DNA from: Roseovarius indicus
GTDB taxonomy: Bacteria > Pseudomonadota > Alphaproteobacteria > Rhodobacterales > Rhodobacteraceae
Direction: 5' to 3'
DNA length: 64,000 bases
NCBI RefSeq assembly: GCF_008728195.1
Contig: NZ_CP031598.1
Location: forward strand, 806,001 to 870,000
Shown: one piece after another, positions 1 through 64,000 of the stretch
How the letters are laid out: each line of letters begins with the position of its first letter
How positions within the stretch are numbered: position 1 is the first letter of the stretch
Translations under genes and position numbers: made by a program
The notes under the pieces: generated by a model
Seen by the model: only the letters and a program-made list of their open reading frames with translations
What the model was told of the DNA's origin: nothing
The model's database searches: none

Positions 1-267
1 GTGATCCCGGTGCCGGACAAGCTGCGGGGGGAAGAAGTGAAGGCCATCCTGTCGGTCAAGGGTGGCGGCGGGCGCGAGGCATTGCCGCCGGACGAGGTGC
101 TGGCGTGGTGCCGCGAGCGGCTGGCCGGGTTCAAGGTGCCAAGGTACCTGGCCTGGCAGGAGGGGGAGTTTCCCCGCCTGCCGTCGATGAAGATCGACCG
201 GCAGGCGCTGCGGCGGGCGCATGATTTCGACGATCCCGGTTTGTGGGACAGGGAGGCAGGCAAATGA
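1..267 (+). CDS. AMP-forming acyl-CoA synthetase/ligase, C-terminal fragment (cut by window edge)
   Basis: The window opens inside this gene and only the last 88 residues are present. They fit the small C-terminal lid domain of the AMP-forming acyl-CoA synthetase superfamily, which rotates over the active site between adenylation and thioester formation. The GEEVKA stretch near residue 11, FKVPRYL near residue 44 and the lysine in SMKIDRQAL (about residue 64 of the visible part, the family's catalytic lysine position) show this directly. The substrate cannot be told from the fragment. Its stop overlaps the next start (ATGA at 264-267), so it is coupled to the genes running to 6617. By inference it activates an acid that the dehydratase pair and thiolase-like protein process as a CoA ester. 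Confidence 0.85.
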   Translation: MIPVPDKLRGEEVKAILSVKGGGGREALPPDEVLAWCRERLAGFKVPRYLAWQEGEFPRLPSMKIDRQALRRAHDFDDPGLWDREAGK

Positions 268-1625
268 CGGCTCCCGAGGGATGTGACCTGTTGATCCGGA
301 ATGCGACGGTGGTGACGGGCGAGACGGTCTTGCATGACGGTTGGGTTGCGGTGCGCGGTGACCGGATCGTTGGCGTGGGCTCTGGCGAGGCCGCGGCATG
401 GCAGGCCGAGCGGGTGATCGATGGCGAGGGGGGCTTGCTGCACCCCGGCTACGTCGACGGGCATTATCATCTGGGGCTGCATCTGTTGCGGGGGATCCTG
501 CCGGATGTGCCCGATGACCAGCCGATCGGCCCGTTCGGGCGGTGGCTGAGTGCGCTGACGCCGGAGGATGAACTGGTTTCGGCAAGGACGGCGGCGGCCG
601 AGGCGGCGCTGGCCGGGTTCACCGGCATCGTCGAGGCGGGAAGCGCGTTCGATACGGATGCCATGGCCGAGGGCGTGACGGGCGTTGGGCTTCGGGTGAC
701 GCTGGCCGCGCCGATGATCTGGGACAGGCCGGGGCCGGAGCCGCTGACGGGCAAGATCGACCGGGCGCCTTGTGACAGCGATCATGCCTTGCGCCACCTG
801 GGCGACGAGCTGCACCGCAATGCCGAAGACGGGCTGGCGCGGGGGCATGTGGCGTATTACGGCACCGGGAGTTCCAGCGAAGAGGTCATGGCCGAGGCTG
901 CACGGCTGGCGCGCGAGGCGGGCGTGCCGATGCATGCGCATCAGAATTTCACGCCAGCGGATGCGGCGGCGGAGAAGGAGCGCTATGGGCGCGATGCTAT
1001 CGTGCACATGGCCGAGGCCGGGCTGATCGGGCCGGAGACGGTGTTCACACACATGAACGTGCTGAGCGATGCCGAGGTCGAGGCGGTTGTCGAGACCGGC
1101 ATGGCGCTTGTCTGGCATCCGGCGAACGCGGCCTATTACGGGATATTGGCGCAGGCGCGGTCGCGGTTTCCGGAGCTGGCGCGGCGGGGCGTGGATATCG
1201 GGTTCGGCACGGATGTGGCGAAGACATGGGGCTTTGGCGACCTCGGCTTTGCGGCCTTTTTGACCATGCGGGCGGCGGGCGAGGACGTGTCGCCCGAAAC
1301 GCTTCTGAAGATCTTCACCACGGGCGGGGCGCGGGCGATGGGCCTGTCCGATACCGGTCGGATCGCGGTGGGCCAGCGGGCGGATATCGTGCTGCGCCGG
1401 GCCGACCTGCCCGAAGCGATGCCGGAAGGTGACCCCCTGAAACACCTGACCTTGACCCTGAGGACCAAGGGTGTGCGGCATTCCTTCTGTGCGGGGCGCC
1501 AGATTGTCGAGGATGGCGCGCTTGTGCGGGCCGACGTGAAAGAGATCGGCGCGGCGGCGCGGGCCACGGCCCGGGGACTGGCCGAGCGGGCCGACCTGAA
1601 GCTGCCCGAAAGGGCCGCGCCATGA
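264..1625 (+). CDS. Metal-dependent amidohydrolase (cytosine deaminase/TrzA-like)
   Basis: A 453-residue amidohydrolase-superfamily enzyme. The N-terminal beta-sandwich (residues 5-60) leads into the TIM barrel with the metal-binding HxH in YVDGHYHL (H67, H69). Further expected ligands are a histidine in MHAHQNF, one in THMN and the aspartate in FGTDVAKTW. A C-terminal beta-sandwich closes the protein. The family hydrolyses C-N or C-Cl bonds on rings and amides, releasing ammonia, amine or chloride; the exact substrate is not evident. I chose ATG at 264 because it overlaps the upstream stop in an ATGA; a GTG 21 bases upstream is also in frame. Its own stop overlaps the next start. The neighbouring importer suggests it acts on an imported amine or N-heterocycle (inference). 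Confidence 0.85.
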   Translation: MTAPEGCDLLIRNATVVTGETVLHDGWVAVRGDRIVGVGSGEAAAWQAERVIDGEGGLLHPGYVDGHYHLGLHLLRGILPDVPDDQPIGPFGRWLSALTPEDELVSARTAAAEAALAGFTGIVEAGSAFDTDAMAEGVTGVGLRVTLAAPMIWDRPGPEPLTGKIDRAPCDSDHALRHLGDELHRNAEDGLARGHVAYYGTGSSSEEVMAEAARLAREAGVPMHAHQNFTPADAAAEKERYGRDAIVHMAEAGLIGPETVFTHMNVLSDAEVEAVVETGMALVWHPANAAYYGILAQARSRFPELARRGVDIGFGTDVAKTWGFGDLGFAAFLTMRAAGEDVSPETLLKIFTTGGARAMGLSDTGRIAVGQRADIVLRRADLPEAMPEGDPLKHLTLTLRTKGVRHSFCAGRQIVEDGALVRADVKEIGAAARATARGLAERADLKLPERAAP

Positions 1626-2755
1626 CGGAGGTTGTCTTCGAGAACGTCACCAAGACCTATGGCGCGGTCAGGGCGGTCGACGGGCTGTCGATCCGGCTGG
1701 AGGACGGGTCGTTTACCACGATCCTCGGGCCGTCGGGGTCGGGCAAGACGACGATGCTGTCGCTGATTTCGGGGATCGCGTCGCTGAGCGCGGGGCGGAT
1801 CATTCTGGGCGGGCGCGACATCACCAATGTGCGCGCCGCCGACCGGCGGATCGGGCTGGTGTTCCAGAGCTATGCGCTGTTTCCGCATATGACGGTGTTC
1901 GACAACGTGGCCTATCCGCTCAAGCTGCGGCGGATGGCGAAGGCCGAGATCAGGCGGCGCGTCGACGAGGCGCTGGCGCTGGTGCGGTTGGAGGCCTATG
2001 CGGGCCGCAAACCGAAGGCCCTGTCGGGCGGCCAGCAGCAGCGGGTCGCGATTGCACGGGCCGTGGTGTTCGAGCCGGCGCTGCTGTTGCTGGACGAGCC
2101 TTTGTCGGCGCTCGATCGGAACCTGCGCGAGGAGGTGCGGGTCGAGCTGCGGGAGATCCAGCGGAAACTGGGGATCACCACGATCATGGTGACCCATGAC
2201 CAGGAAGAGGCGATGTCGCTGTCGGACCGGGTGGTTCTTTTGCGGGAGGGCCGGGTCGAGCAGGTGGGGACACCGGCCGAGCTTTATCATCAGCCGATGT
2301 CGCGTTTCACGGCGGAGTTCCTTGGCACGGCCGGGTTTCTCGAGGGGCACTGGCGCGACGGCGCCATCGAGACGGATGGCGGCTGCCGGTTTCCCGCCCC
2401 GGAGCCCCCAATCCGGCCGGACGGCAAGGTCACCGCGCTGTTGCGCGCCGATGCCGTGCGGCTGGTGCCGGAGGGCGAGGGGCATCCGGCGGTTGTCACC
2501 GACGTGGAATTCCTGGGCGAGATCGTGCGGTATTCGGTCGAGCTCGTGAACGGGCCCCGGCTGTTCGCGAACGGCCCGGGGACCGAGACGGCCCATGCCA
2601 TCGGCGACCGGATCGGCGCCGCGTGGGACCCGGCGAGATTGCATTACCTCGACATGCCGGTCGAAAGCCGGCCCCGAGAAGAAAGGCCCGAGGCAGGGCG
2701 GGCGCATAATGAACCCATATCCCTGCCGCTTACCACAGAGAGGACCGCAAAATGA
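1622..2755 (+). CDS. ABC importer ATPase, PotA/polyamine-opine type
   Basis: A 377-residue ATP-binding subunit. It carries Walker A GPSGSGKT (residues 36-43), the Q-loop in FQSYALFPHM, signature LSGGQQQR, Walker B LLLLDEPLSALD and the H-loop MVTHDQ, followed by a C-terminal TOBE-type regulatory region from about residue 240. Length and domain order match the PotA/FbpC class, whose dimer powers uptake through two membrane subunits. It overlaps the amidohydrolase upstream and the solute-binding gene downstream by 4 bases each, so all are probably made from one transcript. The substrate class is taken from the neighbouring PotD-like binding protein, since ATPases alone do not reveal it. Confidence 0.93.
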   Translation: MTEVVFENVTKTYGAVRAVDGLSIRLEDGSFTTILGPSGSGKTTMLSLISGIASLSAGRIILGGRDITNVRAADRRIGLVFQSYALFPHMTVFDNVAYPLKLRRMAKAEIRRRVDEALALVRLEAYAGRKPKALSGGQQQRVAIARAVVFEPALLLLDEPLSALDRNLREEVRVELREIQRKLGITTIMVTHDQEEAMSLSDRVVLLREGRVEQVGTPAELYHQPMSRFTAEFLGTAGFLEGHWRDGAIETDGGCRFPAPEPPIRPDGKVTALLRADAVRLVPEGEGHPAVVTDVEFLGEIVRYSVELVNGPRLFANGPGTETAHAIGDRIGAAWDPARLHYLDMPVESRPREERPEAGRAHNEPISLPLTTERTAK

Positions 2756-3771
2756 GAAAACTGCATGCAATCGCAACCGCGACGGCCATGTTGGCGCTGT
2801 GCACGTCCGGCGCGGCCACGGCCCAGGAAAAGGTGCTCAGGGTGATGAACTCTGGCGGCTCGTATGGTGACAGTATCGAGGAATGTGTGAACAAGCCCCT
2901 GATGGAGCAGGCGGGCATCAAGGTGGTGCAGGAAAGCCCGGGCGGCTTTGCCAAGCTTCAGGCGCAGGGCCGGTCCGGCGTGATCGCCAACACCACGACA
3001 GATGCCTCGACCGGAGAGTTGCTGCGCATGGTGGCGGCCGACCTGGTCGAGCCGATCGACTGGGAGAAGCTTGACCCGCTGCCGATGTTCGACGAGGCGA
3101 AGGCCGAGTATGGCTTTGGCGCGTCGTTCTATTCCACCATCATGGCCTGGGATGCCGAGAAGGAGGAGCCGGCGGACTGGGTCGCTTTCTTCGACACCGA
3201 GGCGAACCCGGGGATGCGGGCGCTGCCCGACTATCCGGATTTCGTTCTGCCCTTTGCCGCGCTGGGCGGTGGCCAGTCGATCGAGAGCATTTCCGAGGGT
3301 GTCGACCTCGACCTGGCTTTCGAGACGCTGAACCGGGTGAAGGACGATGTCGTCTGGTGGCAGTCAGGGGCGCAACCGCCGCAGCTTCTGCAGGATGGCG
3401 AGGCGGATTACGCGATCGCGTGGTCGGGCCGCGTGATGGGCCAGGAGGGCGTTGACCACAGCTTCAAGGACGGGATGCTTGATATCTCGTGGTGGGTGAT
3501 CGCCAAGGGTATCACCGACGAGGAGCGGGAGATGCTGTACGCGTGGCTCAAGCTGCAGACCGATGCGAATGTGCAGAAATGCCTGATCGAGTTCCTGCCC
3601 TATCCGGGGCCGAGCCCGGACCTTGCCGACCTGGTGAGCGAGGAGCAGGCGAAGACCTTCCCGACCTATTCCGCCAACAAGGATGTGCAGTGGCTGGTTC
3701 CGGGTCAGTGGTGGTTCGACAATGCCGATGAAGTTGAGCGTCGCTGGAATGAATTCAAGCTCAGCCTCTGA
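2752..3771 (+). CDS. ABC importer periplasmic solute-binding protein, PotD/PotF-like
   Basis: A 339-residue binding protein with a clear Sec signal peptide: basic MRK, a hydrophobic stretch, then an ATA-Q cleavage site near residue 24. The mature part starts with VLRVMNSGGSYGDS, typical of the spermidine/putrescine-binding (SBP type 8) family that delivers polyamines, opines or related cationic amines to an ABC permease. The start overlaps the ATPase stop (ATGA). It sits between the ATPase and two permeases, so it sets the specificity of this importer. The real ligand is unknown. An amine that is then attacked by the upstream amidohydrolase is a reasonable guess only. Confidence 0.9.
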   Translation: MRKLHAIATATAMLALCTSGAATAQEKVLRVMNSGGSYGDSIEECVNKPLMEQAGIKVVQESPGGFAKLQAQGRSGVIANTTTDASTGELLRMVAADLVEPIDWEKLDPLPMFDEAKAEYGFGASFYSTIMAWDAEKEEPADWVAFFDTEANPGMRALPDYPDFVLPFAALGGGQSIESISEGVDLDLAFETLNRVKDDVVWWQSGAQPPQLLQDGEADYAIAWSGRVMGQEGVDHSFKDGMLDISWWVIAKGITDEEREMLYAWLKLQTDANVQKCLIEFLPYPGPSPDLADLVSEEQAKTFPTYSANKDVQWLVPGQWWFDNADEVERRWNEFKLSL

Positions 3772-4651
3772 GACCACCCGGGGCGGATCGGTGGGCCCGG
3801 GCGGGGCAACCCGCCCGGCCAGGGCCGGCGGCCGGCGCCTGCCGCAGATCCTGTGGCTGGCGCTGCCGGGGCTTTTGCTGGTCGTCGTGGTGTTCGACCT
3901 GCCGCTTCTGAACACGATGCGGTGGAGCCTTGGCGACCCCAACGACCCGCCGACCCTGAGGTTCTATAGCGAGTTCGCGCAGTCATCGGTTTACGGTGCG
4001 GTCATCCTGCGGACGCTGGTGCTGTCGGCGAAGGTGGCCGCGCTGACCGCGCTGATCGGCTATCCGCTGGCCTATTGGGCGTCGGGCCTGTCGAAGCGCC
4101 GACAGATCGCGGTGATCGGCCTTGTGGTCATGACTTTCTGGGTGTCGATCCTGGTGCGGACCTATGCGTGGATCGTGGTGCTGGGGACGAACGGGATCGT
4201 CAACAACGCCTTTGCCGATCTTGGGCTTACGTCGGAGCCCATTTCCTTTCTTTACAACGAGATAAGCATCATCATCGGGATGGTGAACGTCCTGATGCCG
4301 TTTTTCATCCTGCCGGTGTTTTCGGCCATGGTCGGGATCGACAAGCAACTCGTGGAGGTGGCCGAGACGCTGGGCGCCTCGCGGTTGCGGGCGTTCTGGA
4401 CGGTGTTCTTTCCGCTGTCGCTGCCGGCTGTCATCGCGTCTAGCATATTGATCTTCATCCTGTCGCTGGGGTTCTACATCACGCCCGCGATCCTGGGGGG
4501 CGGGCGCGTCGTGCTGGTGGCGAACATGATGGACCTGCTGATCAACCGGTTTGCCAACTGGGAGATTGCGGCGGTGATCGCGGTGGTGCTGATGATCACG
4601 ACGCTGGCGCTGTACGCGGTCTACCAGGTGATGCGGGAGCGGGCGCAATGA
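3749..4651 (+). CDS. ABC importer permease, PotB-like
   Basis: A 300-residue inner-membrane subunit with about six hydrophobic segments and a cytoplasmic N-terminal tail of about 25 residues. The EAA loop that docks on the ATPase is visible as EVAETLGASRLRAF near residue 210. It resembles PotB/PotH. The start is uncertain: ATGs at 3722, 3728 and 3749 share the frame. I chose 3749 because it gives the shortest overlap with the binding-protein gene and a normal tail. The gene ends in an ATGA overlap with the second permease. Confidence 0.88.
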   Translation: MNSSSASETTRGGSVGPGGATRPARAGGRRLPQILWLALPGLLLVVVVFDLPLLNTMRWSLGDPNDPPTLRFYSEFAQSSVYGAVILRTLVLSAKVAALTALIGYPLAYWASGLSKRRQIAVIGLVVMTFWVSILVRTYAWIVVLGTNGIVNNAFADLGLTSEPISFLYNEISIIIGMVNVLMPFFILPVFSAMVGIDKQLVEVAETLGASRLRAFWTVFFPLSLPAVIASSILIFILSLGFYITPAILGGGRVVLVANMMDLLINRFANWEIAAVIAVVLMITTLALYAVYQVMRERAQ

Positions 4652-5421
4652 GGGTGTTCGTCGTCACCGCCGCGCTGGGCGCGCTGATCTTCCTGGGGCT
4701 GCCGGTACTGATCGTGGTGCCGATGTCGTTCTCGGGAGCCGAAACGCTGGCCTTTCCGCCGCCAAGCTGGTCGCTGCAATGGTATGAAAGCCTGTTTGCC
4801 AGCCCGATCTGGATCGAGGCCGGGCGCAATTCGCTCATGCTGGCGGGGGCGTCGTCTTCCATCGCCCTGATCATCGGCACGCTGGGAGCCTATGCCATCG
4901 TGCGGGGCCGGTTTCGGGGAACGCGGCTGTTCGAGGCGAACCTGATCGCGCCGATGGTGGTGCCGCAGATCATCACCGCCGTGGCGCTTTACATCGCCTT
5001 TGCGCGGGCCGGGATTCTTGGCACGTTCGGCGGGCTGATCCTTGGGCACGTGGTGCTGGTGACGCCTTATATCGTGCTGGTGATGATGATGGCGATCCGG
5101 TCCTTCGACGAGCGGGTGGAGCAGGTGGCGGTGACGCTTGGGGCCTCGCGGCGGCAGGTGCTGACCGGGATCGTGCTGCCGAACGTGGTGCCGTCGGCGT
5201 TGGCCGCGTGGATATTCGCCTTCGTGCTGAGTTTCGACGAGGTGGTCGTGACGCTTTTCATTTCCGGCACGCATCTTACGATCCCGAAGCGCATGTTTAA
5301 CGAGTTGCTTATCCAGGTGAACCCGACGATCACGGCGGTGGCGACGCTGCTGATCCTGTTCAACATCCTTGCGCTGCTGCTTCTGGTGGCTGTGACGGGT
5401 GGGAAGAAGTTCACGCCATGA
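4648..5421 (+). CDS. ABC importer permease, PotC-like
   Basis: A 257-residue second membrane subunit of the same importer, with about six transmembrane segments and an EAA loop reading EQVAVTLGASRRQVL near residue 150, as in PotC/PotI. It pairs with the PotB-like protein to form the channel. It starts inside the stop of the first permease and ends in an ATGA overlap with the first dehydratase gene. Importer and acyl-CoA enzymes are therefore translationally linked, which suggests the imported compound feeds CoA-ester chemistry (inference). Confidence 0.9.
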   Translation: MRVFVVTAALGALIFLGLPVLIVVPMSFSGAETLAFPPPSWSLQWYESLFASPIWIEAGRNSLMLAGASSSIALIIGTLGAYAIVRGRFRGTRLFEANLIAPMVVPQIITAVALYIAFARAGILGTFGGLILGHVVLVTPYIVLVMMMAIRSFDERVEQVAVTLGASRRQVLTGIVLPNVVPSALAAWIFAFVLSFDEVVVTLFISGTHLTIPKRMFNELLIQVNPTITAVATLLILFNILALLLLVAVTGGKKFTP

Positions 5422-5810
5422 AGGTCGGTGACGTGCTGGACCGCTGGGAGGGCGTGGCCGAGCCCGGCAAGGTGGCCGAGTTCGAACGGGCCGTGCACCG
5501 GCCGGAGAAAAGCGATGTGCTGCCGCCGACCTTCCTGGTGGTGCTGGGGGCGTCGTTCGTCGAGCGGCTGGTGACCGAGATCCTGCCGGTGGACCGGACC
5601 CGCGTCGTGCATGGCGAGCAATCCTATCAGTGGCTGGCCGAGGTGCGGGCGGGCGCGCGGCTTCAGGCCGAGGCGGTGCTGGCGGACATGTCGGAGAAGG
5701 CGGGGCGCAACGGGACGCTGCGGTTTTTCACGGTCGAGATCACGTGGAGCAGCGAGGGCCGGCCGGTTTGCCGCGACCGTTCCGTTGTCATTGAACGGGT
5801 GCCGGAATGA
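5418..5810 (+). CDS. FAS1-like/MaoC-like dehydratase N-terminal-type subunit
   Basis: A 130-residue single hot-dog-fold protein resembling the FAS1-like dehydratase (MaoC N-terminal) domain. The sequence contains VLPPTFLVVLGASF near residue 35 and VVHGEQSYQWLAEVRAG near residue 57, both typical of this half. It lacks the catalytic D-x-x-x-H hydratase motif, which is on the next gene. In known heteromeric hydratases of this type (HtdX/HadAB, ChsH1-ChsH2) one subunit carries the catalytic motif and the other shapes the acyl pocket. Four-base overlaps on both sides support a stoichiometric complex with the next protein. Together they probably hydrate a 2-enoyl-CoA. Confidence 0.8.
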   Translation: MKVGDVLDRWEGVAEPGKVAEFERAVHRPEKSDVLPPTFLVVLGASFVERLVTEILPVDRTRVVHGEQSYQWLAEVRAGARLQAEAVLADMSEKAGRNGTLRFFTVEITWSSEGRPVCRDRSVVIERVPE

Positions 5811-6172
5811 GCCATGAACCGATCACCTGGGGGCCCCTGCGGCTTGAGGATTTCGTGCGGTATGCGGGGGCGTCGGGCGATTTCAACCCGCTGCATTACG
5901 ACCGCGATCATGCGCAGGGCGCGGGCATGCCGGACGTCATTGCGCAGGGGATGTTCTCGATGGGGCTTTTGGCCAGCAGTCTTGAGACGTGGTTCGGCAC
6001 GGGCCGGGTTTCGGAGCTGTCGGTGCGGTTCAGGGCGCCGGCCTTCGTGGGCGACAGCCTTGTCGCGCGGGTCGAAGAGGCGGGGGATGGCCGCGTGTCG
6101 GTGACGCTCAAGCGGGATGATACAGAGATCGTGAGTGGACGAGCCGTGATAGGGGCGAAACGGGATGGATGA
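5807..6172 (+). CDS. MaoC family (R)-specific enoyl-CoA hydratase subunit
   Basis: A 121-residue hot-dog-fold protein bearing the hydratase-2 motif YAGASGDFNPLHYD (residues 18-31), which holds the catalytic aspartate and histidine used to add water across a 2-enoyl-CoA double bond. IAQGMFSMGLLAS near residue 45 is the usual central helix. It is the catalytic partner of the FAS1-like subunit encoded just upstream (ATGA overlap). Its 3' end overlaps the GNAT gene by 8 bases. The acyl chain is not identifiable from sequence. Confidence 0.87.
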   Translation: MSHEPITWGPLRLEDFVRYAGASGDFNPLHYDRDHAQGAGMPDVIAQGMFSMGLLASSLETWFGTGRVSELSVRFRAPAFVGDSLVARVEEAGDGRVSVTLKRDDTEIVSGRAVIGAKRDG

Positions 6173-6617
6173 TGTGACCGTACGGCCGGCCGAGGCCGGG
6201 GATGAGGGCGCTTTCCTCGAAATGTGGGAAGAATTCACCGCGACCGACAGTGACGAGCCGGGTGACCGCACGATGGGCGCCGCCAACTGGCAGCGGGCGG
6301 GGGAGGGGGTGCTTTCGCTTCTGGTTGCAGAGGTGGAGGGCCGTGTCGTGGGGTTCACGCTTTACAACGAACTGCCCTTCACGTGGAGCAAGAAGCCGAT
6401 CTGCTACCTGCAGGACCTGGGCGTAAGGGAAGAGATGCGCGGGCGCAGGATCGGGCAGGCGATGATCGAGGCGCTGGCGGAGATCGGCAGGGAAAAGGGC
6501 TGGTACCGGATCTTCTGGATGACGCAGGGCCACAACAGCTCGGCCCAGAGACTGTATGACCGGATCGCCGAGCGGAAGGATTACATCCGCTACGACATGA
6601 TCGTGTCGGACGCGTGA
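6165..6617 (+). CDS. GNAT family N-acetyltransferase
   Basis: A 150-residue GNAT-fold protein. LQDLGVREEMRGRRIGQAMI (residues 83-102) holds beta-4 and the acetyl-CoA pyrophosphate-binding loop (R-G-R-R-I-G), and N-S-S-A-Q-R-L-Y near residue 126 is the usual C-terminal helix. The family acetylates an amine with acetyl-CoA; small-molecule amines are the likely targets here given the PotABCD-type importer in the same run. It overlaps the MaoC gene by 8 bases and is the last gene before a convergent regulator, only 7 bases away. Confidence 0.85.
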   Translation: MDDVTVRPAEAGDEGAFLEMWEEFTATDSDEPGDRTMGAANWQRAGEGVLSLLVAEVEGRVVGFTLYNELPFTWSKKPICYLQDLGVREEMRGRRIGQAMIEALAEIGREKGWYRIFWMTQGHNSSAQRLYDRIAERKDYIRYDMIVSDA

Positions 6618-6624
6618 CGGGCGT

Positions 6625-7353
6625 TCAGGTGCCGGCCATTTCCGACGGGGTAGGGTCGCGGGCGTGAATGGCGCGGAACCAGAGTTGGGTCAGCATTTTC
6701 GCCAGCTTCTCGGGGTCGCTTTCATCGGTCTTCACGGGGAAGGCCTGAGTGACCACCGCGTTGTAGATGTAGCTGAAGACCATCTGTTCGAGCGCCAGCG
6801 CCATGCGCAGCGCATCTTCGGGCGAGAGATCCTCGGGCGAGCGGCGGCGGATCGAGCGGGCGAGGCGGTTCAGCCATTCCTGATGCAGGGGTTCCCAGAC
6901 CGCGCGGAAGGCCGGTTCGAGCGATTGCAGCTGGACGTGGCTGCGCATGAGGCCGGGGTTGGCGCCGTAGGCTTTGACGAAGAACAGGTTGGTCTCATAG
7001 ACCGCCTGCCAGTCGCCCAGCCCGTTCGAGGCGCGGCGGGCCTCGTCGTAGAGATGGGTGACGAAATCCATGGCGATGCCGACGGAGATGTCTTCCTTGT
7101 CGGTGAAGTAGATGTAGAACGTGCCGAGCGAGACCCCGGCCAGCTTGCAGATATCGGCGACCTTGAGATCCTGATACCCGGATTTTTCCAGCGCCTCGGC
7201 GGCCGCGATCCGGAGGCGCAGGCGTGTACGCTCTCCTTTGCGCATCGAGGGGCTCGATTTGAGCTCGCTGCGCAGGGTGTCGGCATAGGCCCTGACCTTT
7301 ACGCCGCGCTGCGGGTTCGGGGGGGATGCCGGGGACTGATCCGTCATTGTCAT
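6625..7353 (-). CDS. TetR family transcriptional regulator
   Basis: A 242-residue regulator. After an N-terminal tail of about 40 residues comes the TetR helix-turn-helix: RLRIAAAEALEKSGYQDL, then ICKLAGVSLGTFYIYFTDKE (about residues 67-86). The rest is an all-helical ligand-binding and dimer domain. TetR proteins usually repress a neighbouring divergent operon until an acyl-CoA or similar effector binds. The gene is divergent from the thiolase-like gene at 7454, and a 10-bp palindrome lies between them. An alternative start is 6 bases downstream. It probably controls the thiolase/DUF35 operon, possibly also the 1-6617 run. Confidence 0.9.
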   Translation of the reverse strand: MTMTDQSPASPPNPQRGVKVRAYADTLRSELKSSPSMRKGERTRLRLRIAAAEALEKSGYQDLKVADICKLAGVSLGTFYIYFTDKEDISVGIAMDFVTHLYDEARRASNGLGDWQAVYETNLFFVKAYGANPGLMRSHVQLQSLEPAFRAVWEPLHQEWLNRLARSIRRRSPEDLSPEDALRMALALEQMVFSYIYNAVVTQAFPVKTDESDPEKLAKMLTQLWFRAIHARDPTPSEMAGT

Positions 7354-7411
7354 GGATTTACATTAGCAGAGGCTTTCGGCGGCAACAAACCTCTCTTGCA
7401 CAAAATTGATA

Positions 7412-7421
7412 ATGACGTCAT
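7412..7421. promoter_or_regulatory. Candidate TetR operator (10-bp palindrome)
   Basis: ATGACGTCAT is a perfect palindrome in the 100-bp gap between the TetR gene (start 7353, minus strand) and the thiolase-like gene (start 7454). It is flanked by AT-rich sequence with weak extra dyad symmetry (CAAAA to the left, TTTTGA to the right). The position suits an operator for the divergent pair. No binding is shown by sequence alone. Confidence 0.45.
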
Positions 7422-7453
7422 GTTTGTTTTGACTCGTTTTTGTGAGGTCCTGA

Positions 7454-8617
7454 ATGGAACGTTTTGATCCTCATCGCACGCCTGTCTATGTCGCGGGCGT
7501 CGCGGAAACACCGCTTGGCAAGGTGCCTGACCAGTCGGAGTTCTCGATGGCGGCGCTTGCCTCTGTCGAGGCGCTGGCGGAGGCGGGCCTGACGCTGAAG
7601 GACGTGGATGCCCTGTTTACCAATTACATGGGCGAGGAAGGTGCTGTTCAGGTGGGGGAGTACCTCGGGATCCGGCCGCGGATCGCCGAGAGTTCGGACA
7701 TGGGCGGCGCGTCGTTCGAGTTCTTCGTGCATCACGCGATGCTGGCGCTGGCGGCCGGGCGGTGCGACGTGGCGCTGATCACCTATGCCTCGCGCCAGCG
7801 CAGCCGCCGCAACCGGCCCAAGGCGGTGACGGCGGGCGACGGCTCTCTCTCGGGGCAGTTCGAGGCGCCCTATGGCATCCATTTCCCGCTGGGGCATTAC
7901 GCGCTGTCGGCGGCGCGGTTCCTGCACGAGACGGGCAACACGCCCGAGCATATGGCCGAGGTCGCGGTGACGGCGCGGACATGGGCGGCGATGAATCCCA
8001 AGGCGTGGGCGCGAGACCCGCTGAGCCTTGACGAGGCGATGGCCTCGGCCCCGATCGCCGACCCGTTGCGCAAGGCGGATTGCTGTCTGGTGACCGATGG
8101 CGGGGGCGCGATCGTTCTGACAAGGGGAGACCGGGCGAAGGATGCGGCGAAGACGCCGATCCGGGTGATCGGGGCGGGGGAAAGCACGGCGCAGTGGCGG
8201 GTGGCGGAATGTGCCGACCTGTCGGTGACGCCGGGCCGGGCCTCGGGGCGGGATGCGTTTGGCATGGCGGGGATCGGGCCCGGCGATGTCGACGTGTTTC
8301 AGCCTTACGACAACTTCACCCATGCGGTGTTGATGTATCTCGAGGATCTTGGCTTTTGCGGGCGGGGGGAGGCCGGTGAGATGGTCGCCTCGGGCGCGTT
8401 GAAGCCGGGCGGGTCGTTGCCCTCGATGACCTCGGGCGGAGGGTTGTCCTATTGCCACCCCGGCGCGCTGGGCATTCTGCTGATCGTCGAGGCCGTGCGG
8501 CAGTTGCGCGGCGAGGCCGGCGAGCGGCAGGTGCCGGACGCAAAGATCGGTGTCGCCCATGGAACGGGGGGCCTCGCGTTCTCCACAGCTTCGACGGTGG
8601 TGCTTGCACATGACTGA
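7454..8617 (+). CDS. Thiolase-superfamily protein, SCP-x/Ltp2-like, without N-terminal nucleophilic Cys
   Basis: A 387-residue thiolase-fold protein of the lipid-transfer/SCP-x type. Where thiolases have the acyl-accepting cysteine (VNxxCxSG), this protein reads ESSDMGGASFEF (about residues 79-90) with no cysteine. The C-terminal CHPGALGI, which in thiolases carries the second active-site cysteine, is kept. Relatives without the first cysteine that pair with a DUF35 protein, such as Ltp2 in steroid side-chain breakdown, catalyse retro-aldol cleavage of 3-hydroxyacyl-CoA rather than thiolysis. The next gene is exactly such a DUF35 protein and overlaps by 8 bases. Start ATG 7454 has a GAGG site 6 bases upstream. 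Retro-aldolase is favoured by inference; a thiolase-like acyl transferase remains possible. Confidence 0.82.
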   Translation: MERFDPHRTPVYVAGVAETPLGKVPDQSEFSMAALASVEALAEAGLTLKDVDALFTNYMGEEGAVQVGEYLGIRPRIAESSDMGGASFEFFVHHAMLALAAGRCDVALITYASRQRSRRNRPKAVTAGDGSLSGQFEAPYGIHFPLGHYALSAARFLHETGNTPEHMAEVAVTARTWAAMNPKAWARDPLSLDEAMASAPIADPLRKADCCLVTDGGGAIVLTRGDRAKDAAKTPIRVIGAGESTAQWRVAECADLSVTPGRASGRDAFGMAGIGPGDVDVFQPYDNFTHAVLMYLEDLGFCGRGEAGEMVASGALKPGGSLPSMTSGGGLSYCHPGALGILLIVEAVRQLRGEAGERQVPDAKIGVAHGTGGLAFSTASTVVLAHD

Positions 8618-9014
8618 TTATCCGCTTTCCGACCGGGGCCTGGCCGACCCGACGACCGAGGCGTTCTGGGCTGCTTGCGAAGAGCGCCGCCTGACGGTTC
8701 AGGCCTGCGGGGCCTGCGGGCATCGGCAGATGTATCCGCGGGCGATGTGCCTTGACTGCGGGGCGACAGATGCGCTGTCGATGGAAGAGGTTTCGGGGCG
8801 CGGGGTGATCTATTCCGTGACCACCATTCGCATTCCGGTGACCGAGGAGCTTGCGCCGCCCTACCTTCTGGCGCTTGTCGATCTGGAGGAGGGGCCGCGG
8901 CTGTTGACCAATGTGCTGGGCGAGAGCGCCGGAATTGGTGATGCCGTCACGCTGGACTGGCGCGAGCGGGCCGAGGCGCCGCCTGTGCCGGTGTTTCGCC
9001 GCGTCGACGACTGA
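8610..9014 (+). CDS. DUF35 Zn-ribbon/OB-fold protein, partner of the thiolase-like enzyme
   Basis: A 134-residue protein with an N-terminal rubredoxin-like zinc ribbon (C33, C36, C47, C50 in CGACG and CLDCG) followed by an OB-fold (VSGRGVIYSVTTI onward). DUF35 proteins bind thiolase-superfamily partners and, in steroid and polyketide systems, complete or channel substrate into the active site. Start ATG 8610 lies inside the end of the thiolase-like gene (stop at 8617), consistent with tight coupling and a complex. Longer in-frame starts would intrude further into the neighbour and are unlikely. Confidence 0.88.
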   Translation: MTDYPLSDRGLADPTTEAFWAACEERRLTVQACGACGHRQMYPRAMCLDCGATDALSMEEVSGRGVIYSVTTIRIPVTEELAPPYLLALVDLEEGPRLLTNVLGESAGIGDAVTLDWRERAEAPPVPVFRRVDD

Positions 9015-9065
9015 GGGGCGCCGGGCGTCGATAATATCCTGACCTAGACCAGAGGAGCCGTTCCC

Positions 9066-10100
9066 ATGCTCACCGATCTGCCCGATTTCGATGACCACGA
9101 GGCCGTGGTTTTCCTGAGCGACAAGGCGTCGGGCCTGCGGGCCATTATCGCGATGCACGACACCACCCTTGGCCCGGCGCATGGCGGCACGCGCGCCTGG
9201 GCCTACGAGAGCGAGGCGGATGCGGTGACGGACGTTCTCCGGCTGAGCCAGGGGATGACGTTCAAGAATGCCGTGGCTGGCCTGCCGCTGGGCGGGGGCA
9301 AGTCGGTGATCCTGTTGAAGCCGGGAGAGCGGCCGTCGGTGGAGATGCTGCATGCCTTCGGGCGGGCGGTAGACCGGTTGAACGGGCGATACCTGCCGGC
9401 CGAGGATGTGGGGATTGGCCCGGCGATGGTGCGTGAGATCGCCTCGGTCACCCCGCATGTTCTTGGCGTGGGGGCCGGCGAGGACGACGCGGCTGACCCG
9501 TCGCCGGTGACGTCGCTCGGGATATTCTGCGCGATCGAGGAGATGCTGGCGCGGGAGACGGGGAGCCGCGATTTCGCCGGCAAGCGGGTGGCGGTGCAGG
9601 GGTTGGGCGGTGTCGGCGGCAACCTTGCACGGCTGCTGCATGAGGCGGGGGCGTCGCTGGTCGTGGCGGATATGTCGGACGAGCGGTGCCGTGAGTTTCA
9701 ACAGGCCTGTGGCGCCGAGGTGGTGGCGCCGGAGCGCATCCATGGCGTCGAGGCCGATGTGTTTGCGCCCTGTGCTCTCGGGGCGGTGCTGAACGCCCGG
9801 ACCATTCCGGAGCTTGGCGCCGGGATCATCTGCGGCGGGGCCAACAACCAGTTGGCCGATCTGGCGGCGGGGCGGGCTGTGGCCGAGGCCGGGATCGCCT
9901 ATGCGCCGGATTTCGTTGCGAATTCTGGCGGGGTGATGTGGACGAGCGCACCGATCACCGGGCTCGACCGGGAAGAGGTCGAGAAGAAGGTGCGGGGCAT
10001 CGGCGCGACGCTGAGCCGGATATTGGACGACGTTCAACCCGGCGAAACCCCGCAGGAGGCGGCGATCCGCTATGCCCGCGCCGTTATCGACGCGGCTTAG
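9066..10100 (+). CDS. Leucine dehydrogenase-type Glu/Leu/Phe/Val dehydrogenase
   Basis: A 344-residue NAD-dependent amino acid dehydrogenase. K67 (in GMTFKNAV) and K79 (in PLGGGKSVI) match the two active-site lysines of leucine dehydrogenase, and PAEDVG follows. The Rossmann motif VQGLGGVGGNLARLL (about residues 178-192) binds NAD. Length fits the 340-360 residue octameric class. It oxidatively deaminates branched-chain (or aromatic) amino acids to 2-oxoacids and ammonia; such 2-oxoacids are substrates for the bkd complex at 46818-51737, though the two loci are far apart. An AGAGGAG site precedes the ATG. It converges on the ABC ATPase gene with interleaved stop codons (10097-10100). Confidence 0.88.
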   Translation: MLTDLPDFDDHEAVVFLSDKASGLRAIIAMHDTTLGPAHGGTRAWAYESEADAVTDVLRLSQGMTFKNAVAGLPLGGGKSVILLKPGERPSVEMLHAFGRAVDRLNGRYLPAEDVGIGPAMVREIASVTPHVLGVGAGEDDAADPSPVTSLGIFCAIEEMLARETGSRDFAGKRVAVQGLGGVGGNLARLLHEAGASLVVADMSDERCREFQQACGAEVVAPERIHGVEADVFAPCALGAVLNARTIPELGAGIICGGANNQLADLAAGRAVAEAGIAYAPDFVANSGGVMWTSAPITGLDREEVEKKVRGIGATLSRILDDVQPGETPQEAAIRYARAVIDAA

Positions 10101-11719
10101 CCTGCCTTGGCGCTGCCGATCTGCCAGTCGGTGCCGGGCACGGCGGCGAGCAGGCTGCGGGTGTAGTCTTTCTGCGGCTTGAGGAAGACCTCGGACACAG
10201 GGCCGATCTCGACAAGCTGGCCCTTCTGCATCACCGCCACGCGGTCGCAGAGCTGGGCCGCGACGCGCATGTCGTGGGTGATGAACATGAGCGACAGGTG
10301 CAGGCGGGTCTGCAGGTCGCGCAGCAGTTCGAGAACCTGCGCCTGGATCGAGACGTCGAGAGCGGAGACGGCCTCGTCGGCTATGATCAGGTCGGGGTCC
10401 ATCGCGAGCGCGCGGGCGATGCCGATGCGCTGGCGCTGGCCGCCGGAAAACTCGTGCGGGTAGCGGTCGGCGGCGCCGGCGTCGAGTTCGACGATTTCCA
10501 GCAGTTCGCGGGCGCGGGCGTGGGCCTTTTCCTTCGCCACGCCCTGCACGATGGGCCCTTCGGAGAGGGCGTGCAGGATCTTCTTGCGCGGGTTGAGCGA
10601 GGCGTAGGGATCCTGGAAGATCATCTGGACGCGGCGGCGGGCCGAGCGGAGTTCCTCGGTCGTGAGCGAATTCATGTCCTTGCCGTCGAGGATGATCTCG
10701 CCGCTGTCGGCCTCGACCAGCCGGACGATGGCGCGGCCGACGGTGGATTTGCCCGAGCCGGATTCGCCGACGATTCCCAGCACCTCGCCCTTGGCGATGG
10801 TGAAGGAGATATTGTCGATCGCCGTCACGCTGCGCTTGGGTTTGAAGAGGCCGCCGGAGGTGACGAAGGTCTTGCAAAGATTGCGCACCTCGAGCACGGG
10901 CTGCTCGGTGATGGGCGTGGGTTCGGGGACGTGGTCGGAGGGGATCGCCTCGAGCAGGGCCTTTGTGTAGCTGTGCTGCGGGTTTTCGAGCACCTCTTTC
11001 GCGGGCCCCTGTTCGACAATCTCGCCGTAGCGCATGACGATCACCCGGTCGGCGATTTCCGCGACGACGCCGAAATCGTGGGTGATGAACATCACAGCCA
11101 TGCCGTGTTTCGACTGGATCGACTTGATGAGGTCGAGGATCTGGGCCTGCGTGGTGACGTCGAGCGCGGTTGTGGGCTCGTCGGCGATGAGGATCGCGGG
11201 GTCGAGGGCGAGGGCCATGGCGATCATCGCGCGTTGGCGCTGGCCGCCGGAAAGCTGGAAGGGATAGGCGCGGATGATCTTTTCGGGGTCGGGGAGGCCG
11301 ACCTCGCGGATGAGGGCCAGTGCCTTTTCGCGGCGTTCGGAAGTGCTGTGAAGGTTGTGGGCCTCGAACACCTCGGCGATCTGGTCGCCGATCCGCATCA
11401 GCGGGTTGAGCGCCGTCATCGGCTCCTGGAAGATCATGCCGATGCGGGCGCCGCGCAGCTTGCGGCGTTCGTTGTCGGGCAGGGCGAGCAGGTCACGGCC
11501 CTCGAATTCGGCGGAGCCTTTGGCGACCTCGACCTGGTCGGGCAGGAGGCCCATGAGTGCGTTGGCGGTCATCGACTTGCCGGAGCCGGATTCGCCCACG
11601 ACGCAGAGGATTTCGCCGGAGTTCAGGTCGAAGTCGATATTCTGGACGGCATAGTCGCGGTCGGCGCCCCGGGGGAGCGAGATCGCAAGGTCGCGGATGG
11701 CGAGAACGGGGGTGGTCAT
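10097..11719 (-). CDS. Di/oligopeptide ABC importer, fused double ATPase (YejF/DppDF-like)
   Basis: A 540-residue protein holding two complete ABC ATPase domains in tandem, equivalent to DppD joined to DppF. The first has Walker A GESGSGKS at residues 42-49 and signature LSGGQRQRAMIA; the second has GESGSGKST near residue 320 and FSGGQRQRIGIA. Each has its own Walker B (ILIADEPTTALD and LIIADEAVSALD) and an oligopeptide-type C-terminal extension. It energises uptake through the two permeases encoded upstream on the same strand, 3 and about 850 bases away. Peptides, glutathione and opines are typical substrates of the family. Confidence 0.94.
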   Translation of the reverse strand: MTTPVLAIRDLAISLPRGADRDYAVQNIDFDLNSGEILCVVGESGSGKSMTANALMGLLPDQVEVAKGSAEFEGRDLLALPDNERRKLRGARIGMIFQEPMTALNPLMRIGDQIAEVFEAHNLHSTSERREKALALIREVGLPDPEKIIRAYPFQLSGGQRQRAMIAMALALDPAILIADEPTTALDVTTQAQILDLIKSIQSKHGMAVMFITHDFGVVAEIADRVIVMRYGEIVEQGPAKEVLENPQHSYTKALLEAIPSDHVPEPTPITEQPVLEVRNLCKTFVTSGGLFKPKRSVTAIDNISFTIAKGEVLGIVGESGSGKSTVGRAIVRLVEADSGEIILDGKDMNSLTTEELRSARRRVQMIFQDPYASLNPRKKILHALSEGPIVQGVAKEKAHARARELLEIVELDAGAADRYPHEFSGGQRQRIGIARALAMDPDLIIADEAVSALDVSIQAQVLELLRDLQTRLHLSLMFITHDMRVAAQLCDRVAVMQKGQLVEIGPVSEVFLKPQKDYTRSLLAAVPGTDWQIGSAKAG

Positions 11720-11722
11720 GTC

Positions 11723-12562
11723 TTAGCGCCCCTTCCGTGCCAGCCGGGGGTTCAGGGCGTCGTTGAGCCCCTCGCCGATGAGGTTGAGCGACAGCACCGT
11801 CAGGAGGATTGCGACGCCGGGAATGAAGCTGAGCCACCATGCGGTGCGGATCACGGTGCGGGCGGCGCCGATCATGTAGCCCCAGCTCATGATGTTGGGG
11901 TCGCCGAGGCCGAGGAAGGAGAGCGAGCTTTCCAGCAGGATGGCGGTGGCGACCATGAGCGAGGCCATGACGATGATCGGCGACATAGCGTTGGGCAGCA
12001 CGTGGCCGAAGAGGATGCGGATGTTCGACAGGCCGGCCAGTCGCGCGGCATCGACGAATTCGCGTTTTCGCAAGGAGAGCACCTCGGCCCGGACAAGGCG
12101 GGCGACGGGGGGCCAGCTGACGATGGCGATGGCCAGCGTGATGGTGGGGAGCGTCGGTTCCATGATCGCGACGAGGACGATGGCGAGCGCGAAGTTGGGG
12201 ATGGTCTGGAAGAACTCGGTAAAGCGCATGGCGCCGTCATCCACCAGCCCGCCGTAGAAACCCGCGAAGGCGCCGAGCGGCACGCCGATCAGAAGCGCGA
12301 CGAGGGTCGAGACCAGCCCGACGATGAGCGAGACGCGCGCGCCGTGCACCAGCCCCGCCGCCACGTCGCGGCCGAGCGTGTCGGTGCCGAGTATCACGCC
12401 ATCGGTGGAGAAGGGCGGCAGGAAGGGCCGCTGCACCATTTTCCACGGGCTGTCAGGGTAGATGAGCGGCGCGAAGACCGCGAGCAGGATCACGATGGTC
12501 AGGATGATCATCCCGAAGAGCGCGCCGCGATTGCGGGAAAACCGTTTGAGGAAGTCGATCAT
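11723..12562 (-). CDS. Di/oligopeptide ABC importer permease, DppC-like
   Basis: A 279-residue inner-membrane permease with a short cytoplasmic N-terminus, TM1 (LFGMIILTIVILLAVFAPLI) and the DppC/OppC landmark ILGTDTLGRDVAAGLVHGAR. The EAA loop (FVDAARLAGLSNIRILFGHV) contacts the ATPase. It forms the channel with the DppB-like protein encoded 10 bases upstream on the minus strand. Confidence 0.93.
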   Translation of the reverse strand: MIDFLKRFSRNRGALFGMIILTIVILLAVFAPLIYPDSPWKMVQRPFLPPFSTDGVILGTDTLGRDVAAGLVHGARVSLIVGLVSTLVALLIGVPLGAFAGFYGGLVDDGAMRFTEFFQTIPNFALAIVLVAIMEPTLPTITLAIAIVSWPPVARLVRAEVLSLRKREFVDAARLAGLSNIRILFGHVLPNAMSPIIVMASLMVATAILLESSLSFLGLGDPNIMSWGYMIGAARTVIRTAWWLSFIPGVAILLTVLSLNLIGEGLNDALNPRLARKGR

Positions 12563-12572
12563 GGCTGGCTCC

Positions 12573-13538
12573 TCATATCCGCGGGTCGATCAGCCGATAG
12601 ACAATATCGGTGATGATGTTGAAGGCGATGACCATGGCCGCCGAGACGAGGAACACGCCGAGAAGGGTGTTGTAGTCGCGGGCGGTGAGGCTTTCGAACA
12701 TGAGCCGGCCGATGCCGGGCCATGCGAAGACCGTTTCGGTCAGGACCGCGCCGCCGACGAGCTGGCCCGCCTGAAGGCCGGCGAGCGTGACGACTGGCAG
12801 CAGCGCGTTGCGCAGGATGTGGCGGCGGCGGATCGTGCCTTCGCCCAGGCCCTTGGCGCGGGCGGTCTTGACGAAATCCATCTGGCTGACTTCTAGCACG
12901 GAAGAACGGGTCATGCGCAGGTAGACGGCCATGAAGAAGAGGCCCAGCGTGAGGGCGGGCAGGAACAGGTGCTTGAGCCGGTCGAGCACCATGTCAAGGC
13001 CGGTGTAGCCGGCGCCGACGGTCTCATACCCGAAGGCGGGGAACCAGCCCAGCTTGACCGAAAAGAGAACCACGGCCATCAGCGCCACCCAGAAGAGCGG
13101 CGTGGCGTAGAAGAGAAGCGCCATCGAGGTAATCGCGGTGTCGCCCATCTTGCCCTGACGCGCGGCGGCGGCGAGGCCGAAGGCGATGCCGAGCAGCAGC
13201 GACATGCAGAAGGCGGTGAGGGTCAGCAGCAGGGTCGCGGGCAGGCGGTCGAGGATCAGGTCGAGGACCGGCATCTGCTGGCGGTAGGAATAGCCGAGGT
13301 CGAGCTGGAGGACGCCCGAGACGTAGTTCCAGAACTGCACGTAGAGGGGCTGATCGAGGCCGAACTGTTCACGCAGTTGCTGGATGAACTGTTCGTCGGC
13401 GGCGCCCGCTTCGCCCGCCATCACCATGGCCGGGTCGCCGGGGGCGGCGTGGATCAGGAAGAAATTGAGGATGACGATCAGCAGGAGCGTGATCGCCGCC
13501 TTGGCAAGGCGCCCGAATATGGCGGCGGCAAGTGTCAT
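12573..13538 (-). CDS. Di/oligopeptide ABC importer permease, DppB-like
   Basis: A 321-residue permease starting with the typical single N-terminal TM (ITLLLIVILNFFLIHAAPGDPA) and a periplasmic loop, followed by five more TM segments. The EAA loop FVKTARAKGLGEGTIRRRHI is present near residue 215. It is the first permease gene after the binding protein, separated from it by an 81-base gap that contains a strong hairpin. Confidence 0.93.
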   Translation of the reverse strand: MTLAAAIFGRLAKAAITLLLIVILNFFLIHAAPGDPAMVMAGEAGAADEQFIQQLREQFGLDQPLYVQFWNYVSGVLQLDLGYSYRQQMPVLDLILDRLPATLLLTLTAFCMSLLLGIAFGLAAAARQGKMGDTAITSMALLFYATPLFWVALMAVVLFSVKLGWFPAFGYETVGAGYTGLDMVLDRLKHLFLPALTLGLFFMAVYLRMTRSSVLEVSQMDFVKTARAKGLGEGTIRRRHILRNALLPVVTLAGLQAGQLVGGAVLTETVFAWPGIGRLMFESLTARDYNTLLGVFLVSAAMVIAFNIITDIVYRLIDPRI

Positions 13539-13574
13539 GAGATCAGGCTACCCGGTTTGAGATGGTGGCCGAAA

Positions 13575-13606
13575 GCGGCCGGCCCACGAGATATGGGGCC
13601 GGCCGC
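13575..13606 (-). terminator. Strong hairpin between binding-protein and permease genes
   Basis: GCGGCCGGCCC (13575-13585) and GGGCCGGCCGC (13596-13606) form an uninterrupted 11-bp GC stem with a 10-base loop, just after the binding-protein stop (minus strand). No U-run follows, so it is more likely a 3'-stabilising or partial terminator element. Such an element keeps binding-protein mRNA in excess over permease mRNA. Confidence 0.6.
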
Positions 13607-13619
13607 GATCTTGTCGGAG

Positions 13620-15164
13620 TTATTGCTCGATCCACGCGTCGCGCAGGCCGTCATTGACGCCGATCGCGGTGGTCACGAGGTCCTTGACGTTGCAGCGGTA
13701 GATCGTCGGGAACTCGATTTCGAGAAGCCATGCCACGGGCACGTCGTCGACGAGCTGCTTCTGGATCTCGGTGTAGATTTCCTGACGCTCTTCGGCGCTG
13801 GCCGCGACGGCGGCCTCGGCGAACATCTCGTCGACTTCCGGGTTCTCGTAGCCGGCGACGTTGTTCCACGGGCTGCCCTTGGCGATGTTCGAGGATAGGT
13901 AGCTGCGGGCCACGCCAAGCGCCGGGTCACCGTATTGGTAGAGGTAGGTGAAGGCGATGTCGAAGTCCCATTCGGCCTGTTTCTGGTTCCAGCCGGCCAC
14001 GTCCGTTGCGACCATCTCGACGCTGATGCCCACCTCTTCGAGGTTCTGCTTCATCGCCTCGGCCCAGCGTTGCCAGGTTTCGCCGTAGGGCAGGGGCAGG
14101 ATGCGGACGGTTTCGCCGTCATAGCCCATTTCCTCGAGCAGTTCCTTGGCCTTGTCGGGGTTGTGGTCGTACATGATCGTGTCGTCGGTGTAGAAGTTGG
14201 TCTTGGACGACACGGGGCTGGTGGCGACGGTGCCGAAGCCGTTCCAGATCACGTCTTTCACGAAGTTGCGGTCCATCGCGTACATGACGGCCTTGCGGAA
14301 CAGCTTGTCGGAGGTCGGGCCCTCGCGGTTGTTCATCCACGCCATCGCGTGCGGGGCGAAGTATTCCCAGCCGTTGCCGGTCGAGCAGACGCCTTCCATC
14401 TCGGTCAGGCGCTTCACGTCCCAGTTCTCGATCGAGCCGCCGGGGAGGACGTCGACCTCGCCGTTTTCGAAGGCCACGGCGCGCGAAGCGGCGTCGGGGA
14501 TGACGCGGTAGTAGACCTCATCCAGGTAGGGCTTGCCGTCGAGGTAGTAGTCCTCGTTCTTCACGAGGTGGATGTAGCTGCCCTTTTCCCACTCCTCGAA
14601 CTTGAACGGGCCGGTGCCGATGGGCGTGTTGTTCGCCGGGTTGTTGGCGAAATCGGTGCCTTCGTAGATGTGCTTGGGCACGATCGGCATGGTGCCGACC
14701 TCGAAGACGCCCATGAATGGCCCGAACGGGTTCTTCAGCTTGAAGACCACGGTGGTGTCGTCGGGCGCGGTGACCGACTCGACATGTTCGAGGCTGACGC
14801 GCAGGCGGGCATGGGTTTCACGCAGGAAGGTATCGACGGAGAAGACCACGTCTTCGGCGGTGAAGGGTTCGCCGTCGTGCCATGTCACGCCGTCGTGCAG
14901 CGTGAATGTGTAGGTCAGGCCGTCTTCCGAGGCTTCCCACGACTTGGCCAGCGAGGGCTGCGGGTTGAGATCGGTGTCGTAGCGCAGAAGGCTTTCGTAG
15001 ATGTCGCCGGCCACAAGCTGCGTGGGGCCGTTCTGTACGAGCCCGAGCATCAGGCTGGGCGGTTCGGGCTGTACGACGATGTCGAGACGTCCCCCCGCGT
15101 CCTGCGCGGCGGCTGGCATGGCCAGCCCGAGGCTCAGGATCGACGCTGTGAGTAATTTCTTCAT
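13620..15164 (-). CDS. Di/oligopeptide ABC importer periplasmic binding protein (SBP type 5)
   Basis: A 514-residue extracytoplasmic binding protein. The signal peptide MKKLLTASILSLGLAMPAAA is followed by cleavage before QDAG. The mature chain shows family-5 hallmarks: SLAKSWEASEDGLTYTF, HDGVTWHDGEPFTAEDVVFS and IPDAASRAVAFENGEVDV. Start at 15164 is preceded by a GGGAG site 8 bases upstream; a longer in-frame start exists but would add residues before the signal peptide. It captures peptides or peptide-like compounds for the three downstream subunits. The gene is divergent from a GntR regulator with a dyad operator in the gap, so expression is probably repressed by that protein. Confidence 0.92.
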   Translation of the reverse strand: MKKLLTASILSLGLAMPAAAQDAGGRLDIVVQPEPPSLMLGLVQNGPTQLVAGDIYESLLRYDTDLNPQPSLAKSWEASEDGLTYTFTLHDGVTWHDGEPFTAEDVVFSVDTFLRETHARLRVSLEHVESVTAPDDTTVVFKLKNPFGPFMGVFEVGTMPIVPKHIYEGTDFANNPANNTPIGTGPFKFEEWEKGSYIHLVKNEDYYLDGKPYLDEVYYRVIPDAASRAVAFENGEVDVLPGGSIENWDVKRLTEMEGVCSTGNGWEYFAPHAMAWMNNREGPTSDKLFRKAVMYAMDRNFVKDVIWNGFGTVATSPVSSKTNFYTDDTIMYDHNPDKAKELLEEMGYDGETVRILPLPYGETWQRWAEAMKQNLEEVGISVEMVATDVAGWNQKQAEWDFDIAFTYLYQYGDPALGVARSYLSSNIAKGSPWNNVAGYENPEVDEMFAEAAVAASAEERQEIYTEIQKQLVDDVPVAWLLEIEFPTIYRCNVKDLVTTAIGVNDGLRDAWIEQ

Positions 15165-15371
15165 CTGTGGCTCCCTGATTGGTTTTCGCAGGTGCCGGTC
15201 CTCCGGCCAATGCAATGCATTTCAGGCTTGCGCCGGCCCCCGCCTTGTTTGTCCTAGCGCGCCATGCCGGTTGGCCCGGTCTGCGGCGCAGGTGTCATGT
15301 TGTCGGGCGGCGTGAGATCACCGCCCGATACCTCTTTAATTCACCGGCTGGGTTGCGCCGAGTCAACCCAA

Positions 15372-15390
15372 ATTGTCGACAACCGACAAT
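15372..15390. promoter_or_regulatory. Candidate GntR operator in divergent promoter region
   Basis: ATTGTCG (15372-15378) and CGACAAT (15384-15390) are perfect inverted repeats with a 5-base spacer, and the nested TTGTCGACAA (15373-15382) is itself a 10-bp palindrome. TTGT-n-ACAA half-sites are typical of FCD-class GntR operators. The site lies 21 bases before the GntR start at 15411 and 208 bases from the divergent binding-protein start, so it fits autoregulation plus control of the ABC operon. Confidence 0.6.
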
Positions 15391-15410
15391 CGCGCCGTTA
15401 TTCAGGGGCC

Positions 15411-16127
15411 ATGTCGTCGAAGTCCGAACCCCTGTTTCAGCCCCTTGCGCGCGACGCGCTGTCGCAGCGGATTGCCCGGATGCTGACAGATGCGATCGTG
15501 TCGGGAAAGCTCAAGCCGGGGGAGCGGGTGGCGGAATCCGTCATAGCCCGTGAATTCGGCGTCAGCCGCGCGCCGGTGCGCGAGGCCGCGCGGCTGCTGG
15601 AAAGCGCGGGGCTGCTGGTGTCGCATGCCAACCGGGGGTTCTTTGTCAGGACGATCGATGCCGAGGATCTCGATTCGCTTTACGAACTGCGTTTGTGCAT
15701 CGAACGAGAGGCCGCCGGTCGGGTGGTGCGGGAGGGCAAGGTCGAGGCGATCATCGACCGGCTGCGCGACCAGATCGAGGACATGGTCGGCATGTCCGAG
15801 GAAAACCAGCTGATCCTGCAGATCGGGGTCGATCTGCAGTTTCACCGGCTGATCGTGGAAAGCAGCGGCAACAAGCGGTTCCTGGCGGTGTTCGACAAGC
15901 TGGCCTGGGAAATCCAGGCCTGCACGGCAATGATCGAGACCGTGTTCGACGAGCCGGGCCTTGTGGCACGCAATCATTACCTCATCATCGATGCGCTGCT
16001 GTCGGGGGACGAGGCCGAGGCGCGGGCGGCGATGGAGTATCATATCGGTGTGGCGCGCGAGACGGTGGTCGGCCGGTTTCGCACGCTCGAGGCCGAGGAG
16101 GCCCAGACGGGCGGGCCGAAGGCGTAG
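15411..16127 (+). CDS. GntR family regulator, FCD (FadR) subfamily
   Basis: A 238-residue regulator. The N-terminal winged helix spans about residues 15-80 (LSQRIARMLTDAIVSGKL, then VIAREFGVSRAPVREAARLLE), and an all-helical FCD ligand domain follows, with conserved FHRLIVESSGN. FCD proteins bind small organic acids through a metal site. ATG at 15411 has a CAGGGG site close upstream; an in-frame ATG at 15264 would place the operator inside the gene and is unlikely. It is divergent from the oligopeptide ABC operon and is its likely regulator. Confidence 0.9.
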   Translation: MSSKSEPLFQPLARDALSQRIARMLTDAIVSGKLKPGERVAESVIAREFGVSRAPVREAARLLESAGLLVSHANRGFFVRTIDAEDLDSLYELRLCIEREAAGRVVREGKVEAIIDRLRDQIEDMVGMSEENQLILQIGVDLQFHRLIVESSGNKRFLAVFDKLAWEIQACTAMIETVFDEPGLVARNHYLIIDALLSGDEAEARAAMEYHIGVARETVVGRFRTLEAEEAQTGGPKA

Positions 16128-16302
16128 CCCGGCGCGACATGGCCCGGGTGGTTCGGTGCGATACGAGGCGAACCTTGCGGAAAGTCACATTGCCTGACCT
16201 GCTTTTCGATACGACACAAAGCAAATCAGTTTGGAAATTATACAACTAAAAGTAGATTGATTTAAGTTTATAGTTCGGAAAAAGTGTAGTCCGGATGCGG
16301 TT

Positions 16303-16632
16303 GCACAAATTTTCGCCCGATGGATTATTGGGCAAAGAGAATGGTTTGTGCGCCAAAGTACCAATCTTCATCAAAAAGTCGCATACAAACCTTGAACCGT
16401 CGCAGCTTGCCAACGATAACCATAGGCACAGTGAGTCGGGATAGAAAAAGCTTCGACGGTAAAAGCATCCCGACCCCGTGGCATGGAGCACTGAAGCGTG
16501 CCGCGACGATCCGATATGCTTCGCAATCTATGAGAGGTGCGAGGCGAAAACAATGACCATGACGGCGACGCTTCCGTACTCCGCACCGCGGACGGCGGGA
16601 GGGTGAACAGTGCCCGCATGCGGGCCGCCGTC
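16303..16632 (+). promoter_or_regulatory. AT-rich, hairpin-rich 5' leader region of the betaine/methyl-cycle operon
   Basis: The 527-base gap 16128-16654 holds no convincing gene and is clearly more AT-rich than its surroundings (16240-16400 especially). Three strong secondary structures are visible. (1) 16303-16321 pairs with 16327-16351 through GCACAA/TTGTGC, ATTTTC/GAGAAT and GCCCGAT/ATTGGGC, with two small bulges and a 5-base loop. (2) GTCGGGAT (16435-16442) pairs with ATCCCGAC (16467-16474), with outer CAGTG/CACTG (16429-16433, 16489-16493). (3) GACGGCG (16591-16597) pairs with CGCCGTC (16626-16632) around an inner GCCCG-CATG-CGGGC hairpin. A second GACGGCG at 16561-16567 could compete for the same CGCCGTC, which lies just before the ribosome site GGAGAG (16643-16648). 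This looks like a regulatory leader; no known riboswitch class was recognised. Confidence 0.5.
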
Positions 16633-16654
16633 ATCACACAGCGGAGAGAAAGAC

Positions 16655-18346
16655 ATGACCAGCGACCTCGCCGGCAATGCCGAACTTACCATGACCCAGC
16701 AAGCCTATAGCAGGGATCCGCTGGAGGACCGTGAGACGGGGCATTACCGCAAGGAATACGTCACGCCCTTCGTGGACAAATGGGATGAGCTGATCGACTG
16801 GGACGGCCGTGCCGAGAGCGAAGGCCAGTTCTTCATCGATATCCTCAAGGCCCGTGGCAAGGAGCGTGTGCTCGACGTCGCCTGTGGCACCGGGTTTCAC
16901 TCGGTCCGGCTGACCGAGGCGGGCTTCGACGTGACCGCGTCGGACGGCAACGCCGCGATGGTTGCCAAGGCGTTCGAGAACGGGCAGGCGCGTGGTCTGA
17001 TCCTGAAGACCTCGCAGGCCGACTGGCGCTGGCTCAACCGTGACATTCACGGCAAGTACGACGCGATCATCTGTCTCGGCAATTCGTTCACCCACCTGCA
17101 CGAGGAACAGGACCGCCGCCGCGCGCTGGCAGAGTTCTATGCCGCGCTGAAACATGACGGCGTGCTGATCCTCGATCAGCGGAACTATGACGAGATGCTC
17201 GACCACGGCTTTTCGAGCAAGCACAAGTATTACTATTGTGGCGATGACGTCAGCGCCGAGCCCGAGCATATCGACGAAGGCCTGTGCCGGATGCGCTATG
17301 ACTTTCCCGACGGGGCGTCCTACACGCTGAACCTGTGCCCGATCCGCAAGGATTACATGCGCCGGCTGTTCCGCGAAGCCGGGTTCGAGCGGGTGCGCAC
17401 CTATGGCGACTTTCAGGATACCTATGCCGAGGATGAGCCCGACTTCTTTATCCATGTCGTCGAGAAGTCGGCCGAACATGTGGCCCGCTGGGGCGGCAAT
17501 GGTGCCGATGGGCAGGCCGATATCCGGGATGTCGCGGAAACCTACTATGACAGCGATGATGCCGATACCTTCTACTCGACCATCTGGGGCGGCGAGGACC
17601 TGCATATCGGGCGTTACTCGACCACCAAGAACATCCGCGAAGCCAGCGACCTGACCATCGAGGGCATGATCGACGCGCTGCCCGACCTGAAATCGGGGTC
17701 GCGGGTTCTGGATCTTGGTGCCGGCTATGGCGGGGCGATGCGCACCGTCGTGAAGAAGACCGGCTGCGAGGCCGTCTGCCTGAACATTTCCGAGACGCAG
17801 AACGAGTATAACCTCGGCAAGGTCCGCGCCGCGCGGCTGGCCGACAAGATCGGTATCCGGCATGGCGTGTTCGAGGATGTGCCCGAGGCCGACGAGAGTG
17901 TCGACGTGGTGTGGAGCCAGGATGCCTTCCTGCATTCCGACCAGCGCGACCAGGTTTTGGCCGAGGCGTTCCGGGTGCTCAAGCCGGGCGGTCACCTGAT
18001 CTTTACCGACCCGATGCAGGCCGATGACGTGCCGGATGGCGTGCTTCAGCCCGTCTATGACCGGCTGCAACTGAACAGCCTGGGCTCGCCCGCCTTCTAT
18101 CGCAAGACCGCCGAGGCGCTTGGTTTCGAGACGGTCCAGCAGGAGGATGCGGTTGCCGACCTGCGGGCGCATTACGCCCGGGTCCGCGAGGAGCTTCTGG
18201 CGCATTACAACGAGCTGCGCGAGAAAGGCTGCTCGGCCGAGTATCTCGACAAGATGGCCGTGGGCCTCGAGAACTGGGTCAAGGCGGCGGATGACGGCCA
18301 CCTGGCCTGGGGCATCCAGCAATTCCGCAAACCCGTGCGGCACTGA
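16655..18346 (+). CDS. Fused glycine/sarcosine and sarcosine/dimethylglycine N-methyltransferase (betaine synthesis)
   Basis: A 563-residue protein made of two SAM-dependent methyltransferases. The first (about residues 10-275) resembles glycine/sarcosine N-methyltransferase, with motif I RVLDVACGTGFHS at 71-83. The second (about 285-563) resembles sarcosine/dimethylglycine N-methyltransferase, with motif I RVLDLGAGYGG near 348-358 and WSQDAFLHSDQRD. Together they convert glycine to glycine betaine, an osmoprotectant, using three SAM and releasing three SAH. In many halophiles the two activities are separate proteins; fusions are known. ATG 16655 follows GGAGAG by 6 bases. The five enzymes needed to recycle SAH to SAM follow on the same strand, strongly supporting the role. 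Confidence 0.92.
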   Translation: MTSDLAGNAELTMTQQAYSRDPLEDRETGHYRKEYVTPFVDKWDELIDWDGRAESEGQFFIDILKARGKERVLDVACGTGFHSVRLTEAGFDVTASDGNAAMVAKAFENGQARGLILKTSQADWRWLNRDIHGKYDAIICLGNSFTHLHEEQDRRRALAEFYAALKHDGVLILDQRNYDEMLDHGFSSKHKYYYCGDDVSAEPEHIDEGLCRMRYDFPDGASYTLNLCPIRKDYMRRLFREAGFERVRTYGDFQDTYAEDEPDFFIHVVEKSAEHVARWGGNGADGQADIRDVAETYYDSDDADTFYSTIWGGEDLHIGRYSTTKNIREASDLTIEGMIDALPDLKSGSRVLDLGAGYGGAMRTVVKKTGCEAVCLNISETQNEYNLGKVRAARLADKIGIRHGVFEDVPEADESVDVVWSQDAFLHSDQRDQVLAEAFRVLKPGGHLIFTDPMQADDVPDGVLQPVYDRLQLNSLGSPAFYRKTAEALGFETVQQEDAVADLRAHYARVREELLAHYNELREKGCSAEYLDKMAVGLENWVKAADDGHLAWGIQQFRKPVRH

Positions 18347-18354
18347 ACCGACCG

Positions 18355-18382
18355 TGGCGGGGGTGCTTCGGCATCCCCGCCA
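18355..18382 (+). promoter_or_regulatory. 12-bp stem with UUCG loop between the methyltransferase gene and metF
   Basis: TGGCGGGGGTGC (18355-18366) and GCATCCCCGCCA (18371-18382) form a 12-bp stem, with one G-U pair, closed by the very stable UUCG tetraloop. It starts 9 bases after the methyltransferase stop. No U-run follows, so it is a better candidate for a 3' stabiliser or partial terminator that raises methyltransferase mRNA over the recycling genes than for a full terminator. Confidence 0.6.
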
Positions 18383-18424
18383 TATTCCTCTGATCCCGAC
18401 CACCGAGATGGAGATAACCCGCGC

Positions 18425-19297
18425 ATGACAGGTATGTCCGACGATCTGTCGATTTCCTTTGAACTTTTCCCGCCCAAGACCGACGCCGGCATCACCCGCC
18501 TGGGTGACACCGTGAGCCAGCTGAGCGCCGCCGACCCGACCTATTTCTCGGTCACCTACGGCGCCGGTGGCACGACCCGTGACACGACGGCACGCGTGGT
18601 CGAGATGGTCGCCGGGCAGACCGGCCGGCCCGTGGCGCATCATTTCACCTGTGTCGGCGCCAGCCGGGCCGAGATCGACCGCCAGGCCGAGGGGTTCTGG
18701 GAGAACGGCATTCGGAAGATCGTCGCCCTGCGCGGCGACCTGCCAGAGGGCGAGACGGTGCCGGACGATGGCTATCATGACGCCGCCGAACTGGTTGCGG
18801 CCCTGCGGAAGGTTGGCGATTTCGACATTTCCGTTGCGGCTTATCCCGAGGTGCATCCCGAAGCGAAGGATGCCGGGGCCGATCTCGACCATCTCAAGCG
18901 CAAGATCGACAACGGGGCCGCGCGGGCGATCACGCAGTATGCCTTCGACACCGACACCGTGCTGCGTTTCATCGACCGGGCCCGGGCGGCCGGCATTGAC
19001 GCGCCAATTGTACCGGGCATTATGCCTGTGGCGAATTTCGGCGGCCTCAAGCGATTTTCAGAGGGCTGCGGCGCAACGATTCCCGATTGGCTCGGCCAGA
19101 TGTTCGACGGGCTGGACGATGCGCCCGACACCCGCGCGATGGTGGCAACCGGCGTTGCTGCCGAGCAATGCCGCCGACTGATCGAAGAGGGCGTGACGGA
19201 GTTCCACTTCTACACGCTCAACCAGCCCAAGGTGACCCTGGCCGTTTGCCGGACATTGGGGCTGACACCAGATATACCGGCGGAAGATGCCGCTTGA
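18425..19297 (+). CDS. metF: 5,10-methylenetetrahydrofolate reductase
   Basis: A 290-residue FAD enzyme that reduces methylene-THF to 5-methyl-THF, the methyl donor for MetH. The N-terminal ISFELFPPKTDAG carries the catalytic glutamate of the family, and FSVTYGAGGTTRD and ALRGDLPEGE are standard MetF landmarks of the TIM barrel. Length matches bacterial MetF. It follows the betaine-forming methyltransferase after a UUCG hairpin and precedes metH by 15 bases. An in-frame ATG at 18434 is the alternative start, but GGAGATAA lies at a good distance from 18425. Confidence 0.96.
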   Translation: MTGMSDDLSISFELFPPKTDAGITRLGDTVSQLSAADPTYFSVTYGAGGTTRDTTARVVEMVAGQTGRPVAHHFTCVGASRAEIDRQAEGFWENGIRKIVALRGDLPEGETVPDDGYHDAAELVAALRKVGDFDISVAAYPEVHPEAKDAGADLDHLKRKIDNGAARAITQYAFDTDTVLRFIDRARAAGIDAPIVPGIMPVANFGGLKRFSEGCGATIPDWLGQMFDGLDDAPDTRAMVATGVAAEQCRRLIEEGVTEFHFYTLNQPKVTLAVCRTLGLTPDIPAEDAA

Positions 19298-19312
19298 AGG
19301 ATTGAAACACGC

Positions 19313-20382
19313 ATGACCAACACCAATGACATAACCGCCGCCGCCGAGGACAGGATCCTTGTCCTCGACGGGGCGATGGGCACGATGATCCAGCAGGAAA
19401 AGCCCGACGAGGCGACGTATCGCGGTGAGCGGTTCAAGGATCATCCCAGCGATGTGGGCGGCAACAACGAGCTTCTGTCGCTGACGCAGCCCGACATGAT
19501 CCGGAAGATCCACGAGGATTTCCTGAACGCGGGCGCCGATATCCTTTGTACGAACACCTTTGGCGCCAACGCGATCAGCCAGGCCGATTACGGGATGACC
19601 GACCTGGTGAAGGAGATGAATGTCGAATCCGTGCGACTGGCGCGCGAGGCCGCCGACGCGGTCGCCACGCCCGAGCGGCCCCGCTTCGTGGCGGGCGGTA
19701 TCGGGCCGACGAACCAGACCGCCAGCATCAGCCCCGACGTGAACGACCCCGGCTACCGGGGGGTGACCTTCGACGATCTTGCCGAGGCCTATGGCGAGGC
19801 GGCGCGGGCGCTGATCGAGGCGGGCGCAGACGTGCTGCTGATCGAGACGATCTTCGACACGCTCAACGCCAAGGCCGCACTCTTTGCCATCGACAGCCTG
19901 TCTGACGAGGGGCTGACCATTCCGCCGCTGATGATTTCCGGCACCATCACCGACCGATCGGGGCGCACGCTGACCGGCCAAACGCCCGAGGCGTTCTGGG
20001 TGTCGATGAGCCACGCGCGGCCGTTTTCCATCGGCCTCAACTGTGCGCTGGGGGCGGGCGAGATGCGCCAGCACGTGCGCACCCTGTCGGAGGTCGCGGA
20101 TACGCGCATCAGCGCCTACCCCAATGCCGGCCTGCCCAACGAGATGGGCGGCTATGACGAAACGCCCGAGGAAACCGCCGAGCACCTGGGCGAATGGGCC
20201 GATTCCGGCCTCGTCAACATCGTCGGCGGCTGCTGTGGCACCACGCCCGACCATATTCGCGCCATTGCGCAGGCGGTCGAGGGCAAGAGCCCGCGCAAGA
20301 TACCGCAGAAGGTGCGCAGGATGCGCCTGAGCGGGCTGGAGATGTTCGAAACCCAGGGCGCGGACACCAAGGAGGGCGCGGC

Positions 20383-20386
<4 letters not shown>
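19313..20386 (+). CDS. metH: Methionine synthase, homocysteine-binding domain as a separate protein
   Basis: A 357-residue protein equal to the N-terminal module of cobalamin-dependent MetH. It is a TIM barrel that binds homocysteine through zinc held by C244 (in GLNCALGAG) and C307/C308 (in GGCCGTTP). [13 protein letters not shown] at the start and TNTFGAN near residue 80 are classic. It accepts the methyl group from methylcobalamin bound to the partner protein encoded next. Its stop overlaps the next start in an ATGA (20383-20386), exactly at the domain boundary, so this is a genuine split rather than a broken gene. With the partner it totals 1245 residues, close to full-length MetH. Confidence 0.94.
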
Positions 20387-23049
<2,663 letters not shown>

Positions 23050-23055
23050 CCCCCT

Positions 23056-23074
23056 GCAAAAATTCAGTTTTTGC
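23056..23074 (+). promoter_or_regulatory. Hairpin in the metH-metK gap
   Basis: GCAAAAA (23056-23062) and TTTTTGC (23068-23074) form a 7-bp stem with a TTCAG loop, starting 7 bases after the metH stop. A second small hairpin, CCAC-GAAA-GTGG, lies at about 23092-23103 beside the metK ribosome site GGAGAAAGG. I could not match this 67-base gap to the SAM/SAH riboswitch often found before metK in this order. The hairpins may tune metK translation or mark an RNA processing site. Confidence 0.35.
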
Positions 23075-23116
23075 CAAAAGCGACCCAACCCCACGAAAGT
23101 GGAGAAAGGACCAATT

Positions 23117-24307
23117 ATGAGCGACAAGTCATGGCTATTCACCAGCGAGTCGGTGTCCGAGGGGCACCCCGACAAGGTCTGTGACCGGATCTCGGACGCG
23201 GTGCTGGATGCCTATCTCGCCGCTGACCCGCAATCGCGCGTTGCCTGCGAAACGCTGGCCACGACCGACCACGTGACCATCGCCGGCGAGGTGCGCGGCC
23301 CGGAGAACGTGCTCAAGGATGTCGAACAGATCGCCCGCGATGCGATCAAGGACATCGGCTACGAGCAGCACGGCTTTTCGTGGAAGGACGCCGAGATCGT
23401 CTGCCGCCTGCACGCCCAATCGGCCGATATCGCCATGGGCGTCGACGAAGGCGACAAGGGCGAGGAAGGTGCCGGCGACCAGGGCATCATGTTCGGTTAC
23501 GCCTGCAACGAGACCGAAGAGCTGATGCCGGCACCGATCCAGTTCGCGCACAAGATCCTGCGCACGATGGCCGAGGACCGGAAATCCGGCAAGCAGCCGA
23601 ATTTCGGGCCTGATGCCAAGAGCCAGGTGACGCTCAAGTACCAGAACGGCAAGCCCGTTGGTATCGACACCGTGGTGGTTTCCACCCAGCATGCGGAAGG
23701 CCTGAGCCAGGACGACGTGCGCAAGCTGGTGGAGCCTTACATCACCGACTGTTTCAAGGCCGAGGGCTGGAACCTGCCCTCGCAGGACAAGATCATCGTC
23801 AACCCGACGGGCAACTTCGTGATCGGCGGCCCGGATGGCGACGCGGGCCTGACCGGCCGCAAGATCATCGTCGACACCTATGGCGGGGCCGCACCGCATG
23901 GTGGCGGGGCGTTCTCGGGCAAGGACCCGACGAAGGTCGACCGTTCGGCGGCCTATATCTCGCGCTACATGGCGAAGAACGTCGTGGCCGCCGGGCTGGC
24001 CGAGAAATGCCAGATTCAGCTGGCCTATGCGATCGGCGTGCCGGAGCCGGTGGCGCTTTACGTCGATACGCTGGGCACTGGCCGAGTCGATGAGACCCGC
24101 CTCGCCGCGACACTGCGAGAGATGGTGCGCCTGACGCCGCGCGGCATTCGCGATCACCTCGATCTGCTCAAGCCGATTTACGCCCGCACCGCGGCCTATG
24201 GCCATTTCGGGCGCGTGCCGGCCGAGGATGGCGGGTTCAGCTGGGAACGCACAGACCTTGCCAACGAGCTGGCCCGCACCTTCGGCGCCTCTGCCGCGGC
24301 CGAGTGA
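23117..24307 (+). CDS. metK: S-adenosylmethionine synthetase
   Basis: A 396-residue enzyme forming SAM from methionine and ATP. Characteristic motifs are [19 protein letters not shown] at residues 9-27, [10 protein letters not shown] near 122, [19 protein letters not shown] near 260 and the C-terminal GFSWERTD. Length agrees with bacterial MetK. ATG 23117 follows a strong GGAGAAAGG site. It sits within the betaine and methyl-cycle cassette, so it probably serves the high SAM demand of betaine synthesis. Whether the genome has a second, housekeeping metK cannot be seen here. Confidence 0.97.
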
Positions 24308-24341
24308 GACGGAACAGGACAGAAAAGAAAGGATACGGGAC

Positions 24342-25757
24342 ATGAACAAGCCGGAAAGCTTTACACCCGAAGACAGCGCGATCCGCGACATCAACCTCGC
24401 CGGCTTTGGCCGGCGGGAGCTGGACATCGCCGAGACGGAAATGCCGGGGCTGATGGCCCTGCGCGAGGAGTACGGGACTGACAAGCCGCTCAAGGGGGCA
24501 CGCATCGCGGGCTCGCTGCACATGACGATCCAGACCGCCTGCCTGATCGAGACGCTGGTGGCGCTCGGGGCTGACGTACGCTGGGCGAGCTGCAACATTT
24601 TTTCCACGCAGGACCACGCAGCCGCCGTGATCGCGGAAGGCGGGACGCCCGTCTTTGCTGTCAAAGGCGAGACGCTCGAGGAGTATTGGGAGTATTGCGA
24701 CCAGATCTTCCAGTTCGAGGAAGGCGGCGCCAACTTGATCTTGGATGATGGCGGCGATGCGACGCTGTACATCCTGATGGGGGCGCGTGTCGAAGAGGGC
24801 GAGACCGACCTGATCGAGAACCCGCAGAGCGAGGAAGAGGAATTCCTGTTCGCGCAGATCAAGAAGCGGATGAAGGAAAGCCCCGGCTGGTTCGTCAAGC
24901 AGCGGCACATGATCAAGGGTGTCTCCGAGGAGACCACCACCGGCGTGCACCGTCTCTACAAGATGATGGAGAAGGGCCACCTGCCGTTCCCGGCGATCAA
25001 CGTGAACGACTCTGTCACCAAGTCGAAATTCGACAACAAGTATGGCTGCAAGGAAAGCCTTGTCGACGGCATCCGCCGCGCGACCGACACGATGATGGCC
25101 GGCAAGGTCGCGGTCGTGTGCGGGTATGGCGACGTGGGCAAGGGCTCGGCCGCCTCGCTGTCGGGCGCCGGTGCGCGTGTGAAGGTGACGGAAGTCGACC
25201 CGATCTGTGCCCTGCAGGCGGCGATGGACGGCTACGAGGTTGTCACGCTGGAAGACGTGGTGAACTCGGCCGATATTTTCATCACCACGACCGGCAACAA
25301 GGACGTGATCCGCATCGAGCATATGCGCGAGATGAAGGACATGGCGATCGTCGGCAATATCGGCCACTTCGACAACGAGATCCAGGTGGCGAGCCTGAAG
25401 AACCACAAATGGACCAACATCAAGGACCAGGTGGACATGATCGAGATGCCTTCGGGCGCGCGGATCATCCTTCTGTCGGAAGGCCGCCTGCTGAACCTCG
25501 GCAACGCCACCGGTCACCCGAGCTTCGTGATGTCGGCCTCCTTCACCAACCAGGTTCTGGCGCAGATCGAGCTTTGGACGAAGGGCGACCAGTATGACAA
25601 CAACGTCTACATCCTGCCCAAGCATCTCGACGAAAAGGTCGCGCGCCTGCATCTCGAGCGGATCGGCGTCAAGCTGAGCGAGCTTCGGGAGGATCAGGCC
25701 GATTACATCGGCGTGCCCAAGGACGGTCCCTACAAGCCGGAACATTACAGGTATTGA
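24342..25757 (+). CDS. ahcY: Adenosylhomocysteinase (SAH hydrolase)
   Basis: A 471-residue NAD-containing enzyme that splits S-adenosylhomocysteine into homocysteine and adenosine, relieving product inhibition of methyltransferases. [15 protein letters not shown] (active-site region), the NAD-binding [15 protein letters not shown] near residue 262 and the C-terminal [10 protein letters not shown] are all intact. Length includes the insert typical of many bacterial SahH proteins. ATG 24342 is 34 bases after metK. In the cassette it handles the three SAH released per betaine molecule. Confidence 0.97.
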
Positions 25758-25769
25758 GGGATGGCTGAC

Positions 25770-26762
25770 ATGAGCAAGGAGACGCCCCATATCGTGGGGC
25801 TCGGCAATGCGATTGTCGACGTGGTCGCGGCGGTGGACACCGCCGTGATCGACCGCCACGACCTGAGCCCGGGCGGCATGCATCTTGTCGATGCCAGTGC
25901 CGCGCAGGCGCTTTTCGAAGAGGTCGGCCCTGGGGTGCGCCAATCGGGAGGGTCGGTTGCCAATTCCATCGCCCACTTGGCGGAAACCGGGGTGAAAGGC
26001 ACCTATCTCGGCAAGGTCGCCAATGACGACCTGGGCCAGACCTTCCGGCAGGAAATGGAAGGTCTCGGCATCGCCGCACCGGTGACCGAGGCGGCGGATG
26101 GCGATACCGGCACCGGCCGCTGCGTCGTGCTGGTGACGCCCGATGGCGAGCGTACCATGAGCACCTATCTCGGTGCGGCGACGACGATGGCGCCGTCCGA
26201 CCTGGCCGAGGCCATGCCCGATGGGGTCGATATCCTGTTTATCGAAGGCTACCTGTGGGATGCGCCGCAAGGGGCGGCCGTGATCGAGGATGCGGCCCAG
26301 AGGGCCAAGGCGGCCGGGGCGCGTATTGCGCTTACCCCGTCGGATGCCGGATGCGTCGAACGCAATCAGAACGTCATGTGGAATTTCATCACCCGGCATG
26401 TCGATATCCTTGTGGGGAACCTGTCGGAAATCGGCCAGCTGGCCGGAACCGATGACCCGGAAAGCGCAATCGGCTGGGCCATGGGCATTGTGCCGGTGGT
26501 TGCGGTCACCCTGCACGACTCGGGGTCGCTGGTGGCGGATGGAACCGGCGTTCACCGCATTCCCGCGGCACCGGTGGCAAAGGTCGTGGATACGACCGGC
26601 GCGGGCGATGCGTATGCCAGCGGGTTTCTCGGCGCTTTGGCGCGTGGCGAGGCGGTCGACGAGGCCGGGCGGCGCGGCGCCGAAATGGCGGCGACGGTAC
26701 TGACCCATTACGGCGCCCGTAACGGTGCGGCGGCGCAGGCGATTTCACTGCCGGCTGCGTAA
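25770..26762 (+). CDS. PfkB family kinase, probable adenosine kinase
   Basis: A 330-residue ribokinase-fold protein. The nucleotide/anion-hole motif DTTGAGDAYASGFL (about residues 275-288) is the PfkB signature 2 with the catalytic aspartate, and GGSVANSIAHLAETG near residue 66 is the sugar-binding region. Close neighbours of this type are annotated as adenosine kinase. Directly following ahcY, adenosine is the obvious substrate: phosphorylation to AMP would pull the reversible SAH hydrolase forward (inference). GAGGG at 25756-25760 is well placed for ATG 25770; an in-frame ATG at 25761 would leave it almost no spacing. Confidence 0.85.
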   Translation: MSKETPHIVGLGNAIVDVVAAVDTAVIDRHDLSPGGMHLVDASAAQALFEEVGPGVRQSGGSVANSIAHLAETGVKGTYLGKVANDDLGQTFRQEMEGLGIAAPVTEAADGDTGTGRCVVLVTPDGERTMSTYLGAATTMAPSDLAEAMPDGVDILFIEGYLWDAPQGAAVIEDAAQRAKAAGARIALTPSDAGCVERNQNVMWNFITRHVDILVGNLSEIGQLAGTDDPESAIGWAMGIVPVVAVTLHDSGSLVADGTGVHRIPAAPVAKVVDTTGAGDAYASGFLGALARGEAVDEAGRRGAEMAATVLTHYGARNGAAAQAISLPAA

Positions 26763-26768
26763 GGATTG

Positions 26769-26796
26769 TCAGGCCCTGCGGTACCGCGGGGCCTGA
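26769..26796 (+). terminator. Probable terminator of the methyl-cycle operon
   Basis: TCAGGCCCTGCG (26769-26780), loop GTAC and CGCGGGGCCTGA (26785-26796) form a 12-bp stem with one G-U pair, 7 bases after the kinase stop. The following bases are not a clean U-run, so termination efficiency is uncertain. The next gene runs in the opposite direction, as expected at an operon end. Confidence 0.6.
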
Positions 26797-26904
26797 CCTG
26801 TTACACGCTTTCTCTGAAAACCTGCGTGGCCATGCGGTGGCCGGACGCACCTTCCCCGCAAGTGCCGGGTCGTGCCCGCGTCCGAGACGGCTGCAACACG
26901 TCCG

Positions 26905-28791
26905 TCACCCCGTTTTGCGGGGTGCCCGGGCGGTGTTATGCGCCGCGCCGCTGCTGAGCTCTGCCGCTATGGCACGCAGGCGCGCGTCCGGTCCGGTTCC
27001 GCGCCGCGGCTCTTCGGAGGCGGGGTGGGATTCCAGCTTCTCGCTCATCACCTTGTAGCTTCGGTCGAACAGCGCGCGTCCCTTTGTCCAGTCGAGGAAA
27101 CCCATCTTGGGCAGCGGCGGCATGGTGAGGATGACGTCATCGCGCGGCTCGACATGGGCCATCAGGCGTTCGGAATTGACGACCATCGTACGCGAGAGCA
27201 CCGAGAATATTCCGGGGAAGCGCACGCGTTTTCCGCCGGGCAGAAGCATCCGCCGCAGCGCGCCGCCGCGTCCGGGGAGAGTTTCGTAAGGGGTCCGCAC
27301 CCGCCAGTCGGGCGCGCGGGTTATGTTCATCACGAGGTTCGGCCCCGGCTTCAGATCGCGCATCGGCCCGAGCGGGGCGTTGTCGATCAACCCGCCGTCG
27401 ATCATCACCTCGCCATCCGGCATCACCATCGGCGGGAACAGGGCCGGAATGGCGGTCGACGCCCGGATCGCCCGCCAGAGCGGCCCTTCGCGCAGAACCG
27501 TGATGTCGTTGCGGGTCAGGCTGGTTGCCACGGCGAAGAAGGGCAGGGGCAGGTCTTCGGCGTTGAGCGAGCGGGTCACCCGCCGGAGTTCCCGGTCGAA
27601 ATGCTGGTGATCGATCACCGACCAGACCGGAGCCGTGTACCGTTTCATCGCGCCGCTTTTCAGAAAGAGCTCGTCGACGATATCCATGACTTCAGCGGGG
27701 GCGAGCCCCATGGCATAGCCGCCCGCCATGGCCGAGCCCATGCTGGAGCCGCCCACCATGTCGAACGCGTAGCCATGCTCGTTGAGCGCCTTGAGCATGC
27801 CGAGATGCGCGGTGCCGAAGGCGGCGCCGCCGCAGAAGACCAGCCCGGTCGCCGTGCCGGTCAGGAACCGCGCCAGCCGCTCGAAATCCGCGGTCGCGTC
27901 AAGCGCCACGTGGTGATGCTGGCCGATTGGCCGTTCGGCCAGCCAGGCGGCCGTTCCCAAGATCGGCGTCGACGCCTGGTCTCGCAGCAGGACAAGATGG
28001 ATGTTCTGGCGGATCAGGCCACGCAACAGGCGGGTCTGAAGTGGCGCCGGCGGTTGTGGCTCGGCCGAGAGAGGCGCGACGAGAGCGATCGAATCAGCGC
28101 TCTGGCTGGCGATCTCGGCCCAGTCCGGCTGCGCCTCGGTGTCGGGGATGAGCAGGACCACGGTGCTTGCCGTGGCCTCGGCTTCGGAGATGCGCGACCG
28201 CATCTGGCTGGCGTCCTCGTTCGCCTCGGGGCTGAGAACGCGGACCGGTCCCCCCGAAAGGGCCGCGGTGCGGATGAGTTTGGCTACGAAGTCTTCGGGC
28301 AGGCGGGCGCCTGTCACGGGCAGCACGGCAAGGATGCGGGGGGCACGAAGCTCGACATGCGGGCGTGCGGGGTTGCCTGCGACGACCCGTGCCGCCAATG
28401 CCCGGATGATCGCTTCTCCCAACGCCGGCTTGTCTGCTGCAACCGCGTCATAATCCGACCGGGTCAGCGCAAGCACCGTTGACGCGCGGGCGGCGGTGAC
28501 GGTTGCGGTGCGGGCGCCCCCGGCGAAAAAGGCGATCTCGCCGACGGGCTCACCCGCGTCGAGTTCCGCGATCGGGGTGTCGCCCAGCGTGACGGTGAAC
28601 CGCCCCTGCAGCACGAAAAAGAGCGTGTCCGCCGCCTCGCCCTCGGCCACGAGGACATCGCCGCGGGTAACCTCCTGCGTGGTGCCGACGCTGGCCAGCC
28701 GGTCGAGGACGTCGTCCTGCAATCCGGCCAGGAATGGAACGGAAGACAGCCGCTTGCGCAGCGCGTCGGGGGTGTAATGGGGCTTATTCAT
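26905..28791 (-). CDS. Patatin-like phospholipase with N-terminal cyclic-nucleotide-binding domain (NTE/RssA-like)
   Basis: A 628-residue protein. Residues about 15-125 form a cyclic-nucleotide-binding-type domain (FLAGLQDDVLDRLASVG, then LDAGEPVGEIAFFAGGARTATVTA). A middle region follows, and a patatin domain starts near residue 315 with oxyanion loop GGAAFG, nucleophile motif GSSMG near 350 and catalytic aspartate in MIDGGLIDNAPL near 468. This is the layout of neuropathy-target-esterase relatives, lysophospholipases regulated by or anchored through CNMP-like domains. ATG 28791 is chosen; GTG 28809 and ATG 28803 are alternatives. It has its own promoter region, converges on the methyl-cycle operon, and its stop lies in a CACCCCG/CGGGGTG hairpin (26906-26924). 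Confidence 0.88.
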   Translation of the reverse strand: MNKPHYTPDALRKRLSSVPFLAGLQDDVLDRLASVGTTQEVTRGDVLVAEGEAADTLFFVLQGRFTVTLGDTPIAELDAGEPVGEIAFFAGGARTATVTAARASTVLALTRSDYDAVAADKPALGEAIIRALAARVVAGNPARPHVELRAPRILAVLPVTGARLPEDFVAKLIRTAALSGGPVRVLSPEANEDASQMRSRISEAEATASTVVLLIPDTEAQPDWAEIASQSADSIALVAPLSAEPQPPAPLQTRLLRGLIRQNIHLVLLRDQASTPILGTAAWLAERPIGQHHHVALDATADFERLARFLTGTATGLVFCGGAAFGTAHLGMLKALNEHGYAFDMVGGSSMGSAMAGGYAMGLAPAEVMDIVDELFLKSGAMKRYTAPVWSVIDHQHFDRELRRVTRSLNAEDLPLPFFAVATSLTRNDITVLREGPLWRAIRASTAIPALFPPMVMPDGEVMIDGGLIDNAPLGPMRDLKPGPNLVMNITRAPDWRVRTPYETLPGRGGALRRMLLPGGKRVRFPGIFSVLSRTMVVNSERLMAHVEPRDDVILTMPPLPKMGFLDWTKGRALFDRSYKVMSEKLESHPASEEPRRGTGPDARLRAIAAELSSGAAHNTARAPRKTG

Positions 28792-28923
28792 GCAACTCGC
28801 CATCCTCACGGTATTTGAAAAAACTGTTTGCGCCCGCCGAAGCGGGCGCAGAATCTGTATCTGTCTCGAATGTCCCCGATCATGGCCGTCAAATCAACAC
28901 GGCCTGATCGGGTGGGCGTTCCA

Positions 28924-30267
28924 TTACATCAGTATGCCGGGCAGCCAGAGCGAAATGGCCGGTATGCCCGCGATCAGCGCCAGCACCACCACTTCGGCGA
29001 TGAGGAACAGCGAGATACCTGCGAAGATCGATTCAAGCCGCACCGAATTGCCCAGGATCGACTTGATGACGAAGACGTTGAGCCCGATTGGTGGCGTCAC
29101 CAGCCCGATCTCGAGCAGCTTGATGACAAGCACCCCGAACCAGATCAGCGACAGGTCGTAGCCGCCGACGATCGGGATGGTCAGCGGCAGGGTCAGAAGG
29201 ATGATGCCGATCGGGTCGAGGAACATGCCGAGGATCAGGTAGAACAGAACGATCAGCAGCAGCACCGTGATCATCGAGACGTCCGATGCGGAGATCCAGT
29301 CGCCAATGGCGCCCGAGAGGCCGGTGAGCGCGATGAAGCTCACATAGATTTTCCCGGCCACGGCGATGGCGAAGATCATCGACGACTGGAAGACACTCTC
29401 CCGCAGGGCGGCGACGATGCGTTTGAAATCGAGCCGTCCCAGGACAAGCCCCAGCACCATGGCCGAGATGGCGCCGACACCTGCGGCCTCGGACGGGGTG
29501 AAGAAGCCGGCGTAGATGCCGCCGATCACCACGACGAACAGGGCCACGATCGACCAGCAGTTCGCAAGGCTCTGCCAACGGTCGCGGGCGGTGATGGTTT
29601 CCTCGGGGCGGGGCGCCGCGGAGGGTTTGATCTTCGCCCAGAGGAAGATCACCAGCATGTAGGCCAGGAGCGACAGGATGCCGGGCACGATGGCGGCCAT
29701 GAACAGCCGCGCGATGGATTGCTCGGCGAAGACGCCATAGAGGATGAACAGGATCGACGGTGGAATGAGCGAGCCCAGCGTGCCCCCGATCGCGACCGAG
29801 CCGGTGGCGAGGGGCTTGGAGTAGCCGAATTTCAGCATCTCGGGAATCGCGATCCGCCCCATCGCCGCCGCGCAGGCAACCGAGGAGCCGGTGATGGCCG
29901 AAAAGCCGCCACAGCCGACGACCGAGGCCATCGCCACGCCGCCCGGCAGTTTTGCCAGCCAGAGCCGTGCCGCGCGGTAGACATCGGTGGTGAAACCCGC
30001 CTCGTAGGCGAGGTGGCCCATCAGCACGAAGAGCGGCACCGTGGCGAGGCTGTAGCTTTTGAGAAAGTCATAGGGCCCGTTGGCGATCAGCGACAGGGTC
30101 GGCCGCCATGCGTATTGCGGCATGAACTCGGCCCCGGGGCGCCATGAGAAGATGATGAACACGCCAACCGAGGCGGAAATGCCAAGCGCTGCGGCGATGG
30201 GCACGCGGATGGCCAGAAGAAGGATGGTGATGCCGAGCGCAACCAGCCCGACCATAAGGGGATCCAT
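28924..30267 (-). CDS. dctM: TRAP transporter large permease (system 1)
   Basis: A 447-residue membrane protein with about 12 hydrophobic segments of the DctM/UhpC-type TRAP large subunit. Landmarks are GHLAYEAGF, GGFSAITGSSVACAAAMG, GGTLGSLIPPSILFILYG and the C-terminal TPPIGLNVFVIKSI. It conducts substrate with sodium after delivery by the periplasmic binding protein. It is the last gene of a dctP-dctQ-dctM unit (minus strand) divergent from an IclR regulator. The adjacent hydratase/lyase operon suggests a C4-C6 dicarboxylate as cargo (inference). Confidence 0.94.
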   Translation of the reverse strand: MDPLMVGLVALGITILLLAIRVPIAAALGISASVGVFIIFSWRPGAEFMPQYAWRPTLSLIANGPYDFLKSYSLATVPLFVLMGHLAYEAGFTTDVYRAARLWLAKLPGGVAMASVVGCGGFSAITGSSVACAAAMGRIAIPEMLKFGYSKPLATGSVAIGGTLGSLIPPSILFILYGVFAEQSIARLFMAAIVPGILSLLAYMLVIFLWAKIKPSAAPRPEETITARDRWQSLANCWSIVALFVVVIGGIYAGFFTPSEAAGVGAISAMVLGLVLGRLDFKRIVAALRESVFQSSMIFAIAVAGKIYVSFIALTGLSGAIGDWISASDVSMITVLLLIVLFYLILGMFLDPIGIILLTLPLTIPIVGGYDLSLIWFGVLVIKLLEIGLVTPPIGLNVFVIKSILGNSVRLESIFAGISLFLIAEVVVLALIAGIPAISLWLPGILM

Positions 30268-30271
30268 GGGG

Positions 30272-30814
30272 TCAGACCTCTTCGTTCGGGTGGGAAGGGG
30301 GAATGTCGTCCTCGCCGGTCAGCATGGTGCGAACCCCGTCGACCATGCTCAGGATGAGGCGGGCGACGAACAGCAGGATTGCGGCGCCGAACACGGCCTT
30401 CATCGGCCAGGTCGGGATCTGGAGCACCCCGTCGTAATAGGCGTCCTTGGTGATCTCGCCGGGCATCCGCCCCACGACCATGACACCGATGCCGCCGAAG
30501 AAGACGGCCATTGCCACCGCACCCAGAACCCGCAGCGCACCCAGGACGCGAGGGCCCAGCCAGTCGGTCGTCACGGTCACGGTGATATGCCCGCGCATCC
30601 GTTCGACATAAGCCAGCGGCAGGACGATCACGGCCACGTTCAGCAGGCCGACCATCAGAAGGTCATCCGGAATGGGCCGGAGAAAGAGATGCTTGCCGAG
30701 GATGGAGGTGACGATGATCAGGCCCATCGTCAACAAAACGATCCCGGCAAGGATCATGGCGAGGTTCTCGAGTAGGGTCTGCGCCTTGCGGACACCCGAG
30801 CCTAGGGAAGTCAT
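30272..30814 (-). CDS. dctQ: TRAP transporter small permease (system 1)
   Basis: A 180-residue DctQ-type subunit with four transmembrane segments: NLAMILAGIVLLTMGLIIV first, then MVGLLNVAVIVLPLAYVE with the adjacent RMRGHI that marks the family. It partners the large permease encoded 4 bases downstream. A terminator-like hairpin separates it from the binding-protein gene upstream. Confidence 0.9.
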   Translation of the reverse strand: MTSLGSGVRKAQTLLENLAMILAGIVLLTMGLIIVTSILGKHLFLRPIPDDLLMVGLLNVAVIVLPLAYVERMRGHITVTVTTDWLGPRVLGALRVLGAVAMAVFFGGIGVMVVGRMPGEITKDAYYDGVLQIPTWPMKAVFGAAILLFVARLILSMVDGVRTMLTGEDDIPPSHPNEEV

Positions 30815-30854
30815 GGATGCGACACCTTGAGTTGGGCAGTTGGGTTAGAGTTGG

Positions 30855-30891
30855 AAAAACGCCGGGCACCCGCATGATCGCGTGCCCGGCG
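30855..30891 (-). terminator. Intra-operon intrinsic terminator after dctP (system 1)
   Basis: On the minus strand CGCCGGGCAC and GTGCCCGGCG form a perfect 10-bp stem (30882-30891 with 30860-30869), followed directly by five U residues (A-run 30855-30859 on the plus strand). It stands 25 bases after the dctP stop and should end a share of transcripts, giving more binding protein than permease. Confidence 0.8.
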
Positions 30892-30915
30892 CTATGTGCC
30901 GTTAGCGAGTGCGGA

Positions 30916-31992
30916 TCACTCCCAGGGATAGCCGTTGTCTTCGACTTCCTGACGGTACTTCTCGGTAAGCGCAAGCCACTCCTGCGAGATGGTCTCGCCG
31001 TCGAGGCCCTTGTTGTTCGCCTTCTCGACCCAGTTGACGTTGTCCTTCAGGGCTTCTTCGATCAGCGCCTGGCGCATCTCTTCGGGCGCGTCGATCATTT
31101 CGACCTTCTTGCCGTCGATACCTTCGGCCAGCTTGGCCTTGGTGTTGATGCGCGAGTTGGCCATGATTTCGGCCATGTTAAGCGTGAAGTCACGGCCCAG
31201 TTCCTCGACGATTTCCTGATGCTCGGGCGACAGGCTTTCGAAGGTCTGCTTGTTCATGATGATCCCGAAGCCCAGGGTCTGGCCGAGCGCGGTTTCGGTC
31301 ATGTAGTCGGCGACTTCGTACTGCTTGTAGCCGTTGACCACGTAATAATAGGTGGTCGAGCCGTCGACGGACCCGTTCGACAGGGCCTCGTACACCTTCG
31401 GCTGCGACATCGACACCGTCGCGGCGCCATAGGCTTCCAGCGCGGGCACGTGCGCGCCCGTGGTCCGGATTGTCAGGCCCTCGAGATCGTCGAGGCTGCG
31501 CACCGGCGTGTCGCGGGTCAGAAGCTGGGTCGGCCCGGTGGTGTAGTTGCCGAAATACTTGACGTTGAAGTCTTCCGCCTCTTTCAGGGCGTCGGGATGC
31601 GTGGTCATCAGCTCGTAGGCCGCCATCATCCCGGCGTATTCGTCGGCGATCTCGCCGGTGTCGACGACTTCGTAGACGACCAGCTCGCCCGGGGCATAGA
31701 CCGGCACGATCGAGCCCATGTCGGCCACACCGTCGGAAATCGCCTGCGCCGCGCCGGCCGCGCCGACAAGGGCGCCGCCCCAGATGATGTCGAGGCCAAG
31801 CTCGCCATCCGTGCGCTTGCGCAGTTCTTCGTCGAGCCAGACAATGCCGCCTGCGCGGGCGCCGGCGTTCGGGCCGAACTCTGCGAAGCGCAGCTCGCGG
31901 GTCTGGGCCTCGGCGGCCGTCGACAGGGCCGCGGTCACCAGACCTGCCGTTACGATTGCGGGGACGACGAGCCCCCTGAACATATGTTTCAT
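30916..31992 (-). CDS. dctP: TRAP transporter periplasmic binding protein (system 1)
   Basis: A 358-residue DctP-family protein with a signal peptide (MKHMFRGLVV, hydrophobic core, AEA-Q cleavage near residue 29). Conserved ligand-domain features include GLTIRTTGAHVPALEAYGAATVSMSQPKVYEAL, where the arginine normally clamps the carboxylate of the substrate. GGGAGGA lies 6 bases before ATG 31992. It fixes the transporter's specificity, probably for an organic acid. It is divergent from the IclR gene, and a copy of the 16-bp IclR-type operator lies upstream of a TTGACA -35 element. Confidence 0.93.
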   Translation of the reverse strand: MKHMFRGLVVPAIVTAGLVTAALSTAAEAQTRELRFAEFGPNAGARAGGIVWLDEELRKRTDGELGLDIIWGGALVGAAGAAQAISDGVADMGSIVPVYAPGELVVYEVVDTGEIADEYAGMMAAYELMTTHPDALKEAEDFNVKYFGNYTTGPTQLLTRDTPVRSLDDLEGLTIRTTGAHVPALEAYGAATVSMSQPKVYEALSNGSVDGSTTYYYVVNGYKQYEVADYMTETALGQTLGFGIIMNKQTFESLSPEHQEIVEELGRDFTLNMAEIMANSRINTKAKLAEGIDGKKVEMIDAPEEMRQALIEEALKDNVNWVEKANNKGLDGETISQEWLALTEKYRQEVEDNGYPWE

Positions 31993-32060
31993 AGATATTC
32001 CTCCCTATTCAGGCCGATGCCGGCCAGTCGTGCCGAATATCGCACGAGACGATTGCGTTA

Positions 32061-32094
32061 TGTCAACAGTCAATTTATATTTCATCAGGTGAAA
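32061..32094. promoter_or_regulatory. IclR-type operator (copy 1) and dctP promoter element
   Basis: ATTTCATCAGGTGAAA (32079-32094) contains the inverted repeat TTTCA-n5-TGAAA. On the minus strand it is followed after 11 bases by GTTGACA (TTGACA at 32061-32066 reversed), a good -35 box for the TRAP operon. The exact same 16 bases in the other direction, with the same 11-base distance to GTTGAC, occur at 32902-32934. The site ends next to the iclR ribosome site, so binding could also repress iclR. Confidence 0.75.
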
Positions 32095-32104
32095 GGGGGA
32101 TATT

Positions 32105-32899
32105 ATGGCAGATGACGCGGTAAAGTTGCGAGGCCAGCAGGGGGCGACCCTTCCGCGGGTGCGCTCGATCTCCCGTGCGGTTGCGATTCTCCGGGCGTTC
32201 TCGCAGGCGCACCCCCATAGGGCGTTGAATGAAATCGTGCGCGAAACAGGGCTTGATGCCGGCACGACCCGGCGCATTCTCGTGACCCTGAGGGATGAAG
32301 GGCTGGTGTTCCAGGATCCCTCGACCGGCCTTTACAGCGCGTCCGCCGGCTTGCTGGAACTCGCCCGGGCCGTTCCCGAATCACTTACGCTGATCAACCT
32401 CGTCGACGATCGCCTTCACCAGCTTGCGAAGGACACGCAGACGACCATCTACCTTTCCACTGTCGATCGTGACGTTGCGCTTTGCCAAGCTTGCCACAAT
32501 GGCGGACAGGCCATCGAGGTGCGCTGGTGGGCGGTTGGCGAGATTCGCACTTTCGACCGAGGCACCGGGCCCCGGGTGCTGCTTGCCCACCTGCCCGAAG
32601 CGGAGCGGGAGCGCATTCTTTCGGGGCCTCTGAAGCTTGACCCGGGTGAGGAAAAAGCCCTGCGCGCGGAGATCGCGCGGGCGCGTGAAAAGGGCTTCAT
32701 CGTCAAGCATGACGAAATCGTCGAGGGGATATCCGCGATGGCTGTGCCGTTGCTGGATGATCATGGTCGGTTGCTCGGGGCGATCTCTTCCGGCGGGCTG
32801 ACGCCGAACTACGTGGGGGCCGCTCAGGTGGACCATCTCGAGAAAATGCAGACGGCCGTCGCGGATATGCGCAACGCCGTCCGTGGTCTGGCGATCTGA
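32105..32899 (+). CDS. IclR family transcriptional regulator
   Basis: A 264-residue regulator. The N-terminal winged helix (about residues 18-80: SISRAVAILRAFSQ, LNEIVRETGLDAGTTRRILVTLRDEGLV) is followed by the IclR effector domain (about 95-260: TTIYLSTVDRDVALC, VKHDEIVEGISAMAVPLLDDHGRLLGAIS). IclR proteins bind small organic acids and activate or repress catabolic operons. It lies between the divergent TRAP operon and the hydratase operon, with matching operators on both sides. GGGGG precedes ATG 32105. Confidence 0.93.
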   Translation: MADDAVKLRGQQGATLPRVRSISRAVAILRAFSQAHPHRALNEIVRETGLDAGTTRRILVTLRDEGLVFQDPSTGLYSASAGLLELARAVPESLTLINLVDDRLHQLAKDTQTTIYLSTVDRDVALCQACHNGGQAIEVRWWAVGEIRTFDRGTGPRVLLAHLPEAERERILSGPLKLDPGEEKALRAEIARAREKGFIVKHDEIVEGISAMAVPLLDDHGRLLGAISSGGLTPNYVGAAQVDHLEKMQTAVADMRNAVRGLAI

Positions 32900-32901
32900 C
32901 G

Positions 32902-32935
32902 TTTCACCTGATGAAATTAGCGTTGTTGGTTGACT
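32902..32935. promoter_or_regulatory. IclR-type operator (copy 2) and hydratase-operon promoter element
   Basis: TTTCACCTGATGAAAT (32902-32917) is the exact reverse complement of the site at 32079-32094. It is followed 11 bases later by GTTGACT (32929-32935), a -35-like box for the plus-strand enzyme operon starting at 32991. Identity of site and spacing in front of two promoters points to the IclR protein acting as an activator at about -60. Confidence 0.75.
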
Positions 32936-32990
32936 TGTTCGCCAAGAAGGCTCACGATCGGGAAAACCCAATCCGAAGGGAGGTCGGAGC

Positions 32991-34274
32991 ATGGGCTTCA
33001 CCATAGCCGAAAAGATCCTCGCCCGCGTGTCGGGCAAAACCGAAGTGCGGGCCGGCGATGACCTGCTCGCAAAACCGGATTTCGTGATCGCTTACGATTT
33101 TCCGGGCTACACCGACGTGATCTTCCGCCAGATGGAGGAAGAGTTCGGCATCGAGAAGGTCGCCGAACCCGACCGGTACGCGCTGTTCATCGACCACATG
33201 GTCCCGACCGCCACGGCGGCCGAGGAAGACCTGCACGAGGGCACGCGCAGCTGGGGCAAGAAGAACAACGTGCCGGTCTACGAGCGCAAGGGCATCGGCC
33301 ACCAGGTCGCGGCCGAGCTGGGCTACGCCACGCCCGGTGCCTTCGTGGTGCATTTCGACGGGCACATCTCGCAGCTTGGCACCTTCGGCACGCTGGCCAT
33401 CGGCGTGCGGCGTCACCTGCTCGAGGCGTTCGTGAAGGAGCGAATCAAGTTCCAGGTGCCTGAAACCGTGCGGATCGACATCACGGGCGAGTTGCAGATG
33501 GGCGTGACCTCGCGCGACGTGTTCCACCATATCGTGCGTGTGCTGGGCCCGCGGGCCTGCCGCGGTATGGTGATGGAAATCGGCGGCCCGGCAATCGAGG
33601 CCATGTCGCTCGAAGCGCGGCAGACGATCAACTGCCTTGCGATGTTCACCGGCGCCATCACCGCGATCAACAACCCGGACGAAAAGGCGCTGGCCTATAT
33701 CCGGGAACGCCAGAGGCTCGATATCGAGCCGCTCTTCTCGGACCCTGACGCGACCTACCACGCGCGCCACGAGATCGACATCACCAATCTCGAACCGGTT
33801 GCCGTGATCCCGCCGAGCCCCGCCAATACCCACGACCTCAGCGAGGTCGCAGGCACCGAGGTGCAGGTCGGCTATCTCGGTTCCTGCGCGTCTGGCCGGG
33901 TCGAAGACCTTGCGCTGGCCGCCGACGTGCTGGAAGGCCGCCGGATCAAGGATGGGTTCCAGCTTTACGTCATCCCGACCAGCCAGGAGATCATGGAGGA
34001 GGCGGCCTCGAAGGGGATCCTCAATCGCCTGATCAACGCGGGCGCGTTTATCAGCTCGTCCTCCTGTGATTATTGCTTCGGCCGGATGGGCGCGATGCGA
34101 GAAGGGCAGAAGGCGGTTTCGACCGGTACGCTCAACGTGCGCGGCCGGATGGGTTCGCCCGATAGCGACATCTACATCGTCAACGCGGCCGCCGTTGCGG
34201 CCTCGGCCATCGAGGGCAAGATCGCCGATCCGCGCCCCTATCTGACCGCGGCCAAGGAAAAGGTGCCGTCATGA
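32991..34274 (+). CDS. Aconitase-family hydratase large subunit (LeuC/DmdA-like)
   Basis: A 427-residue iron-sulfur hydratase subunit of the short LeuC type. C299 (GSCASGR), C359 and C362 (SSSCDYCFGRMG) keep the exact 60- and 3-residue spacing of the 4Fe-4S ligands of isopropylmalate isomerase. The family adds or moves water on dicarboxylates (isopropylmalate, homoaconitate, citraconate, dimethylmaleate). It overlaps the small-subunit gene (ATGA) and is followed by a PEP-mutase family lyase. This combination matches dimethylmaleate hydratase plus dimethylmalate lyase rather than leucine synthesis. Regulation by the adjacent IclR protein is likely. The exact substrate is an inference. Confidence 0.9.
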   Translation: MGFTIAEKILARVSGKTEVRAGDDLLAKPDFVIAYDFPGYTDVIFRQMEEEFGIEKVAEPDRYALFIDHMVPTATAAEEDLHEGTRSWGKKNNVPVYERKGIGHQVAAELGYATPGAFVVHFDGHISQLGTFGTLAIGVRRHLLEAFVKERIKFQVPETVRIDITGELQMGVTSRDVFHHIVRVLGPRACRGMVMEIGGPAIEAMSLEARQTINCLAMFTGAITAINNPDEKALAYIRERQRLDIEPLFSDPDATYHARHEIDITNLEPVAVIPPSPANTHDLSEVAGTEVQVGYLGSCASGRVEDLALAADVLEGRRIKDGFQLYVIPTSQEIMEEAASKGILNRLINAGAFISSSSCDYCFGRMGAMREGQKAVSTGTLNVRGRMGSPDSDIYIVNAAAVAASAIEGKIADPRPYLTAAKEKVPS

Positions 34275-34786
34275 CCCTGCCCAATCTCAAGGGCCGCGTG
34301 GCCTGGATCTTCGAAGACGAGGATTTCGACGTCGACCAGATCGTCGGCGTGAAGAACATCAAGATCAAGGACCCCGACGAGCTGGCCAAGCTGTGCATGG
34401 CTGCCGAAGAGCCCGACTTTGCCGAAAAGGTGCAGCCGGGCGACCTGCTCGTGGGCAACCACAATTTCGGCTACGGCCACCCGCACTACCCGCCGATGAT
34501 CGGCATGCGGAAGCTGGGGATCGGCGGCGTGATCGGCGAAAGCTTCTCGCCCGGCTACTGGCGCGGCGAGATCGCGATGGGCTTTCCGCAGGTGATCTGC
34601 CCCGGCATCATCGGCGCCGTCAGCCGTTGGGACGAAATCGAGGTCGACTGGGCCGCAGGCGTTCTGCGCAACCTGACGGCCGGAACGGAACTGCCCATTG
34701 AACCGCTCAGCGAGGGCGACCGCGACATGCTCGCGGCCGGCGGCATCGTCGGCTACCTGCATGCACGTGAAGGCGAGGAGGCCTGA
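34271..34786 (+). CDS. Aconitase-family hydratase small subunit (LeuD/DmdB-like)
   Basis: A 171-residue swivelling-domain subunit that closes over the Fe-S cluster of the large subunit. LLVGNHNFGYGHPHYPPMIGMR (about residues 57-78) corresponds to the conserved G-x-N-F-G-x-G-S/H loop that contacts the substrate carboxylate, and IGGVIGESFSPGYW follows. It starts inside the large-subunit stop and is followed after 2 bases by the lyase gene, so the three proteins are probably made together. Confidence 0.9.
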   Translation: MTLPNLKGRVAWIFEDEDFDVDQIVGVKNIKIKDPDELAKLCMAAEEPDFAEKVQPGDLLVGNHNFGYGHPHYPPMIGMRKLGIGGVIGESFSPGYWRGEIAMGFPQVICPGIIGAVSRWDEIEVDWAAGVLRNLTAGTELPIEPLSEGDRDMLAAGGIVGYLHAREGEEA

Positions 34787-34788
34787 CA

Positions 34789-35685
34789 ATGATCGAAGAT
34801 AATGTGAAACGTGATTTCGCGGCAAAGGCGCGGGCGGGCGAGACCCAGTTCGTGGCCGGCTGTTTCGACGCCATGTCGGCGATGCTGGCGGAGAAGGCCG
34901 GAGCGCCGGCAGTGATGACCTCGGGCTTCGCGCTCTCGGCCACCAATTTCGGCTTCCCGGATGTCGAGCTGTATACCATGACCGAGAACCTCGGCGTGGT
35001 CCGCAACGTGGCCAATGCCGTCTCGATCCCGGTCATTGCCGATGCCGACACCGGCTATGGCAACGCGATCAACGTCATGCGCACCGTGCGTGAGTTCGAA
35101 CATGCGGGCGTTGCCGCGATGATCTTCGAAGATCAGCTGGCGCCCAAGCGTTGCCCTGCCGTGGCAAACCAGGTGGAAATTCTGCCGGCGCACGAGCAGG
35201 CGGGCAAGATCCGCGCCGCCGTATCGGCCCGCAGGAATCCAGACACGCTGATCATCGCCCGTACCGACGCGCCCACCGTGTCGGGCGCGATCGAGCGTGC
35301 GAAGCTTTACGTCGAGGCCGGCGCCGACCTCGTTCAGCCGATCAGCAAGACGTTCACCGATCTCGACAGCCTGAAACAGCTGCGCGAGGCGGCTGGCGTG
35401 CCGCTTTCCCTGCAGATCCTCGGCTGGCTGGAAAAGGACATCACCGCCGACCAGATCCGCGAGATCGCCGGGCTGGCGACCTATCCGCTGGTGGGCCTGA
35501 TGTCCGCCGCGCAGGCGATGCAGGACAATTACGCCAAGCTGATGAAAGACCTCGATACCGGCGCGTTGCCGCATCCGGTCATGAGCATGGGCGATTTCAA
35601 GGATTTCATCGGGTTCGAAGAGATCGAGAACCAGCAGGAGAAATTCCTGTTGATGGATATCCGGGCGACCAGCGCCGCCGAATAG
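34789..35685 (+). CDS. PEP mutase/isocitrate lyase family C-C lyase (dimethylmalate lyase-like)
   Basis: A 298-residue TIM-barrel enzyme. The metal site ADADTGYGN (D85, D87) and FEDQ (E114) are intact. The flexible catalytic loop reads KRCPA (residues 120-124), where 2-methylisocitrate and dimethylmalate lyases usually have K-K/R-C-G-H, so the cysteine is kept but glycine and histidine are changed. Family members cleave 2-hydroxy-dicarboxylates to pyruvate, glyoxylate or succinate, or decarboxylate oxaloacetate. Following a hydratase pair, the simplest reading is cleavage of a substituted malate to pyruvate and a short acid. A strong terminator follows 45 bases later. Confidence 0.87.
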   Translation: MIEDNVKRDFAAKARAGETQFVAGCFDAMSAMLAEKAGAPAVMTSGFALSATNFGFPDVELYTMTENLGVVRNVANAVSIPVIADADTGYGNAINVMRTVREFEHAGVAAMIFEDQLAPKRCPAVANQVEILPAHEQAGKIRAAVSARRNPDTLIIARTDAPTVSGAIERAKLYVEAGADLVQPISKTFTDLDSLKQLREAAGVPLSLQILGWLEKDITADQIREIAGLATYPLVGLMSAAQAMQDNYAKLMKDLDTGALPHPVMSMGDFKDFIGFEEIENQQEKFLLMDIRATSAAE

Positions 35686-35730
35686 GCGAGGAAGCGGCCG
35701 GCCCGGGCCAAGGTTGAATGTATCAGCAGA

Positions 35731-35760
35731 AAGTCCTGCCCGATCGGGCAGGGCTTTTTC
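35731..35760 (+). terminator. Intrinsic terminator of the hydratase/lyase operon
   Basis: CCTGCCC (35735-35741), loop GATC and GGGCAGG (35746-35752) form the core; A-A-G-U to the left pairs with G-C-U-U to the right for an 11-bp stem with one G-U pair. A U-run (35755-35759) follows. This is a textbook rho-independent terminator separating this operon from the monooxygenase module. Confidence 0.92.
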
Positions 35761-35797
35761 TTTTGTGGCTGTGACTGAAATCAATTTTTTGGAAAAA

Positions 35798-35821
35798 CTA
35801 GTATACAAGCTGGAATACCAG
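35798..35821. promoter_or_regulatory. GntR-type operator before the first monooxygenase operon
   Basis: Two adjacent imperfect copies, CTAGTATACAAG and CTGGAATACCAG, form GTATAC-n6-GAATAC (35801-35818). The right part, GCTGGAATAC, is identical to that of the site at 44386-44402. Here the half-sites are 12 rather than 11 bases apart. The site lies about 185 bases before ATG 36006, consistent with a promoter just upstream of the operon. Confidence 0.6.
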
Positions 35822-36005
35822 TTGTAGCCTGCCCATGGAATCGCCGCAAAGCCGTGCCTTGACCAGGGCCGGAACAAGACGGCGAACGCGCGAAGACCGA
35901 ACTGGGAGGAAAGACCTTTGCCCCATTGGCTGGCAAGAAATCGTCATGCGCCCGCGTGTCCTTCGATGCGCGGCGCGGGTCGCGGCAACTGCGAGGCGCG
36001 GGACC

Positions 36006-37313
36006 ATGTCTGAGATGCATCTCGTCCACATGTTCTTTCACTCGCCCATCACCCACACGGCCCTGAGCTGGGCCAGCGAGGAAGACGGGCATCTCGCCGG
36101 AATGGGCGATTATGGCTACTGGCAGGATATCGCCCGCACGCTGGAGCGCGGTTGTTTTGACGCCGCGTTTTTTGCCGACACCCCCGCCGCCTCGGACCAG
36201 TACAAGGGCGGGCCGGAGACGCCGCTGAAATACGGTGTTGTCTGGCCGACGCATGACCCGATGCCGCTGGCCGCGGTCATGACCGCCGCCACCAAACACC
36301 TTGGTGTGGGCGTGACCCTGTCGATCACCGGCAACTCGCCCTATCTGGCGTACCGCAGGCTATCGACGCTCGACTATCTCAGCGGCGGGAGGATCGGTTG
36401 GAACGTGGTCACCGGGCACATGCAGGCCGAGCACAAGGCCGTGGGGCAGCAACTCGTGCCGCATGCCGAGCGCTACGATGCCGCCGACGAGTTCATGGAG
36501 GTCTGCTACAAGCTGTGGGACAGTTTCGGCGAGGGCGCGCTGCCGATGGACAAGGCGGCGGGCATCCTTGCCGATCCCGACAAGATCGAAAAGGTACGCC
36601 ACGAGGGCAAGTATTTCCGCTGCGAGGCCGTCTCGCCGACCTTGCCATCGCCGCAGGGCCGGCCTGTCATCTTCCAGGCCGGGTCGTCCGGCCGCGGCAT
36701 GGAATTCGCCGTCAAACATGCCGAGGCGATCTTTGCGATCCAGCCGCATCTCAAGGCGATGACGGCTTTCCGCGAGCGGTTCGACGCCGCGGCTACCAAG
36801 GCCGGCCGCGACCCGATCGGCATCCTTTTCGGCCTGCAATACGTTCTGGGCAGCACCGAGGAGGAAGCCCACCGCCGCCTCGAGGCGCTGCGCGAGCGCG
36901 TTCCGCTCGACGCCGGGCTGAGCCGGCTTTCCGCACCGCTTGGTATCGATTGCAGCACGCTCGACCCGGATCAGCCGTTGGAGGAGGTCCCGACACAGGC
37001 GTCGCAGGGGATGGCGCAGGCGCTGAGCCAGATCGGCAGTGACACCGGCAAGAAGATCACCGTGCGCGAGGCCGCGATCCAGATGGGCCTTTCGGTGGGC
37101 CTGCCGCAGGTCATCGGTTCGCCCGAGCAGGTTGCCGACGAGATCGAACGCCACTGGCGCGAAAGCGGCGCCTTCGGTTTCAATCTCAGCGCGCCGACCA
37201 AGCCGGGCATGATCGAGGAATTCGTCGATCACGTCGTGCCGATCCTGCAGGACAGGGGCCTCGTGCGCCGTGATTACTCGGGGAATACGCTGCGCGACAA
37301 CCTCGGTTTCTGA
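36006..37313 (+). CDS. LLM-class flavin-dependent monooxygenase, NtaA/SnaA/DszA type (copy 1)
   Basis: A 435-residue bacterial-luciferase-family enzyme: HMFFHSPITHTALSW at the N-terminus, RGCFDAAFFADTPA, RRLSTLDYLSGGRIGWNVVTG near residue 118 and VIFQAGSSGRGMEFA near 220 are typical of the nitrilotriacetate/alkanesulfonate/sulfone monooxygenase subgroup. These use FMNH2 from a separate reductase and O2 to cleave C-N or C-S bonds or insert oxygen. Two reductases lie downstream (40233 and 43834). A paralog of identical length is at 58108. An in-frame ATG at 35835 would add 57 unrelated residues. A 31-codon leader frame (TTG 35918, after GGGAGGA) overlaps the start and might couple translation. 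Substrate unknown. Confidence 0.9.
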   Translation: MSEMHLVHMFFHSPITHTALSWASEEDGHLAGMGDYGYWQDIARTLERGCFDAAFFADTPAASDQYKGGPETPLKYGVVWPTHDPMPLAAVMTAATKHLGVGVTLSITGNSPYLAYRRLSTLDYLSGGRIGWNVVTGHMQAEHKAVGQQLVPHAERYDAADEFMEVCYKLWDSFGEGALPMDKAAGILADPDKIEKVRHEGKYFRCEAVSPTLPSPQGRPVIFQAGSSGRGMEFAVKHAEAIFAIQPHLKAMTAFRERFDAAATKAGRDPIGILFGLQYVLGSTEEEAHRRLEALRERVPLDAGLSRLSAPLGIDCSTLDPDQPLEEVPTQASQGMAQALSQIGSDTGKKITVREAAIQMGLSVGLPQVIGSPEQVADEIERHWRESGAFGFNLSAPTKPGMIEEFVDHVVPILQDRGLVRRDYSGNTLRDNLGF

Positions 37314-37318
37314 AACGA

Positions 37319-37335
37319 CCGGGCGCGCCGCCCGG
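37319..37335 (+). other. GC hairpin between monooxygenase and TRAP genes
   Basis: CCGGGCG (37319-37325), loop CGC and CGCCCGG (37329-37335) form a 7-bp stem right after the monooxygenase stop. No U-run follows. It may stabilise the upstream mRNA end or reduce read-through into the transporter genes. Confidence 0.45.
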
Positions 37336-37376
37336 AAAACTCTGATAGCAAACGGCGCAAGACTGGGAGGAATAAA

Positions 37377-38393
37377 ATGAAAACTCTACACATGATGGCC
37401 GCCGGGGCCGCCCTGCTTGTGCAGGCCTCCGGGGCGTATGCCGCGGATTACAACTGGCGGTATGTCGGCGTGATCAATGCCGCGCATGACTATGCCAAGA
37501 TCATGATCGAAGGCTTCGAGCGGGTCGAGGAACGCACCGACGGGGCGCTGCATATCGAATACGTCTCCTATGGCGAAACGCCTTACAAGGCGACGGATTC
37601 GCTGACCCTCATCCGCGATGGCCTTGTCGAGATGACCGAGTGGATTCCGGCCTACAACGCCTCGACCTATCCGCTTCTGGCAGGGCCGGAGCTGCCCTTC
37701 GTGATGGCCGAGCTCGAAGATGCCGCCGGCTTCCAGGAGGCGACGCTCAAGGCATGGAGCACGCCGACGATCAGCGAGTACAAGCAGAGCATCATCGACG
37801 AGCACGGCGCCGTCAGCCTGTCGACCCAGTTCTATGACCCGATCAACATCTGGTTCACCGACGAGGTGACCGGCATCGAGGGCATGAAGGGCAAGAAGGT
37901 GCGCGCGTTTTCACCGGTACAGGCCGATTTCCTGACCTCCGCCGGCGCGTCGCCGGTCAATATCGCAGCGGCCGAGGCCTATACCGGGCTGCAGCGCGGT
38001 GTGATCGACGGGGTGATTACAGGCGCCGGCGCGGTGGTCAGCTTCAAGTGGAACGAGGTGCTGACCTCGGGCTTCACCACCAACCTGACGCTTCTGTCCT
38101 TCGACATGGTCGCGGCCGAGGCCAAACTGAACGAGCTTCCCGATGAGGTGCGCGCGGTACTGGTCGAGGAGATGGGGAATGTCGAGGCCGAGATCCGCGA
38201 GCTCATGCCCAAGGCGTATGAACAGAAGATCGCCGAGCTGAAGGAAGAGGGCCTGACGATCACCAACCCGTCGCCCGAGCTTTACGGGGAATTCCACCGC
38301 ATCGCGGTCGAGGACGTCTTCCCGGCCTGGGCCGAGCAGGCGGGCCCGCAGGCCGAGGAGATTCTCTCCGATTTCGGCATCGAGCTGAACTGA
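37377..38393 (+). CDS. dctP: TRAP transporter periplasmic binding protein (system 2)
   Basis: A 338-residue DctP-family protein with a signal peptide (MKTLHMMAAGAALLVQASGAYA, cleaved before ADYN). Features include GKKVRAFSPVQADFLTSAGASPVNIAAAEAYTGLQ near residue 165, with the carboxylate-binding arginine. GGGAGGA precedes the ATG. Located between the monooxygenase and its reductase, it most likely binds the monooxygenase's substrate or a precursor, presumably an acid. Confidence 0.93.
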   Translation: MKTLHMMAAGAALLVQASGAYAADYNWRYVGVINAAHDYAKIMIEGFERVEERTDGALHIEYVSYGETPYKATDSLTLIRDGLVEMTEWIPAYNASTYPLLAGPELPFVMAELEDAAGFQEATLKAWSTPTISEYKQSIIDEHGAVSLSTQFYDPINIWFTDEVTGIEGMKGKKVRAFSPVQADFLTSAGASPVNIAAAEAYTGLQRGVIDGVITGAGAVVSFKWNEVLTSGFTTNLTLLSFDMVAAEAKLNELPDEVRAVLVEEMGNVEAEIRELMPKAYEQKIAELKEEGLTITNPSPELYGEFHRIAVEDVFPAWAEQAGPQAEEILSDFGIELN

Positions 38394-38412
38394 GCCGGGA
38401 CCGGACGCGCCG

Positions 38413-38910
38413 ATGGAGACCGGAAAGGCCAGATGGCACGAGCGTGCAGGGGTGTTCGCCTCTGCCGCTCTGCTGATCGTACTGTTCGGGCTGCTGTTGA
38501 CCGACGTGATCCTGCGGTGGCTGCATGTCGAGTTCTACTGGGGCAGCGAGGGCGGTGGGCTGCTGATGGCGTGGATGATCTTCCTTGCCCTGCCGATGGT
38601 GATGCGCACGCGCGGGCATATCGCGACCGATTTCGTTGTGGCGCACTTGCCTGACGGGGTGAAAGCCATGCTCCGCATGGCGGGGCACGTGCTGATGATT
38701 GCCTATCTTGCGTGCCTGGTCTGGTACTGCGCCGATCTTGCCCATTCCAACTGGCAAGGCGGCGCACGCTTCCAGGGCATTCTGCGCCTGCCAATGTATC
38801 TTGTTCAAAGCGGGATCCTGGTAGGGCTGCTGCTGATGCTGCTCAGTGAGATCCTGATCCTTTACGAAGAAGCCCGCGCTTTTGGCCGGACAGGAGGCGA
38901 CGCAACATGA
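38413..38910 (+). CDS. dctQ: TRAP transporter small permease (system 2)
   Basis: A 165-residue DctQ subunit with four hydrophobic segments (ASAALLIVLFGLLLTDVIL; LLMAWMIFLALPMVMRTRGHI, which carries the family's RGHI; then AGHVLMIAYLACLVWY; and SGILVGLLLMLLSEILIL). It overlaps the large permease start by 4 bases. Confidence 0.9.
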   Translation: METGKARWHERAGVFASAALLIVLFGLLLTDVILRWLHVEFYWGSEGGGLLMAWMIFLALPMVMRTRGHIATDFVVAHLPDGVKAMLRMAGHVLMIAYLACLVWYCADLAHSNWQGGARFQGILRLPMYLVQSGILVGLLLMLLSEILILYEEARAFGRTGGDAT

Positions 38911-40193
38911 CAGTCATGGTGCTCATGGGGCTGACGGTTGTCGCGCTCCTCGCTTTCGGCTTTCCCGTGGCCCTCGTGCTTGGGGCGACCGGGGTGTTCT
39001 GGACGTGGGCGTATGACCCCAACTACATGTCGGGTATCGCCCACACCGTGTTCAACACGGCCAGCGGTGAGACCCTGATCGCCATCCCGCTCTTCGTGCT
39101 GATGGGCCAGATCGTCCAGCAATCTCGCGTGGCCGAGCGGTTCTACGAAACCGTCGCCCGCTGGCTGCGGTTTCTGCCCGGGGGACTGCTGCACGCCAAC
39201 ATATCCGTCAGCGCCGTCTTCTCGGCGGTCAGCGGGTCAAGCATGGCAACGGCCGCGACCGTGGCCTCGGCGGCGCTCAACAGCCTTGAACGCCTCAAGT
39301 ACGACCGGCGGATGTCGACCGGCACGCTGGCCGCGGGCGGCACGCTCGGCATCCTGATCCCGCCCAGCATCCCGCTCATTGTCTACGGTTCGCTGGCCGA
39401 GGAATCGATCGGCAGCCTCTTCATCGCCGCGCTTCTGCCGGCCGTTCTGATGGTGTCGCTCTTTCACGCCTATATCTTCATCCGGGCGCTGCTGAACCCG
39501 TCGCTGGCGCCGCGGGTTCATGGATCGGAGATGACGAAGGTCAGCATGGCGGAGGGCCTCAACAGCGTTCTGCCTGTGCTGGCCATCATTCTCGTCGTCC
39601 TCGGCGGCATCTATGCCGGCTGGACCACCAGCACCGAGGCGGCCGCGCTGGGCTCGTTCATGTCGCTGCTGGCGGCGGCATGGCAGCGGGCGGTGTCGCT
39701 GCAGATGCTGCGCCGGGTACTGACCGAGACGGTGATGCTGAGCGGGATGATCCTGTTCATCGTGATCGGCGCGCAGGTGTTTTCCTTCGCGGTTTACACC
39801 TGGGGCATCAATATCGAGATCGGGCGTTTCGTGGCTGACCTCGCCTTTCCGCCGCTGGCGATTTTCGGGGTGATCGTGCTGGTCTATCTCGTGCTGGGCA
39901 TGTTCGTCGATGCGCTGTCGCTCATGCTGATGACGCTGGCGGTGGTACATCCGATCGTCACCAACCTTGGCTATGACCCGATCTGGTTCGGCATCGTGCT
40001 GGTGCTCTTGCTCGAGGTCGGGCTGATTACGCCGCCGGTCGGCATCAACCTTTTCACCATCAAGGCCGTGCGAAATGACATCCCCTTAAGCGACGTCGCC
40101 TTCGGGGCGCTGCCCTTTGTCGTGATCGTCCTGCTGACCGTGGCGCTGCTGGTGGCCTTCCCGCAGATCGTGCTGTGGCTGCCCTTCCGCTGA
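38907..40193 (+). CDS. dctM: TRAP transporter large permease (system 2)
   Basis: A 428-residue DctM subunit with about 12 membrane segments. FSAVSGSSMATAATVASAAL, GGTLGILIPPSIPLIVYG and VGLITPPVGINLFTIKAV are the conserved TRAP motifs. It completes the dctP-dctQ-dctM set in the first monooxygenase module and is followed 39 bases later by the flavin reductase. Confidence 0.94.
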   Translation: MTVMVLMGLTVVALLAFGFPVALVLGATGVFWTWAYDPNYMSGIAHTVFNTASGETLIAIPLFVLMGQIVQQSRVAERFYETVARWLRFLPGGLLHANISVSAVFSAVSGSSMATAATVASAALNSLERLKYDRRMSTGTLAAGGTLGILIPPSIPLIVYGSLAEESIGSLFIAALLPAVLMVSLFHAYIFIRALLNPSLAPRVHGSEMTKVSMAEGLNSVLPVLAIILVVLGGIYAGWTTSTEAAALGSFMSLLAAAWQRAVSLQMLRRVLTETVMLSGMILFIVIGAQVFSFAVYTWGINIEIGRFVADLAFPPLAIFGVIVLVYLVLGMFVDALSLMLMTLAVVHPIVTNLGYDPIWFGIVLVLLLEVGLITPPVGINLFTIKAVRNDIPLSDVAFGALPFVVIVLLTVALLVAFPQIVLWLPFR

Positions 40194-40232
40194 GGGCGCT
40201 GACCCCAACCCACCCTTTTCAGGGAGACCCAG

Positions 40233-41186
40233 ATGACCAAGCCTGTCGAAGAAGGACACCCAAGCGACGACCTGAGCGGGTTTCGCCGAAGCCTGGGGGA
40301 GTTTGCCACCGGCGTCACGGTGATCACCACCTGCGTCGATGGCGTGTGCTACGGCATGACCTCGAACTCCTTCGCGTCCGTCTCGCTTGAACCGCCGCTC
40401 GTGCTCTGGTCGGTGAAATACGAAAGCCAGAGCTTCCCGGCCTTCCGCGATTGCAGCCATTTCGCGGTCAACGTGCTGGCCGATGACCAGGTGGACCTGT
40501 CGCAGAATTTTGCCCGCTCCGGCCCGGACAAGTTCGATGGTCTGGCCTACCGTGACGGGGCGGGCAAATGCCCGGTGCTCGCCGGTATCGCCGCGAGCTT
40601 CGAATGCAGCCTTTCCGAGATACACCCCGGCGGCGATCACCTGATCCTAGTCGGTCAGGTGGAGCGATACGCGCGCTATGACCGGCAGCCGCTGCTGTTT
40701 GCCAAGGGGCGTTATGCCATCGCCGCCGATCACCCGGAAACCCGTGTCGCCACCGATGCGGCCCCCGCCGCGACGGAGGTGCCGGAAGCGCCCACGCTTG
40801 CGCAGCTTCTGGGGCGGGCCTATGGCACCGTCGCCCACCGTCTCGAACAAAGCCGGAAGACCGCGGGCCTCGGGCTGACGCTGATGCAGGCGAGGCTTCT
40901 CAAGACGGTTCAGACTTATCCCGACAGCACGCTGCAAGACCTGCTTCCCGAGATATTCCTCGATTTCAACGCCAGCCAGAACATCCTTGAATCGCTCGAG
41001 GCATTGGACCTGCTGGCGATCGACGAGGCCGGCCGGGTGCGCCTGACAGAGGCCGGCGAAGACCGGATCAACGCGGTGGTCGAGCATACCCGGACCAACG
41101 AGCAGGACCTCTTCAAGGGCGTGCCGAAGGAAGACCTGGCGGCGATGCAGCGGGTGCTCGAGCGGGTCGTCGGAAACAGGGGCTAG
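40233..41186 (+). CDS. Flavin reductase fused to C-terminal MarR-like domain (C1/HpaH reductase type)
   Basis: A 317-residue two-domain protein. Residues about 12-165 are a flavin reductase domain (FRRSLGEFATGVTVITT, YGMTSNSFASVSLEPPLVLWS, HFAVNVLADDQ) that reduces FMN with NADH. After a linker rich in A, P and E, residues about 190-317 resemble a MarR-type winged helix (GLTLMQARLLKTVQTYP, then LLAIDEAGRVRLTEAGED). The same layout and length are known from the C1 reductase of Acinetobacter 4-hydroxyphenylacetate hydroxylase, where the MarR-like part senses the aromatic substrate and inhibits the reductase until it binds. It probably supplies reduced FMN to the module's monooxygenase in a substrate-gated way (inference). 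Confidence 0.9.
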   Translation: MTKPVEEGHPSDDLSGFRRSLGEFATGVTVITTCVDGVCYGMTSNSFASVSLEPPLVLWSVKYESQSFPAFRDCSHFAVNVLADDQVDLSQNFARSGPDKFDGLAYRDGAGKCPVLAGIAASFECSLSEIHPGGDHLILVGQVERYARYDRQPLLFAKGRYAIAADHPETRVATDAAPAATEVPEAPTLAQLLGRAYGTVAHRLEQSRKTAGLGLTLMQARLLKTVQTYPDSTLQDLLPEIFLDFNASQNILESLEALDLLAIDEAGRVRLTEAGEDRINAVVEHTRTNEQDLFKGVPKEDLAAMQRVLERVVGNRG

Positions 41187-41189
41187 GTC

Positions 41190-42824
41190 ATGAGTGGCGC
41201 GGCATACGACTATATCGTCGTGGGCGCCGGGGCCACCGGCAGCGTCGTCGCGGCGCGCCTTTCGGAAGGCGGCACGGCCAGCGTGCTGCTGATCGAGGCG
41301 GGCGGCCGCGATATCAACCCGGTACTGCGGGTGCCGGGGCTTGGCTTCGCGGCCGGCACACTTGCCCGCTACAACTGGAATTTCCTGACCGAGCCGGTGC
41401 CGGCGCTGAATGACCGCCGGCTCACCTTCCTTCAGGGCCGCGTGATGGGCGGGTCGGGCAGCATGAACGGCATGGTCTACAGCCGTGGCCATTCCGATGA
41501 ATACGACGCCTGGGCCGCGATGGGCTGCGACGGCTGGTCTTTCGATGAGGTGAAACCGTTCTTCCTCAAGTCCGAAACCAATGCCCGGGGCGCGGGCGCG
41601 TGGCACGGTGCCGACGGGCCCATGAACCTGCGCCCCGCACGGCCGGATCTGCCGATCTGCGACGCCTTTCTCGAGGCGGCTGGCGCCGAGGGCTTGCCCG
41701 TGGTCGACGACCTCAACGCCAACCAGCCCGAAGGCCTCGGAATCTACGATCTCAATGTTCGCAACGGTCGGCGGCACAGCGCCGCGCGTGCCTTTCTCGG
41801 CCCGGCGCGCGGCCGGGCGAACCTGACCATCCTGCGCAACACGCAGGTGACCGGCGTCGTCATCGAAAAAGGCAGGGCCGCCGGCGTGCGCGCGAGACGG
41901 AAGGGCAGGGCGGTGACCTATTCGGCCTCGCGCGAGGTGGTGCTCTGTGGCGGCGCCATCATGAGCCCTGCGCTGCTCATGCACTCGGGCATCGGACCGG
42001 CAGACGACCTTCGCGCGCTTGGCATCGAGGTGAAAGTCGACGCGCCGGCTGTGGGGGAAAATCTGCAGAACCACCCGTGCTATCGCCCGCAATATGCCTG
42101 TTCACACCCGGTGACGGCCCGAAGCCATGCGACCGCGGGCGGCGCGATGCGCGCCGGGTGGCAGTACCTTACCCGGTCAACCGGCCCGCTGGCGGAAAGC
42201 TTCGCCTCGGTCGGGGGCTTCTTCAAGAGCGACCCGACGCTTGAAAAGGCCGATATGCAGGTCGTCTTCCTGTCGGCGCTGCCGCCCTCCGGCGGCAAGG
42301 GCGTTTTCGACCTGCTTCCGCGAGAACACGGCTTTGGCCTGACGATCTACCAGGGTACGCCCCACAGCCGCGGCCGGGTTTCGCTTCGCTCTGCCGACCC
42401 GTTGGTGCAGCCGCGCATCGACACCGGTTATTTCACCGATCCCCGCGATATCGAGGTGCTGGCCGCAGGCGTCCAACGCATGCGCGACGTCATGAAACAG
42501 CCCGCCATCGCCCGCTTTATCAGCCGCGAGATCGCGCCAGGCCCCGCGGTGCAGACCCGTGCCGAGCTGATCGAGGAGATCCGCCGCAACGCCGGGACCT
42601 CCTATCACCAGAGCGGCACCTGCGCGATGGGGGCCGACAACCGCGCAGTGCTCGACTCTGCGCTTCGGGTGCGCGGCGTCGACGGTCTTCGGGTCGCGGA
42701 TACTTCGGTCATGCCCCGCATGCCCAACGCCGCGCTGCATGCCCCGGCCCTGATGATCGGCGAGAAGGCGGCCGCGATGATCCTGGAAGGCGCGACGCCC
42801 CGGGCAGAGAGGAAGACTGCATGA
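41190..42824 (+). CDS. GMC family FAD-dependent oxidoreductase
   Basis: A 544-residue glucose-methanol-choline oxidoreductase. The FAD-binding YIVVGAGATGSVVAARL (residues 8-24), FLQGRVMGGSGSMNGMVYSRG near 86 and the catalytic histidine in SYHQSGTCAMG near 470 are all present. The C-terminal motif reads MPNAALHAPALMIGEKAA. The class oxidises primary or secondary alcohols to aldehydes or ketones; choline dehydrogenase-like members are the nearest in length. It lies 3 bases after the reductase and overlaps the amidohydrolase (ATGA), so it probably oxidises an alcohol intermediate of the module. Confidence 0.92.
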   Translation: MSGAAYDYIVVGAGATGSVVAARLSEGGTASVLLIEAGGRDINPVLRVPGLGFAAGTLARYNWNFLTEPVPALNDRRLTFLQGRVMGGSGSMNGMVYSRGHSDEYDAWAAMGCDGWSFDEVKPFFLKSETNARGAGAWHGADGPMNLRPARPDLPICDAFLEAAGAEGLPVVDDLNANQPEGLGIYDLNVRNGRRHSAARAFLGPARGRANLTILRNTQVTGVVIEKGRAAGVRARRKGRAVTYSASREVVLCGGAIMSPALLMHSGIGPADDLRALGIEVKVDAPAVGENLQNHPCYRPQYACSHPVTARSHATAGGAMRAGWQYLTRSTGPLAESFASVGGFFKSDPTLEKADMQVVFLSALPPSGGKGVFDLLPREHGFGLTIYQGTPHSRGRVSLRSADPLVQPRIDTGYFTDPRDIEVLAAGVQRMRDVMKQPAIARFISREIAPGPAVQTRAELIEEIRRNAGTSYHQSGTCAMGADNRAVLDSALRVRGVDGLRVADTSVMPRMPNAALHAPALMIGEKAAAMILEGATPRAERKTA

Positions 42825-43828
42825 CCGACACGACGACCACGGCCCGCGAGACGGCCATCGAGCCCGAGATGCCGATCATCGACGCCCACCATCACCTGAT
42901 CGACCGTCCCGGGCGTCGCTACCTCTTCGACGAATACCTCGCCGACGTCTCGGCCGGGCACAACATTCGCGCAACCGTTTACATCGAAAGCCAGGCCATG
43001 TGCCGGGCCGATGGCCCCGAGGCTCTGAGGCCCGTGGGTGAAACCGAGTTCGTCGTCGGCATCGCGGCGATGAGCGAAAGTGGAAATTACGGCCCCTGCC
43101 GGGTCAACGCCGGTATCGTTGGCCACGCCGATCTGGCACTGGGCGACGCTGTCGCGGAAACACTAGACGCTCACATCGTTGCCGGCGGTGGGCGGTTTCG
43201 CGGGATCCGGCAGGTCGCCCTGTCGCATCCCAGCCCCGAACCTTTCCGTTACGTGCTCAACCCGCCGCCGAAGGACCTGCTCCACTCCGACAGGTTCCGG
43301 GAAGGGTTTGCCCAGCTCGGCCCGCGCGGCCTCAGCTTCGAGGCGACGGTGTTCCATACCCAGTTGAGTGACATCGCGGCCCTTGCCGATGCCTTTCCCG
43401 AAACGGTGATCGTCCTCGATCATCTCGGCTTCGCCATCGCGATGGGGCTGTCGCAAAGCGAGCGTCACGCCGTCTTCGCGGACTGGTCGCAGGCCCTGCG
43501 AGAACTCGCGCGCCGACCCAATGTGATGGCCAAGATCGGCGGCTTCGGCCTGCCGTTCTGGGGCTTCGGTTTCGACCAGAACGAGATCAAGCCGGACAGC
43601 GACACGCTCCTCCGCGCATGGAGCCCCTATATCGAAACCGGGATCGACGCGTTCGGGCTCGACCGCTGCATGATGGAAAGCAACTTCCCGGTCGATGCGA
43701 TGAGCTGTGACTACGTCACGCTCTGGAACGCCCTCAAGAAGGCCACGCGCGCCCTTGGCGCCGAGGACCGCCACAAGCTCTTCTTCGAAAACGCGGCGCG
43801 GATCTACAGGCTGGACGTCGCCGGATGA
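42821..43828 (+). CDS. Amidohydrolase-2 family metal-dependent hydrolase/lactonase (module A)
   Basis: A 335-residue TIM-barrel hydrolase. MPIIDAHHHLID gives the metal HxH (about H28, H30), TVIVLDHLGF holds a further histidine and NFPVDAMSCDY the C-terminal aspartate. Relatives include 2-pyrone-4,6-dicarboxylate hydrolase, 4-sulfomuconolactone hydrolase and sugar lactonases, so opening a lactone or cleaving a C-C/C-N bond of an oxidised ring product is likely. It ends the module A operon and converges on the small flavin reductase with 5 bases between stops. A paralogous hydrolase closes module B (59422). Confidence 0.85.
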   Translation: MTDTTTTARETAIEPEMPIIDAHHHLIDRPGRRYLFDEYLADVSAGHNIRATVYIESQAMCRADGPEALRPVGETEFVVGIAAMSESGNYGPCRVNAGIVGHADLALGDAVAETLDAHIVAGGGRFRGIRQVALSHPSPEPFRYVLNPPPKDLLHSDRFREGFAQLGPRGLSFEATVFHTQLSDIAALADAFPETVIVLDHLGFAIAMGLSQSERHAVFADWSQALRELARRPNVMAKIGGFGLPFWGFGFDQNEIKPDSDTLLRAWSPYIETGIDAFGLDRCMMESNFPVDAMSCDYVTLWNALKKATRALGAEDRHKLFFENAARIYRLDVAG

Positions 43829-43833
43829 CCCGG

Positions 43834-44328
43834 TCAGAGATCCCGGTAGCCGCCCTGATGGGCGAGGGTCACGCCATCCCCGTTGGTCCGAACCCCTTCG
43901 ACACGACCGATCAGAATAACCGCGCCTTCATCCTCGACGGTCTTCTCCAGTCGGCAATCGAATACCGCCGCTGCGGTCTCCAGCGCCGGGGCCCCGGTCG
44001 TGAAACTGCCCCACCTGCCTGCGGCAAACCGCTCCGCCATCTCGGCGCCGCCGCCGAACAGGCGTGCCATCTCGTCCGCTCCCGCGGGCAGAAGGTTGAC
44101 CGCGAAATGCTCCGCTGCCCGGATTACAGGCAGGGCAGAAGTGTTCTTGCCCGCCGAGACCAACACCGTCGGCGGCTCGGCCGAAACATGTGCGAAGGAA
44201 AGCCCGAGAAACCCGACAGGGCCGGCGTCATGGATTGCCGTGATCACTGTGGCCCCAACCGGCCGCGCCCCGACGGTGCGCCAGAAAGCGCCTTGCGTAA
44301 TGACCGCTCCGGTTGCTTCGAACCCCAT
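43834..44328 (-). CDS. Flavin reductase (HpaC-like, single domain)
   Basis: A 164-residue flavin reductase: FWRTVGARPVGATVITA, FLGLSFAHVSAEPPTVLVS and HFAVNLLPAGADEMA are the standard FMN-binding segments. Unlike the protein at 40233 it has no MarR-like tail. It would supply reduced flavin to one or both luciferase-family monooxygenases. It is divergent from the GntR gene at 44540, and a perfect dyad operator lies between them. Confidence 0.9.
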   Translation of the reverse strand: MGFEATGAVITQGAFWRTVGARPVGATVITAIHDAGPVGFLGLSFAHVSAEPPTVLVSAGKNTSALPVIRAAEHFAVNLLPAGADEMARLFGGGAEMAERFAAGRWGSFTTGAPALETAAAVFDCRLEKTVEDEGAVILIGRVEGVRTNGDGVTLAHQGGYRDL

Positions 44329-44385
44329 GTCTCCCCCTCATCTGCGCGCCGTCACCCAGACGCGGTGACCGCCGAAAGCTTACAT

Positions 44386-44402
44386 GTATTCCGCTGGAAT
44401 AC
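44386..44402. promoter_or_regulatory. GntR-type operator between flavin reductase and GntR genes
   Basis: GTATTCC-GCT-GGAATAC is a perfect 7-3-7 inverted repeat in the 211-base divergent gap, 58 bases from the reductase start and 138 from the GntR start. It is the most symmetric member of the motif family also seen at 35801, 45231, 46528 and 52580. Confidence 0.75.
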
Positions 44403-44539
44403 AAGATTTGCGCATGCGGCCCCCGGCCTTCGCTTGGCCCAAATCTCGGGGCGTGATATAGCCTCGGAAACCCGATCCCAACCAATTGGACACCCGAGTG
44501 GCGCAAAGCTTCGCTTCCCCTGCCGAGGACGGCAGCGAC

Positions 44540-45169
44540 ATGGATAAACAATCGCGAGACACCTACTCGATCATCCGCGAAAGGATCCTGACGCTCGACC
44601 TGCCGCCTGGCTCTCTTCTGTCGGAAAACTCGCTAGGTGCATCGCTCGGCCTGAGCCGAACGCCGATCCGCGAGGCGATCAAGCGGCTCGAGCGGGAAGA
44701 CCTTGTCGCCATTCTCCCGCGTCGCGGCATCGTCGTGACCGAGGTTGATCTGAAAAGCCAGCTCGACCTATTGGAGTTCCGCCGTGGCATCGAGATCCGC
44801 CTGATCCGCCGCGGAGCAGAACGGGCCAGCCCCGCTCAACGCAGCCGGATCGGTGAAATCGCCGCGCTGGCCGAAGCCTGTGCCGCCTCGGGGGACCTGT
44901 CGCAGTACATCGCGCATGACACCGAGTTCGATGCCATCATTGAACAGGCCGCAGACAACCGCTTTCTCACGAATGCGATGAAGCCGGTCCACGCCCTTGT
45001 GCGCCGGTTCTGGCATACCCAGCGTGGCCGATCGGCGCTGCCGGAAGCACTTGACCAGCATGCCCGCGTTATCCGGGCCGCCGCAGATGGTGCGCCCGAG
45101 CGGGTCGAGGCGGAACTCTCGGCGCTCTACGATCAGAATGAACAGTATATTCTCGGTCTGATGACCTGA
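44540..45169 (+). CDS. GntR family regulator, FCD subfamily (module A)
   Basis: A 209-residue FCD-type GntR protein. The winged helix (about residues 5-70: ERILTLDLPPGSLLSENSLG, then GLSRTPIREAIKRLERE) is nearly identical in its recognition part to the regulator at 51830. The effector domain follows, with HDTEFDAIIEQAADNRFL carrying the metal-ligand histidine and aspartate positions. ATG 44540 is preceded by GAGGA; a TTG at 44486 is a weaker alternative. It probably recognises GTATWCCAGYRGAATAC sites around it, including one in its own promoter. Confidence 0.92.
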   Translation: MDKQSRDTYSIIRERILTLDLPPGSLLSENSLGASLGLSRTPIREAIKRLEREDLVAILPRRGIVVTEVDLKSQLDLLEFRRGIEIRLIRRGAERASPAQRSRIGEIAALAEACAASGDLSQYIAHDTEFDAIIEQAADNRFLTNAMKPVHALVRRFWHTQRGRSALPEALDQHARVIRAAADGAPERVEAELSALYDQNEQYILGLMT

Positions 45170-45230
45170 GCCGTGACGGAGAAGGGTGTACTGCACCGGG
45201 CCCCTTCTTGACTGGTGACCGATCAATCTA

Positions 45231-45247
45231 GTATACCAGTAGAATAC
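45231..45247. promoter_or_regulatory. GntR-type operator before ribB
   Basis: GTATACCAGTAGAATAC lies 54 bases before ribB. It matches the reverse complement of the site at 52580-52596 at 15 of 17 positions and that of 44386-44402 at 14 of 17. I found no FMN riboswitch in this 131-base gap. A 7-bp AGAAGGG/CCCTTCT hairpin upstream may end the GntR transcript. Confidence 0.72.
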
Positions 45248-45300
45248 ATGATTTTGGGCGACACGTTTCCTCGCCCCGGAACGACAGGAAAGGCAGGCCC

Positions 45301-45984
45301 ATGAACATGCTGCGGACGATCCCCACCGCATCCTACCCGAACGCCCGTGAGGCGGAAAACAACGTCATCGTTGGCCCCTCCGAGATCATCGCCGAAGCCG
45401 CCGCGGGCCGGATATTCATCCTCGTCGATGACGAAGACCGTGAAAACGAGGGGGACCTTGTCATTCCCGCCGACGCGGCCGACTCCGCGGCCATCACCTT
45501 CATGGCGCGCCAGGGCTGCGGCCTGATCTGTCTGGCCATGTCGGGCGAGATGGTCGACAGGCTCGACCTTCCGCCGATGCCCCGAAAGGGAAGTTCGCGC
45601 CACGACACCGCCTTCACCGTTTCGATCGAGGCGCGTGACGGCATCACAACCGGCATCTCCGCGAGCGACCGGGCGCGCACTGTCGCTGCCGCGATTGCGC
45701 CCGATGCCACCTCCGAAGACATCGTTTCACCCGGCCACGTCTTTCCCCTGCGTGCGCACGATGGTGGGGTGAGGGCGCGCGCCGGACATACCGAAGCTTC
45801 GGTCGAGGTGGCGCGCCTTGCGGGTCGCCGTCCGGCCAGCGTGATCTGCGAAATCATGAACCCCGACGGCACCATGGCGCGGCTTGATGACCTCGTGGCA
45901 TTTGCCCGCACTCATGACTTGAAGATCGGTCGGATCTGCGACCTCATCACCTATCTCGACGCACCCGCCGTTCGGTCCGCCTGA
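45301..45984 (+). CDS. ribB: 3,4-dihydroxy-2-butanone 4-phosphate synthase
   Basis: A 227-residue stand-alone RibB that converts ribulose 5-phosphate to formate and the four-carbon precursor of riboflavin. VDDEDRENEGDLVIPAD (residues 40-56) binds metal and substrate, and GHTEASVEVARLAG near 161 supplies further catalytic residues; SPGHVFPLRA is intact. There is no fused RibA domain. The gene stands outside any riboflavin operon, among flavin-dependent oxidoreductases, and carries a GntR-type operator. It probably raises flavin supply when the monooxygenase system is induced. An ATG 6 bases downstream is also possible as start. Confidence 0.95.
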   Translation: MNMLRTIPTASYPNAREAENNVIVGPSEIIAEAAAGRIFILVDDEDRENEGDLVIPADAADSAAITFMARQGCGLICLAMSGEMVDRLDLPPMPRKGSSRHDTAFTVSIEARDGITTGISASDRARTVAAAIAPDATSEDIVSPGHVFPLRAHDGGVRARAGHTEASVEVARLAGRRPASVICEIMNPDGTMARLDDLVAFARTHDLKIGRICDLITYLDAPAVRSA

Positions 45985-45989
45985 CCGCG

Positions 45990-46469
45990 TCATTCCTCGT
46001 CGGGCAGGTAGGCCTGAACGTTCTTCAGACTGCGCAGAACGAAGCTCGACCGCGAATGCCGGATCCCCGGCACCTTGTAGAGCTTCTTGCGTAGAAACTC
46101 TTCGTAGCCCCGCGTCCCGTTCACCGCGACCTTGATCAGGTAGTCGTATTCGCCCGTGGTCAGGTGAACCTCCAGCACCTCGTGGAGCTTTTCCATCTCC
46201 CGCCCGAAGACTTCGAGCGTCTGGTCGTCATGCCGGTCGAGCACCACTTCGATCAGCACGATCTCTGGTGCCCCGAGGCTCTCCTGGTTGAGCATCGCCC
46301 GGTAGCCGGAAATGATGCCATTGTCTTCCAGCCGCTTCACCCGCTGCCAGCAGGGGCTGGCCGAGAGGCCCACGATCTGCGCCAGCCGCGCGTTTGATAC
46401 GCGCCCGTCAGCGGCCAGCGTCCGCAGGATTCGACGATCGATATCATCAATTTGAACGCTCTGGGGCAC
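45990..46469 (-). CDS. Lrp/AsnC family regulator (BkdR-like)
   Basis: A 159-residue Lrp-type regulator: N-terminal helix-turn-helix (IDDIDRRILRTLAADGRVS, NARLAQIVGLSASPCWQRVKRLED) and a C-terminal RAM ligand domain (VLEVHLTTGEYDYLIKVAV). It is divergent from the branched-chain 2-oxoacid dehydrogenase operon, the same arrangement as BkdR in pseudomonads, where the protein activates bkd genes in response to branched-chain amino acids. The same role is likely here. Confidence 0.92.
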   Translation of the reverse strand: MPQSVQIDDIDRRILRTLAADGRVSNARLAQIVGLSASPCWQRVKRLEDNGIISGYRAMLNQESLGAPEIVLIEVVLDRHDDQTLEVFGREMEKLHEVLEVHLTTGEYDYLIKVAVNGTRGYEEFLRKKLYKVPGIRHSRSSFVLRSLKNVQAYLPDEE

Positions 46470-46490
46470 TGCAGAAACTCTTTTCTTTAA

Positions 46491-48050
<1,560 letters not shown>

Positions 48051-48052
48051 CC

Positions 48053-49066
48053 ATGGCGCGCATGTCGATGATCGAGGCCATCCGCAACGCCCACGAGGTG
48101 GCGATGGAGGCCGACGAGAATGTCGTCGTGATGGGCGAGGACGTCGGCTATTTCGGCGGCGTCTTCCGCTGCACCGCCGGGCTGCAGAAGCGCTTCGGGG
48201 TCGAGCGCTGCTTCGACACCCCGATCAGCGAGCTCGGCATCGTCGGCACCGCCATCGGCATGGCGGCCTACGGGCTCAAGCCCGTGGTCGAGATTCAGTT
48301 CGCCGATTACATGTACCCCGCCTATGACCAGCTCGTCTCGGAAGCCGCCCGCCTGCGCTATCGCTCGGCCGGCGAGTTTACCTGCCCGATGGTGGTGCGC
48401 ATGCCCACGGGCGGCGGCATCTTCGGTGCCCAGACCCACAGCCAGAGCCCCGAGGCCCTCTTCACCCATGTCGCCGGGCTGAAAACCGTCGTGCCGTCGA
48501 CCCCGGCCGACGCCAAGGGCCTGCTGCTCGCCGCCATCAACGACCCCGACCCGGTGATCTTCCTCGAACCCAAGCGCCTGTACAACGGGCCGTTCGACGG
48601 CCATTTCGACCGCCCCTCGCGCTCGTGGAGCAAGGACGAGATGGGCGAGGTCGAGCCGGGCAATTACATCGTCCCGCTCGGGCAGGCGAAAACCGTCCGC
48701 GACGGCAGTGCCGCGACGCTGGTGACCTATGGCACGATGGTCCATGTCGCGCTGGCCGCGGTCGAGGAAAGCGGCGCCGATATCGAGGTGATCGACCTGC
48801 GCACCCTGCTGCCGCTCGACCTCGACACCGTCGCCGCCTCGGTGAACCGCACCGGCCGCTGCATTGTCTTGCACGAGGCGACACTCACCTCGGGCTACGG
48901 TGCCGAGCTTGCCGCGCTGATCCAGTCGGAATGCTTCTACGCGCTCGAGGCGCCGATCCTGCGCGTGGCCGGGTGGGACACGCCCTATCCGCATGCGCAG
49001 GAATGGGATTACTTCCCGGGCCCCGAACGGGTGAAACGTGCCATTGCCACGGTGCTGGAGGGGTAG
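48053..49066 (+). CDS. bkdA2: Branched-chain 2-oxoacid dehydrogenase E1 beta subunit
   Basis: A 337-residue E1 beta chain: MSMIEAIRNAHEVAMEAD, VVMGEDVGYFGGVFRCTAGL (with the catalytic glutamate contacting TPP), RMPTGGGIFGAQTHSQSPEA and the C-terminal GWDTPYPHAQEWDYFP, all typical of the branched-chain form. It pairs with E1 alpha in an alpha2-beta2 tetramer; the gene follows 2 bases after the alpha gene. Confidence 0.94.
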   Translation: MARMSMIEAIRNAHEVAMEADENVVVMGEDVGYFGGVFRCTAGLQKRFGVERCFDTPISELGIVGTAIGMAAYGLKPVVEIQFADYMYPAYDQLVSEAARLRYRSAGEFTCPMVVRMPTGGGIFGAQTHSQSPEALFTHVAGLKTVVPSTPADAKGLLLAAINDPDPVIFLEPKRLYNGPFDGHFDRPSRSWSKDEMGEVEPGNYIVPLGQAKTVRDGSAATLVTYGTMVHVALAAVEESGADIEVIDLRTLLPLDLDTVAASVNRTGRCIVLHEATLTSGYGAELAALIQSECFYALEAPILRVAGWDTPYPHAQEWDYFPGPERVKRAIATVLEG

Positions 49067-49069
49067 GCC

Positions 49070-50365
49070 ATGACCGAACAGAGCTTCAAACTCCCCGATA
49101 TCGGCGAGGGCATCACCGAGGCCGAGCTGAGCGAATGGCTGGTCAAGGTCGGTGACGAGGTCCGAGAGGACGACCCGATCTGCGAGGTGACGACCGACAA
49201 GGCCACAGTGGAGATCCCTGCGGCGGCGACCGGACGGGTGACATGGGTCGGCGGCGAGGCGGGTGACGTTCTGGCCGTGGGCAGCGAACTGATCCGCATC
49301 GAAACGGATGGTGACGTCGCGCCGTCCGAGGAAAGCGAAGACCCCGCGCCGGAACCGGCCCCGAAGCCGGAATCGGAGCCGGAGCCCGAAACGCCCGCCA
49401 AGCCGGCGAAACAGCCCGAACCGCCCGCCAAGCCCGCCCGCCGCGCGCAGGCGCCCGCCTCGGCCACCATGGCCCGCAACGCTGCCGGCCGTCCGCTCGC
49501 CGCCCCCTCCGTCCGCGGCCGCGCGCTCGAGATGGGCATCGACCTGCGTCAGTTGCGCGGCACCGGCCCGGCCGGCCGTATCCTGCATGAAGACCTCGAC
49601 GCCTACGCTGAAAGCGGCGGCGCGGCCGCGCCCGGCTCCGGCCTGCGCCGCCGCGACACCACCGAGGAGGTCCGGATCACCGGCGTCCGCCGCAAGATCT
49701 CGGAACGGATGTCGCTGGCCAAGGCACGCATCCCGCATTTCTCGATCATCGAGGAAGTCGAGGTCGATGCGCTGGAAGACCTGCGCGCCAGCCTCAACGC
49801 CCGTTTCGCCGACAAACGCGGCAAGCTCACCCTGCTGCCCTTCGTGATCCGCGCCCTGTCCGAGGCCGTGCTCGACCACCCTGAAATCAACGCCCATTTC
49901 GATGACGAGGCCAGCGTCGTCACCCGCCACGCCGCCCTGCATTGCGGCATCGCCACCCAGACCGACACCGGCCTGATGGTCCCCGTGCTGCAACACGCCG
50001 AGGCGATGGACCTGTGGGAGGCCGCCCGCGACGTCCGCCGCCTGTCCGACTCCGCGCGCGAGCGCCGGATCTCGCCGGAAAACCTTTCCGGGTCCACGAT
50101 TACGATCACCTCGCTGGGCCCGCTCGGTGCGCTGGCGACGACACCGATCATCAACCACCCCGAGGTGGCCATCGTCGGCATCAACAAGATCGCCGTCCGC
50201 CCCGTCTGGGACGGCCACGCCTTCCAGCCCCGGCGCGTCATGAACCTCTCCTGCAGCTTCGATCACCGCGTGGTCGACGGGTGGGTGGCCGCGGAATTCG
50301 TGGCCAAGCTGAAGGCGCTTCTGGAAACCCCGGCAATGCTATGGATGGAGTGGCGCGATGACTGA
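49070..50365 (+). CDS. bkdB: Branched-chain 2-oxoacid dehydrogenase E2 (dihydrolipoyl acyltransferase)
   Basis: A 431-residue E2 core protein. The single lipoyl domain (1-78) carries K44 in EVTTDKATVEIP, the lipoylation site. A flexible linker of repeated P/E/K/A (about 83-130) leads to the peripheral subunit-binding domain (about 142-180: RGRALEMGIDLRQLRGTGPAGRI). The catalytic domain (about 198-431) ends with the active-site FDHRVVDG near residue 398. It transfers the acyl group to CoA, giving isovaleryl-, isobutyryl- or 2-methylbutyryl-CoA. The E3 gene overlaps its end by 8 bases. Confidence 0.94.
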   Translation: MTEQSFKLPDIGEGITEAELSEWLVKVGDEVREDDPICEVTTDKATVEIPAAATGRVTWVGGEAGDVLAVGSELIRIETDGDVAPSEESEDPAPEPAPKPESEPEPETPAKPAKQPEPPAKPARRAQAPASATMARNAAGRPLAAPSVRGRALEMGIDLRQLRGTGPAGRILHEDLDAYAESGGAAAPGSGLRRRDTTEEVRITGVRRKISERMSLAKARIPHFSIIEEVEVDALEDLRASLNARFADKRGKLTLLPFVIRALSEAVLDHPEINAHFDDEASVVTRHAALHCGIATQTDTGLMVPVLQHAEAMDLWEAARDVRRLSDSARERRISPENLSGSTITITSLGPLGALATTPIINHPEVAIVGINKIAVRPVWDGHAFQPRRVMNLSCSFDHRVVDGWVAAEFVAKLKALLETPAMLWMEWRDD

Positions 50366-51737
50366 GATGACCTGTGACCTGCTCGTCATCGGCGGCGGTC
50401 CCGGCGGCTATGTTTGTGCTTCGCGCGCGGCACGGCAGGGGCTCGATACCGTGCTGGTGGAAGGCCGCCGCGTCGGCGGCACCTGCCTCAACGTGGGCTG
50501 CATCCCGTCGAAGGCGCTGATCCACGCGGCCGACCTTTACCACACCGCCACGCTTCAGGCGGGCGAGGGGCTTTGTGGCGTCACCGTCGCGACGCCGCAC
50601 CTCGACTACGGGCAGACGCTGGATTGGTCCGGCTCCGTCGTCGACAAGCTGTGCTCGGGCGTGACCGGCCTTCTTGGCAACAGCGGCGTGAAGACCCTGA
50701 CCGGCTGGGCGCATTTCCGCGATGGCAAGACCGTCGAGGTCGACAGCGAGACCGGCCCCGTCACGATCCGCGCCGCAAAGGTGGTGATCGCCACCGGGTC
50801 GCAGCCGGTAGAGCTGCCGGGCCTGCCCTTCGGGCCGCATACGCTCGATTCCACCGCCGCGCTCGCCCTGGCCGACCTGCCCGCGCGGCTGGCGGTCGTC
50901 GGTGCCGGTTACATCGGGCTCGAACTGGGCACCGCCTTCGCCAAGCTGGGCTGCAAGGTGACCATCGTCGAGGCCGCCGACCGCATCCTGCCGCAATATG
51001 ACGATAAGCTGACCCGCCCCGTCCGGCGCCGCCTCGAAGAGCTCGGGATTACTTTGAAGCTCGAAACCAGGGTGAAAGGCTGGGCGCAGGAGGGGCAGGA
51101 ACTGACTCTTTCCGGCCCCGAGGGCGAAGAAACCCTTGCCGCCGACAAGGCCCTCGTCACCGTGGGCCGCGCGCCGAACCTCGACGGGCTGAGCATCGAC
51201 GAACTCCGCCTGCGACACGACGGCCCCTTCCTCGAAATCGACGACCAGTGCCGCACCTCGATGCGCGGGGTCTACGCCATTGGCGACGTCACGCCGGGGC
51301 CGATGCTGGCGCACCGCGCGATGGCGCAGGGTGAGATGGTGGCCGACCTGCTTGCCGGGCACACGAAACGCTGGGACAAGACCTGTATTCCCGCGATCTG
51401 TTTCACCGACCCCGAAATCGTGACCGCCGGCCTGCTTCCGTCCGAGGCGCCGGAGGCCGAAACGGGCACCTTTCAGTTCCGCGCCAACGGCCGCGCCCTC
51501 ACGCTTGGCGATACCGAGGGGTTCATCCGCATACTTGCCCGCCCGTCCGATCATGTCGTCCTTGGCATTCAGGCCACGGGGCCGGGCGTGTCGGAACTGG
51601 CCGCCGCCTTCGCCATCGCGATCGAATCCGGTCTGAGGGCGGAGGATATCGCGGCCACGATCCACGCCCATCCGACCCTTGGCGAAGCCCTGCAGGAGGC
51701 CGCGCTTGGGCTCACCTCCATGGCCAATCACGGCTGA
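50358..51737 (+). CDS. lpdV: Dihydrolipoyl dehydrogenase (E3) of the branched-chain complex
   Basis: A 459-residue FAD disulfide oxidoreductase that reoxidises E2-bound dihydrolipoamide with NAD. The FAD motif VIGGGPGGYVCAS (10-22), the redox-active pair C43/C48 in GGTCLNVGCIPS, the NAD motif VVGAGYIGLELG near 182 and the C-terminal IHAHPTLGEALQEA with the catalytic histidine are all intact. Length equals the valine-specific LpdV of Pseudomonas. It closes the bkd operon. Confidence 0.94.
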   Translation: MTEMTCDLLVIGGGPGGYVCASRAARQGLDTVLVEGRRVGGTCLNVGCIPSKALIHAADLYHTATLQAGEGLCGVTVATPHLDYGQTLDWSGSVVDKLCSGVTGLLGNSGVKTLTGWAHFRDGKTVEVDSETGPVTIRAAKVVIATGSQPVELPGLPFGPHTLDSTAALALADLPARLAVVGAGYIGLELGTAFAKLGCKVTIVEAADRILPQYDDKLTRPVRRRLEELGITLKLETRVKGWAQEGQELTLSGPEGEETLAADKALVTVGRAPNLDGLSIDELRLRHDGPFLEIDDQCRTSMRGVYAIGDVTPGPMLAHRAMAQGEMVADLLAGHTKRWDKTCIPAICFTDPEIVTAGLLPSEAPEAETGTFQFRANGRALTLGDTEGFIRILARPSDHVVLGIQATGPGVSELAAAFAIAIESGLRAEDIAATIHAHPTLGEALQEAALGLTSMANHG

Positions 51738-51784
51738 CGACATGCCGCAGCGGGTCGCCCCGGCCCTGCTTTCAATCTTCCGCA

Positions 51785-51796
51785 CCAGTGGTATAC
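51785..51796. promoter_or_regulatory. GntR-type half operator before the module B regulator
   Basis: CCAGTGGTATAC carries a clean TGGTATAC half-site 34 bases before the GntR start at 51830, but the partner half is degenerate. It fits weak autoregulation by the downstream gene. Confidence 0.35.
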
Positions 51797-51829
51797 AGGC
51801 AGCCGGAACAAGGCGAAGGCAGAAGGCCA

Positions 51830-52498
51830 ATGGCGCGACAAATCCCAAAAACACAGGATGCCGGCGAGCTCGACCCGCTGGCGGCCACAGCCTATACGAC
51901 GATCCTTGACCGTATCGTACGCCTCGACCTGCCGCCGGGAAGCCTGATCTCGGAAAATTCTCTCGGCCGGGAAATGGGCCTCAGTCGCACCCCCGTGCGA
52001 GAAGCGCTGAAGCGGCTCGAACGGGAATACCTCGTCTCGATCATGCCCCGCCGCGGGATCATCGTGACCGAGGTCGACCTGCGCAGCCAGATCCAGCTTC
52101 TGGAAATGCGCCGCGGCATCGAGATGCGCCTGCTCCTTCGGGGAACCGAGCGCGCAAGCGACGGCCAGCGGGCCGAGATGAAGCGGCTGGCCTCCGAGAT
52201 GGAAGCGGCGGCAGAGGCAAACGACCTCAAAAGCTATGTCCGCCACGACGCCGAGTTCGATGCCATCGTCGAAGAGGCCTGTGGCAACCGCTTCCTGACC
52301 CAGGCGATGTGGCCGGTGCATGCGCTGATCCGGCGTTACTGGCATACGCAGGTCGGCACCGCCGGGCTGCGCGAGGCGCTTGACCTGCACGTGCGCGTGG
52401 TCCGTGCCGCCGCAGACGGGGATACCGATGCCGTGCGCCAGCGGCTCACCGAGCTCTGCGACCGCACGGAAACCTACATTCTCGACCAGATGCGATAA
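51830..52498 (+). CDS. GntR family regulator, FCD subfamily (module B)
   Basis: A 222-residue paralog of the regulator at 44540. The DNA-binding part (LDLPPGSLISENSLG, GLSRTPVREALKRLERE, PRRGIIVTEVDLRSQ) differs from it at only a few positions, so the two probably read the same operator. The ligand domain (HDAEFDAIVEEACGNRFL, HALIRRYWHTQ) keeps the FCD metal residues but is more divergent, suggesting a different or related effector. GAAGG precedes ATG 51830. It heads module B and is followed by the aldolase gene with an operator in between. Confidence 0.92.
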   Translation: MARQIPKTQDAGELDPLAATAYTTILDRIVRLDLPPGSLISENSLGREMGLSRTPVREALKRLEREYLVSIMPRRGIIVTEVDLRSQIQLLEMRRGIEMRLLLRGTERASDGQRAEMKRLASEMEAAAEANDLKSYVRHDAEFDAIVEEACGNRFLTQAMWPVHALIRRYWHTQVGTAGLREALDLHVRVVRAAADGDTDAVRQRLTELCDRTETYILDQMR

Positions 52499-52579
52499 CC
52501 TGCGCGCTCCGTGGCACCGGAAAGGCCCGCGCTTGCGTAACCGCTGCGTTGCACGCTTGACCTGCGTTTTCGCAAACAT

Positions 52580-52596
52580 GTATTCTACTGAAATAC
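52580..52596. promoter_or_regulatory. GntR-type operator before the RraA-family gene
   Basis: GTATTCTACTGAAATAC: its reverse complement matches the ribB site at 15 of 17 positions. It lies 67 bases before ATG 52663, in the 164-base gap after the GntR gene, and is the likely control site for module B transcription. Confidence 0.72.
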
Positions 52597-52662
52597 AAGA
52601 CGCGAAGCGCATTGGCGGCCACGCTGTTGACGACCCGGCTGCCGACACAGGGAGGAGTGAAC

Positions 52663-53394
52663 ATGAATGAGATGAAACCGGTCGCCTATACCCGGATTCC
52701 AAGGATCGATAAGTCGCTGATCGAACGGGCCAGCCAGAATTCGGTGGCTGACCTGCACGAAGGGCTTGGCGCCATCGCCGGGCGGCGTTGCCTGCTGTCC
52801 ACCGCCATGCGCCCCGTCTGGCCCGGCGCCGGCACATGTGGCCAAGCCATCACCTGCTACAACTACCCCGGCGACAACCTGCTTCTGCACATCGCCGCCA
52901 AGCTGGCCGAGCCGGGCGATGTCATCGTCGCCACCAATGGCGGTAGTGCCCAAGGCGCGCTCTGGGGTGACATGATCACCTATTATGCACAACGGAAGGG
53001 CATCGCCGGCGCCGTTGTCGATGGCGCGGTTCGCGATACCGGCCGCGTGCGGGAGATGGGGTTTCCTGTCTTCTCGACGGCCATCTCCGTGTCGCACCCC
53101 GAAAAGCGTGGGCCGGGCTCGGCCAACGTGCCGGTCGTGGTCGCCGGCGTGACTGTGAACCCGGGCGATCTGATCGTCGCCGATGACGATGGCGTTCTCG
53201 CGATTCCGCCCGAACTGGTCGAAACCGCCGTGGCAAATGCCGAGGCTCGTGCGGCGAAGGAATCGGGTTTCCGCGACAAGCTCGACGAGGGTGCCACGAT
53301 GTACGATCTGCTCGGTCTCGAGCGCGATGTCGCGGCCTGCGGGCTCACCGAAATCGAAGGGACCTGGAGAGGCGCTGTACCCCCCGACGCCTGA
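52663..53394 (+). CDS. RraA-family aldolase/decarboxylase (HMG or CHA aldolase-like)
   Basis: A 243-residue RraA/LigK-fold protein. GAVVDGAVRDTGRVREMGFPVF (about residues 113-134) holds the G-x-x-x-D-G-x-x-R-D motif that binds metal and pyruvate in 4-hydroxy-4-methyl-2-oxoglutarate and 4-carboxy-4-hydroxy-2-oxoadipate aldolases; GDVIVATNGG near 86 is the second hallmark. These enzymes split 4-hydroxy-2-oxo acids into pyruvate and an oxoacid and can decarboxylate oxaloacetate. RraA proteins that inhibit RNase E are shorter (about 160 residues) and lack the aldolase role. GGAGG lies 7 bases before ATG 52663. It is probably the final carbon-cleaving step of module B. Confidence 0.87.
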   Translation: MNEMKPVAYTRIPRIDKSLIERASQNSVADLHEGLGAIAGRRCLLSTAMRPVWPGAGTCGQAITCYNYPGDNLLLHIAAKLAEPGDVIVATNGGSAQGALWGDMITYYAQRKGIAGAVVDGAVRDTGRVREMGFPVFSTAISVSHPEKRGPGSANVPVVVAGVTVNPGDLIVADDDGVLAIPPELVETAVANAEARAAKESGFRDKLDEGATMYDLLGLERDVAACGLTEIEGTWRGAVPPDA

Positions 53395-53724
53395 TCCTCT
53401 ATCCTGAGACGGCCGCAGGCCCGCGCTGGGCCTTGCGCCTCCGTGTTCCAAGGTCCAGAGCTTTGATTTAAAGCTGTTTTCCTGGAGGCGATGCCGTGCG
53501 GCCTGTGGTCTTTTCCATCAGAAAAACCGATCAAAATCATCACATCAATGATCATTAAAATGATCGGTTGGTATGCTAGAAAACCTTTCAGCCAAAGTCA
53601 TCTTTGGCCGCGGCAGGGAGGAATGTCGCACGAATTTCTGCACCAGGCCGAAGACAGCCGGGCAGGGCAACGGAGGAGCGGATCGCGCCGAACGCGGCGG
53701 TCCGGTTGACCAAAGAGGAACGGC
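53395..53724. promoter_or_regulatory. Intergenic region with clustered dyads before the TRAP operon (system 3)
   Basis: This 330-base gap holds no convincing gene. A weak hairpin AGCTTT-GATTT-AAAGCT (53459-53475) followed by GTTTT may end the aldolase transcript. GATCATT-AA-AATGATC (53550-53565) is a perfect inverted repeat, and CCGATCA (53527-53533) with TGATCGG (53561-53567) forms an overlapping larger dyad. GGTATGCTAG (53570-53579) resembles half of the GntR motif. A GGGAGGA site at 53616-53622 directly abuts an ATG (53623) opening a 28-codon frame, too close for normal initiation. The cluster looks like an operator/promoter for the TRAP operon. Confidence 0.5.
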
Positions 53725-54333
53725 GTGACGGCAAAGACGGTTCCAGAGGATAGCCGGGGGGCAAAGACCTCCGGCCTGCAAAGGATACGCGAGGTCGCTG
53801 CCACGGCCGACAGGGGGCTTCGGCATCTGGAGACCGTGGCGATGGTGATCTCGGCCCTGTCGATTGTCGTCATCACGGTGATCGTCTGCGCCGAGGTCTT
53901 CCTGCGCACGGCAGTGGGGGTGTCGACGCTGATCTCGGCGGAATACGCGGGCTACCTGCTGGCCGCCAATGTCTATCTCGGCCTCGCATGGACCTTCCGG
54001 AACGGCGGTTTCATCCGGGTCGAGCTGATCCATAGCCAGTTCCGCGGCCGCGCCGCCGCGCTGATCAACCTGCTGATCACCGTGATCGCCACGGCCACGC
54101 TGCTTGTCTACACGTGGTACATCATCGGCTTCGTCGTGCAGAATTACCGCAGCGGCGCGACCTCGATCTTCATCACCCGCACCGTGCTCTGGGTGCCGCA
54201 ACTGGTCATGCCGATCGGGTCGGTCCTGCTGACCTGCAGCATGATCTCGGCCCTCGTGCGCGCCGCGGCGGCGCTCTTCGCGCCGGGCCTTGTGGGGCAG
54301 GAAACCGAGGACCAAACGGAGGACTGGCTATGA
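53725..54333 (+). CDS. dctQ: TRAP transporter small permease (system 3)
   Basis: A 202-residue DctQ subunit with an unusually long cytoplasmic N-terminus (about 38 residues) before four membrane segments (VAMVISALSIVVITVIVCAE; ISAEYAGYLLAANVYLGLAW; LINLLITVIATATLLVY; VMPIGSVLLTCSMISAL). The start is a GTG at 53725 with AGAGGAA 5 bases upstream. Here the gene order is dctQ-dctM-dctP, unlike the other TRAP systems of the window. Confidence 0.88.
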   Translation: MTAKTVPEDSRGAKTSGLQRIREVAATADRGLRHLETVAMVISALSIVVITVIVCAEVFLRTAVGVSTLISAEYAGYLLAANVYLGLAWTFRNGGFIRVELIHSQFRGRAAALINLLITVIATATLLVYTWYIIGFVVQNYRSGATSIFITRTVLWVPQLVMPIGSVLLTCSMISALVRAAAALFAPGLVGQETEDQTEDWL

Positions 54334-55640
54334 CCTGGGTTGCCTTTTCCGTCTTCATCATCACGCTTCTGTTCATCCTGCTGGCCTCCGGTGTCTGGAT
54401 CGCCATCGCGCTGATGACGACGGGCATGTCGGGTCTCTACCTTGCCGGCGGGGCCAAGACCCTGCTGTCGTTGGGCTCGATCAGCTGGAACTCGATCAAC
54501 TCCTTCACGCTCAGCCCGGTGCCACTTTTCATCGTGATGGGCGCAATCATCCTGCGCTGCGGCGTGGCGCAACGCTTCTACGCCGCGTTGGCCATCTGGC
54601 TTCGGTTCCTGCCGGGCGGGCTCTTGCAGTCGAACATCGTCTCCTGCTCGGTCTTCGCGGCCGCCTGCGGCTCCAGCGTGGCGACAGCCGGCACCATCGG
54701 CACGGTCACCATCCCGGAACTGAAGGCACGCGGCTATGACGACCGGCTGATCTTCGGCTCGCTCGCGGCCGGCGGCACGTTGGGCATCCTGATCCCGCCC
54801 AGCATCATCATGATCATCTACTGCTCGATCGTCGAGGTGTCGGTCGCCAAGCTGTTCATCGCCGGCGTCGTACCGGGGCTGGTGTTGGCGGTTGCCTTCA
54901 TGGGCTATATTGGCCTGCGCTGCCTGCTCAATCCTTCCCTCGCCCCTGCGCATAGCGAAACGGTCACCCTGGGCGAAAAGCTCCGCTCGCTCGGGGATAT
55001 CCTACCGCTCTTCGGGCTGATCTTTTTCGTCATGGGCTCGATCTACCTCGGCTGGGCCACGGCGACGGAGGCCGCCGCCATCGGGGTGCTGGCCTCGGTG
55101 ATCATCGCCGCCCTTTATCGCGGCCTGAGCTGGGAGAACGTGAAGGAAGCCCACCTCTCGGCGGTCCGCACCACCTGCATGGTGCTGGTGATCGTCGTCG
55201 CCGCACAGGTGTTTTCCTACGCCCTGGTCTATTCCGGCGTCAGCCGCTCGTTGACCGGCTGGGTCATCGGCCTCGACCTGCCGGTTTTCGTGCTCTTCCT
55301 CGCTATCGTCGTGCTCTACATCTTCCTCGGCTGCCTGATCGACGGCGCCTCGATGATGCTGCTGACGCTGCCGGTGCTTTTCCCGATCATCAACGCCGCC
55401 GGGTTCGACCTGATCTGGTTCGGCGTCATGGTCGTGGTGCTGATCGAGATCGGCATGATCACCCCGCCGATCGGCCTCAACCTCTTCGTCCTGCACGGCA
55501 TAGGGCAGGGCACGCCCTATACCGACGTGGCGCGCGGTGCGCTGCCTTACGTCTGCCTGATGCTCGGCTTCCTGCTTCTGATGTGGTTCGTGCCGGGCCT
55601 CGCGCTCTGGCTGCCGGACCAGATGACCGTGGCGCGATGA
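54330..55640 (+). CDS. dctM: TRAP transporter large permease (system 3)
   Basis: A 436-residue DctM subunit with about 12 membrane segments, conserved FAAACGSSVATAGTIGTVTI, GGTLGILIPPSIIMIIY and IGMITPPIGLNLFVLHGI. ATG 54330 overlaps the small-permease stop (ATGA); longer in-frame starts run inside that gene and encode unrelated residues. It forms the sodium-coupled channel of system 3. Confidence 0.94.
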   Translation: MTWVAFSVFIITLLFILLASGVWIAIALMTTGMSGLYLAGGAKTLLSLGSISWNSINSFTLSPVPLFIVMGAIILRCGVAQRFYAALAIWLRFLPGGLLQSNIVSCSVFAAACGSSVATAGTIGTVTIPELKARGYDDRLIFGSLAAGGTLGILIPPSIIMIIYCSIVEVSVAKLFIAGVVPGLVLAVAFMGYIGLRCLLNPSLAPAHSETVTLGEKLRSLGDILPLFGLIFFVMGSIYLGWATATEAAAIGVLASVIIAALYRGLSWENVKEAHLSAVRTTCMVLVIVVAAQVFSYALVYSGVSRSLTGWVIGLDLPVFVLFLAIVVLYIFLGCLIDGASMMLLTLPVLFPIINAAGFDLIWFGVMVVVLIEIGMITPPIGLNLFVLHGIGQGTPYTDVARGALPYVCLMLGFLLLMWFVPGLALWLPDQMTVAR

Positions 55641-55690
55641 CACCGCGCCGCACCGAATAACGAGAAACATGTCAACTAGGGAGGAAAGAC

Positions 55691-56710
55691 ATGAAGGATT
55701 TTGGACTTAGCAGGCGCTCGCTCCTGCGTGGAATGGGGGCCGCCGGGGTCGTGACGGCCGCGGCCGGCACCCGCGCCTTTGCAGCCCCGATGAAATGGGA
55801 TTTCACCATATACTACGGTCCCGGCCACTCGCTCACCAACCTCTACATCGCGCTCACCGACGACATTCGCGAGCGCACCAATGGCGAGCTCGACATCACC
55901 GTGCGCACCGCCGGCGAGATGCCCTTCCGCGCGACCGAGGCCGTGCCGGTACTGGGCCAGGGGCAGGTCGAAATGGCGCTGGCCTACCAAGGCTTCATCG
56001 CCGGCACGACCAAGGTTGCCGCCATCCCCGGCCTGCCGTTCCTGATGCGCAACGCGGGCGAGGCGGAAACCGCCATGGAGGCGCTGATCCCCCATATCAA
56101 CAAGAAGCTCAACTCGCAGGGCTGCCACATGCTGCTCTGGTCCGGCCAGAACTGGCCGCAGAACGCCTATGGCCGCGGCGAGCCGCTGACCAAGCTGGAA
56201 GACTTCAAGGGCATGAATGCCCGCGGCTCCAGCCCCGAACAGGGGGATATCATCCGCAAATACGGCGGCGCCGCGGTCACCCTGACTACCGCGGAGGTCC
56301 CCGAAGCCATGCATCGCGGCGTCGTCGATGCGGTCTTCACCGGCGCGGCCAACATCACCGGCTCGGGCTGGACCGAGTTCCTCGACTGGGGCTATTTCTG
56401 CGACCCCCATACCGGGATCGAGTACATCCTCATCAACCAGGACCTTTACACCGGCCTGCCCGACGACATGCGGGCAGCGGTCGATGCGGCCGTCTCGGAA
56501 AACCAGGCCGAATTCGCGGCCGCCCGCAAGAAGGCCAACGACGATGCCGAGGCGGAGATGCGCGAGGTCATGACCATCGTCGATGCCGACCCGGAAGACG
56601 TGAAGCGCTACGAAAGCGAATGGGCCGGCTACTGGGACGACTGGGCCAGCGACGGCGGGCCCGAGGTCGAGGCCGCGGTGGCTGACGTCCGCGAGGCGCT
56701 CGGGAAGTAA
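55691..56710 (+). CDS. dctP: TRAP transporter periplasmic binding protein (system 3), Tat-type signal
   Basis: A 339-residue DctP-family protein. The N-terminus MKDFGLSRRSLLRGMGAAG carries a twin-arginine motif (SRRSLLRG), so it is probably exported folded by the Tat route, unlike the Sec signals of the other DctP proteins here. FKGMNARGSSPEQGDIIRKYGGAAVTLTTAEVPEA near residue 172 is the ligand-binding region. GGGAGGAAAGAC precedes the ATG. It is the last of the dctQ-dctM-dctP group and precedes the module B oxidoreductases. Confidence 0.92.
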   Translation: MKDFGLSRRSLLRGMGAAGVVTAAAGTRAFAAPMKWDFTIYYGPGHSLTNLYIALTDDIRERTNGELDITVRTAGEMPFRATEAVPVLGQGQVEMALAYQGFIAGTTKVAAIPGLPFLMRNAGEAETAMEALIPHINKKLNSQGCHMLLWSGQNWPQNAYGRGEPLTKLEDFKGMNARGSSPEQGDIIRKYGGAAVTLTTAEVPEAMHRGVVDAVFTGAANITGSGWTEFLDWGYFCDPHTGIEYILINQDLYTGLPDDMRAAVDAAVSENQAEFAAARKKANDDAEAEMREVMTIVDADPEDVKRYESEWAGYWDDWASDGGPEVEAAVADVREALGK

Positions 56711-56774
56711 CCTGCAATCCCGCTCCGGTGCGTTCTGCCGGGGCGGGCCACCTCCCGACCTGCCGGGAGAATCG

Positions 56775-56858
56775 ATGAACAATATCAATTCTTTGCGCGA
56801 TCCCGTCAGGCCCGTATCTGGCATGATGGACGCGCCGGCACTTCCCTATTGCCGCTGA
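56775..56858 (+). CDS. Possible small protein or leader peptide (27 codons)
   Basis: A short frame beginning MNNINSLRDPVRPV with a GGGAGA site 5 bases upstream; it ends 19 bases before the dehydrogenase start. It could be a leader peptide coupled to that gene. No similarity is recognised and the length allows chance; CTCCCG/CGGGAG at about 56752-56769 could form a small hairpin over its ribosome site. Confidence 0.25.
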   Translation: MNNINSLRDPVRPVSGMMDAPALPYCR

Positions 56859-56877
56859 AAGGATGGCGACACGACCG

Positions 56878-58077
56878 ATGCGAATCGACAAGGCGATCAA
56901 CATTCACGATGTCCGCGACTGCGCGCGCCGCTACCTGCCGCGCATCGCCTTTGACTTCATCGATGGCGGCGTCGACGGCGAGGCGGCACTCGCGCGGAAC
57001 CGCGCGGCCTTCGACCGCTGGAAACTTCTGCCGCGCTACCTTGTCGATGTGTCGGACCGCAGCCAGACCGTCACCCTGTTCGGCCACGAGTATTCCAGCC
57101 CCTTCGGCGTCTCGCCCATGGGCATCGCCGGCTTCTTCCGGCCGGGTGCCGACCTGATGCTGGCCCGCGCCGCGGCGAAGTTCGACCTGCCCTACCTCAT
57201 GTCCAGCGCAAGCTGCGACTCGATCGAGGCGGCGATGGATGCCGCGCCGAAAACCACCTGGTTCCAGATCTACGGCACCCGCAACCCCGAGATCACCGCC
57301 GATCTCATCCGCCGCGCCCGTGCGCTCGATGTCCGCGTGCTGATCCTGACGATCGACACGCCGGTCATGGCCAAGCGGGAACGCAACCTCCGCAATGGGT
57401 TCACCCGCCCGATGAAGATGACCCCGGGCGTGATCCTGCAGGGCCTCAGCCGCCCGGCCTGGACGATGCGCTACCTGCAAAGCAGCGGTATCCCGATGAT
57501 GGAGAACTGGCGCCCCTACGCGGGCGAAAACGCCAATGCCGGCACGGTGGCCGATCTCTACGGCACCGAAACGCCCGCCCCCGAACAGACCTGGGAGGTG
57601 CTGAAGTCGGTCCGCAAGGCCTGGCCCGGCCCGCTGGTCGTGAAGGGCGTGATGCACCCCGACGATGCCCGCCGCTGCCGCGACCTCGGTGCCGACGGCC
57701 TGATCGTGTCGAACCACGGCGGCCGACAGCTCGATTCCGCACCCGGCTCCCTCGACATGCTGCCGCTCGTGGCCGACGCGGTGGGCGACGGGATGGAACT
57801 GCTGATCGACAGTGGCTTTCGCCGCGGCTCCGACATCGCCAAGGCGCTCTGCCTCGGCGCCAAGGCCACGCTCTTCGGCCGCCCGGCCATGTTCGGCGTG
57901 GCGGCAGGAGGGCAGGCGGGGGCCGAGAAGGTCTTCGACATCTACCGGCAGGAGCTCAGCCTCGTCATGGGCATGATGGGCTGGACAGACCTCTCCGCCG
58001 CCGGCCGCGAAAGCCTCTTCGACCTCGCCAACCCGCCGGGCTTCACAACTCCTGCGCGCTCGCGTGCCGCGGAATGA
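56878..58077 (+). CDS. FMN-dependent 2-hydroxy-acid dehydrogenase (LldD/mandelate dehydrogenase type)
   Basis: A 399-residue TIM-barrel flavoenzyme. FGVSPMGIAGFFRPGAD near residue 78 and LMSSASCDSIE near 104 bind FMN, and VSNHGGRQLDSAPGSLDML near 275 contains the catalytic His and Arg; LIDSGFRRGSDIAKAL follows. The family oxidises (S)-2-hydroxy acids such as lactate, glycolate or mandelate to 2-oxo acids. ATG 56878 is preferred over ATG 56863 because AAAGGA lies at the right distance. Set between a TRAP system and the second monooxygenase, it may oxidise a hydroxy acid formed in module B, and it adds to the flavin load of the region. Confidence 0.92.
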   Translation: MRIDKAINIHDVRDCARRYLPRIAFDFIDGGVDGEAALARNRAAFDRWKLLPRYLVDVSDRSQTVTLFGHEYSSPFGVSPMGIAGFFRPGADLMLARAAAKFDLPYLMSSASCDSIEAAMDAAPKTTWFQIYGTRNPEITADLIRRARALDVRVLILTIDTPVMAKRERNLRNGFTRPMKMTPGVILQGLSRPAWTMRYLQSSGIPMMENWRPYAGENANAGTVADLYGTETPAPEQTWEVLKSVRKAWPGPLVVKGVMHPDDARRCRDLGADGLIVSNHGGRQLDSAPGSLDMLPLVADAVGDGMELLIDSGFRRGSDIAKALCLGAKATLFGRPAMFGVAAGGQAGAEKVFDIYRQELSLVMGMMGWTDLSAAGRESLFDLANPPGFTTPARSRAAE

Positions 58078-58107
58078 TCGTCATTAACTGGAAAGGTGAC
58101 CAACCCC

Positions 58108-59415
58108 ATGAGTGAGCAAATGCACCTGATCGGCTTCTACATGCACAGCCCGATCAACCACAGCGCCATGAGCTGGACCGATCCGGAAGACGGCCGGCTC
58201 GACGGGATGGCATCGTTCGATCACTGGAAGAAGCTCGCCCGCACCCTCGAACGCGGCTGTTTCGACGCGGCCTTCTTCGCCGACACCCCCGGCGGCTACG
58301 ACTGGTACCGCGACAGCCTCGACGACTATGTCCGCTACGGCGTCTGCTGGCCCAGCCACGACCCGATGGCGCTTATGGGTGTCATGCTGGCCGAAACCGA
58401 GCACCTGGGCCTCGCCCTCACGCTCTCCACCTCCGGCAGCCATCCCTATACCACGGTTCGCCGCCTCTCGACGCTCGACTACATGAGCGGCGGGCGTGTC
58501 GGTTGGAACATCGTCTCGGGCCACCTCCGGGCCGAACACCGCGCGCTGGGCGCCGAGCAGCTTCAGCATGACGAGCGCTATGACCACGCCGACGAATACA
58601 TGGATGTCTGCTATGCGCTCTGGAACGGCATCAAGCCCGGCGCGATCCTGGCCGACCGCGAAAGGGGCCTGTATGCCGACCCCGAAAAGATCGACGTGAT
58701 CGATTTCCAGGGTGACTATTTCCGCTGTCGTGGCGTGCCCCCCGTTCTGCCCTCGGCACAGGGCCGCCCGGTGCTGTTCCAGGCGGGATCATCGGGCCGC
58801 GGTCAGAAATTCGCCCTGAAGCATGCCGACGTGGTCTTCGCCATCCAGCCGCAGGCCGCGGCCATGACGAAGTTCGTCAAGAAACTGGGCGAGACCGCCG
58901 AAACCGAGGGCCGCAAGGATACGCCCAAGGTCACCTTCGGCCTTCAATGCATCCTCGGCGGAACCGAGGAAGAGGCGAAAGCCCATCAGAAAGAGATAGC
59001 CGACCGCATCCCCATCGACGCTGCCCTCAACCGCATGTCCGGCACGATGGGCGTCGATTTCAGCCGGCTGGAACTCGATTCCCGCCTCGCCGACAACACC
59101 ACCGAGGCCTCGCAGGGCATGCTGATGGCGCTCGCCAACATGGCCGGCGACGGCAACGCCACGGTGCGCGATGCCGCCCGCCTCTTCGGAGCCTCCACCG
59201 GCATGCCGCAGGTCGTGGGCACACCCGAACAGGTCGCCGACGAGCTCGAACATCTTTGGCGCAGCAGCGGCTGCCACGGGTTCAACCTCACCCCCACGAC
59301 CAGCAACAGCAGCGTCGAGGAGTTTGTCGACGAGGTCGTGCCGCTCCTGCAGAAAAAGGGCATCTACCGGACGGAATACACCGGCAAGACCTTCGCCGAG
59401 AACGTGATGGCCTGA
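58108..59415 (+). CDS. LLM-class flavin-dependent monooxygenase, NtaA/SnaA/DszA type (copy 2)
   Basis: A 435-residue paralog of the enzyme at 36006, equal in length and roughly half identical by eye (shared RTLERGCFDAAFFADTP, RRLSTLDYxSGGRxGWN, FQAGSSGRG). It uses reduced FMN and oxygen. No reductase gene lies in module B, so it probably depends on the reductases at 40233 or 43834. Start ATG 58108 follows GGAAAGGTGA by 8 bases; GTG 58096 is the alternative. The next gene, a lactonase-like hydrolase, starts 6 bases later. Substrate unknown, but the differing middle region (residues 60-75) suggests it is not the same as copy 1. Confidence 0.9.
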   Translation: MSEQMHLIGFYMHSPINHSAMSWTDPEDGRLDGMASFDHWKKLARTLERGCFDAAFFADTPGGYDWYRDSLDDYVRYGVCWPSHDPMALMGVMLAETEHLGLALTLSTSGSHPYTTVRRLSTLDYMSGGRVGWNIVSGHLRAEHRALGAEQLQHDERYDHADEYMDVCYALWNGIKPGAILADRERGLYADPEKIDVIDFQGDYFRCRGVPPVLPSAQGRPVLFQAGSSGRGQKFALKHADVVFAIQPQAAAMTKFVKKLGETAETEGRKDTPKVTFGLQCILGGTEEEAKAHQKEIADRIPIDAALNRMSGTMGVDFSRLELDSRLADNTTEASQGMLMALANMAGDGNATVRDAARLFGASTGMPQVVGTPEQVADELEHLWRSSGCHGFNLTPTTSNSSVEEFVDEVVPLLQKKGIYRTEYTGKTFAENVMA

Positions 59416-59421
59416 TCGCCC

Positions 59422-60264
59422 ATGGCCGACACTCGCGCAACCCGCCCGAATATCGCCGTGCCCCCCGGCGCCTGCGACACCCACATGCACTTCTACGACG
59501 ATAGCTACCCGGCCTCGCCCAAGGCATGGCTCTTCCCGCCGAATTTCCTGCCGGAAGACTACCGCGCCATTCAGGAAAAGGTGGGGCTCGCGCGCATGGT
59601 CGTGGTCCAGCCCGTCACCTACGGGTTCGACAACCGCTGCATCCTCGACGCCATCGCCCGGATCGGCGACAGCGCCCGGGCCGTCGTCACCGTGCCCACC
59701 GACATATCCGATGCAGACCTCGACACGCTCTGGCATCAGAACGCGCGCGGCCTGCGCTATCACCAGATGGCCGGCAGCATGACCGAATGGTCCGACTTGC
59801 CGCTCATGGCCGATCGCATCAAGGGCACCGGCTGGCATCTTCAGGTTCAGCTCGACGGGTTGGAACTGCCGCAATACGAACCCCTCATCGCCGATCTGCC
59901 CTGCACGGTGGTGATCGATCACATGGGCCGCTACTCCGACTGCATCGCCCCCGACCACCCGGCGCATCAGGCGCTCTTGCGCCTCGCCGCGCAACCGAAT
60001 GTCTGGGTCAAGCTCTCGGGTGCCTACCACATCTCGAAGTCCGGCAAGCCCGACTATGCAGACGTCGCCCCACTCGCCCGCTCGCTCATCGAGCAGGGCA
60101 CCGACCGGCTGCTCTGGGGCTCCGACTGGCCGCACCCGACGGAGACCGAGGACAGCATGCCCGACGATGGCCGCCTCCTCGACCTTCTGGCCGACTGGGG
60201 CCTCACCGAGGCCCAGCGCGAGGCGGTGCTGGTCACCAACCCGGCCCGGCTCTACGGTTTCTGA
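59422..60264 (+). CDS. Amidohydrolase-2 family hydrolase, LigI/lactonase-like (module B)
   Basis: A 280-residue TIM-barrel hydrolase with ACDTHMHFYD (HxH, about H22 and H24), VVIDHMGR near 163 and the catalytic aspartate in LLWGSDWPHPT near 230. It is close in size and motif to 2-pyrone-4,6-dicarboxylate lactonase (LigI) and D-galactarolactone isomerase. Ring opening of a lactone made downstream of the monooxygenase, followed by cleavage by the RraA-type aldolase, would mirror the protocatechuate 4,5-cleavage route (inference). It is the last gene of the module B operon. Confidence 0.85.
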   Translation: MADTRATRPNIAVPPGACDTHMHFYDDSYPASPKAWLFPPNFLPEDYRAIQEKVGLARMVVVQPVTYGFDNRCILDAIARIGDSARAVVTVPTDISDADLDTLWHQNARGLRYHQMAGSMTEWSDLPLMADRIKGTGWHLQVQLDGLELPQYEPLIADLPCTVVIDHMGRYSDCIAPDHPAHQALLRLAAQPNVWVKLSGAYHISKSGKPDYADVAPLARSLIEQGTDRLLWGSDWPHPTETEDSMPDDGRLLDLLADWGLTEAQREAVLVTNPARLYGF

Positions 60265-60333
60265 GCCACTGCAGTGCGCCAACCATCAGGTCGATCGATG
60301 CCTGACGCAGCTTTTTCTTTTGGCAAACCGATG

Positions 60334-60342
60334 ATCTGGTAT
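60334..60342. promoter_or_regulatory. GntR-type half operator before the LysR gene
   Basis: CTGGTATAC (continuing TAG) equals one half of the regional GntR motif; the other half is absent at the usual spacing. It lies 41 bases before the LysR start. Confidence 0.3.
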
Positions 60343-60382
60343 ACTAGCTGTCGTCGGCAGCCCATGCCGAGGGAGGACGGAC

Positions 60383-61339
60383 ATGCTGAACCGGGTCACC
60401 ATAGACCAGCTGCACATGCTGGCCGCTGTCGCGGAGTGCGGCAGCTTTTCCGCAGCCGCACGAAGACTGAACCGCGTGCAGTCGGCGGTCAGCCAATCGA
60501 TCCAGTCCCTCGAGGACGCGCTCGAGGTAAAGCTCTTCGACAGAAGCCACAAACTCCCCCGCCTGACCGACGCGGGCGAAGCGATCCTGATCGACGCCCG
60601 CCGCGTCATCGGCGGGGTCGACGCCCTGCGCGCCCGCGCCCGCAGCATCGCCACGGTGGCCGAGCCCGAGATCACCCTTGCCATCGAACAGGTCTTCCCC
60701 AACGAAGTGCTGATCGGCGCGCTCAAAGCCTTTCACGAGGAGTACCCTTCCGTCTCCGTCACCCTTTACGGCGAGGGGCTCGGCGCCCCTGAACAATCCC
60801 TGCACGAGGGCAATGCCGGTCTCGCCATCTATTCCCCGGCGCGCGACGGCATGCCGGGCGTGCAGATGGAGTTCTTCGGCAACGTCCCGATTTCCTTCGT
60901 CGCCAGCGCCCGCCACCCGCTGGCGCGTATCGGTGGGCCGATCTCGCAGGCCCAGCTCGATGAGCATGTCCAACTTACCCTCACCGACCGCACCCGCCGT
61001 TTCCGCGGCGTCGTCATGAGCGAGCGCACGTGGAGCTTCATCGATCAGTTCAACCGCCTCGACTTCGTGCTGAACGGCTTCGGCTGGTGCGTGATGCCCA
61101 CGCATCTGGCCTGGCCGCATATCGAAAACGGTGATCTGTGCGAGCTCAAGATCGCGATCCACCGCGGCAAGCCCCTGCGCTTTCCTCTCTACACCGCCCA
61201 CAAGGCGGATCAGCCGCCGGGCCCGGCGGCCACATGGCTGCTGGGCGAGCTTCGGTCACGCTTTGCCGACTGGATCGCTGCCCGCTCCGCCTGGCAGGGC
61301 ACGGGCGAGGGGATTCAGGTGCGCGTCACGGCGACCTGA
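60383..61339 (+). CDS. LysR family transcriptional regulator
   Basis: A 318-residue LysR-type regulator. The N-terminal helix-turn-helix spans residues 5-65 (LHMLAAVAECGSFSAAARRL, QSAVSQSIQSLEDALEVKLF), and the remainder is the periplasmic-binding-fold effector domain. It follows module B in the same direction, so its targets are unclear; module B or the flanking TRAP system are candidates. The 118-base gap upstream contains a GntR half-site. Confidence 0.92.
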   Translation: MLNRVTIDQLHMLAAVAECGSFSAAARRLNRVQSAVSQSIQSLEDALEVKLFDRSHKLPRLTDAGEAILIDARRVIGGVDALRARARSIATVAEPEITLAIEQVFPNEVLIGALKAFHEEYPSVSVTLYGEGLGAPEQSLHEGNAGLAIYSPARDGMPGVQMEFFGNVPISFVASARHPLARIGGPISQAQLDEHVQLTLTDRTRRFRGVVMSERTWSFIDQFNRLDFVLNGFGWCVMPTHLAWPHIENGDLCELKIAIHRGKPLRFPLYTAHKADQPPGPAATWLLGELRSRFADWIAARSAWQGTGEGIQVRVTAT

Positions 61340-61353
61340 CGCCGACACCCGCT

Positions 61354-62073
61354 TCAGAAATATTCCGGGTATTTCTCGGTGATCTTCGGCACCTGTGCCA
61401 ACGTGCCCGACAGGTGTTCTCGCACCACCGCCTCGACCCCCGGCAGATCGCCGGCCTCGATGGCCGCGAGGATACGCTCGTGGCACGACAGGATCGAGGT
61501 CGATTTCCCCGGATCGGGCAGGTTCAGCTTGCGCAGACGGTCGATATGGCCCGACCGCGCCGTCACGATCTTCCACAAGTTCGCGACACCGGCCGCCTCG
61601 TACAGTGCGGCGTGATATTCCCGATCCAGCCGCCCGAATTCGTCAAGATCGCCCGAGGAGAGCGCTGCCCGCTGCAACGACAGGCAGGTCCGCGCCCGCC
61701 CGATCAGCCCGGAGGCCTGCGCCTGCGCCAGCCGCCGGGTCACCTCCAGCTCGATCGACAGGCGCAGGAACTGCGTCTCCTGCGCATGGGCCACATCGAT
61801 CTTCGACACCAGCGTCTTCGATTGCGGATAGATAATCAGCAGACCTTCCTCTTCCAGCCGCATCATCGCGTCGCGCACCGGCGTCTGGCTGACCCCGTAG
61901 TAATTGGCGATTTCTGATCGCGACAGGAACTCCCCGGGCGTGAATTCCAGTGCAACGATTCGCTCGCGCAGCGCATCGTGGATCTGCGCGCTGGCCGAGC
62001 CGCGCTTGATCGGCCGTCCGGGCGGGGCAGGGGCGGCGGCATTTTTCGCAGGTAGCTCAGGCGTTTCGGTCAT
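61354..62073 (-). CDS. GntR family regulator, FCD subfamily (TRAP system 4)
   Basis: A 239-residue FCD-type GntR protein: winged helix at about residues 28-95 (IHDALRERIVALEFTPGEFLSRSE, YYGVSQTPVRDAMMRLEEEGL) and a helical effector domain (FGRLDREYHAALYEAAGVANL). Its recognition helix differs from the regulators at 44540 and 51830, so a different operator is expected. It is divergent from TRAP system 4, with a 14-bp palindrome between. Confidence 0.92.
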   Translation of the reverse strand: MTETPELPAKNAAAPAPPGRPIKRGSASAQIHDALRERIVALEFTPGEFLSRSEIANYYGVSQTPVRDAMMRLEEEGLLIIYPQSKTLVSKIDVAHAQETQFLRLSIELEVTRRLAQAQASGLIGRARTCLSLQRAALSSGDLDEFGRLDREYHAALYEAAGVANLWKIVTARSGHIDRLRKLNLPDPGKSTSILSCHERILAAIEAGDLPGVEAVVREHLSGTLAQVPKITEKYPEYF

Positions 62074-62136
62074 GCTCTTCCGTTAAGCCTCTTATTTTGC
62101 GTCGCTGGCAACATAAGCATCACTTGCCAACAATAC

Positions 62137-62150
62137 ACTAATATATTAGT
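62137..62150. promoter_or_regulatory. Candidate operator for the divergent GntR/TRAP system 4
   Basis: ACTAATATATTAGT is a perfect 14-bp palindrome in the 129-base divergent gap, 64 bases from the GntR start and 53 from the dctP start. The position suits control of both genes. Confidence 0.6.
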
Positions 62151-62202
62151 ACATCAATCAGCCGCGGGGGGAGGCCCCCGGTTATTTCCAGGGAGGACCA
62201 AG

Positions 62203-63228
62203 ATGACCTTTTCCAGAACAGCCACGCTTGCCGCATCCGTTTCCGTGCTGGCCGGGCTGGCCCATGCCGACACACTCAACATCCAGACCTCGTTCAACGC
62301 GGGCGACTTCTCGACCAAGTACATCACCGAAGAATGGCTGCCGAAGATCGAGGAAATGACCGACGGCCGCGTTTCCATCGTGCTGACGCCCAACGGCTCG
62401 GTCGTGCCCGCCCGCGACACGCCCGAAGCCGTGGCCGCCGGCGCGCTCGACGGCGATTTCACCTCCGTCAACTACTTCTCCGGCCAGGAACCCGCCTTCG
62501 CCCTCCTGGGCGACCTGATCTCGGGCTACGACACGCCCCAGCAGATGATCGGCTTCTGCGAGGAAGGTCCGGGCGAAGAGATGATGCAGAAAGCCTCCGA
62601 CGCCATCACCGGCGGCGAGGTCAAGGTCGTGGCCTGCGGGCCCTATTCGCGTGAAGCGCTTGTCGCCCGCGAACCCATCCGCACCTTCGAAGACCTCGAA
62701 GGCAAGAAGATCCGCTCGCCCGAGGGCCTTGCCGCCGCCGTCTTCCAGGCCGCCGGCGCCTCGCCTGTCGCGATCCCCTTCTCGGAGGTTTTCGGCGCGC
62801 TCGAAAAAGGCATCGTCGATGCCGCCGACGCCTCGGCCTACGTGAACAACGACGCCACCGGCCTGCACGACGTGGCGCCGTACCCGCTCTACCCCGGCAT
62901 CCACTCCATGCCCGCCATGCAGTTCACCGTGAACCGCGAGGTCTGGGAAGGGCTGGAAGAGCAGGACCAGGAAGCGCTGCGCACCTGGTGGTACGAGGCG
63001 ATGCACGCCATGGCCGACGAGGTCACCAAGCTCGACAAGGAACTGGCCGAGCGTGACGATGCCTCCGACGATATCGAGGTGATCGACTGGGCCCAGGAAG
63101 ACCGCGACCAGCTCCGCGAAGTCGCGCGGAAGGAATGGGAAGCCTATGCCGAGAAATCCGATCTCGCCAAGGAAGCGCTTGATGCGCACCTCTCCTACAT
63201 GACCGAAATCGGTCTCTTCAAAGAGTAA
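62203..63228 (+). CDS. dctP: TRAP transporter periplasmic binding protein (system 4)
   Basis: A 341-residue DctP-family protein with a Sec signal peptide (MTFSRTATLAASVSVLAGLAHA, cleaved before DTLN). FEDLEGKKIRSPEGLAAAVFQAAGASPVAIPFSEVFGALE near residue 165 holds the carboxylate-binding arginine. GGGAGG precedes the ATG. It starts a dctP-dctQ-dctM operon cut by the right edge and probably controlled by the divergent GntR protein. Confidence 0.93.
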   Translation: MTFSRTATLAASVSVLAGLAHADTLNIQTSFNAGDFSTKYITEEWLPKIEEMTDGRVSIVLTPNGSVVPARDTPEAVAAGALDGDFTSVNYFSGQEPAFALLGDLISGYDTPQQMIGFCEEGPGEEMMQKASDAITGGEVKVVACGPYSREALVAREPIRTFEDLEGKKIRSPEGLAAAVFQAAGASPVAIPFSEVFGALEKGIVDAADASAYVNNDATGLHDVAPYPLYPGIHSMPAMQFTVNREVWEGLEEQDQEALRTWWYEAMHAMADEVTKLDKELAERDDASDDIEVIDWAQEDRDQLREVARKEWEAYAEKSDLAKEALDAHLSYMTEIGLFKE

Positions 63229-63295
63229 TCTCCGCTCTTGTCCGGGGACGGCCCTGCCTGCCCCCGGTCCCTTCCAAGCCAATGGGAGAGACCCC

Positions 63296-63817
63296 ATGAA
63301 ACGCCTGCTCGCGGGCTATGCCGAGGTGATGGACCGCTTCAGCGTCTTCATCGGCCATGCCTGCTCGACCCTCTTTTTCACCTGTATCGCGGTCTCGGCG
63401 CTCGAAGTCGTGCTGCGCTACGGGTTCGACAGCCCGACCGTCTGGTCGACCGAACTGGCCATGACGCTCTGCGCCACGGTCTGGGTGCTGTCGGTGGGCT
63501 ACGTCACCCAGCGCAACCGCCACATCTCGATCACCATGATGGAACTGCTGGTGAGCCCGCGGGTCTGGCATTACTTCCGCCTCGTCCAGATGCTGATCGC
63601 CTTCGGCGCGATCCTCGTGCTCGGCATGGCGCTCTGGGGGCCGGCGGTCAAGGTGCTCGGCCGGACCGAACATTCCGGCACCGCCTTCAACTCGCCCCAG
63701 CCCACCTACCTCAAGGTGCTGATCGTCGTGGGCTGCGGTCTCTACCTCGCACAATTGCTGGCCAACATCATCCGTTGGTTCCACAACACCGAAAGGGACG
63801 TGACCGGTGGGCATTGA
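63296..63817 (+). CDS. dctQ: TRAP transporter small permease (system 4)
   Basis: A 173-residue DctQ subunit with four membrane segments; SVGYVTQRNRHISITMMELL contains the conserved polar loop of the family. GGGAGA precedes ATG 63296. The large-permease gene starts at a GTG inside its last codons (11-base overlap). Confidence 0.9.
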   Translation: MKRLLAGYAEVMDRFSVFIGHACSTLFFTCIAVSALEVVLRYGFDSPTVWSTELAMTLCATVWVLSVGYVTQRNRHISITMMELLVSPRVWHYFRLVQMLIAFGAILVLGMALWGPAVKVLGRTEHSGTAFNSPQPTYLKVLIVVGCGLYLAQLLANIIRWFHNTERDVTGGH

Positions 63818-64000
63818 ACTGATCACACTCCTGATTGTCGTCGCACTACTTGGCCTGATGGCCGTGGGGGTGCCGCTGGGCATCACCACGCTGACCGTCT
63901 CGCTGGTCACGGCGATCCTTTACTTCGGCGAACGCGCCGGGTTCTTCATCGTCGCCGCCAACGTGGGCGAGGTGCTGCACAAGTACGAGCTTATCGCGGT
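63807..64000 (+). CDS. dctM: TRAP transporter large permease (system 4), N-terminal fragment (cut by window edge)
   Basis: The first 64 residues are visible, starting at GTG 63807: IELITLLIVVALLGLMAVGV is the first membrane segment, followed by PLGITTLTVSLVTAILYF and FFIVAANVGEVLHKYELIA. This matches the start of DctM proteins and completes the dctP-dctQ-dctM order. The rest lies outside the window. Confidence 0.85.
   Translation, partial: MGIELITLLIVVALLGLMAVGVPLGITTLTVSLVTAILYFGERAGFFIVAANVGEVLHKYELIA

Follow-up and report, generated by a model that had tools for sequence, protein, structure and literature searches.

The described systems closest to the one presented here, compared below from excerpts of the cited papers, are FCD-domain regulators of the GntR family and one pair of GntR paralogs. 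Dimers of Atu1419, a VanR-group regulator with an FCD domain from Agrobacterium fabrum, each bind one ATGTATACAT block, with Arg45 on G3; the block overlaps -10 boxes, and the protein represses its own gene as well as catabolic genes (PMC7797058). Sites of the FadR type comprise a GT-N2/3-AC palindrome and extra, weaker boxes 7-12 nt from its centre (PMC4494728). In the case of E. coli NanR, three dimers occupy one repeat operator, (GGTATA)3, about half a turn apart, and their cooperation is mediated by a 32-residue N-terminal extension (PMC8012715). The Corynebacterium glutamicum paralogs GntR1 and GntR2 share one site and one regulon (PMC2230225).

Each of these systems resembles only in part the locus described here, which lies in a window of 64 kb (the whole stretch of Roseovarius indicus DNA that was analysed) and encodes two FCD-domain regulators, likewise designated GntR1 and GntR2 (Table 1). 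As in Atu1419, the equivalents of Glu34, Arg45, Thr46 and Arg49 are present and a palindrome with a GTATAC core overlaps candidate -10 boxes; however, the Atu1419 system has two blocks 190 bp apart within one promoter region, whereas here pairs of CTGGWATACWAG blocks are separated by 11-12 bp, and the usual FCD histidines are partly missing. The GT-N2-AC palindrome with an additional box recalls FadR-subfamily sites, in which the extra box is weaker; the two blocks before the LLM1 monooxygenase operon abut and score about equally (18.0 and 17.1 with a 12-bp matrix built from the sites themselves, so that its ranking of blocks is partly circular). Repeated GTATA-type blocks at close, regular spacing are shared with NanR, although the spacing here is about one turn, occupancy by several dimers is predicted, and the NanR N-terminal extension has no counterpart in GntR1. 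Finally, the C. glutamicum paralogs are 78% identical, compared with 60% here, and their regulons and sites are unrelated to those of this locus. A literature search of limited reach on this regulon and on tandem FCD operators returned nothing on this cluster. Our main reading, to which we assign a probability of roughly 0.7, is that the sites would serve GntR1 and GntR2 as operators, forming a local catabolic regulon that also controls its own regulators. The resulting operator map concerns an uncharacterised flavin-monooxygenase pathway and predicts that several operons, including ribB, respond to one signal.

Table 1. Predicted operators, regulators and putative target genes (window coordinates)
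Feature	Position	Strand	Description
O1	35798..35821		predicted operator before LLM1 monooxygenase operon; abutting 12-bp blocks CTAGTATACAAG + CTGGAATACCAG, period 12
O2	44383..44405		predicted operator, flavin reductase/GntR1 intergenic; CATGTATTCCGC + CTGGAATACAAG, 1-bp overlap, period 11
O3	45228..45250		predicted operator before ribB; blocks CTAGTATACCAG / GTAGAATACATG
O4	46525..46544		weak candidate, BkdR/bkd intergenic; block TTTGTACACCAG (GT-N2-AC), 17-mer with 3 mismatches
O5	51788..51799	+	predicted operator before GntR2; single block GTGGTATACAGG
O6	52577..52599		predicted operator before RraA-like aldolase; blocks CATGTATTCTAC / CTGAAATACAAG
O7	60336..60347	+	predicted operator before LysR gene; single block CTGGTATACTAG, identical to ribB block
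Block before second TRAP operon	53568..53579	+	weak candidate TTGGTATGCTAG; scores below O1-O3 and O5-O7
GntR1	44540..45169	+	FCD-domain GntR regulator, 209 aa
GntR2	51830..52498	+	FCD-domain GntR regulator, 222 aa; 60% identical to GntR1
GntR3	61354-62073	-	third FCD GntR in window
LLM1	36006..37313	+	NtaA/DmoA-family FMN-dependent monooxygenase, putative target
Flavin reductase	43834..44328	-	RutF/HsaB-like, putative target
ribB	45301..45984	+	3,4-dihydroxy-2-butanone-4-phosphate synthase, TIGR00506 above cutoff, putative target
bkd operon	46818..51737	+	2-oxoacid dehydrogenase type (E1a, E1b, E2, Lpd), doubtful target
RraA-like aldolase	52663..53394	+	4-carboxy-4-hydroxy-2-oxoadipate type, NF006731 above cutoff, putative target
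LysR	60383..61339	+	LysR-type regulator, putative target
BkdR/Lrp	45990	-	

Distribution of the motif in the window and the genome

A sequence-only reading of the window had described a recurrent 17-bp motif, which is borne out in part. Allowing up to three mismatches, a pattern scan detects the 17-mer at four places, namely 44386 (no mismatches, minus strand), 45231 (none, plus), 52580 (one, minus) and 46528 (three, plus), which yield seven rows because the motif is palindromic; 100 shuffled windows gave a mean of 0.14 matches, and none reached seven. The agreement of 14-15 of 17 positions noted between pairs of sites likewise holds, counted by eye, for 44386/45231 and 45231/52580. In the 6.17-Mb genome, scanned with IUPAC patterns at the same tolerance, 22 rows were obtained, seven in the cluster and 15 outside it. 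Every row with 0-2 mismatches is inside the cluster, all 15 of the outside rows have three, and a reversed control pattern gives 17 rows; thus, the genome scan that had been proposed to gauge the frequency of the motif off promoters finds the outside rows at background level. Of these 15 sites, 12 lie within reading frames of 80 aa or more and three (L005, L015 and L018) in none, which is weak evidence, given how readily GC-rich DNA yields reading frames.

Exact matches are similarly confined: GTATWC-N5-GWATAC occurs at two genomic places and the exact-arm form with a 6-base spacer at one, all within the cluster. Between 32.1 and 63.3 kb, intergenic GTATAC was observed four times (shuffle mean 0.09) and intergenic block pairs three times (shuffle mean 0.0015), numbers reached in none of 2000 shuffles in either case, with the LLM1 gap entered 20 bases too long. 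The motif is almost certainly real, and it is nearly unique to one 25-kb gene cluster, where it precedes the majority of the operons.

Anatomy of the predicted operators

The unit of these sites is probably a near-palindrome of about 12 bp, CTGGWATACWAG, with a GT-N2-AC core, and not a 17-bp site for a single dimer; the preferred interpretation of the 17-mer is a pair of neighbouring blocks of the GT-N2-AC type. Two such units lie one helical turn apart in four promoters (O1, O2, O3 and O6), and the tandem spacing test gives a period of 11 bp or, at O1, 12 bp; the second block of O6 has one mismatch. O1 reads GTATAC-N6-GAATAC, which the 17-mer does not fit, and the 17-mer site that had been placed at 35801 was accordingly not found by the scan, its spacer having six bases. 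Similarly, what had been taken for half-sites at 51789 and 60334 proved to be the full 12-bp unit STGGTATACWRG at O5 and O7. This unit, a pattern derived from the very sites on which it was counted, has four exact matches in the genome: these two, the ribB block and one off-cluster copy inside a reading frame that is gltX-like by eye.

Some blocks coincide with core promoter elements. The first block of O3 overlaps a candidate -10 identified by eye (TTGACT at 45208-45213, 18 nt, TATACC at 45232-45237), and the first, weaker block of O6 overlaps the -10 of TTGACC-18-TATTCT (52557-52586). The latter, before the RraA-like gene, was the one match of a promoter scan with a shuffle mean of 0.8, which is therefore no evidence on its own. 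O5 could also serve as a -10 box (TATACA). The start of LLM1 is most likely at 36006 (MSEMHLVHM), about 185 bp downstream of its site. Matrix scoring of upstream regions found no strong block before the second TRAP operon or LldD; the weak TTGGTATGCTAG block before the former is identical in locus L031. Elsewhere, another FCD GntR gene carries three blocks with an 11-bp period just upstream of its start in genomes G000 (that of the window) and G732, the third block having one mismatch in G000.

The site at 46528, before the bkd operon, was indeed found, but it is weak: matches with three mismatches occur at background level genome-wide. The regulon that had been proposed across both modules is supported, with bkd as its doubtful member, whose inclusion we rate slightly below even odds. 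GTACACCA is retained at O4 in L031. On plasmids of other Rhodobacterales, three bkd loci have none of the block types searched for between BkdR and bkd, but these loci are too divergent for this to be decisive. The L031 bkd palindrome also occurs exactly in one genus genome lacking the regulators, and three further such genomes have it with a single difference. BkdR was considered as its binder and rejected, as these four places encode the peptide IGIPKEY in frame and are gatA-like by eye; nine stretches from such non-carrier genomes contain no match to bkd or other window genes.

Regulators and conservation

Both GntR1 and GntR2, regulators of the FadR/VanR type, match the Pfam GntR and FCD profiles above gathering scores and have in common the recognition helix SRTP[IV]REA and the wing PRRGI. 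S52, R53, T54, P55, R57 and PRRGI are invariant in the two proteins and in the 20 aligned of 53 homologs, and the SRTPxR segment of GntR1 aligns with 6z74 at the positions of Atu1419 Arg45, Thr46 and Arg49 (residue numbers counted from this alignment). The paralogs diverge in the FCD domain, and five residues in GntR1 and 17 in GntR2 precede the match to the helix-turn-helix domain. Both have FD where the FCD GntR of locus L098 has FH, and both lack a histidine in the last helix, positions that we take to be metal-binding; such histidines are common in FCD domains, not universal. The 12-bp blocks in the promoters of the regulator genes and of the putative target genes have the GT-N2/3-AC form of FCD GntR operators. 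On sequence grounds, with the same recognition residues in both proteins and sites before both genes, it is very likely that GntR1 and/or GntR2 bind the motif. This agrees with the earlier proposal that the two paralogs are the likely binders, as does the persistence of sites in TE539, in which neither GntR1 (E <= 1e-45) nor a LysR homolog (E <= 1e-30) was detected.

Conservation of the sites rests on two related loci, one of them close. A second Roseovarius (L031/L035) retains O1-O3 and O5-O7 before the orthologous genes, at the corresponding promoters, and O2, O5 and O6 are retained in L032; O5 is identical in L031 and L032, and O6 keeps its TTGACC in both. O1 is identical in genome G452, within a region otherwise rich in indels. 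TE539 has some sites at orthologous promoters and GntR2. Its GMC frame matches choline-dehydrogenase profiles only from position 152-159; the locus is reduced, so its sites might be relics. Among 84 genomes of the genus, the exact 17-mer occurs only in G000 and G732 (two rows each), the two that carry both GntR1 and GntR2. Of the 81 lacking GntR2, 52 have a match with at most two mismatches and five of these a match with one; hence, the 17-mer is specific across genomes only when matched exactly.

GntR2 itself is rare. Searches for it gave hits in 3 of 84 genus genomes, in 1 of 394 of the family (the window's own; E <= 1e-50), in 3 of 390 of the order (its own, TE539 and one at 41% identity; E <= 1e-38) and in 2 of 385 of the class (its own and one at 41%; E <= 1e-45). 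Among 1628 plasmid records with a match, none reached 60% identity; homologs are recorded under the names Salipiger (66%) and Acuticoccus (64%).

Proposed mechanism and its alternatives

According to the proposed mechanism, GntR1 and GntR2 would each bind a CTGGWATACWAG block of about 12 bp in one major groove. In the four promoters with paired blocks, the spacing of 11 or 12 bp is one helical turn, so a tetramer or two dimers would probably lie side by side; occupancy by one dimer per block is somewhat more probable than not. Dimers bound to the same face of the DNA at a distance of only 11 bp might clash, and the locus provides a clean system for studying how FCD GntR dimers pack at such spacing. 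The GntR2 and LysR promoters would present one block each. The two proteins are predicted to repress the target promoters and their own genes; that one block covers the -10 wherever a promoter is recognisable (ribB, RraA) suggests that they act as repressors, which we regard as likely. They would come off the DNA when a metabolite of the pathway occupies the FCD domain, which would switch on the monooxygenase, flavin reductase, ribB, aldolase, LysR regulator and GntR genes, with ribB presumably securing flavin supply. A more far-reaching version, which we consider improbable, is a code of one block per helical turn used by FCD GntR proteins of marine Roseovarius, in which one to three CTGGWATACWAG-type blocks spaced 11-12 bp apart let the paralogs grade repression of the pathway, including a riboflavin-synthesis gene, by block number, possibly through mixed tetramers in which each paralog occupies one of the two blocks.

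One GntR dimer might instead span the whole 17-bp inverted repeat, with a monomer on each GTATWC arm and single arms acting as weak half-sites. The arms are 11 bp apart, as is usual for many helix-turn-helix dimers, and three sites fit the 17-mer with no or one mismatch. However, this arrangement appears unlikely, given that FCD/FadR-type proteins read GT and AC only 2-3 nt apart, which matches each block and not the 17-mer; that the 6-base spacer of O1 is perfectly conserved in the sole relative having this site; that O5 and O7, each a single block, are conserved and have a sequence almost confined to the cluster; and that the blocks before the other FCD GntR gene are three and evenly spaced. 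For O5 and O7, conservation could reflect a -10 element rather than an operator, but it is highly improbable that all sites are merely core-promoter boxes. Although the blocks contain TATAC or TATTC and overlap -10 candidates (RraA by scan, ribB by eye), most also conserve near-palindromic CT...AG flanks, they are doubled, and their patterns are nearly absent elsewhere in the genome.

As for the proteins involved, a division of labour in which one paralog represses most sites while the other answers a different signal or controls only its own gene is rather unlikely. The modest overall identity, the divergent FCD domains and the two blocks before GntR1 versus one before GntR2 would accord with it, whereas the recognition helix and wing are the same, and in the excerpted account of the C. 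glutamicum paralogs, which share a site, the transcriptome shifts in double and not in single deletions (PMC2230225). It is quite improbable that the binder is LysR, BkdR/Lrp, GntR3 or an FCD GntR from outside the window, with the targets of GntR1 and GntR2 elsewhere. The GntR3 and LysR genes do lie within the cluster, and the genome holds 46 loose GntR candidates at first look, among them an FCD GntR that shares the SRTP helix; nonetheless, TE539 keeps sites in the absence of a detectable LysR homolog, GntR3 has Gln at the key Arg (Arg45 position) and a separate A/T palindrome, sites precede both the GntR1 and GntR2 genes, and the 82 other genus genomes lack the exact 17-mer.

GntR3, the third FCD GntR of the window, was absent from the sequence-only account. 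With Gln in place of Arg and an A/T-rich palindrome, it provides a natural contrast in binding specificity.

A predicted cluster-restricted GntR regulon

Comparison of the window with two related loci predicts a genuine GntR regulon restricted to one gene cluster in the 6.17-Mb genome of R. indicus, as the sequence-only reading had proposed, but its operators appear to be built from blocks rather than from one 17-bp site. Regulons of this kind are already known; the parts worth experiment are the tandem one-turn block spacing and the predicted sharing of the sites by two paralogs. The cluster begins with LLM1 (an NtaA/DmoA-family monooxygenase), a TRAP transporter, a flavin reductase, a GMC oxidoreductase and an amidohydrolase. 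It continues with a divergent flavin reductase and GntR1, then ribB, BkdR and the bkd operon, and ends with GntR2, an RraA-like aldolase, a second TRAP system (TRAP2), an LldD-like oxidase, the monooxygenase LLM2, an amidohydrolase similar to 4-sulfomuconolactone hydrolase and to 2-pyrone-4,6-dicarboxylate hydrolase, a LysR gene and a third GntR (GntR3).

The nearest relatives of the cluster are in Roseovarius sp. TE539 and the Roseovarius MAG CCMP836_Bin15, of the same genus group. On a Bradyrhizobium plasmid (L093 7837-16850), a related monooxygenase (60% to LLM2) occurs with TRAP, amidohydrolase, flavin reductase and an RraA-type protein (annotated by the RraA-type name 'dimethylmenaquinone methyltransferase'), and this module adjoins an IclR regulator in place of GntR. 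Thus, the enzyme module looks coherent, and GntR control looks like a local feature. Directly upstream of the R. indicus cluster lie genes for an IclR regulator, a LeuC/LeuD-like (DmdB-family) hydratase pair and a PrpB-like lyase, which presumably may form a dialkylmaleate/dialkylmalate-type branch.

At up to 3 mismatches, the 17-mer was recovered in the window at the claimed flavin reductase, ribB and RraA sites, and at the bkd site only with 3 mismatches (7 rows, against a mean of 0.14 in shuffles). It is not frequent genome-wide: among 22 rows at this threshold, all those with 0-2 mismatches lie inside the cluster, and the 15 outside it each have 3 mismatches, a reversed control pattern giving 17. 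Exact arms separated by 5 bases are found at two places in R. indicus and by 6 bases at one, all three in the cluster; one relative (G732) has four (three in its cluster) and two (one in its cluster), respectively, and a search of another (G566) found none with either spacer. Exact 17-mers among 84 genus genomes are confined to R. indicus (2) and G732 (2), the two with both GntR genes. Once mismatches are allowed, the 17-mer is background across the genus, since of the 81 genomes lacking GntR2, 52 contain a match at ≤2 mismatches, and five such genomes (G713, G004, G035, G731 and G008) have one at 1 mismatch.

Features of the predicted regulon and its surroundings (window coordinates unless a contig is named; sites are located by the 17-mer match)
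Feature	Position	Strand	Sequence or remark
IclR to PrpB-like genes	32105-35685
LLM1 site			CTAGTATACAAG + CTGGAATACCAG
Flavin reductase/GntR1 site	44386		CTGGAATACAAG
GntR1	44540-45169	+
ribB site	45231		CTGGTATACTAG
bkd site	46528		GTACACCA
Small frame before bkd E1-alpha	46597-46821		74 aa
GntR2 site			GTGGTATACAGG
GntR2	51830-52498	+
RraA promoter match	52557-52586		TTGACC-18-TATTCT
RraA site	52580		CTGAAATACAAG
Inverted repeat before TRAP2	53527-53567		CCGATCA...TGATCGG
TRAP2 element	53568		TTGGTATGCTAG
Match inside LldD	57087		score 14.6
LysR site			CTGGTATACTAG
GntR3	61354-62073	-	about 31% identical to GntR1
GntR3 palindrome	62137-62150		ACTAATATATTAGT
Frame divergent from GntR3	62182
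Three-block site, R. indicus	G000:C1:418583-418610 (L098 3084-3111)		GAATAC, GTATAC, GTATCC (third with one mismatch)
Three-block site, G732	G732:C7:51169-51196 (L099)		GAATAC, GTATAC, GTATTC

Proposed block anatomy of the operators

Passages of published work describe FCD/FadR-type GntR proteins as reading GT and AC 2-3 nt apart (PMC4494728), and the FCD protein Atu1419 as binding a 10-bp block, ATGTATACAT, in which Arg45 contacts one G (PMC7797058). By this reading, both GTATWC arms of the 17-mer are already GT-N2-AC-like blocks (G1 to C6, G12 to C17). Under this 12-bp block anatomy, the 'half-sites' claimed before GntR2 and LysR are better described as predicted single-block operators.

A weight matrix made from the seven best 12-bp blocks (leave-one-out scores 10.8 to 18.4) was scanned over the 64 kb, and the top six matches were all source sites of the matrix; the seventh lies inside LldD, just above the GntR2 block (14.5). 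The letter pattern STGGTATACWRG, itself taken from the predicted sites, has four exact matches in R. indicus (three in the cluster, one inside a gltX-like frame), four in G732 (three in the cluster, one at the corresponding place of the gltX-like frame) and two in G566 (one in the cluster). The block period is 11 bp at the flavin reductase/GntR1, ribB and RraA sites, with a 1-bp overlap, and 12 bp before LLM1, where the blocks abut. Exact intergenic GWATWC pairs up to 40 bp apart between 30.8 and 63.3 kb show distances of 11 (two) and 12 (one) only, and the whole window adds one further pair, at 23. Pairs with a 5- or 6-base spacer number 3, against 0.0015 in shuffled intergenic stretches.

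The genome-wide paired-arm search also surfaced three blocks with an 11-bp period. The likely start of another FCD GntR gene, one with the same SRTP residues, lies 16 bp downstream of them, and a dihydrodipicolinate-synthase-family gene comes next; another regulator of R. indicus may therefore read a similar core. Three equal steps are at odds with one dimer spanning a 17-bp site and agree with a dimer on each block. NanR is a published precedent, in which three FCD dimers share a repeat operator at steps of about half a turn (PMC8012715); a trend towards weaker boxes lying 7-12 nt from FadR-type sites has also been published (PMC4494728).

Predicted binders and conservation

GntR1 and GntR2 are 60% identical and do have the near-identical recognition helices ascribed to them, SRTP[IV]REA, together with a common PRRGI wing. 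The helix S, R, T, P and R are invariant in 22 aligned sequences (GntR1, GntR2 and 20 of the 53 homologs found), and in an alignment with Atu1419 (6z74) the Arg of the GntR1 SRTP falls on Arg45. GntR3 has Gln at this position. Its probable operator is a perfect palindrome between GntR3 and the divergent frame, unchanged in L031 (the G732 locus), in which A and T stand where other blocks have G and C. Both differences fit an Arg-to-G contact and argue against GntR3 as the binder of the GT-N2-AC blocks.

Gene order in L031 is identical from GMC to GntR3, and the flavin reductase/GntR1, ribB and RraA promoters retain their sites, as GntR2 and LysR do their single blocks. The LLM1 double block is whole in L035, on the same contig, within a difference-free stretch with gapped sequence on either side. 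In the reduced TE539 cluster (L032 7073-11558), the amidohydrolase, flavin reductase, GntR2 and RraA genes are present, and of the GMC gene a part remains, its frame matching choline-dehydrogenase profiles only from position 152-159; GntR1, ribB and bkd are absent at this locus. Its flavin reductase and RraA sites have 2 mismatches each and its GntR2 block is identical. Searches of TE539 for a GntR besides GntR2 (E ≤ 1e-45) and for a LysR homolog (E ≤ 1e-30) found neither. These results suggest that GntR2 suffices as partner of the sites, which in so reduced a locus could also be relics.

Promoters and doubtful targets

Of the two RraA blocks, the first and weaker one lies over the -10 of a promoter match found by scan, one such match being no more than chance by itself; its TTGACC is retained in L031 and TE539. 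At ribB, the stronger block, by eye, covers TATACC after TTGACT. Occupancy over the -10 would fit repression, including self-repression. Coupling ribB and flavin reductase to FMN-dependent monooxygenases would be plausible as a means of flavin supply. Compared with the FCD GntR of the three-block locus, two histidines that FCD domains usually have are missing from GntR1 and GntR2: FD replaces FH, and the last helix has none. Given the role that we assume for these positions, something other than a metal-bound carboxylate may act as inducer.

The bkd operon and TRAP2 are doubtful targets, and no site was found in the gap upstream of LldD. The bkd element is retained in L031, with a perfect-arm palindrome a little upstream of it; three bkd gaps from other Rhodobacterales (two compared by alignment, one by inspection) contain no such blocks and are too diverged to decide. 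The small frame before bkd E1-alpha, with no match in a Pfam search, shares 95% identity with its L031 counterpart and about 35% with those of two other Rhodobacterales. The TRAP2 element is identical in L031, within a long conserved promoter. The inverted repeat in this highly conserved stretch is possibly bound by a different regulator, for instance LysR.
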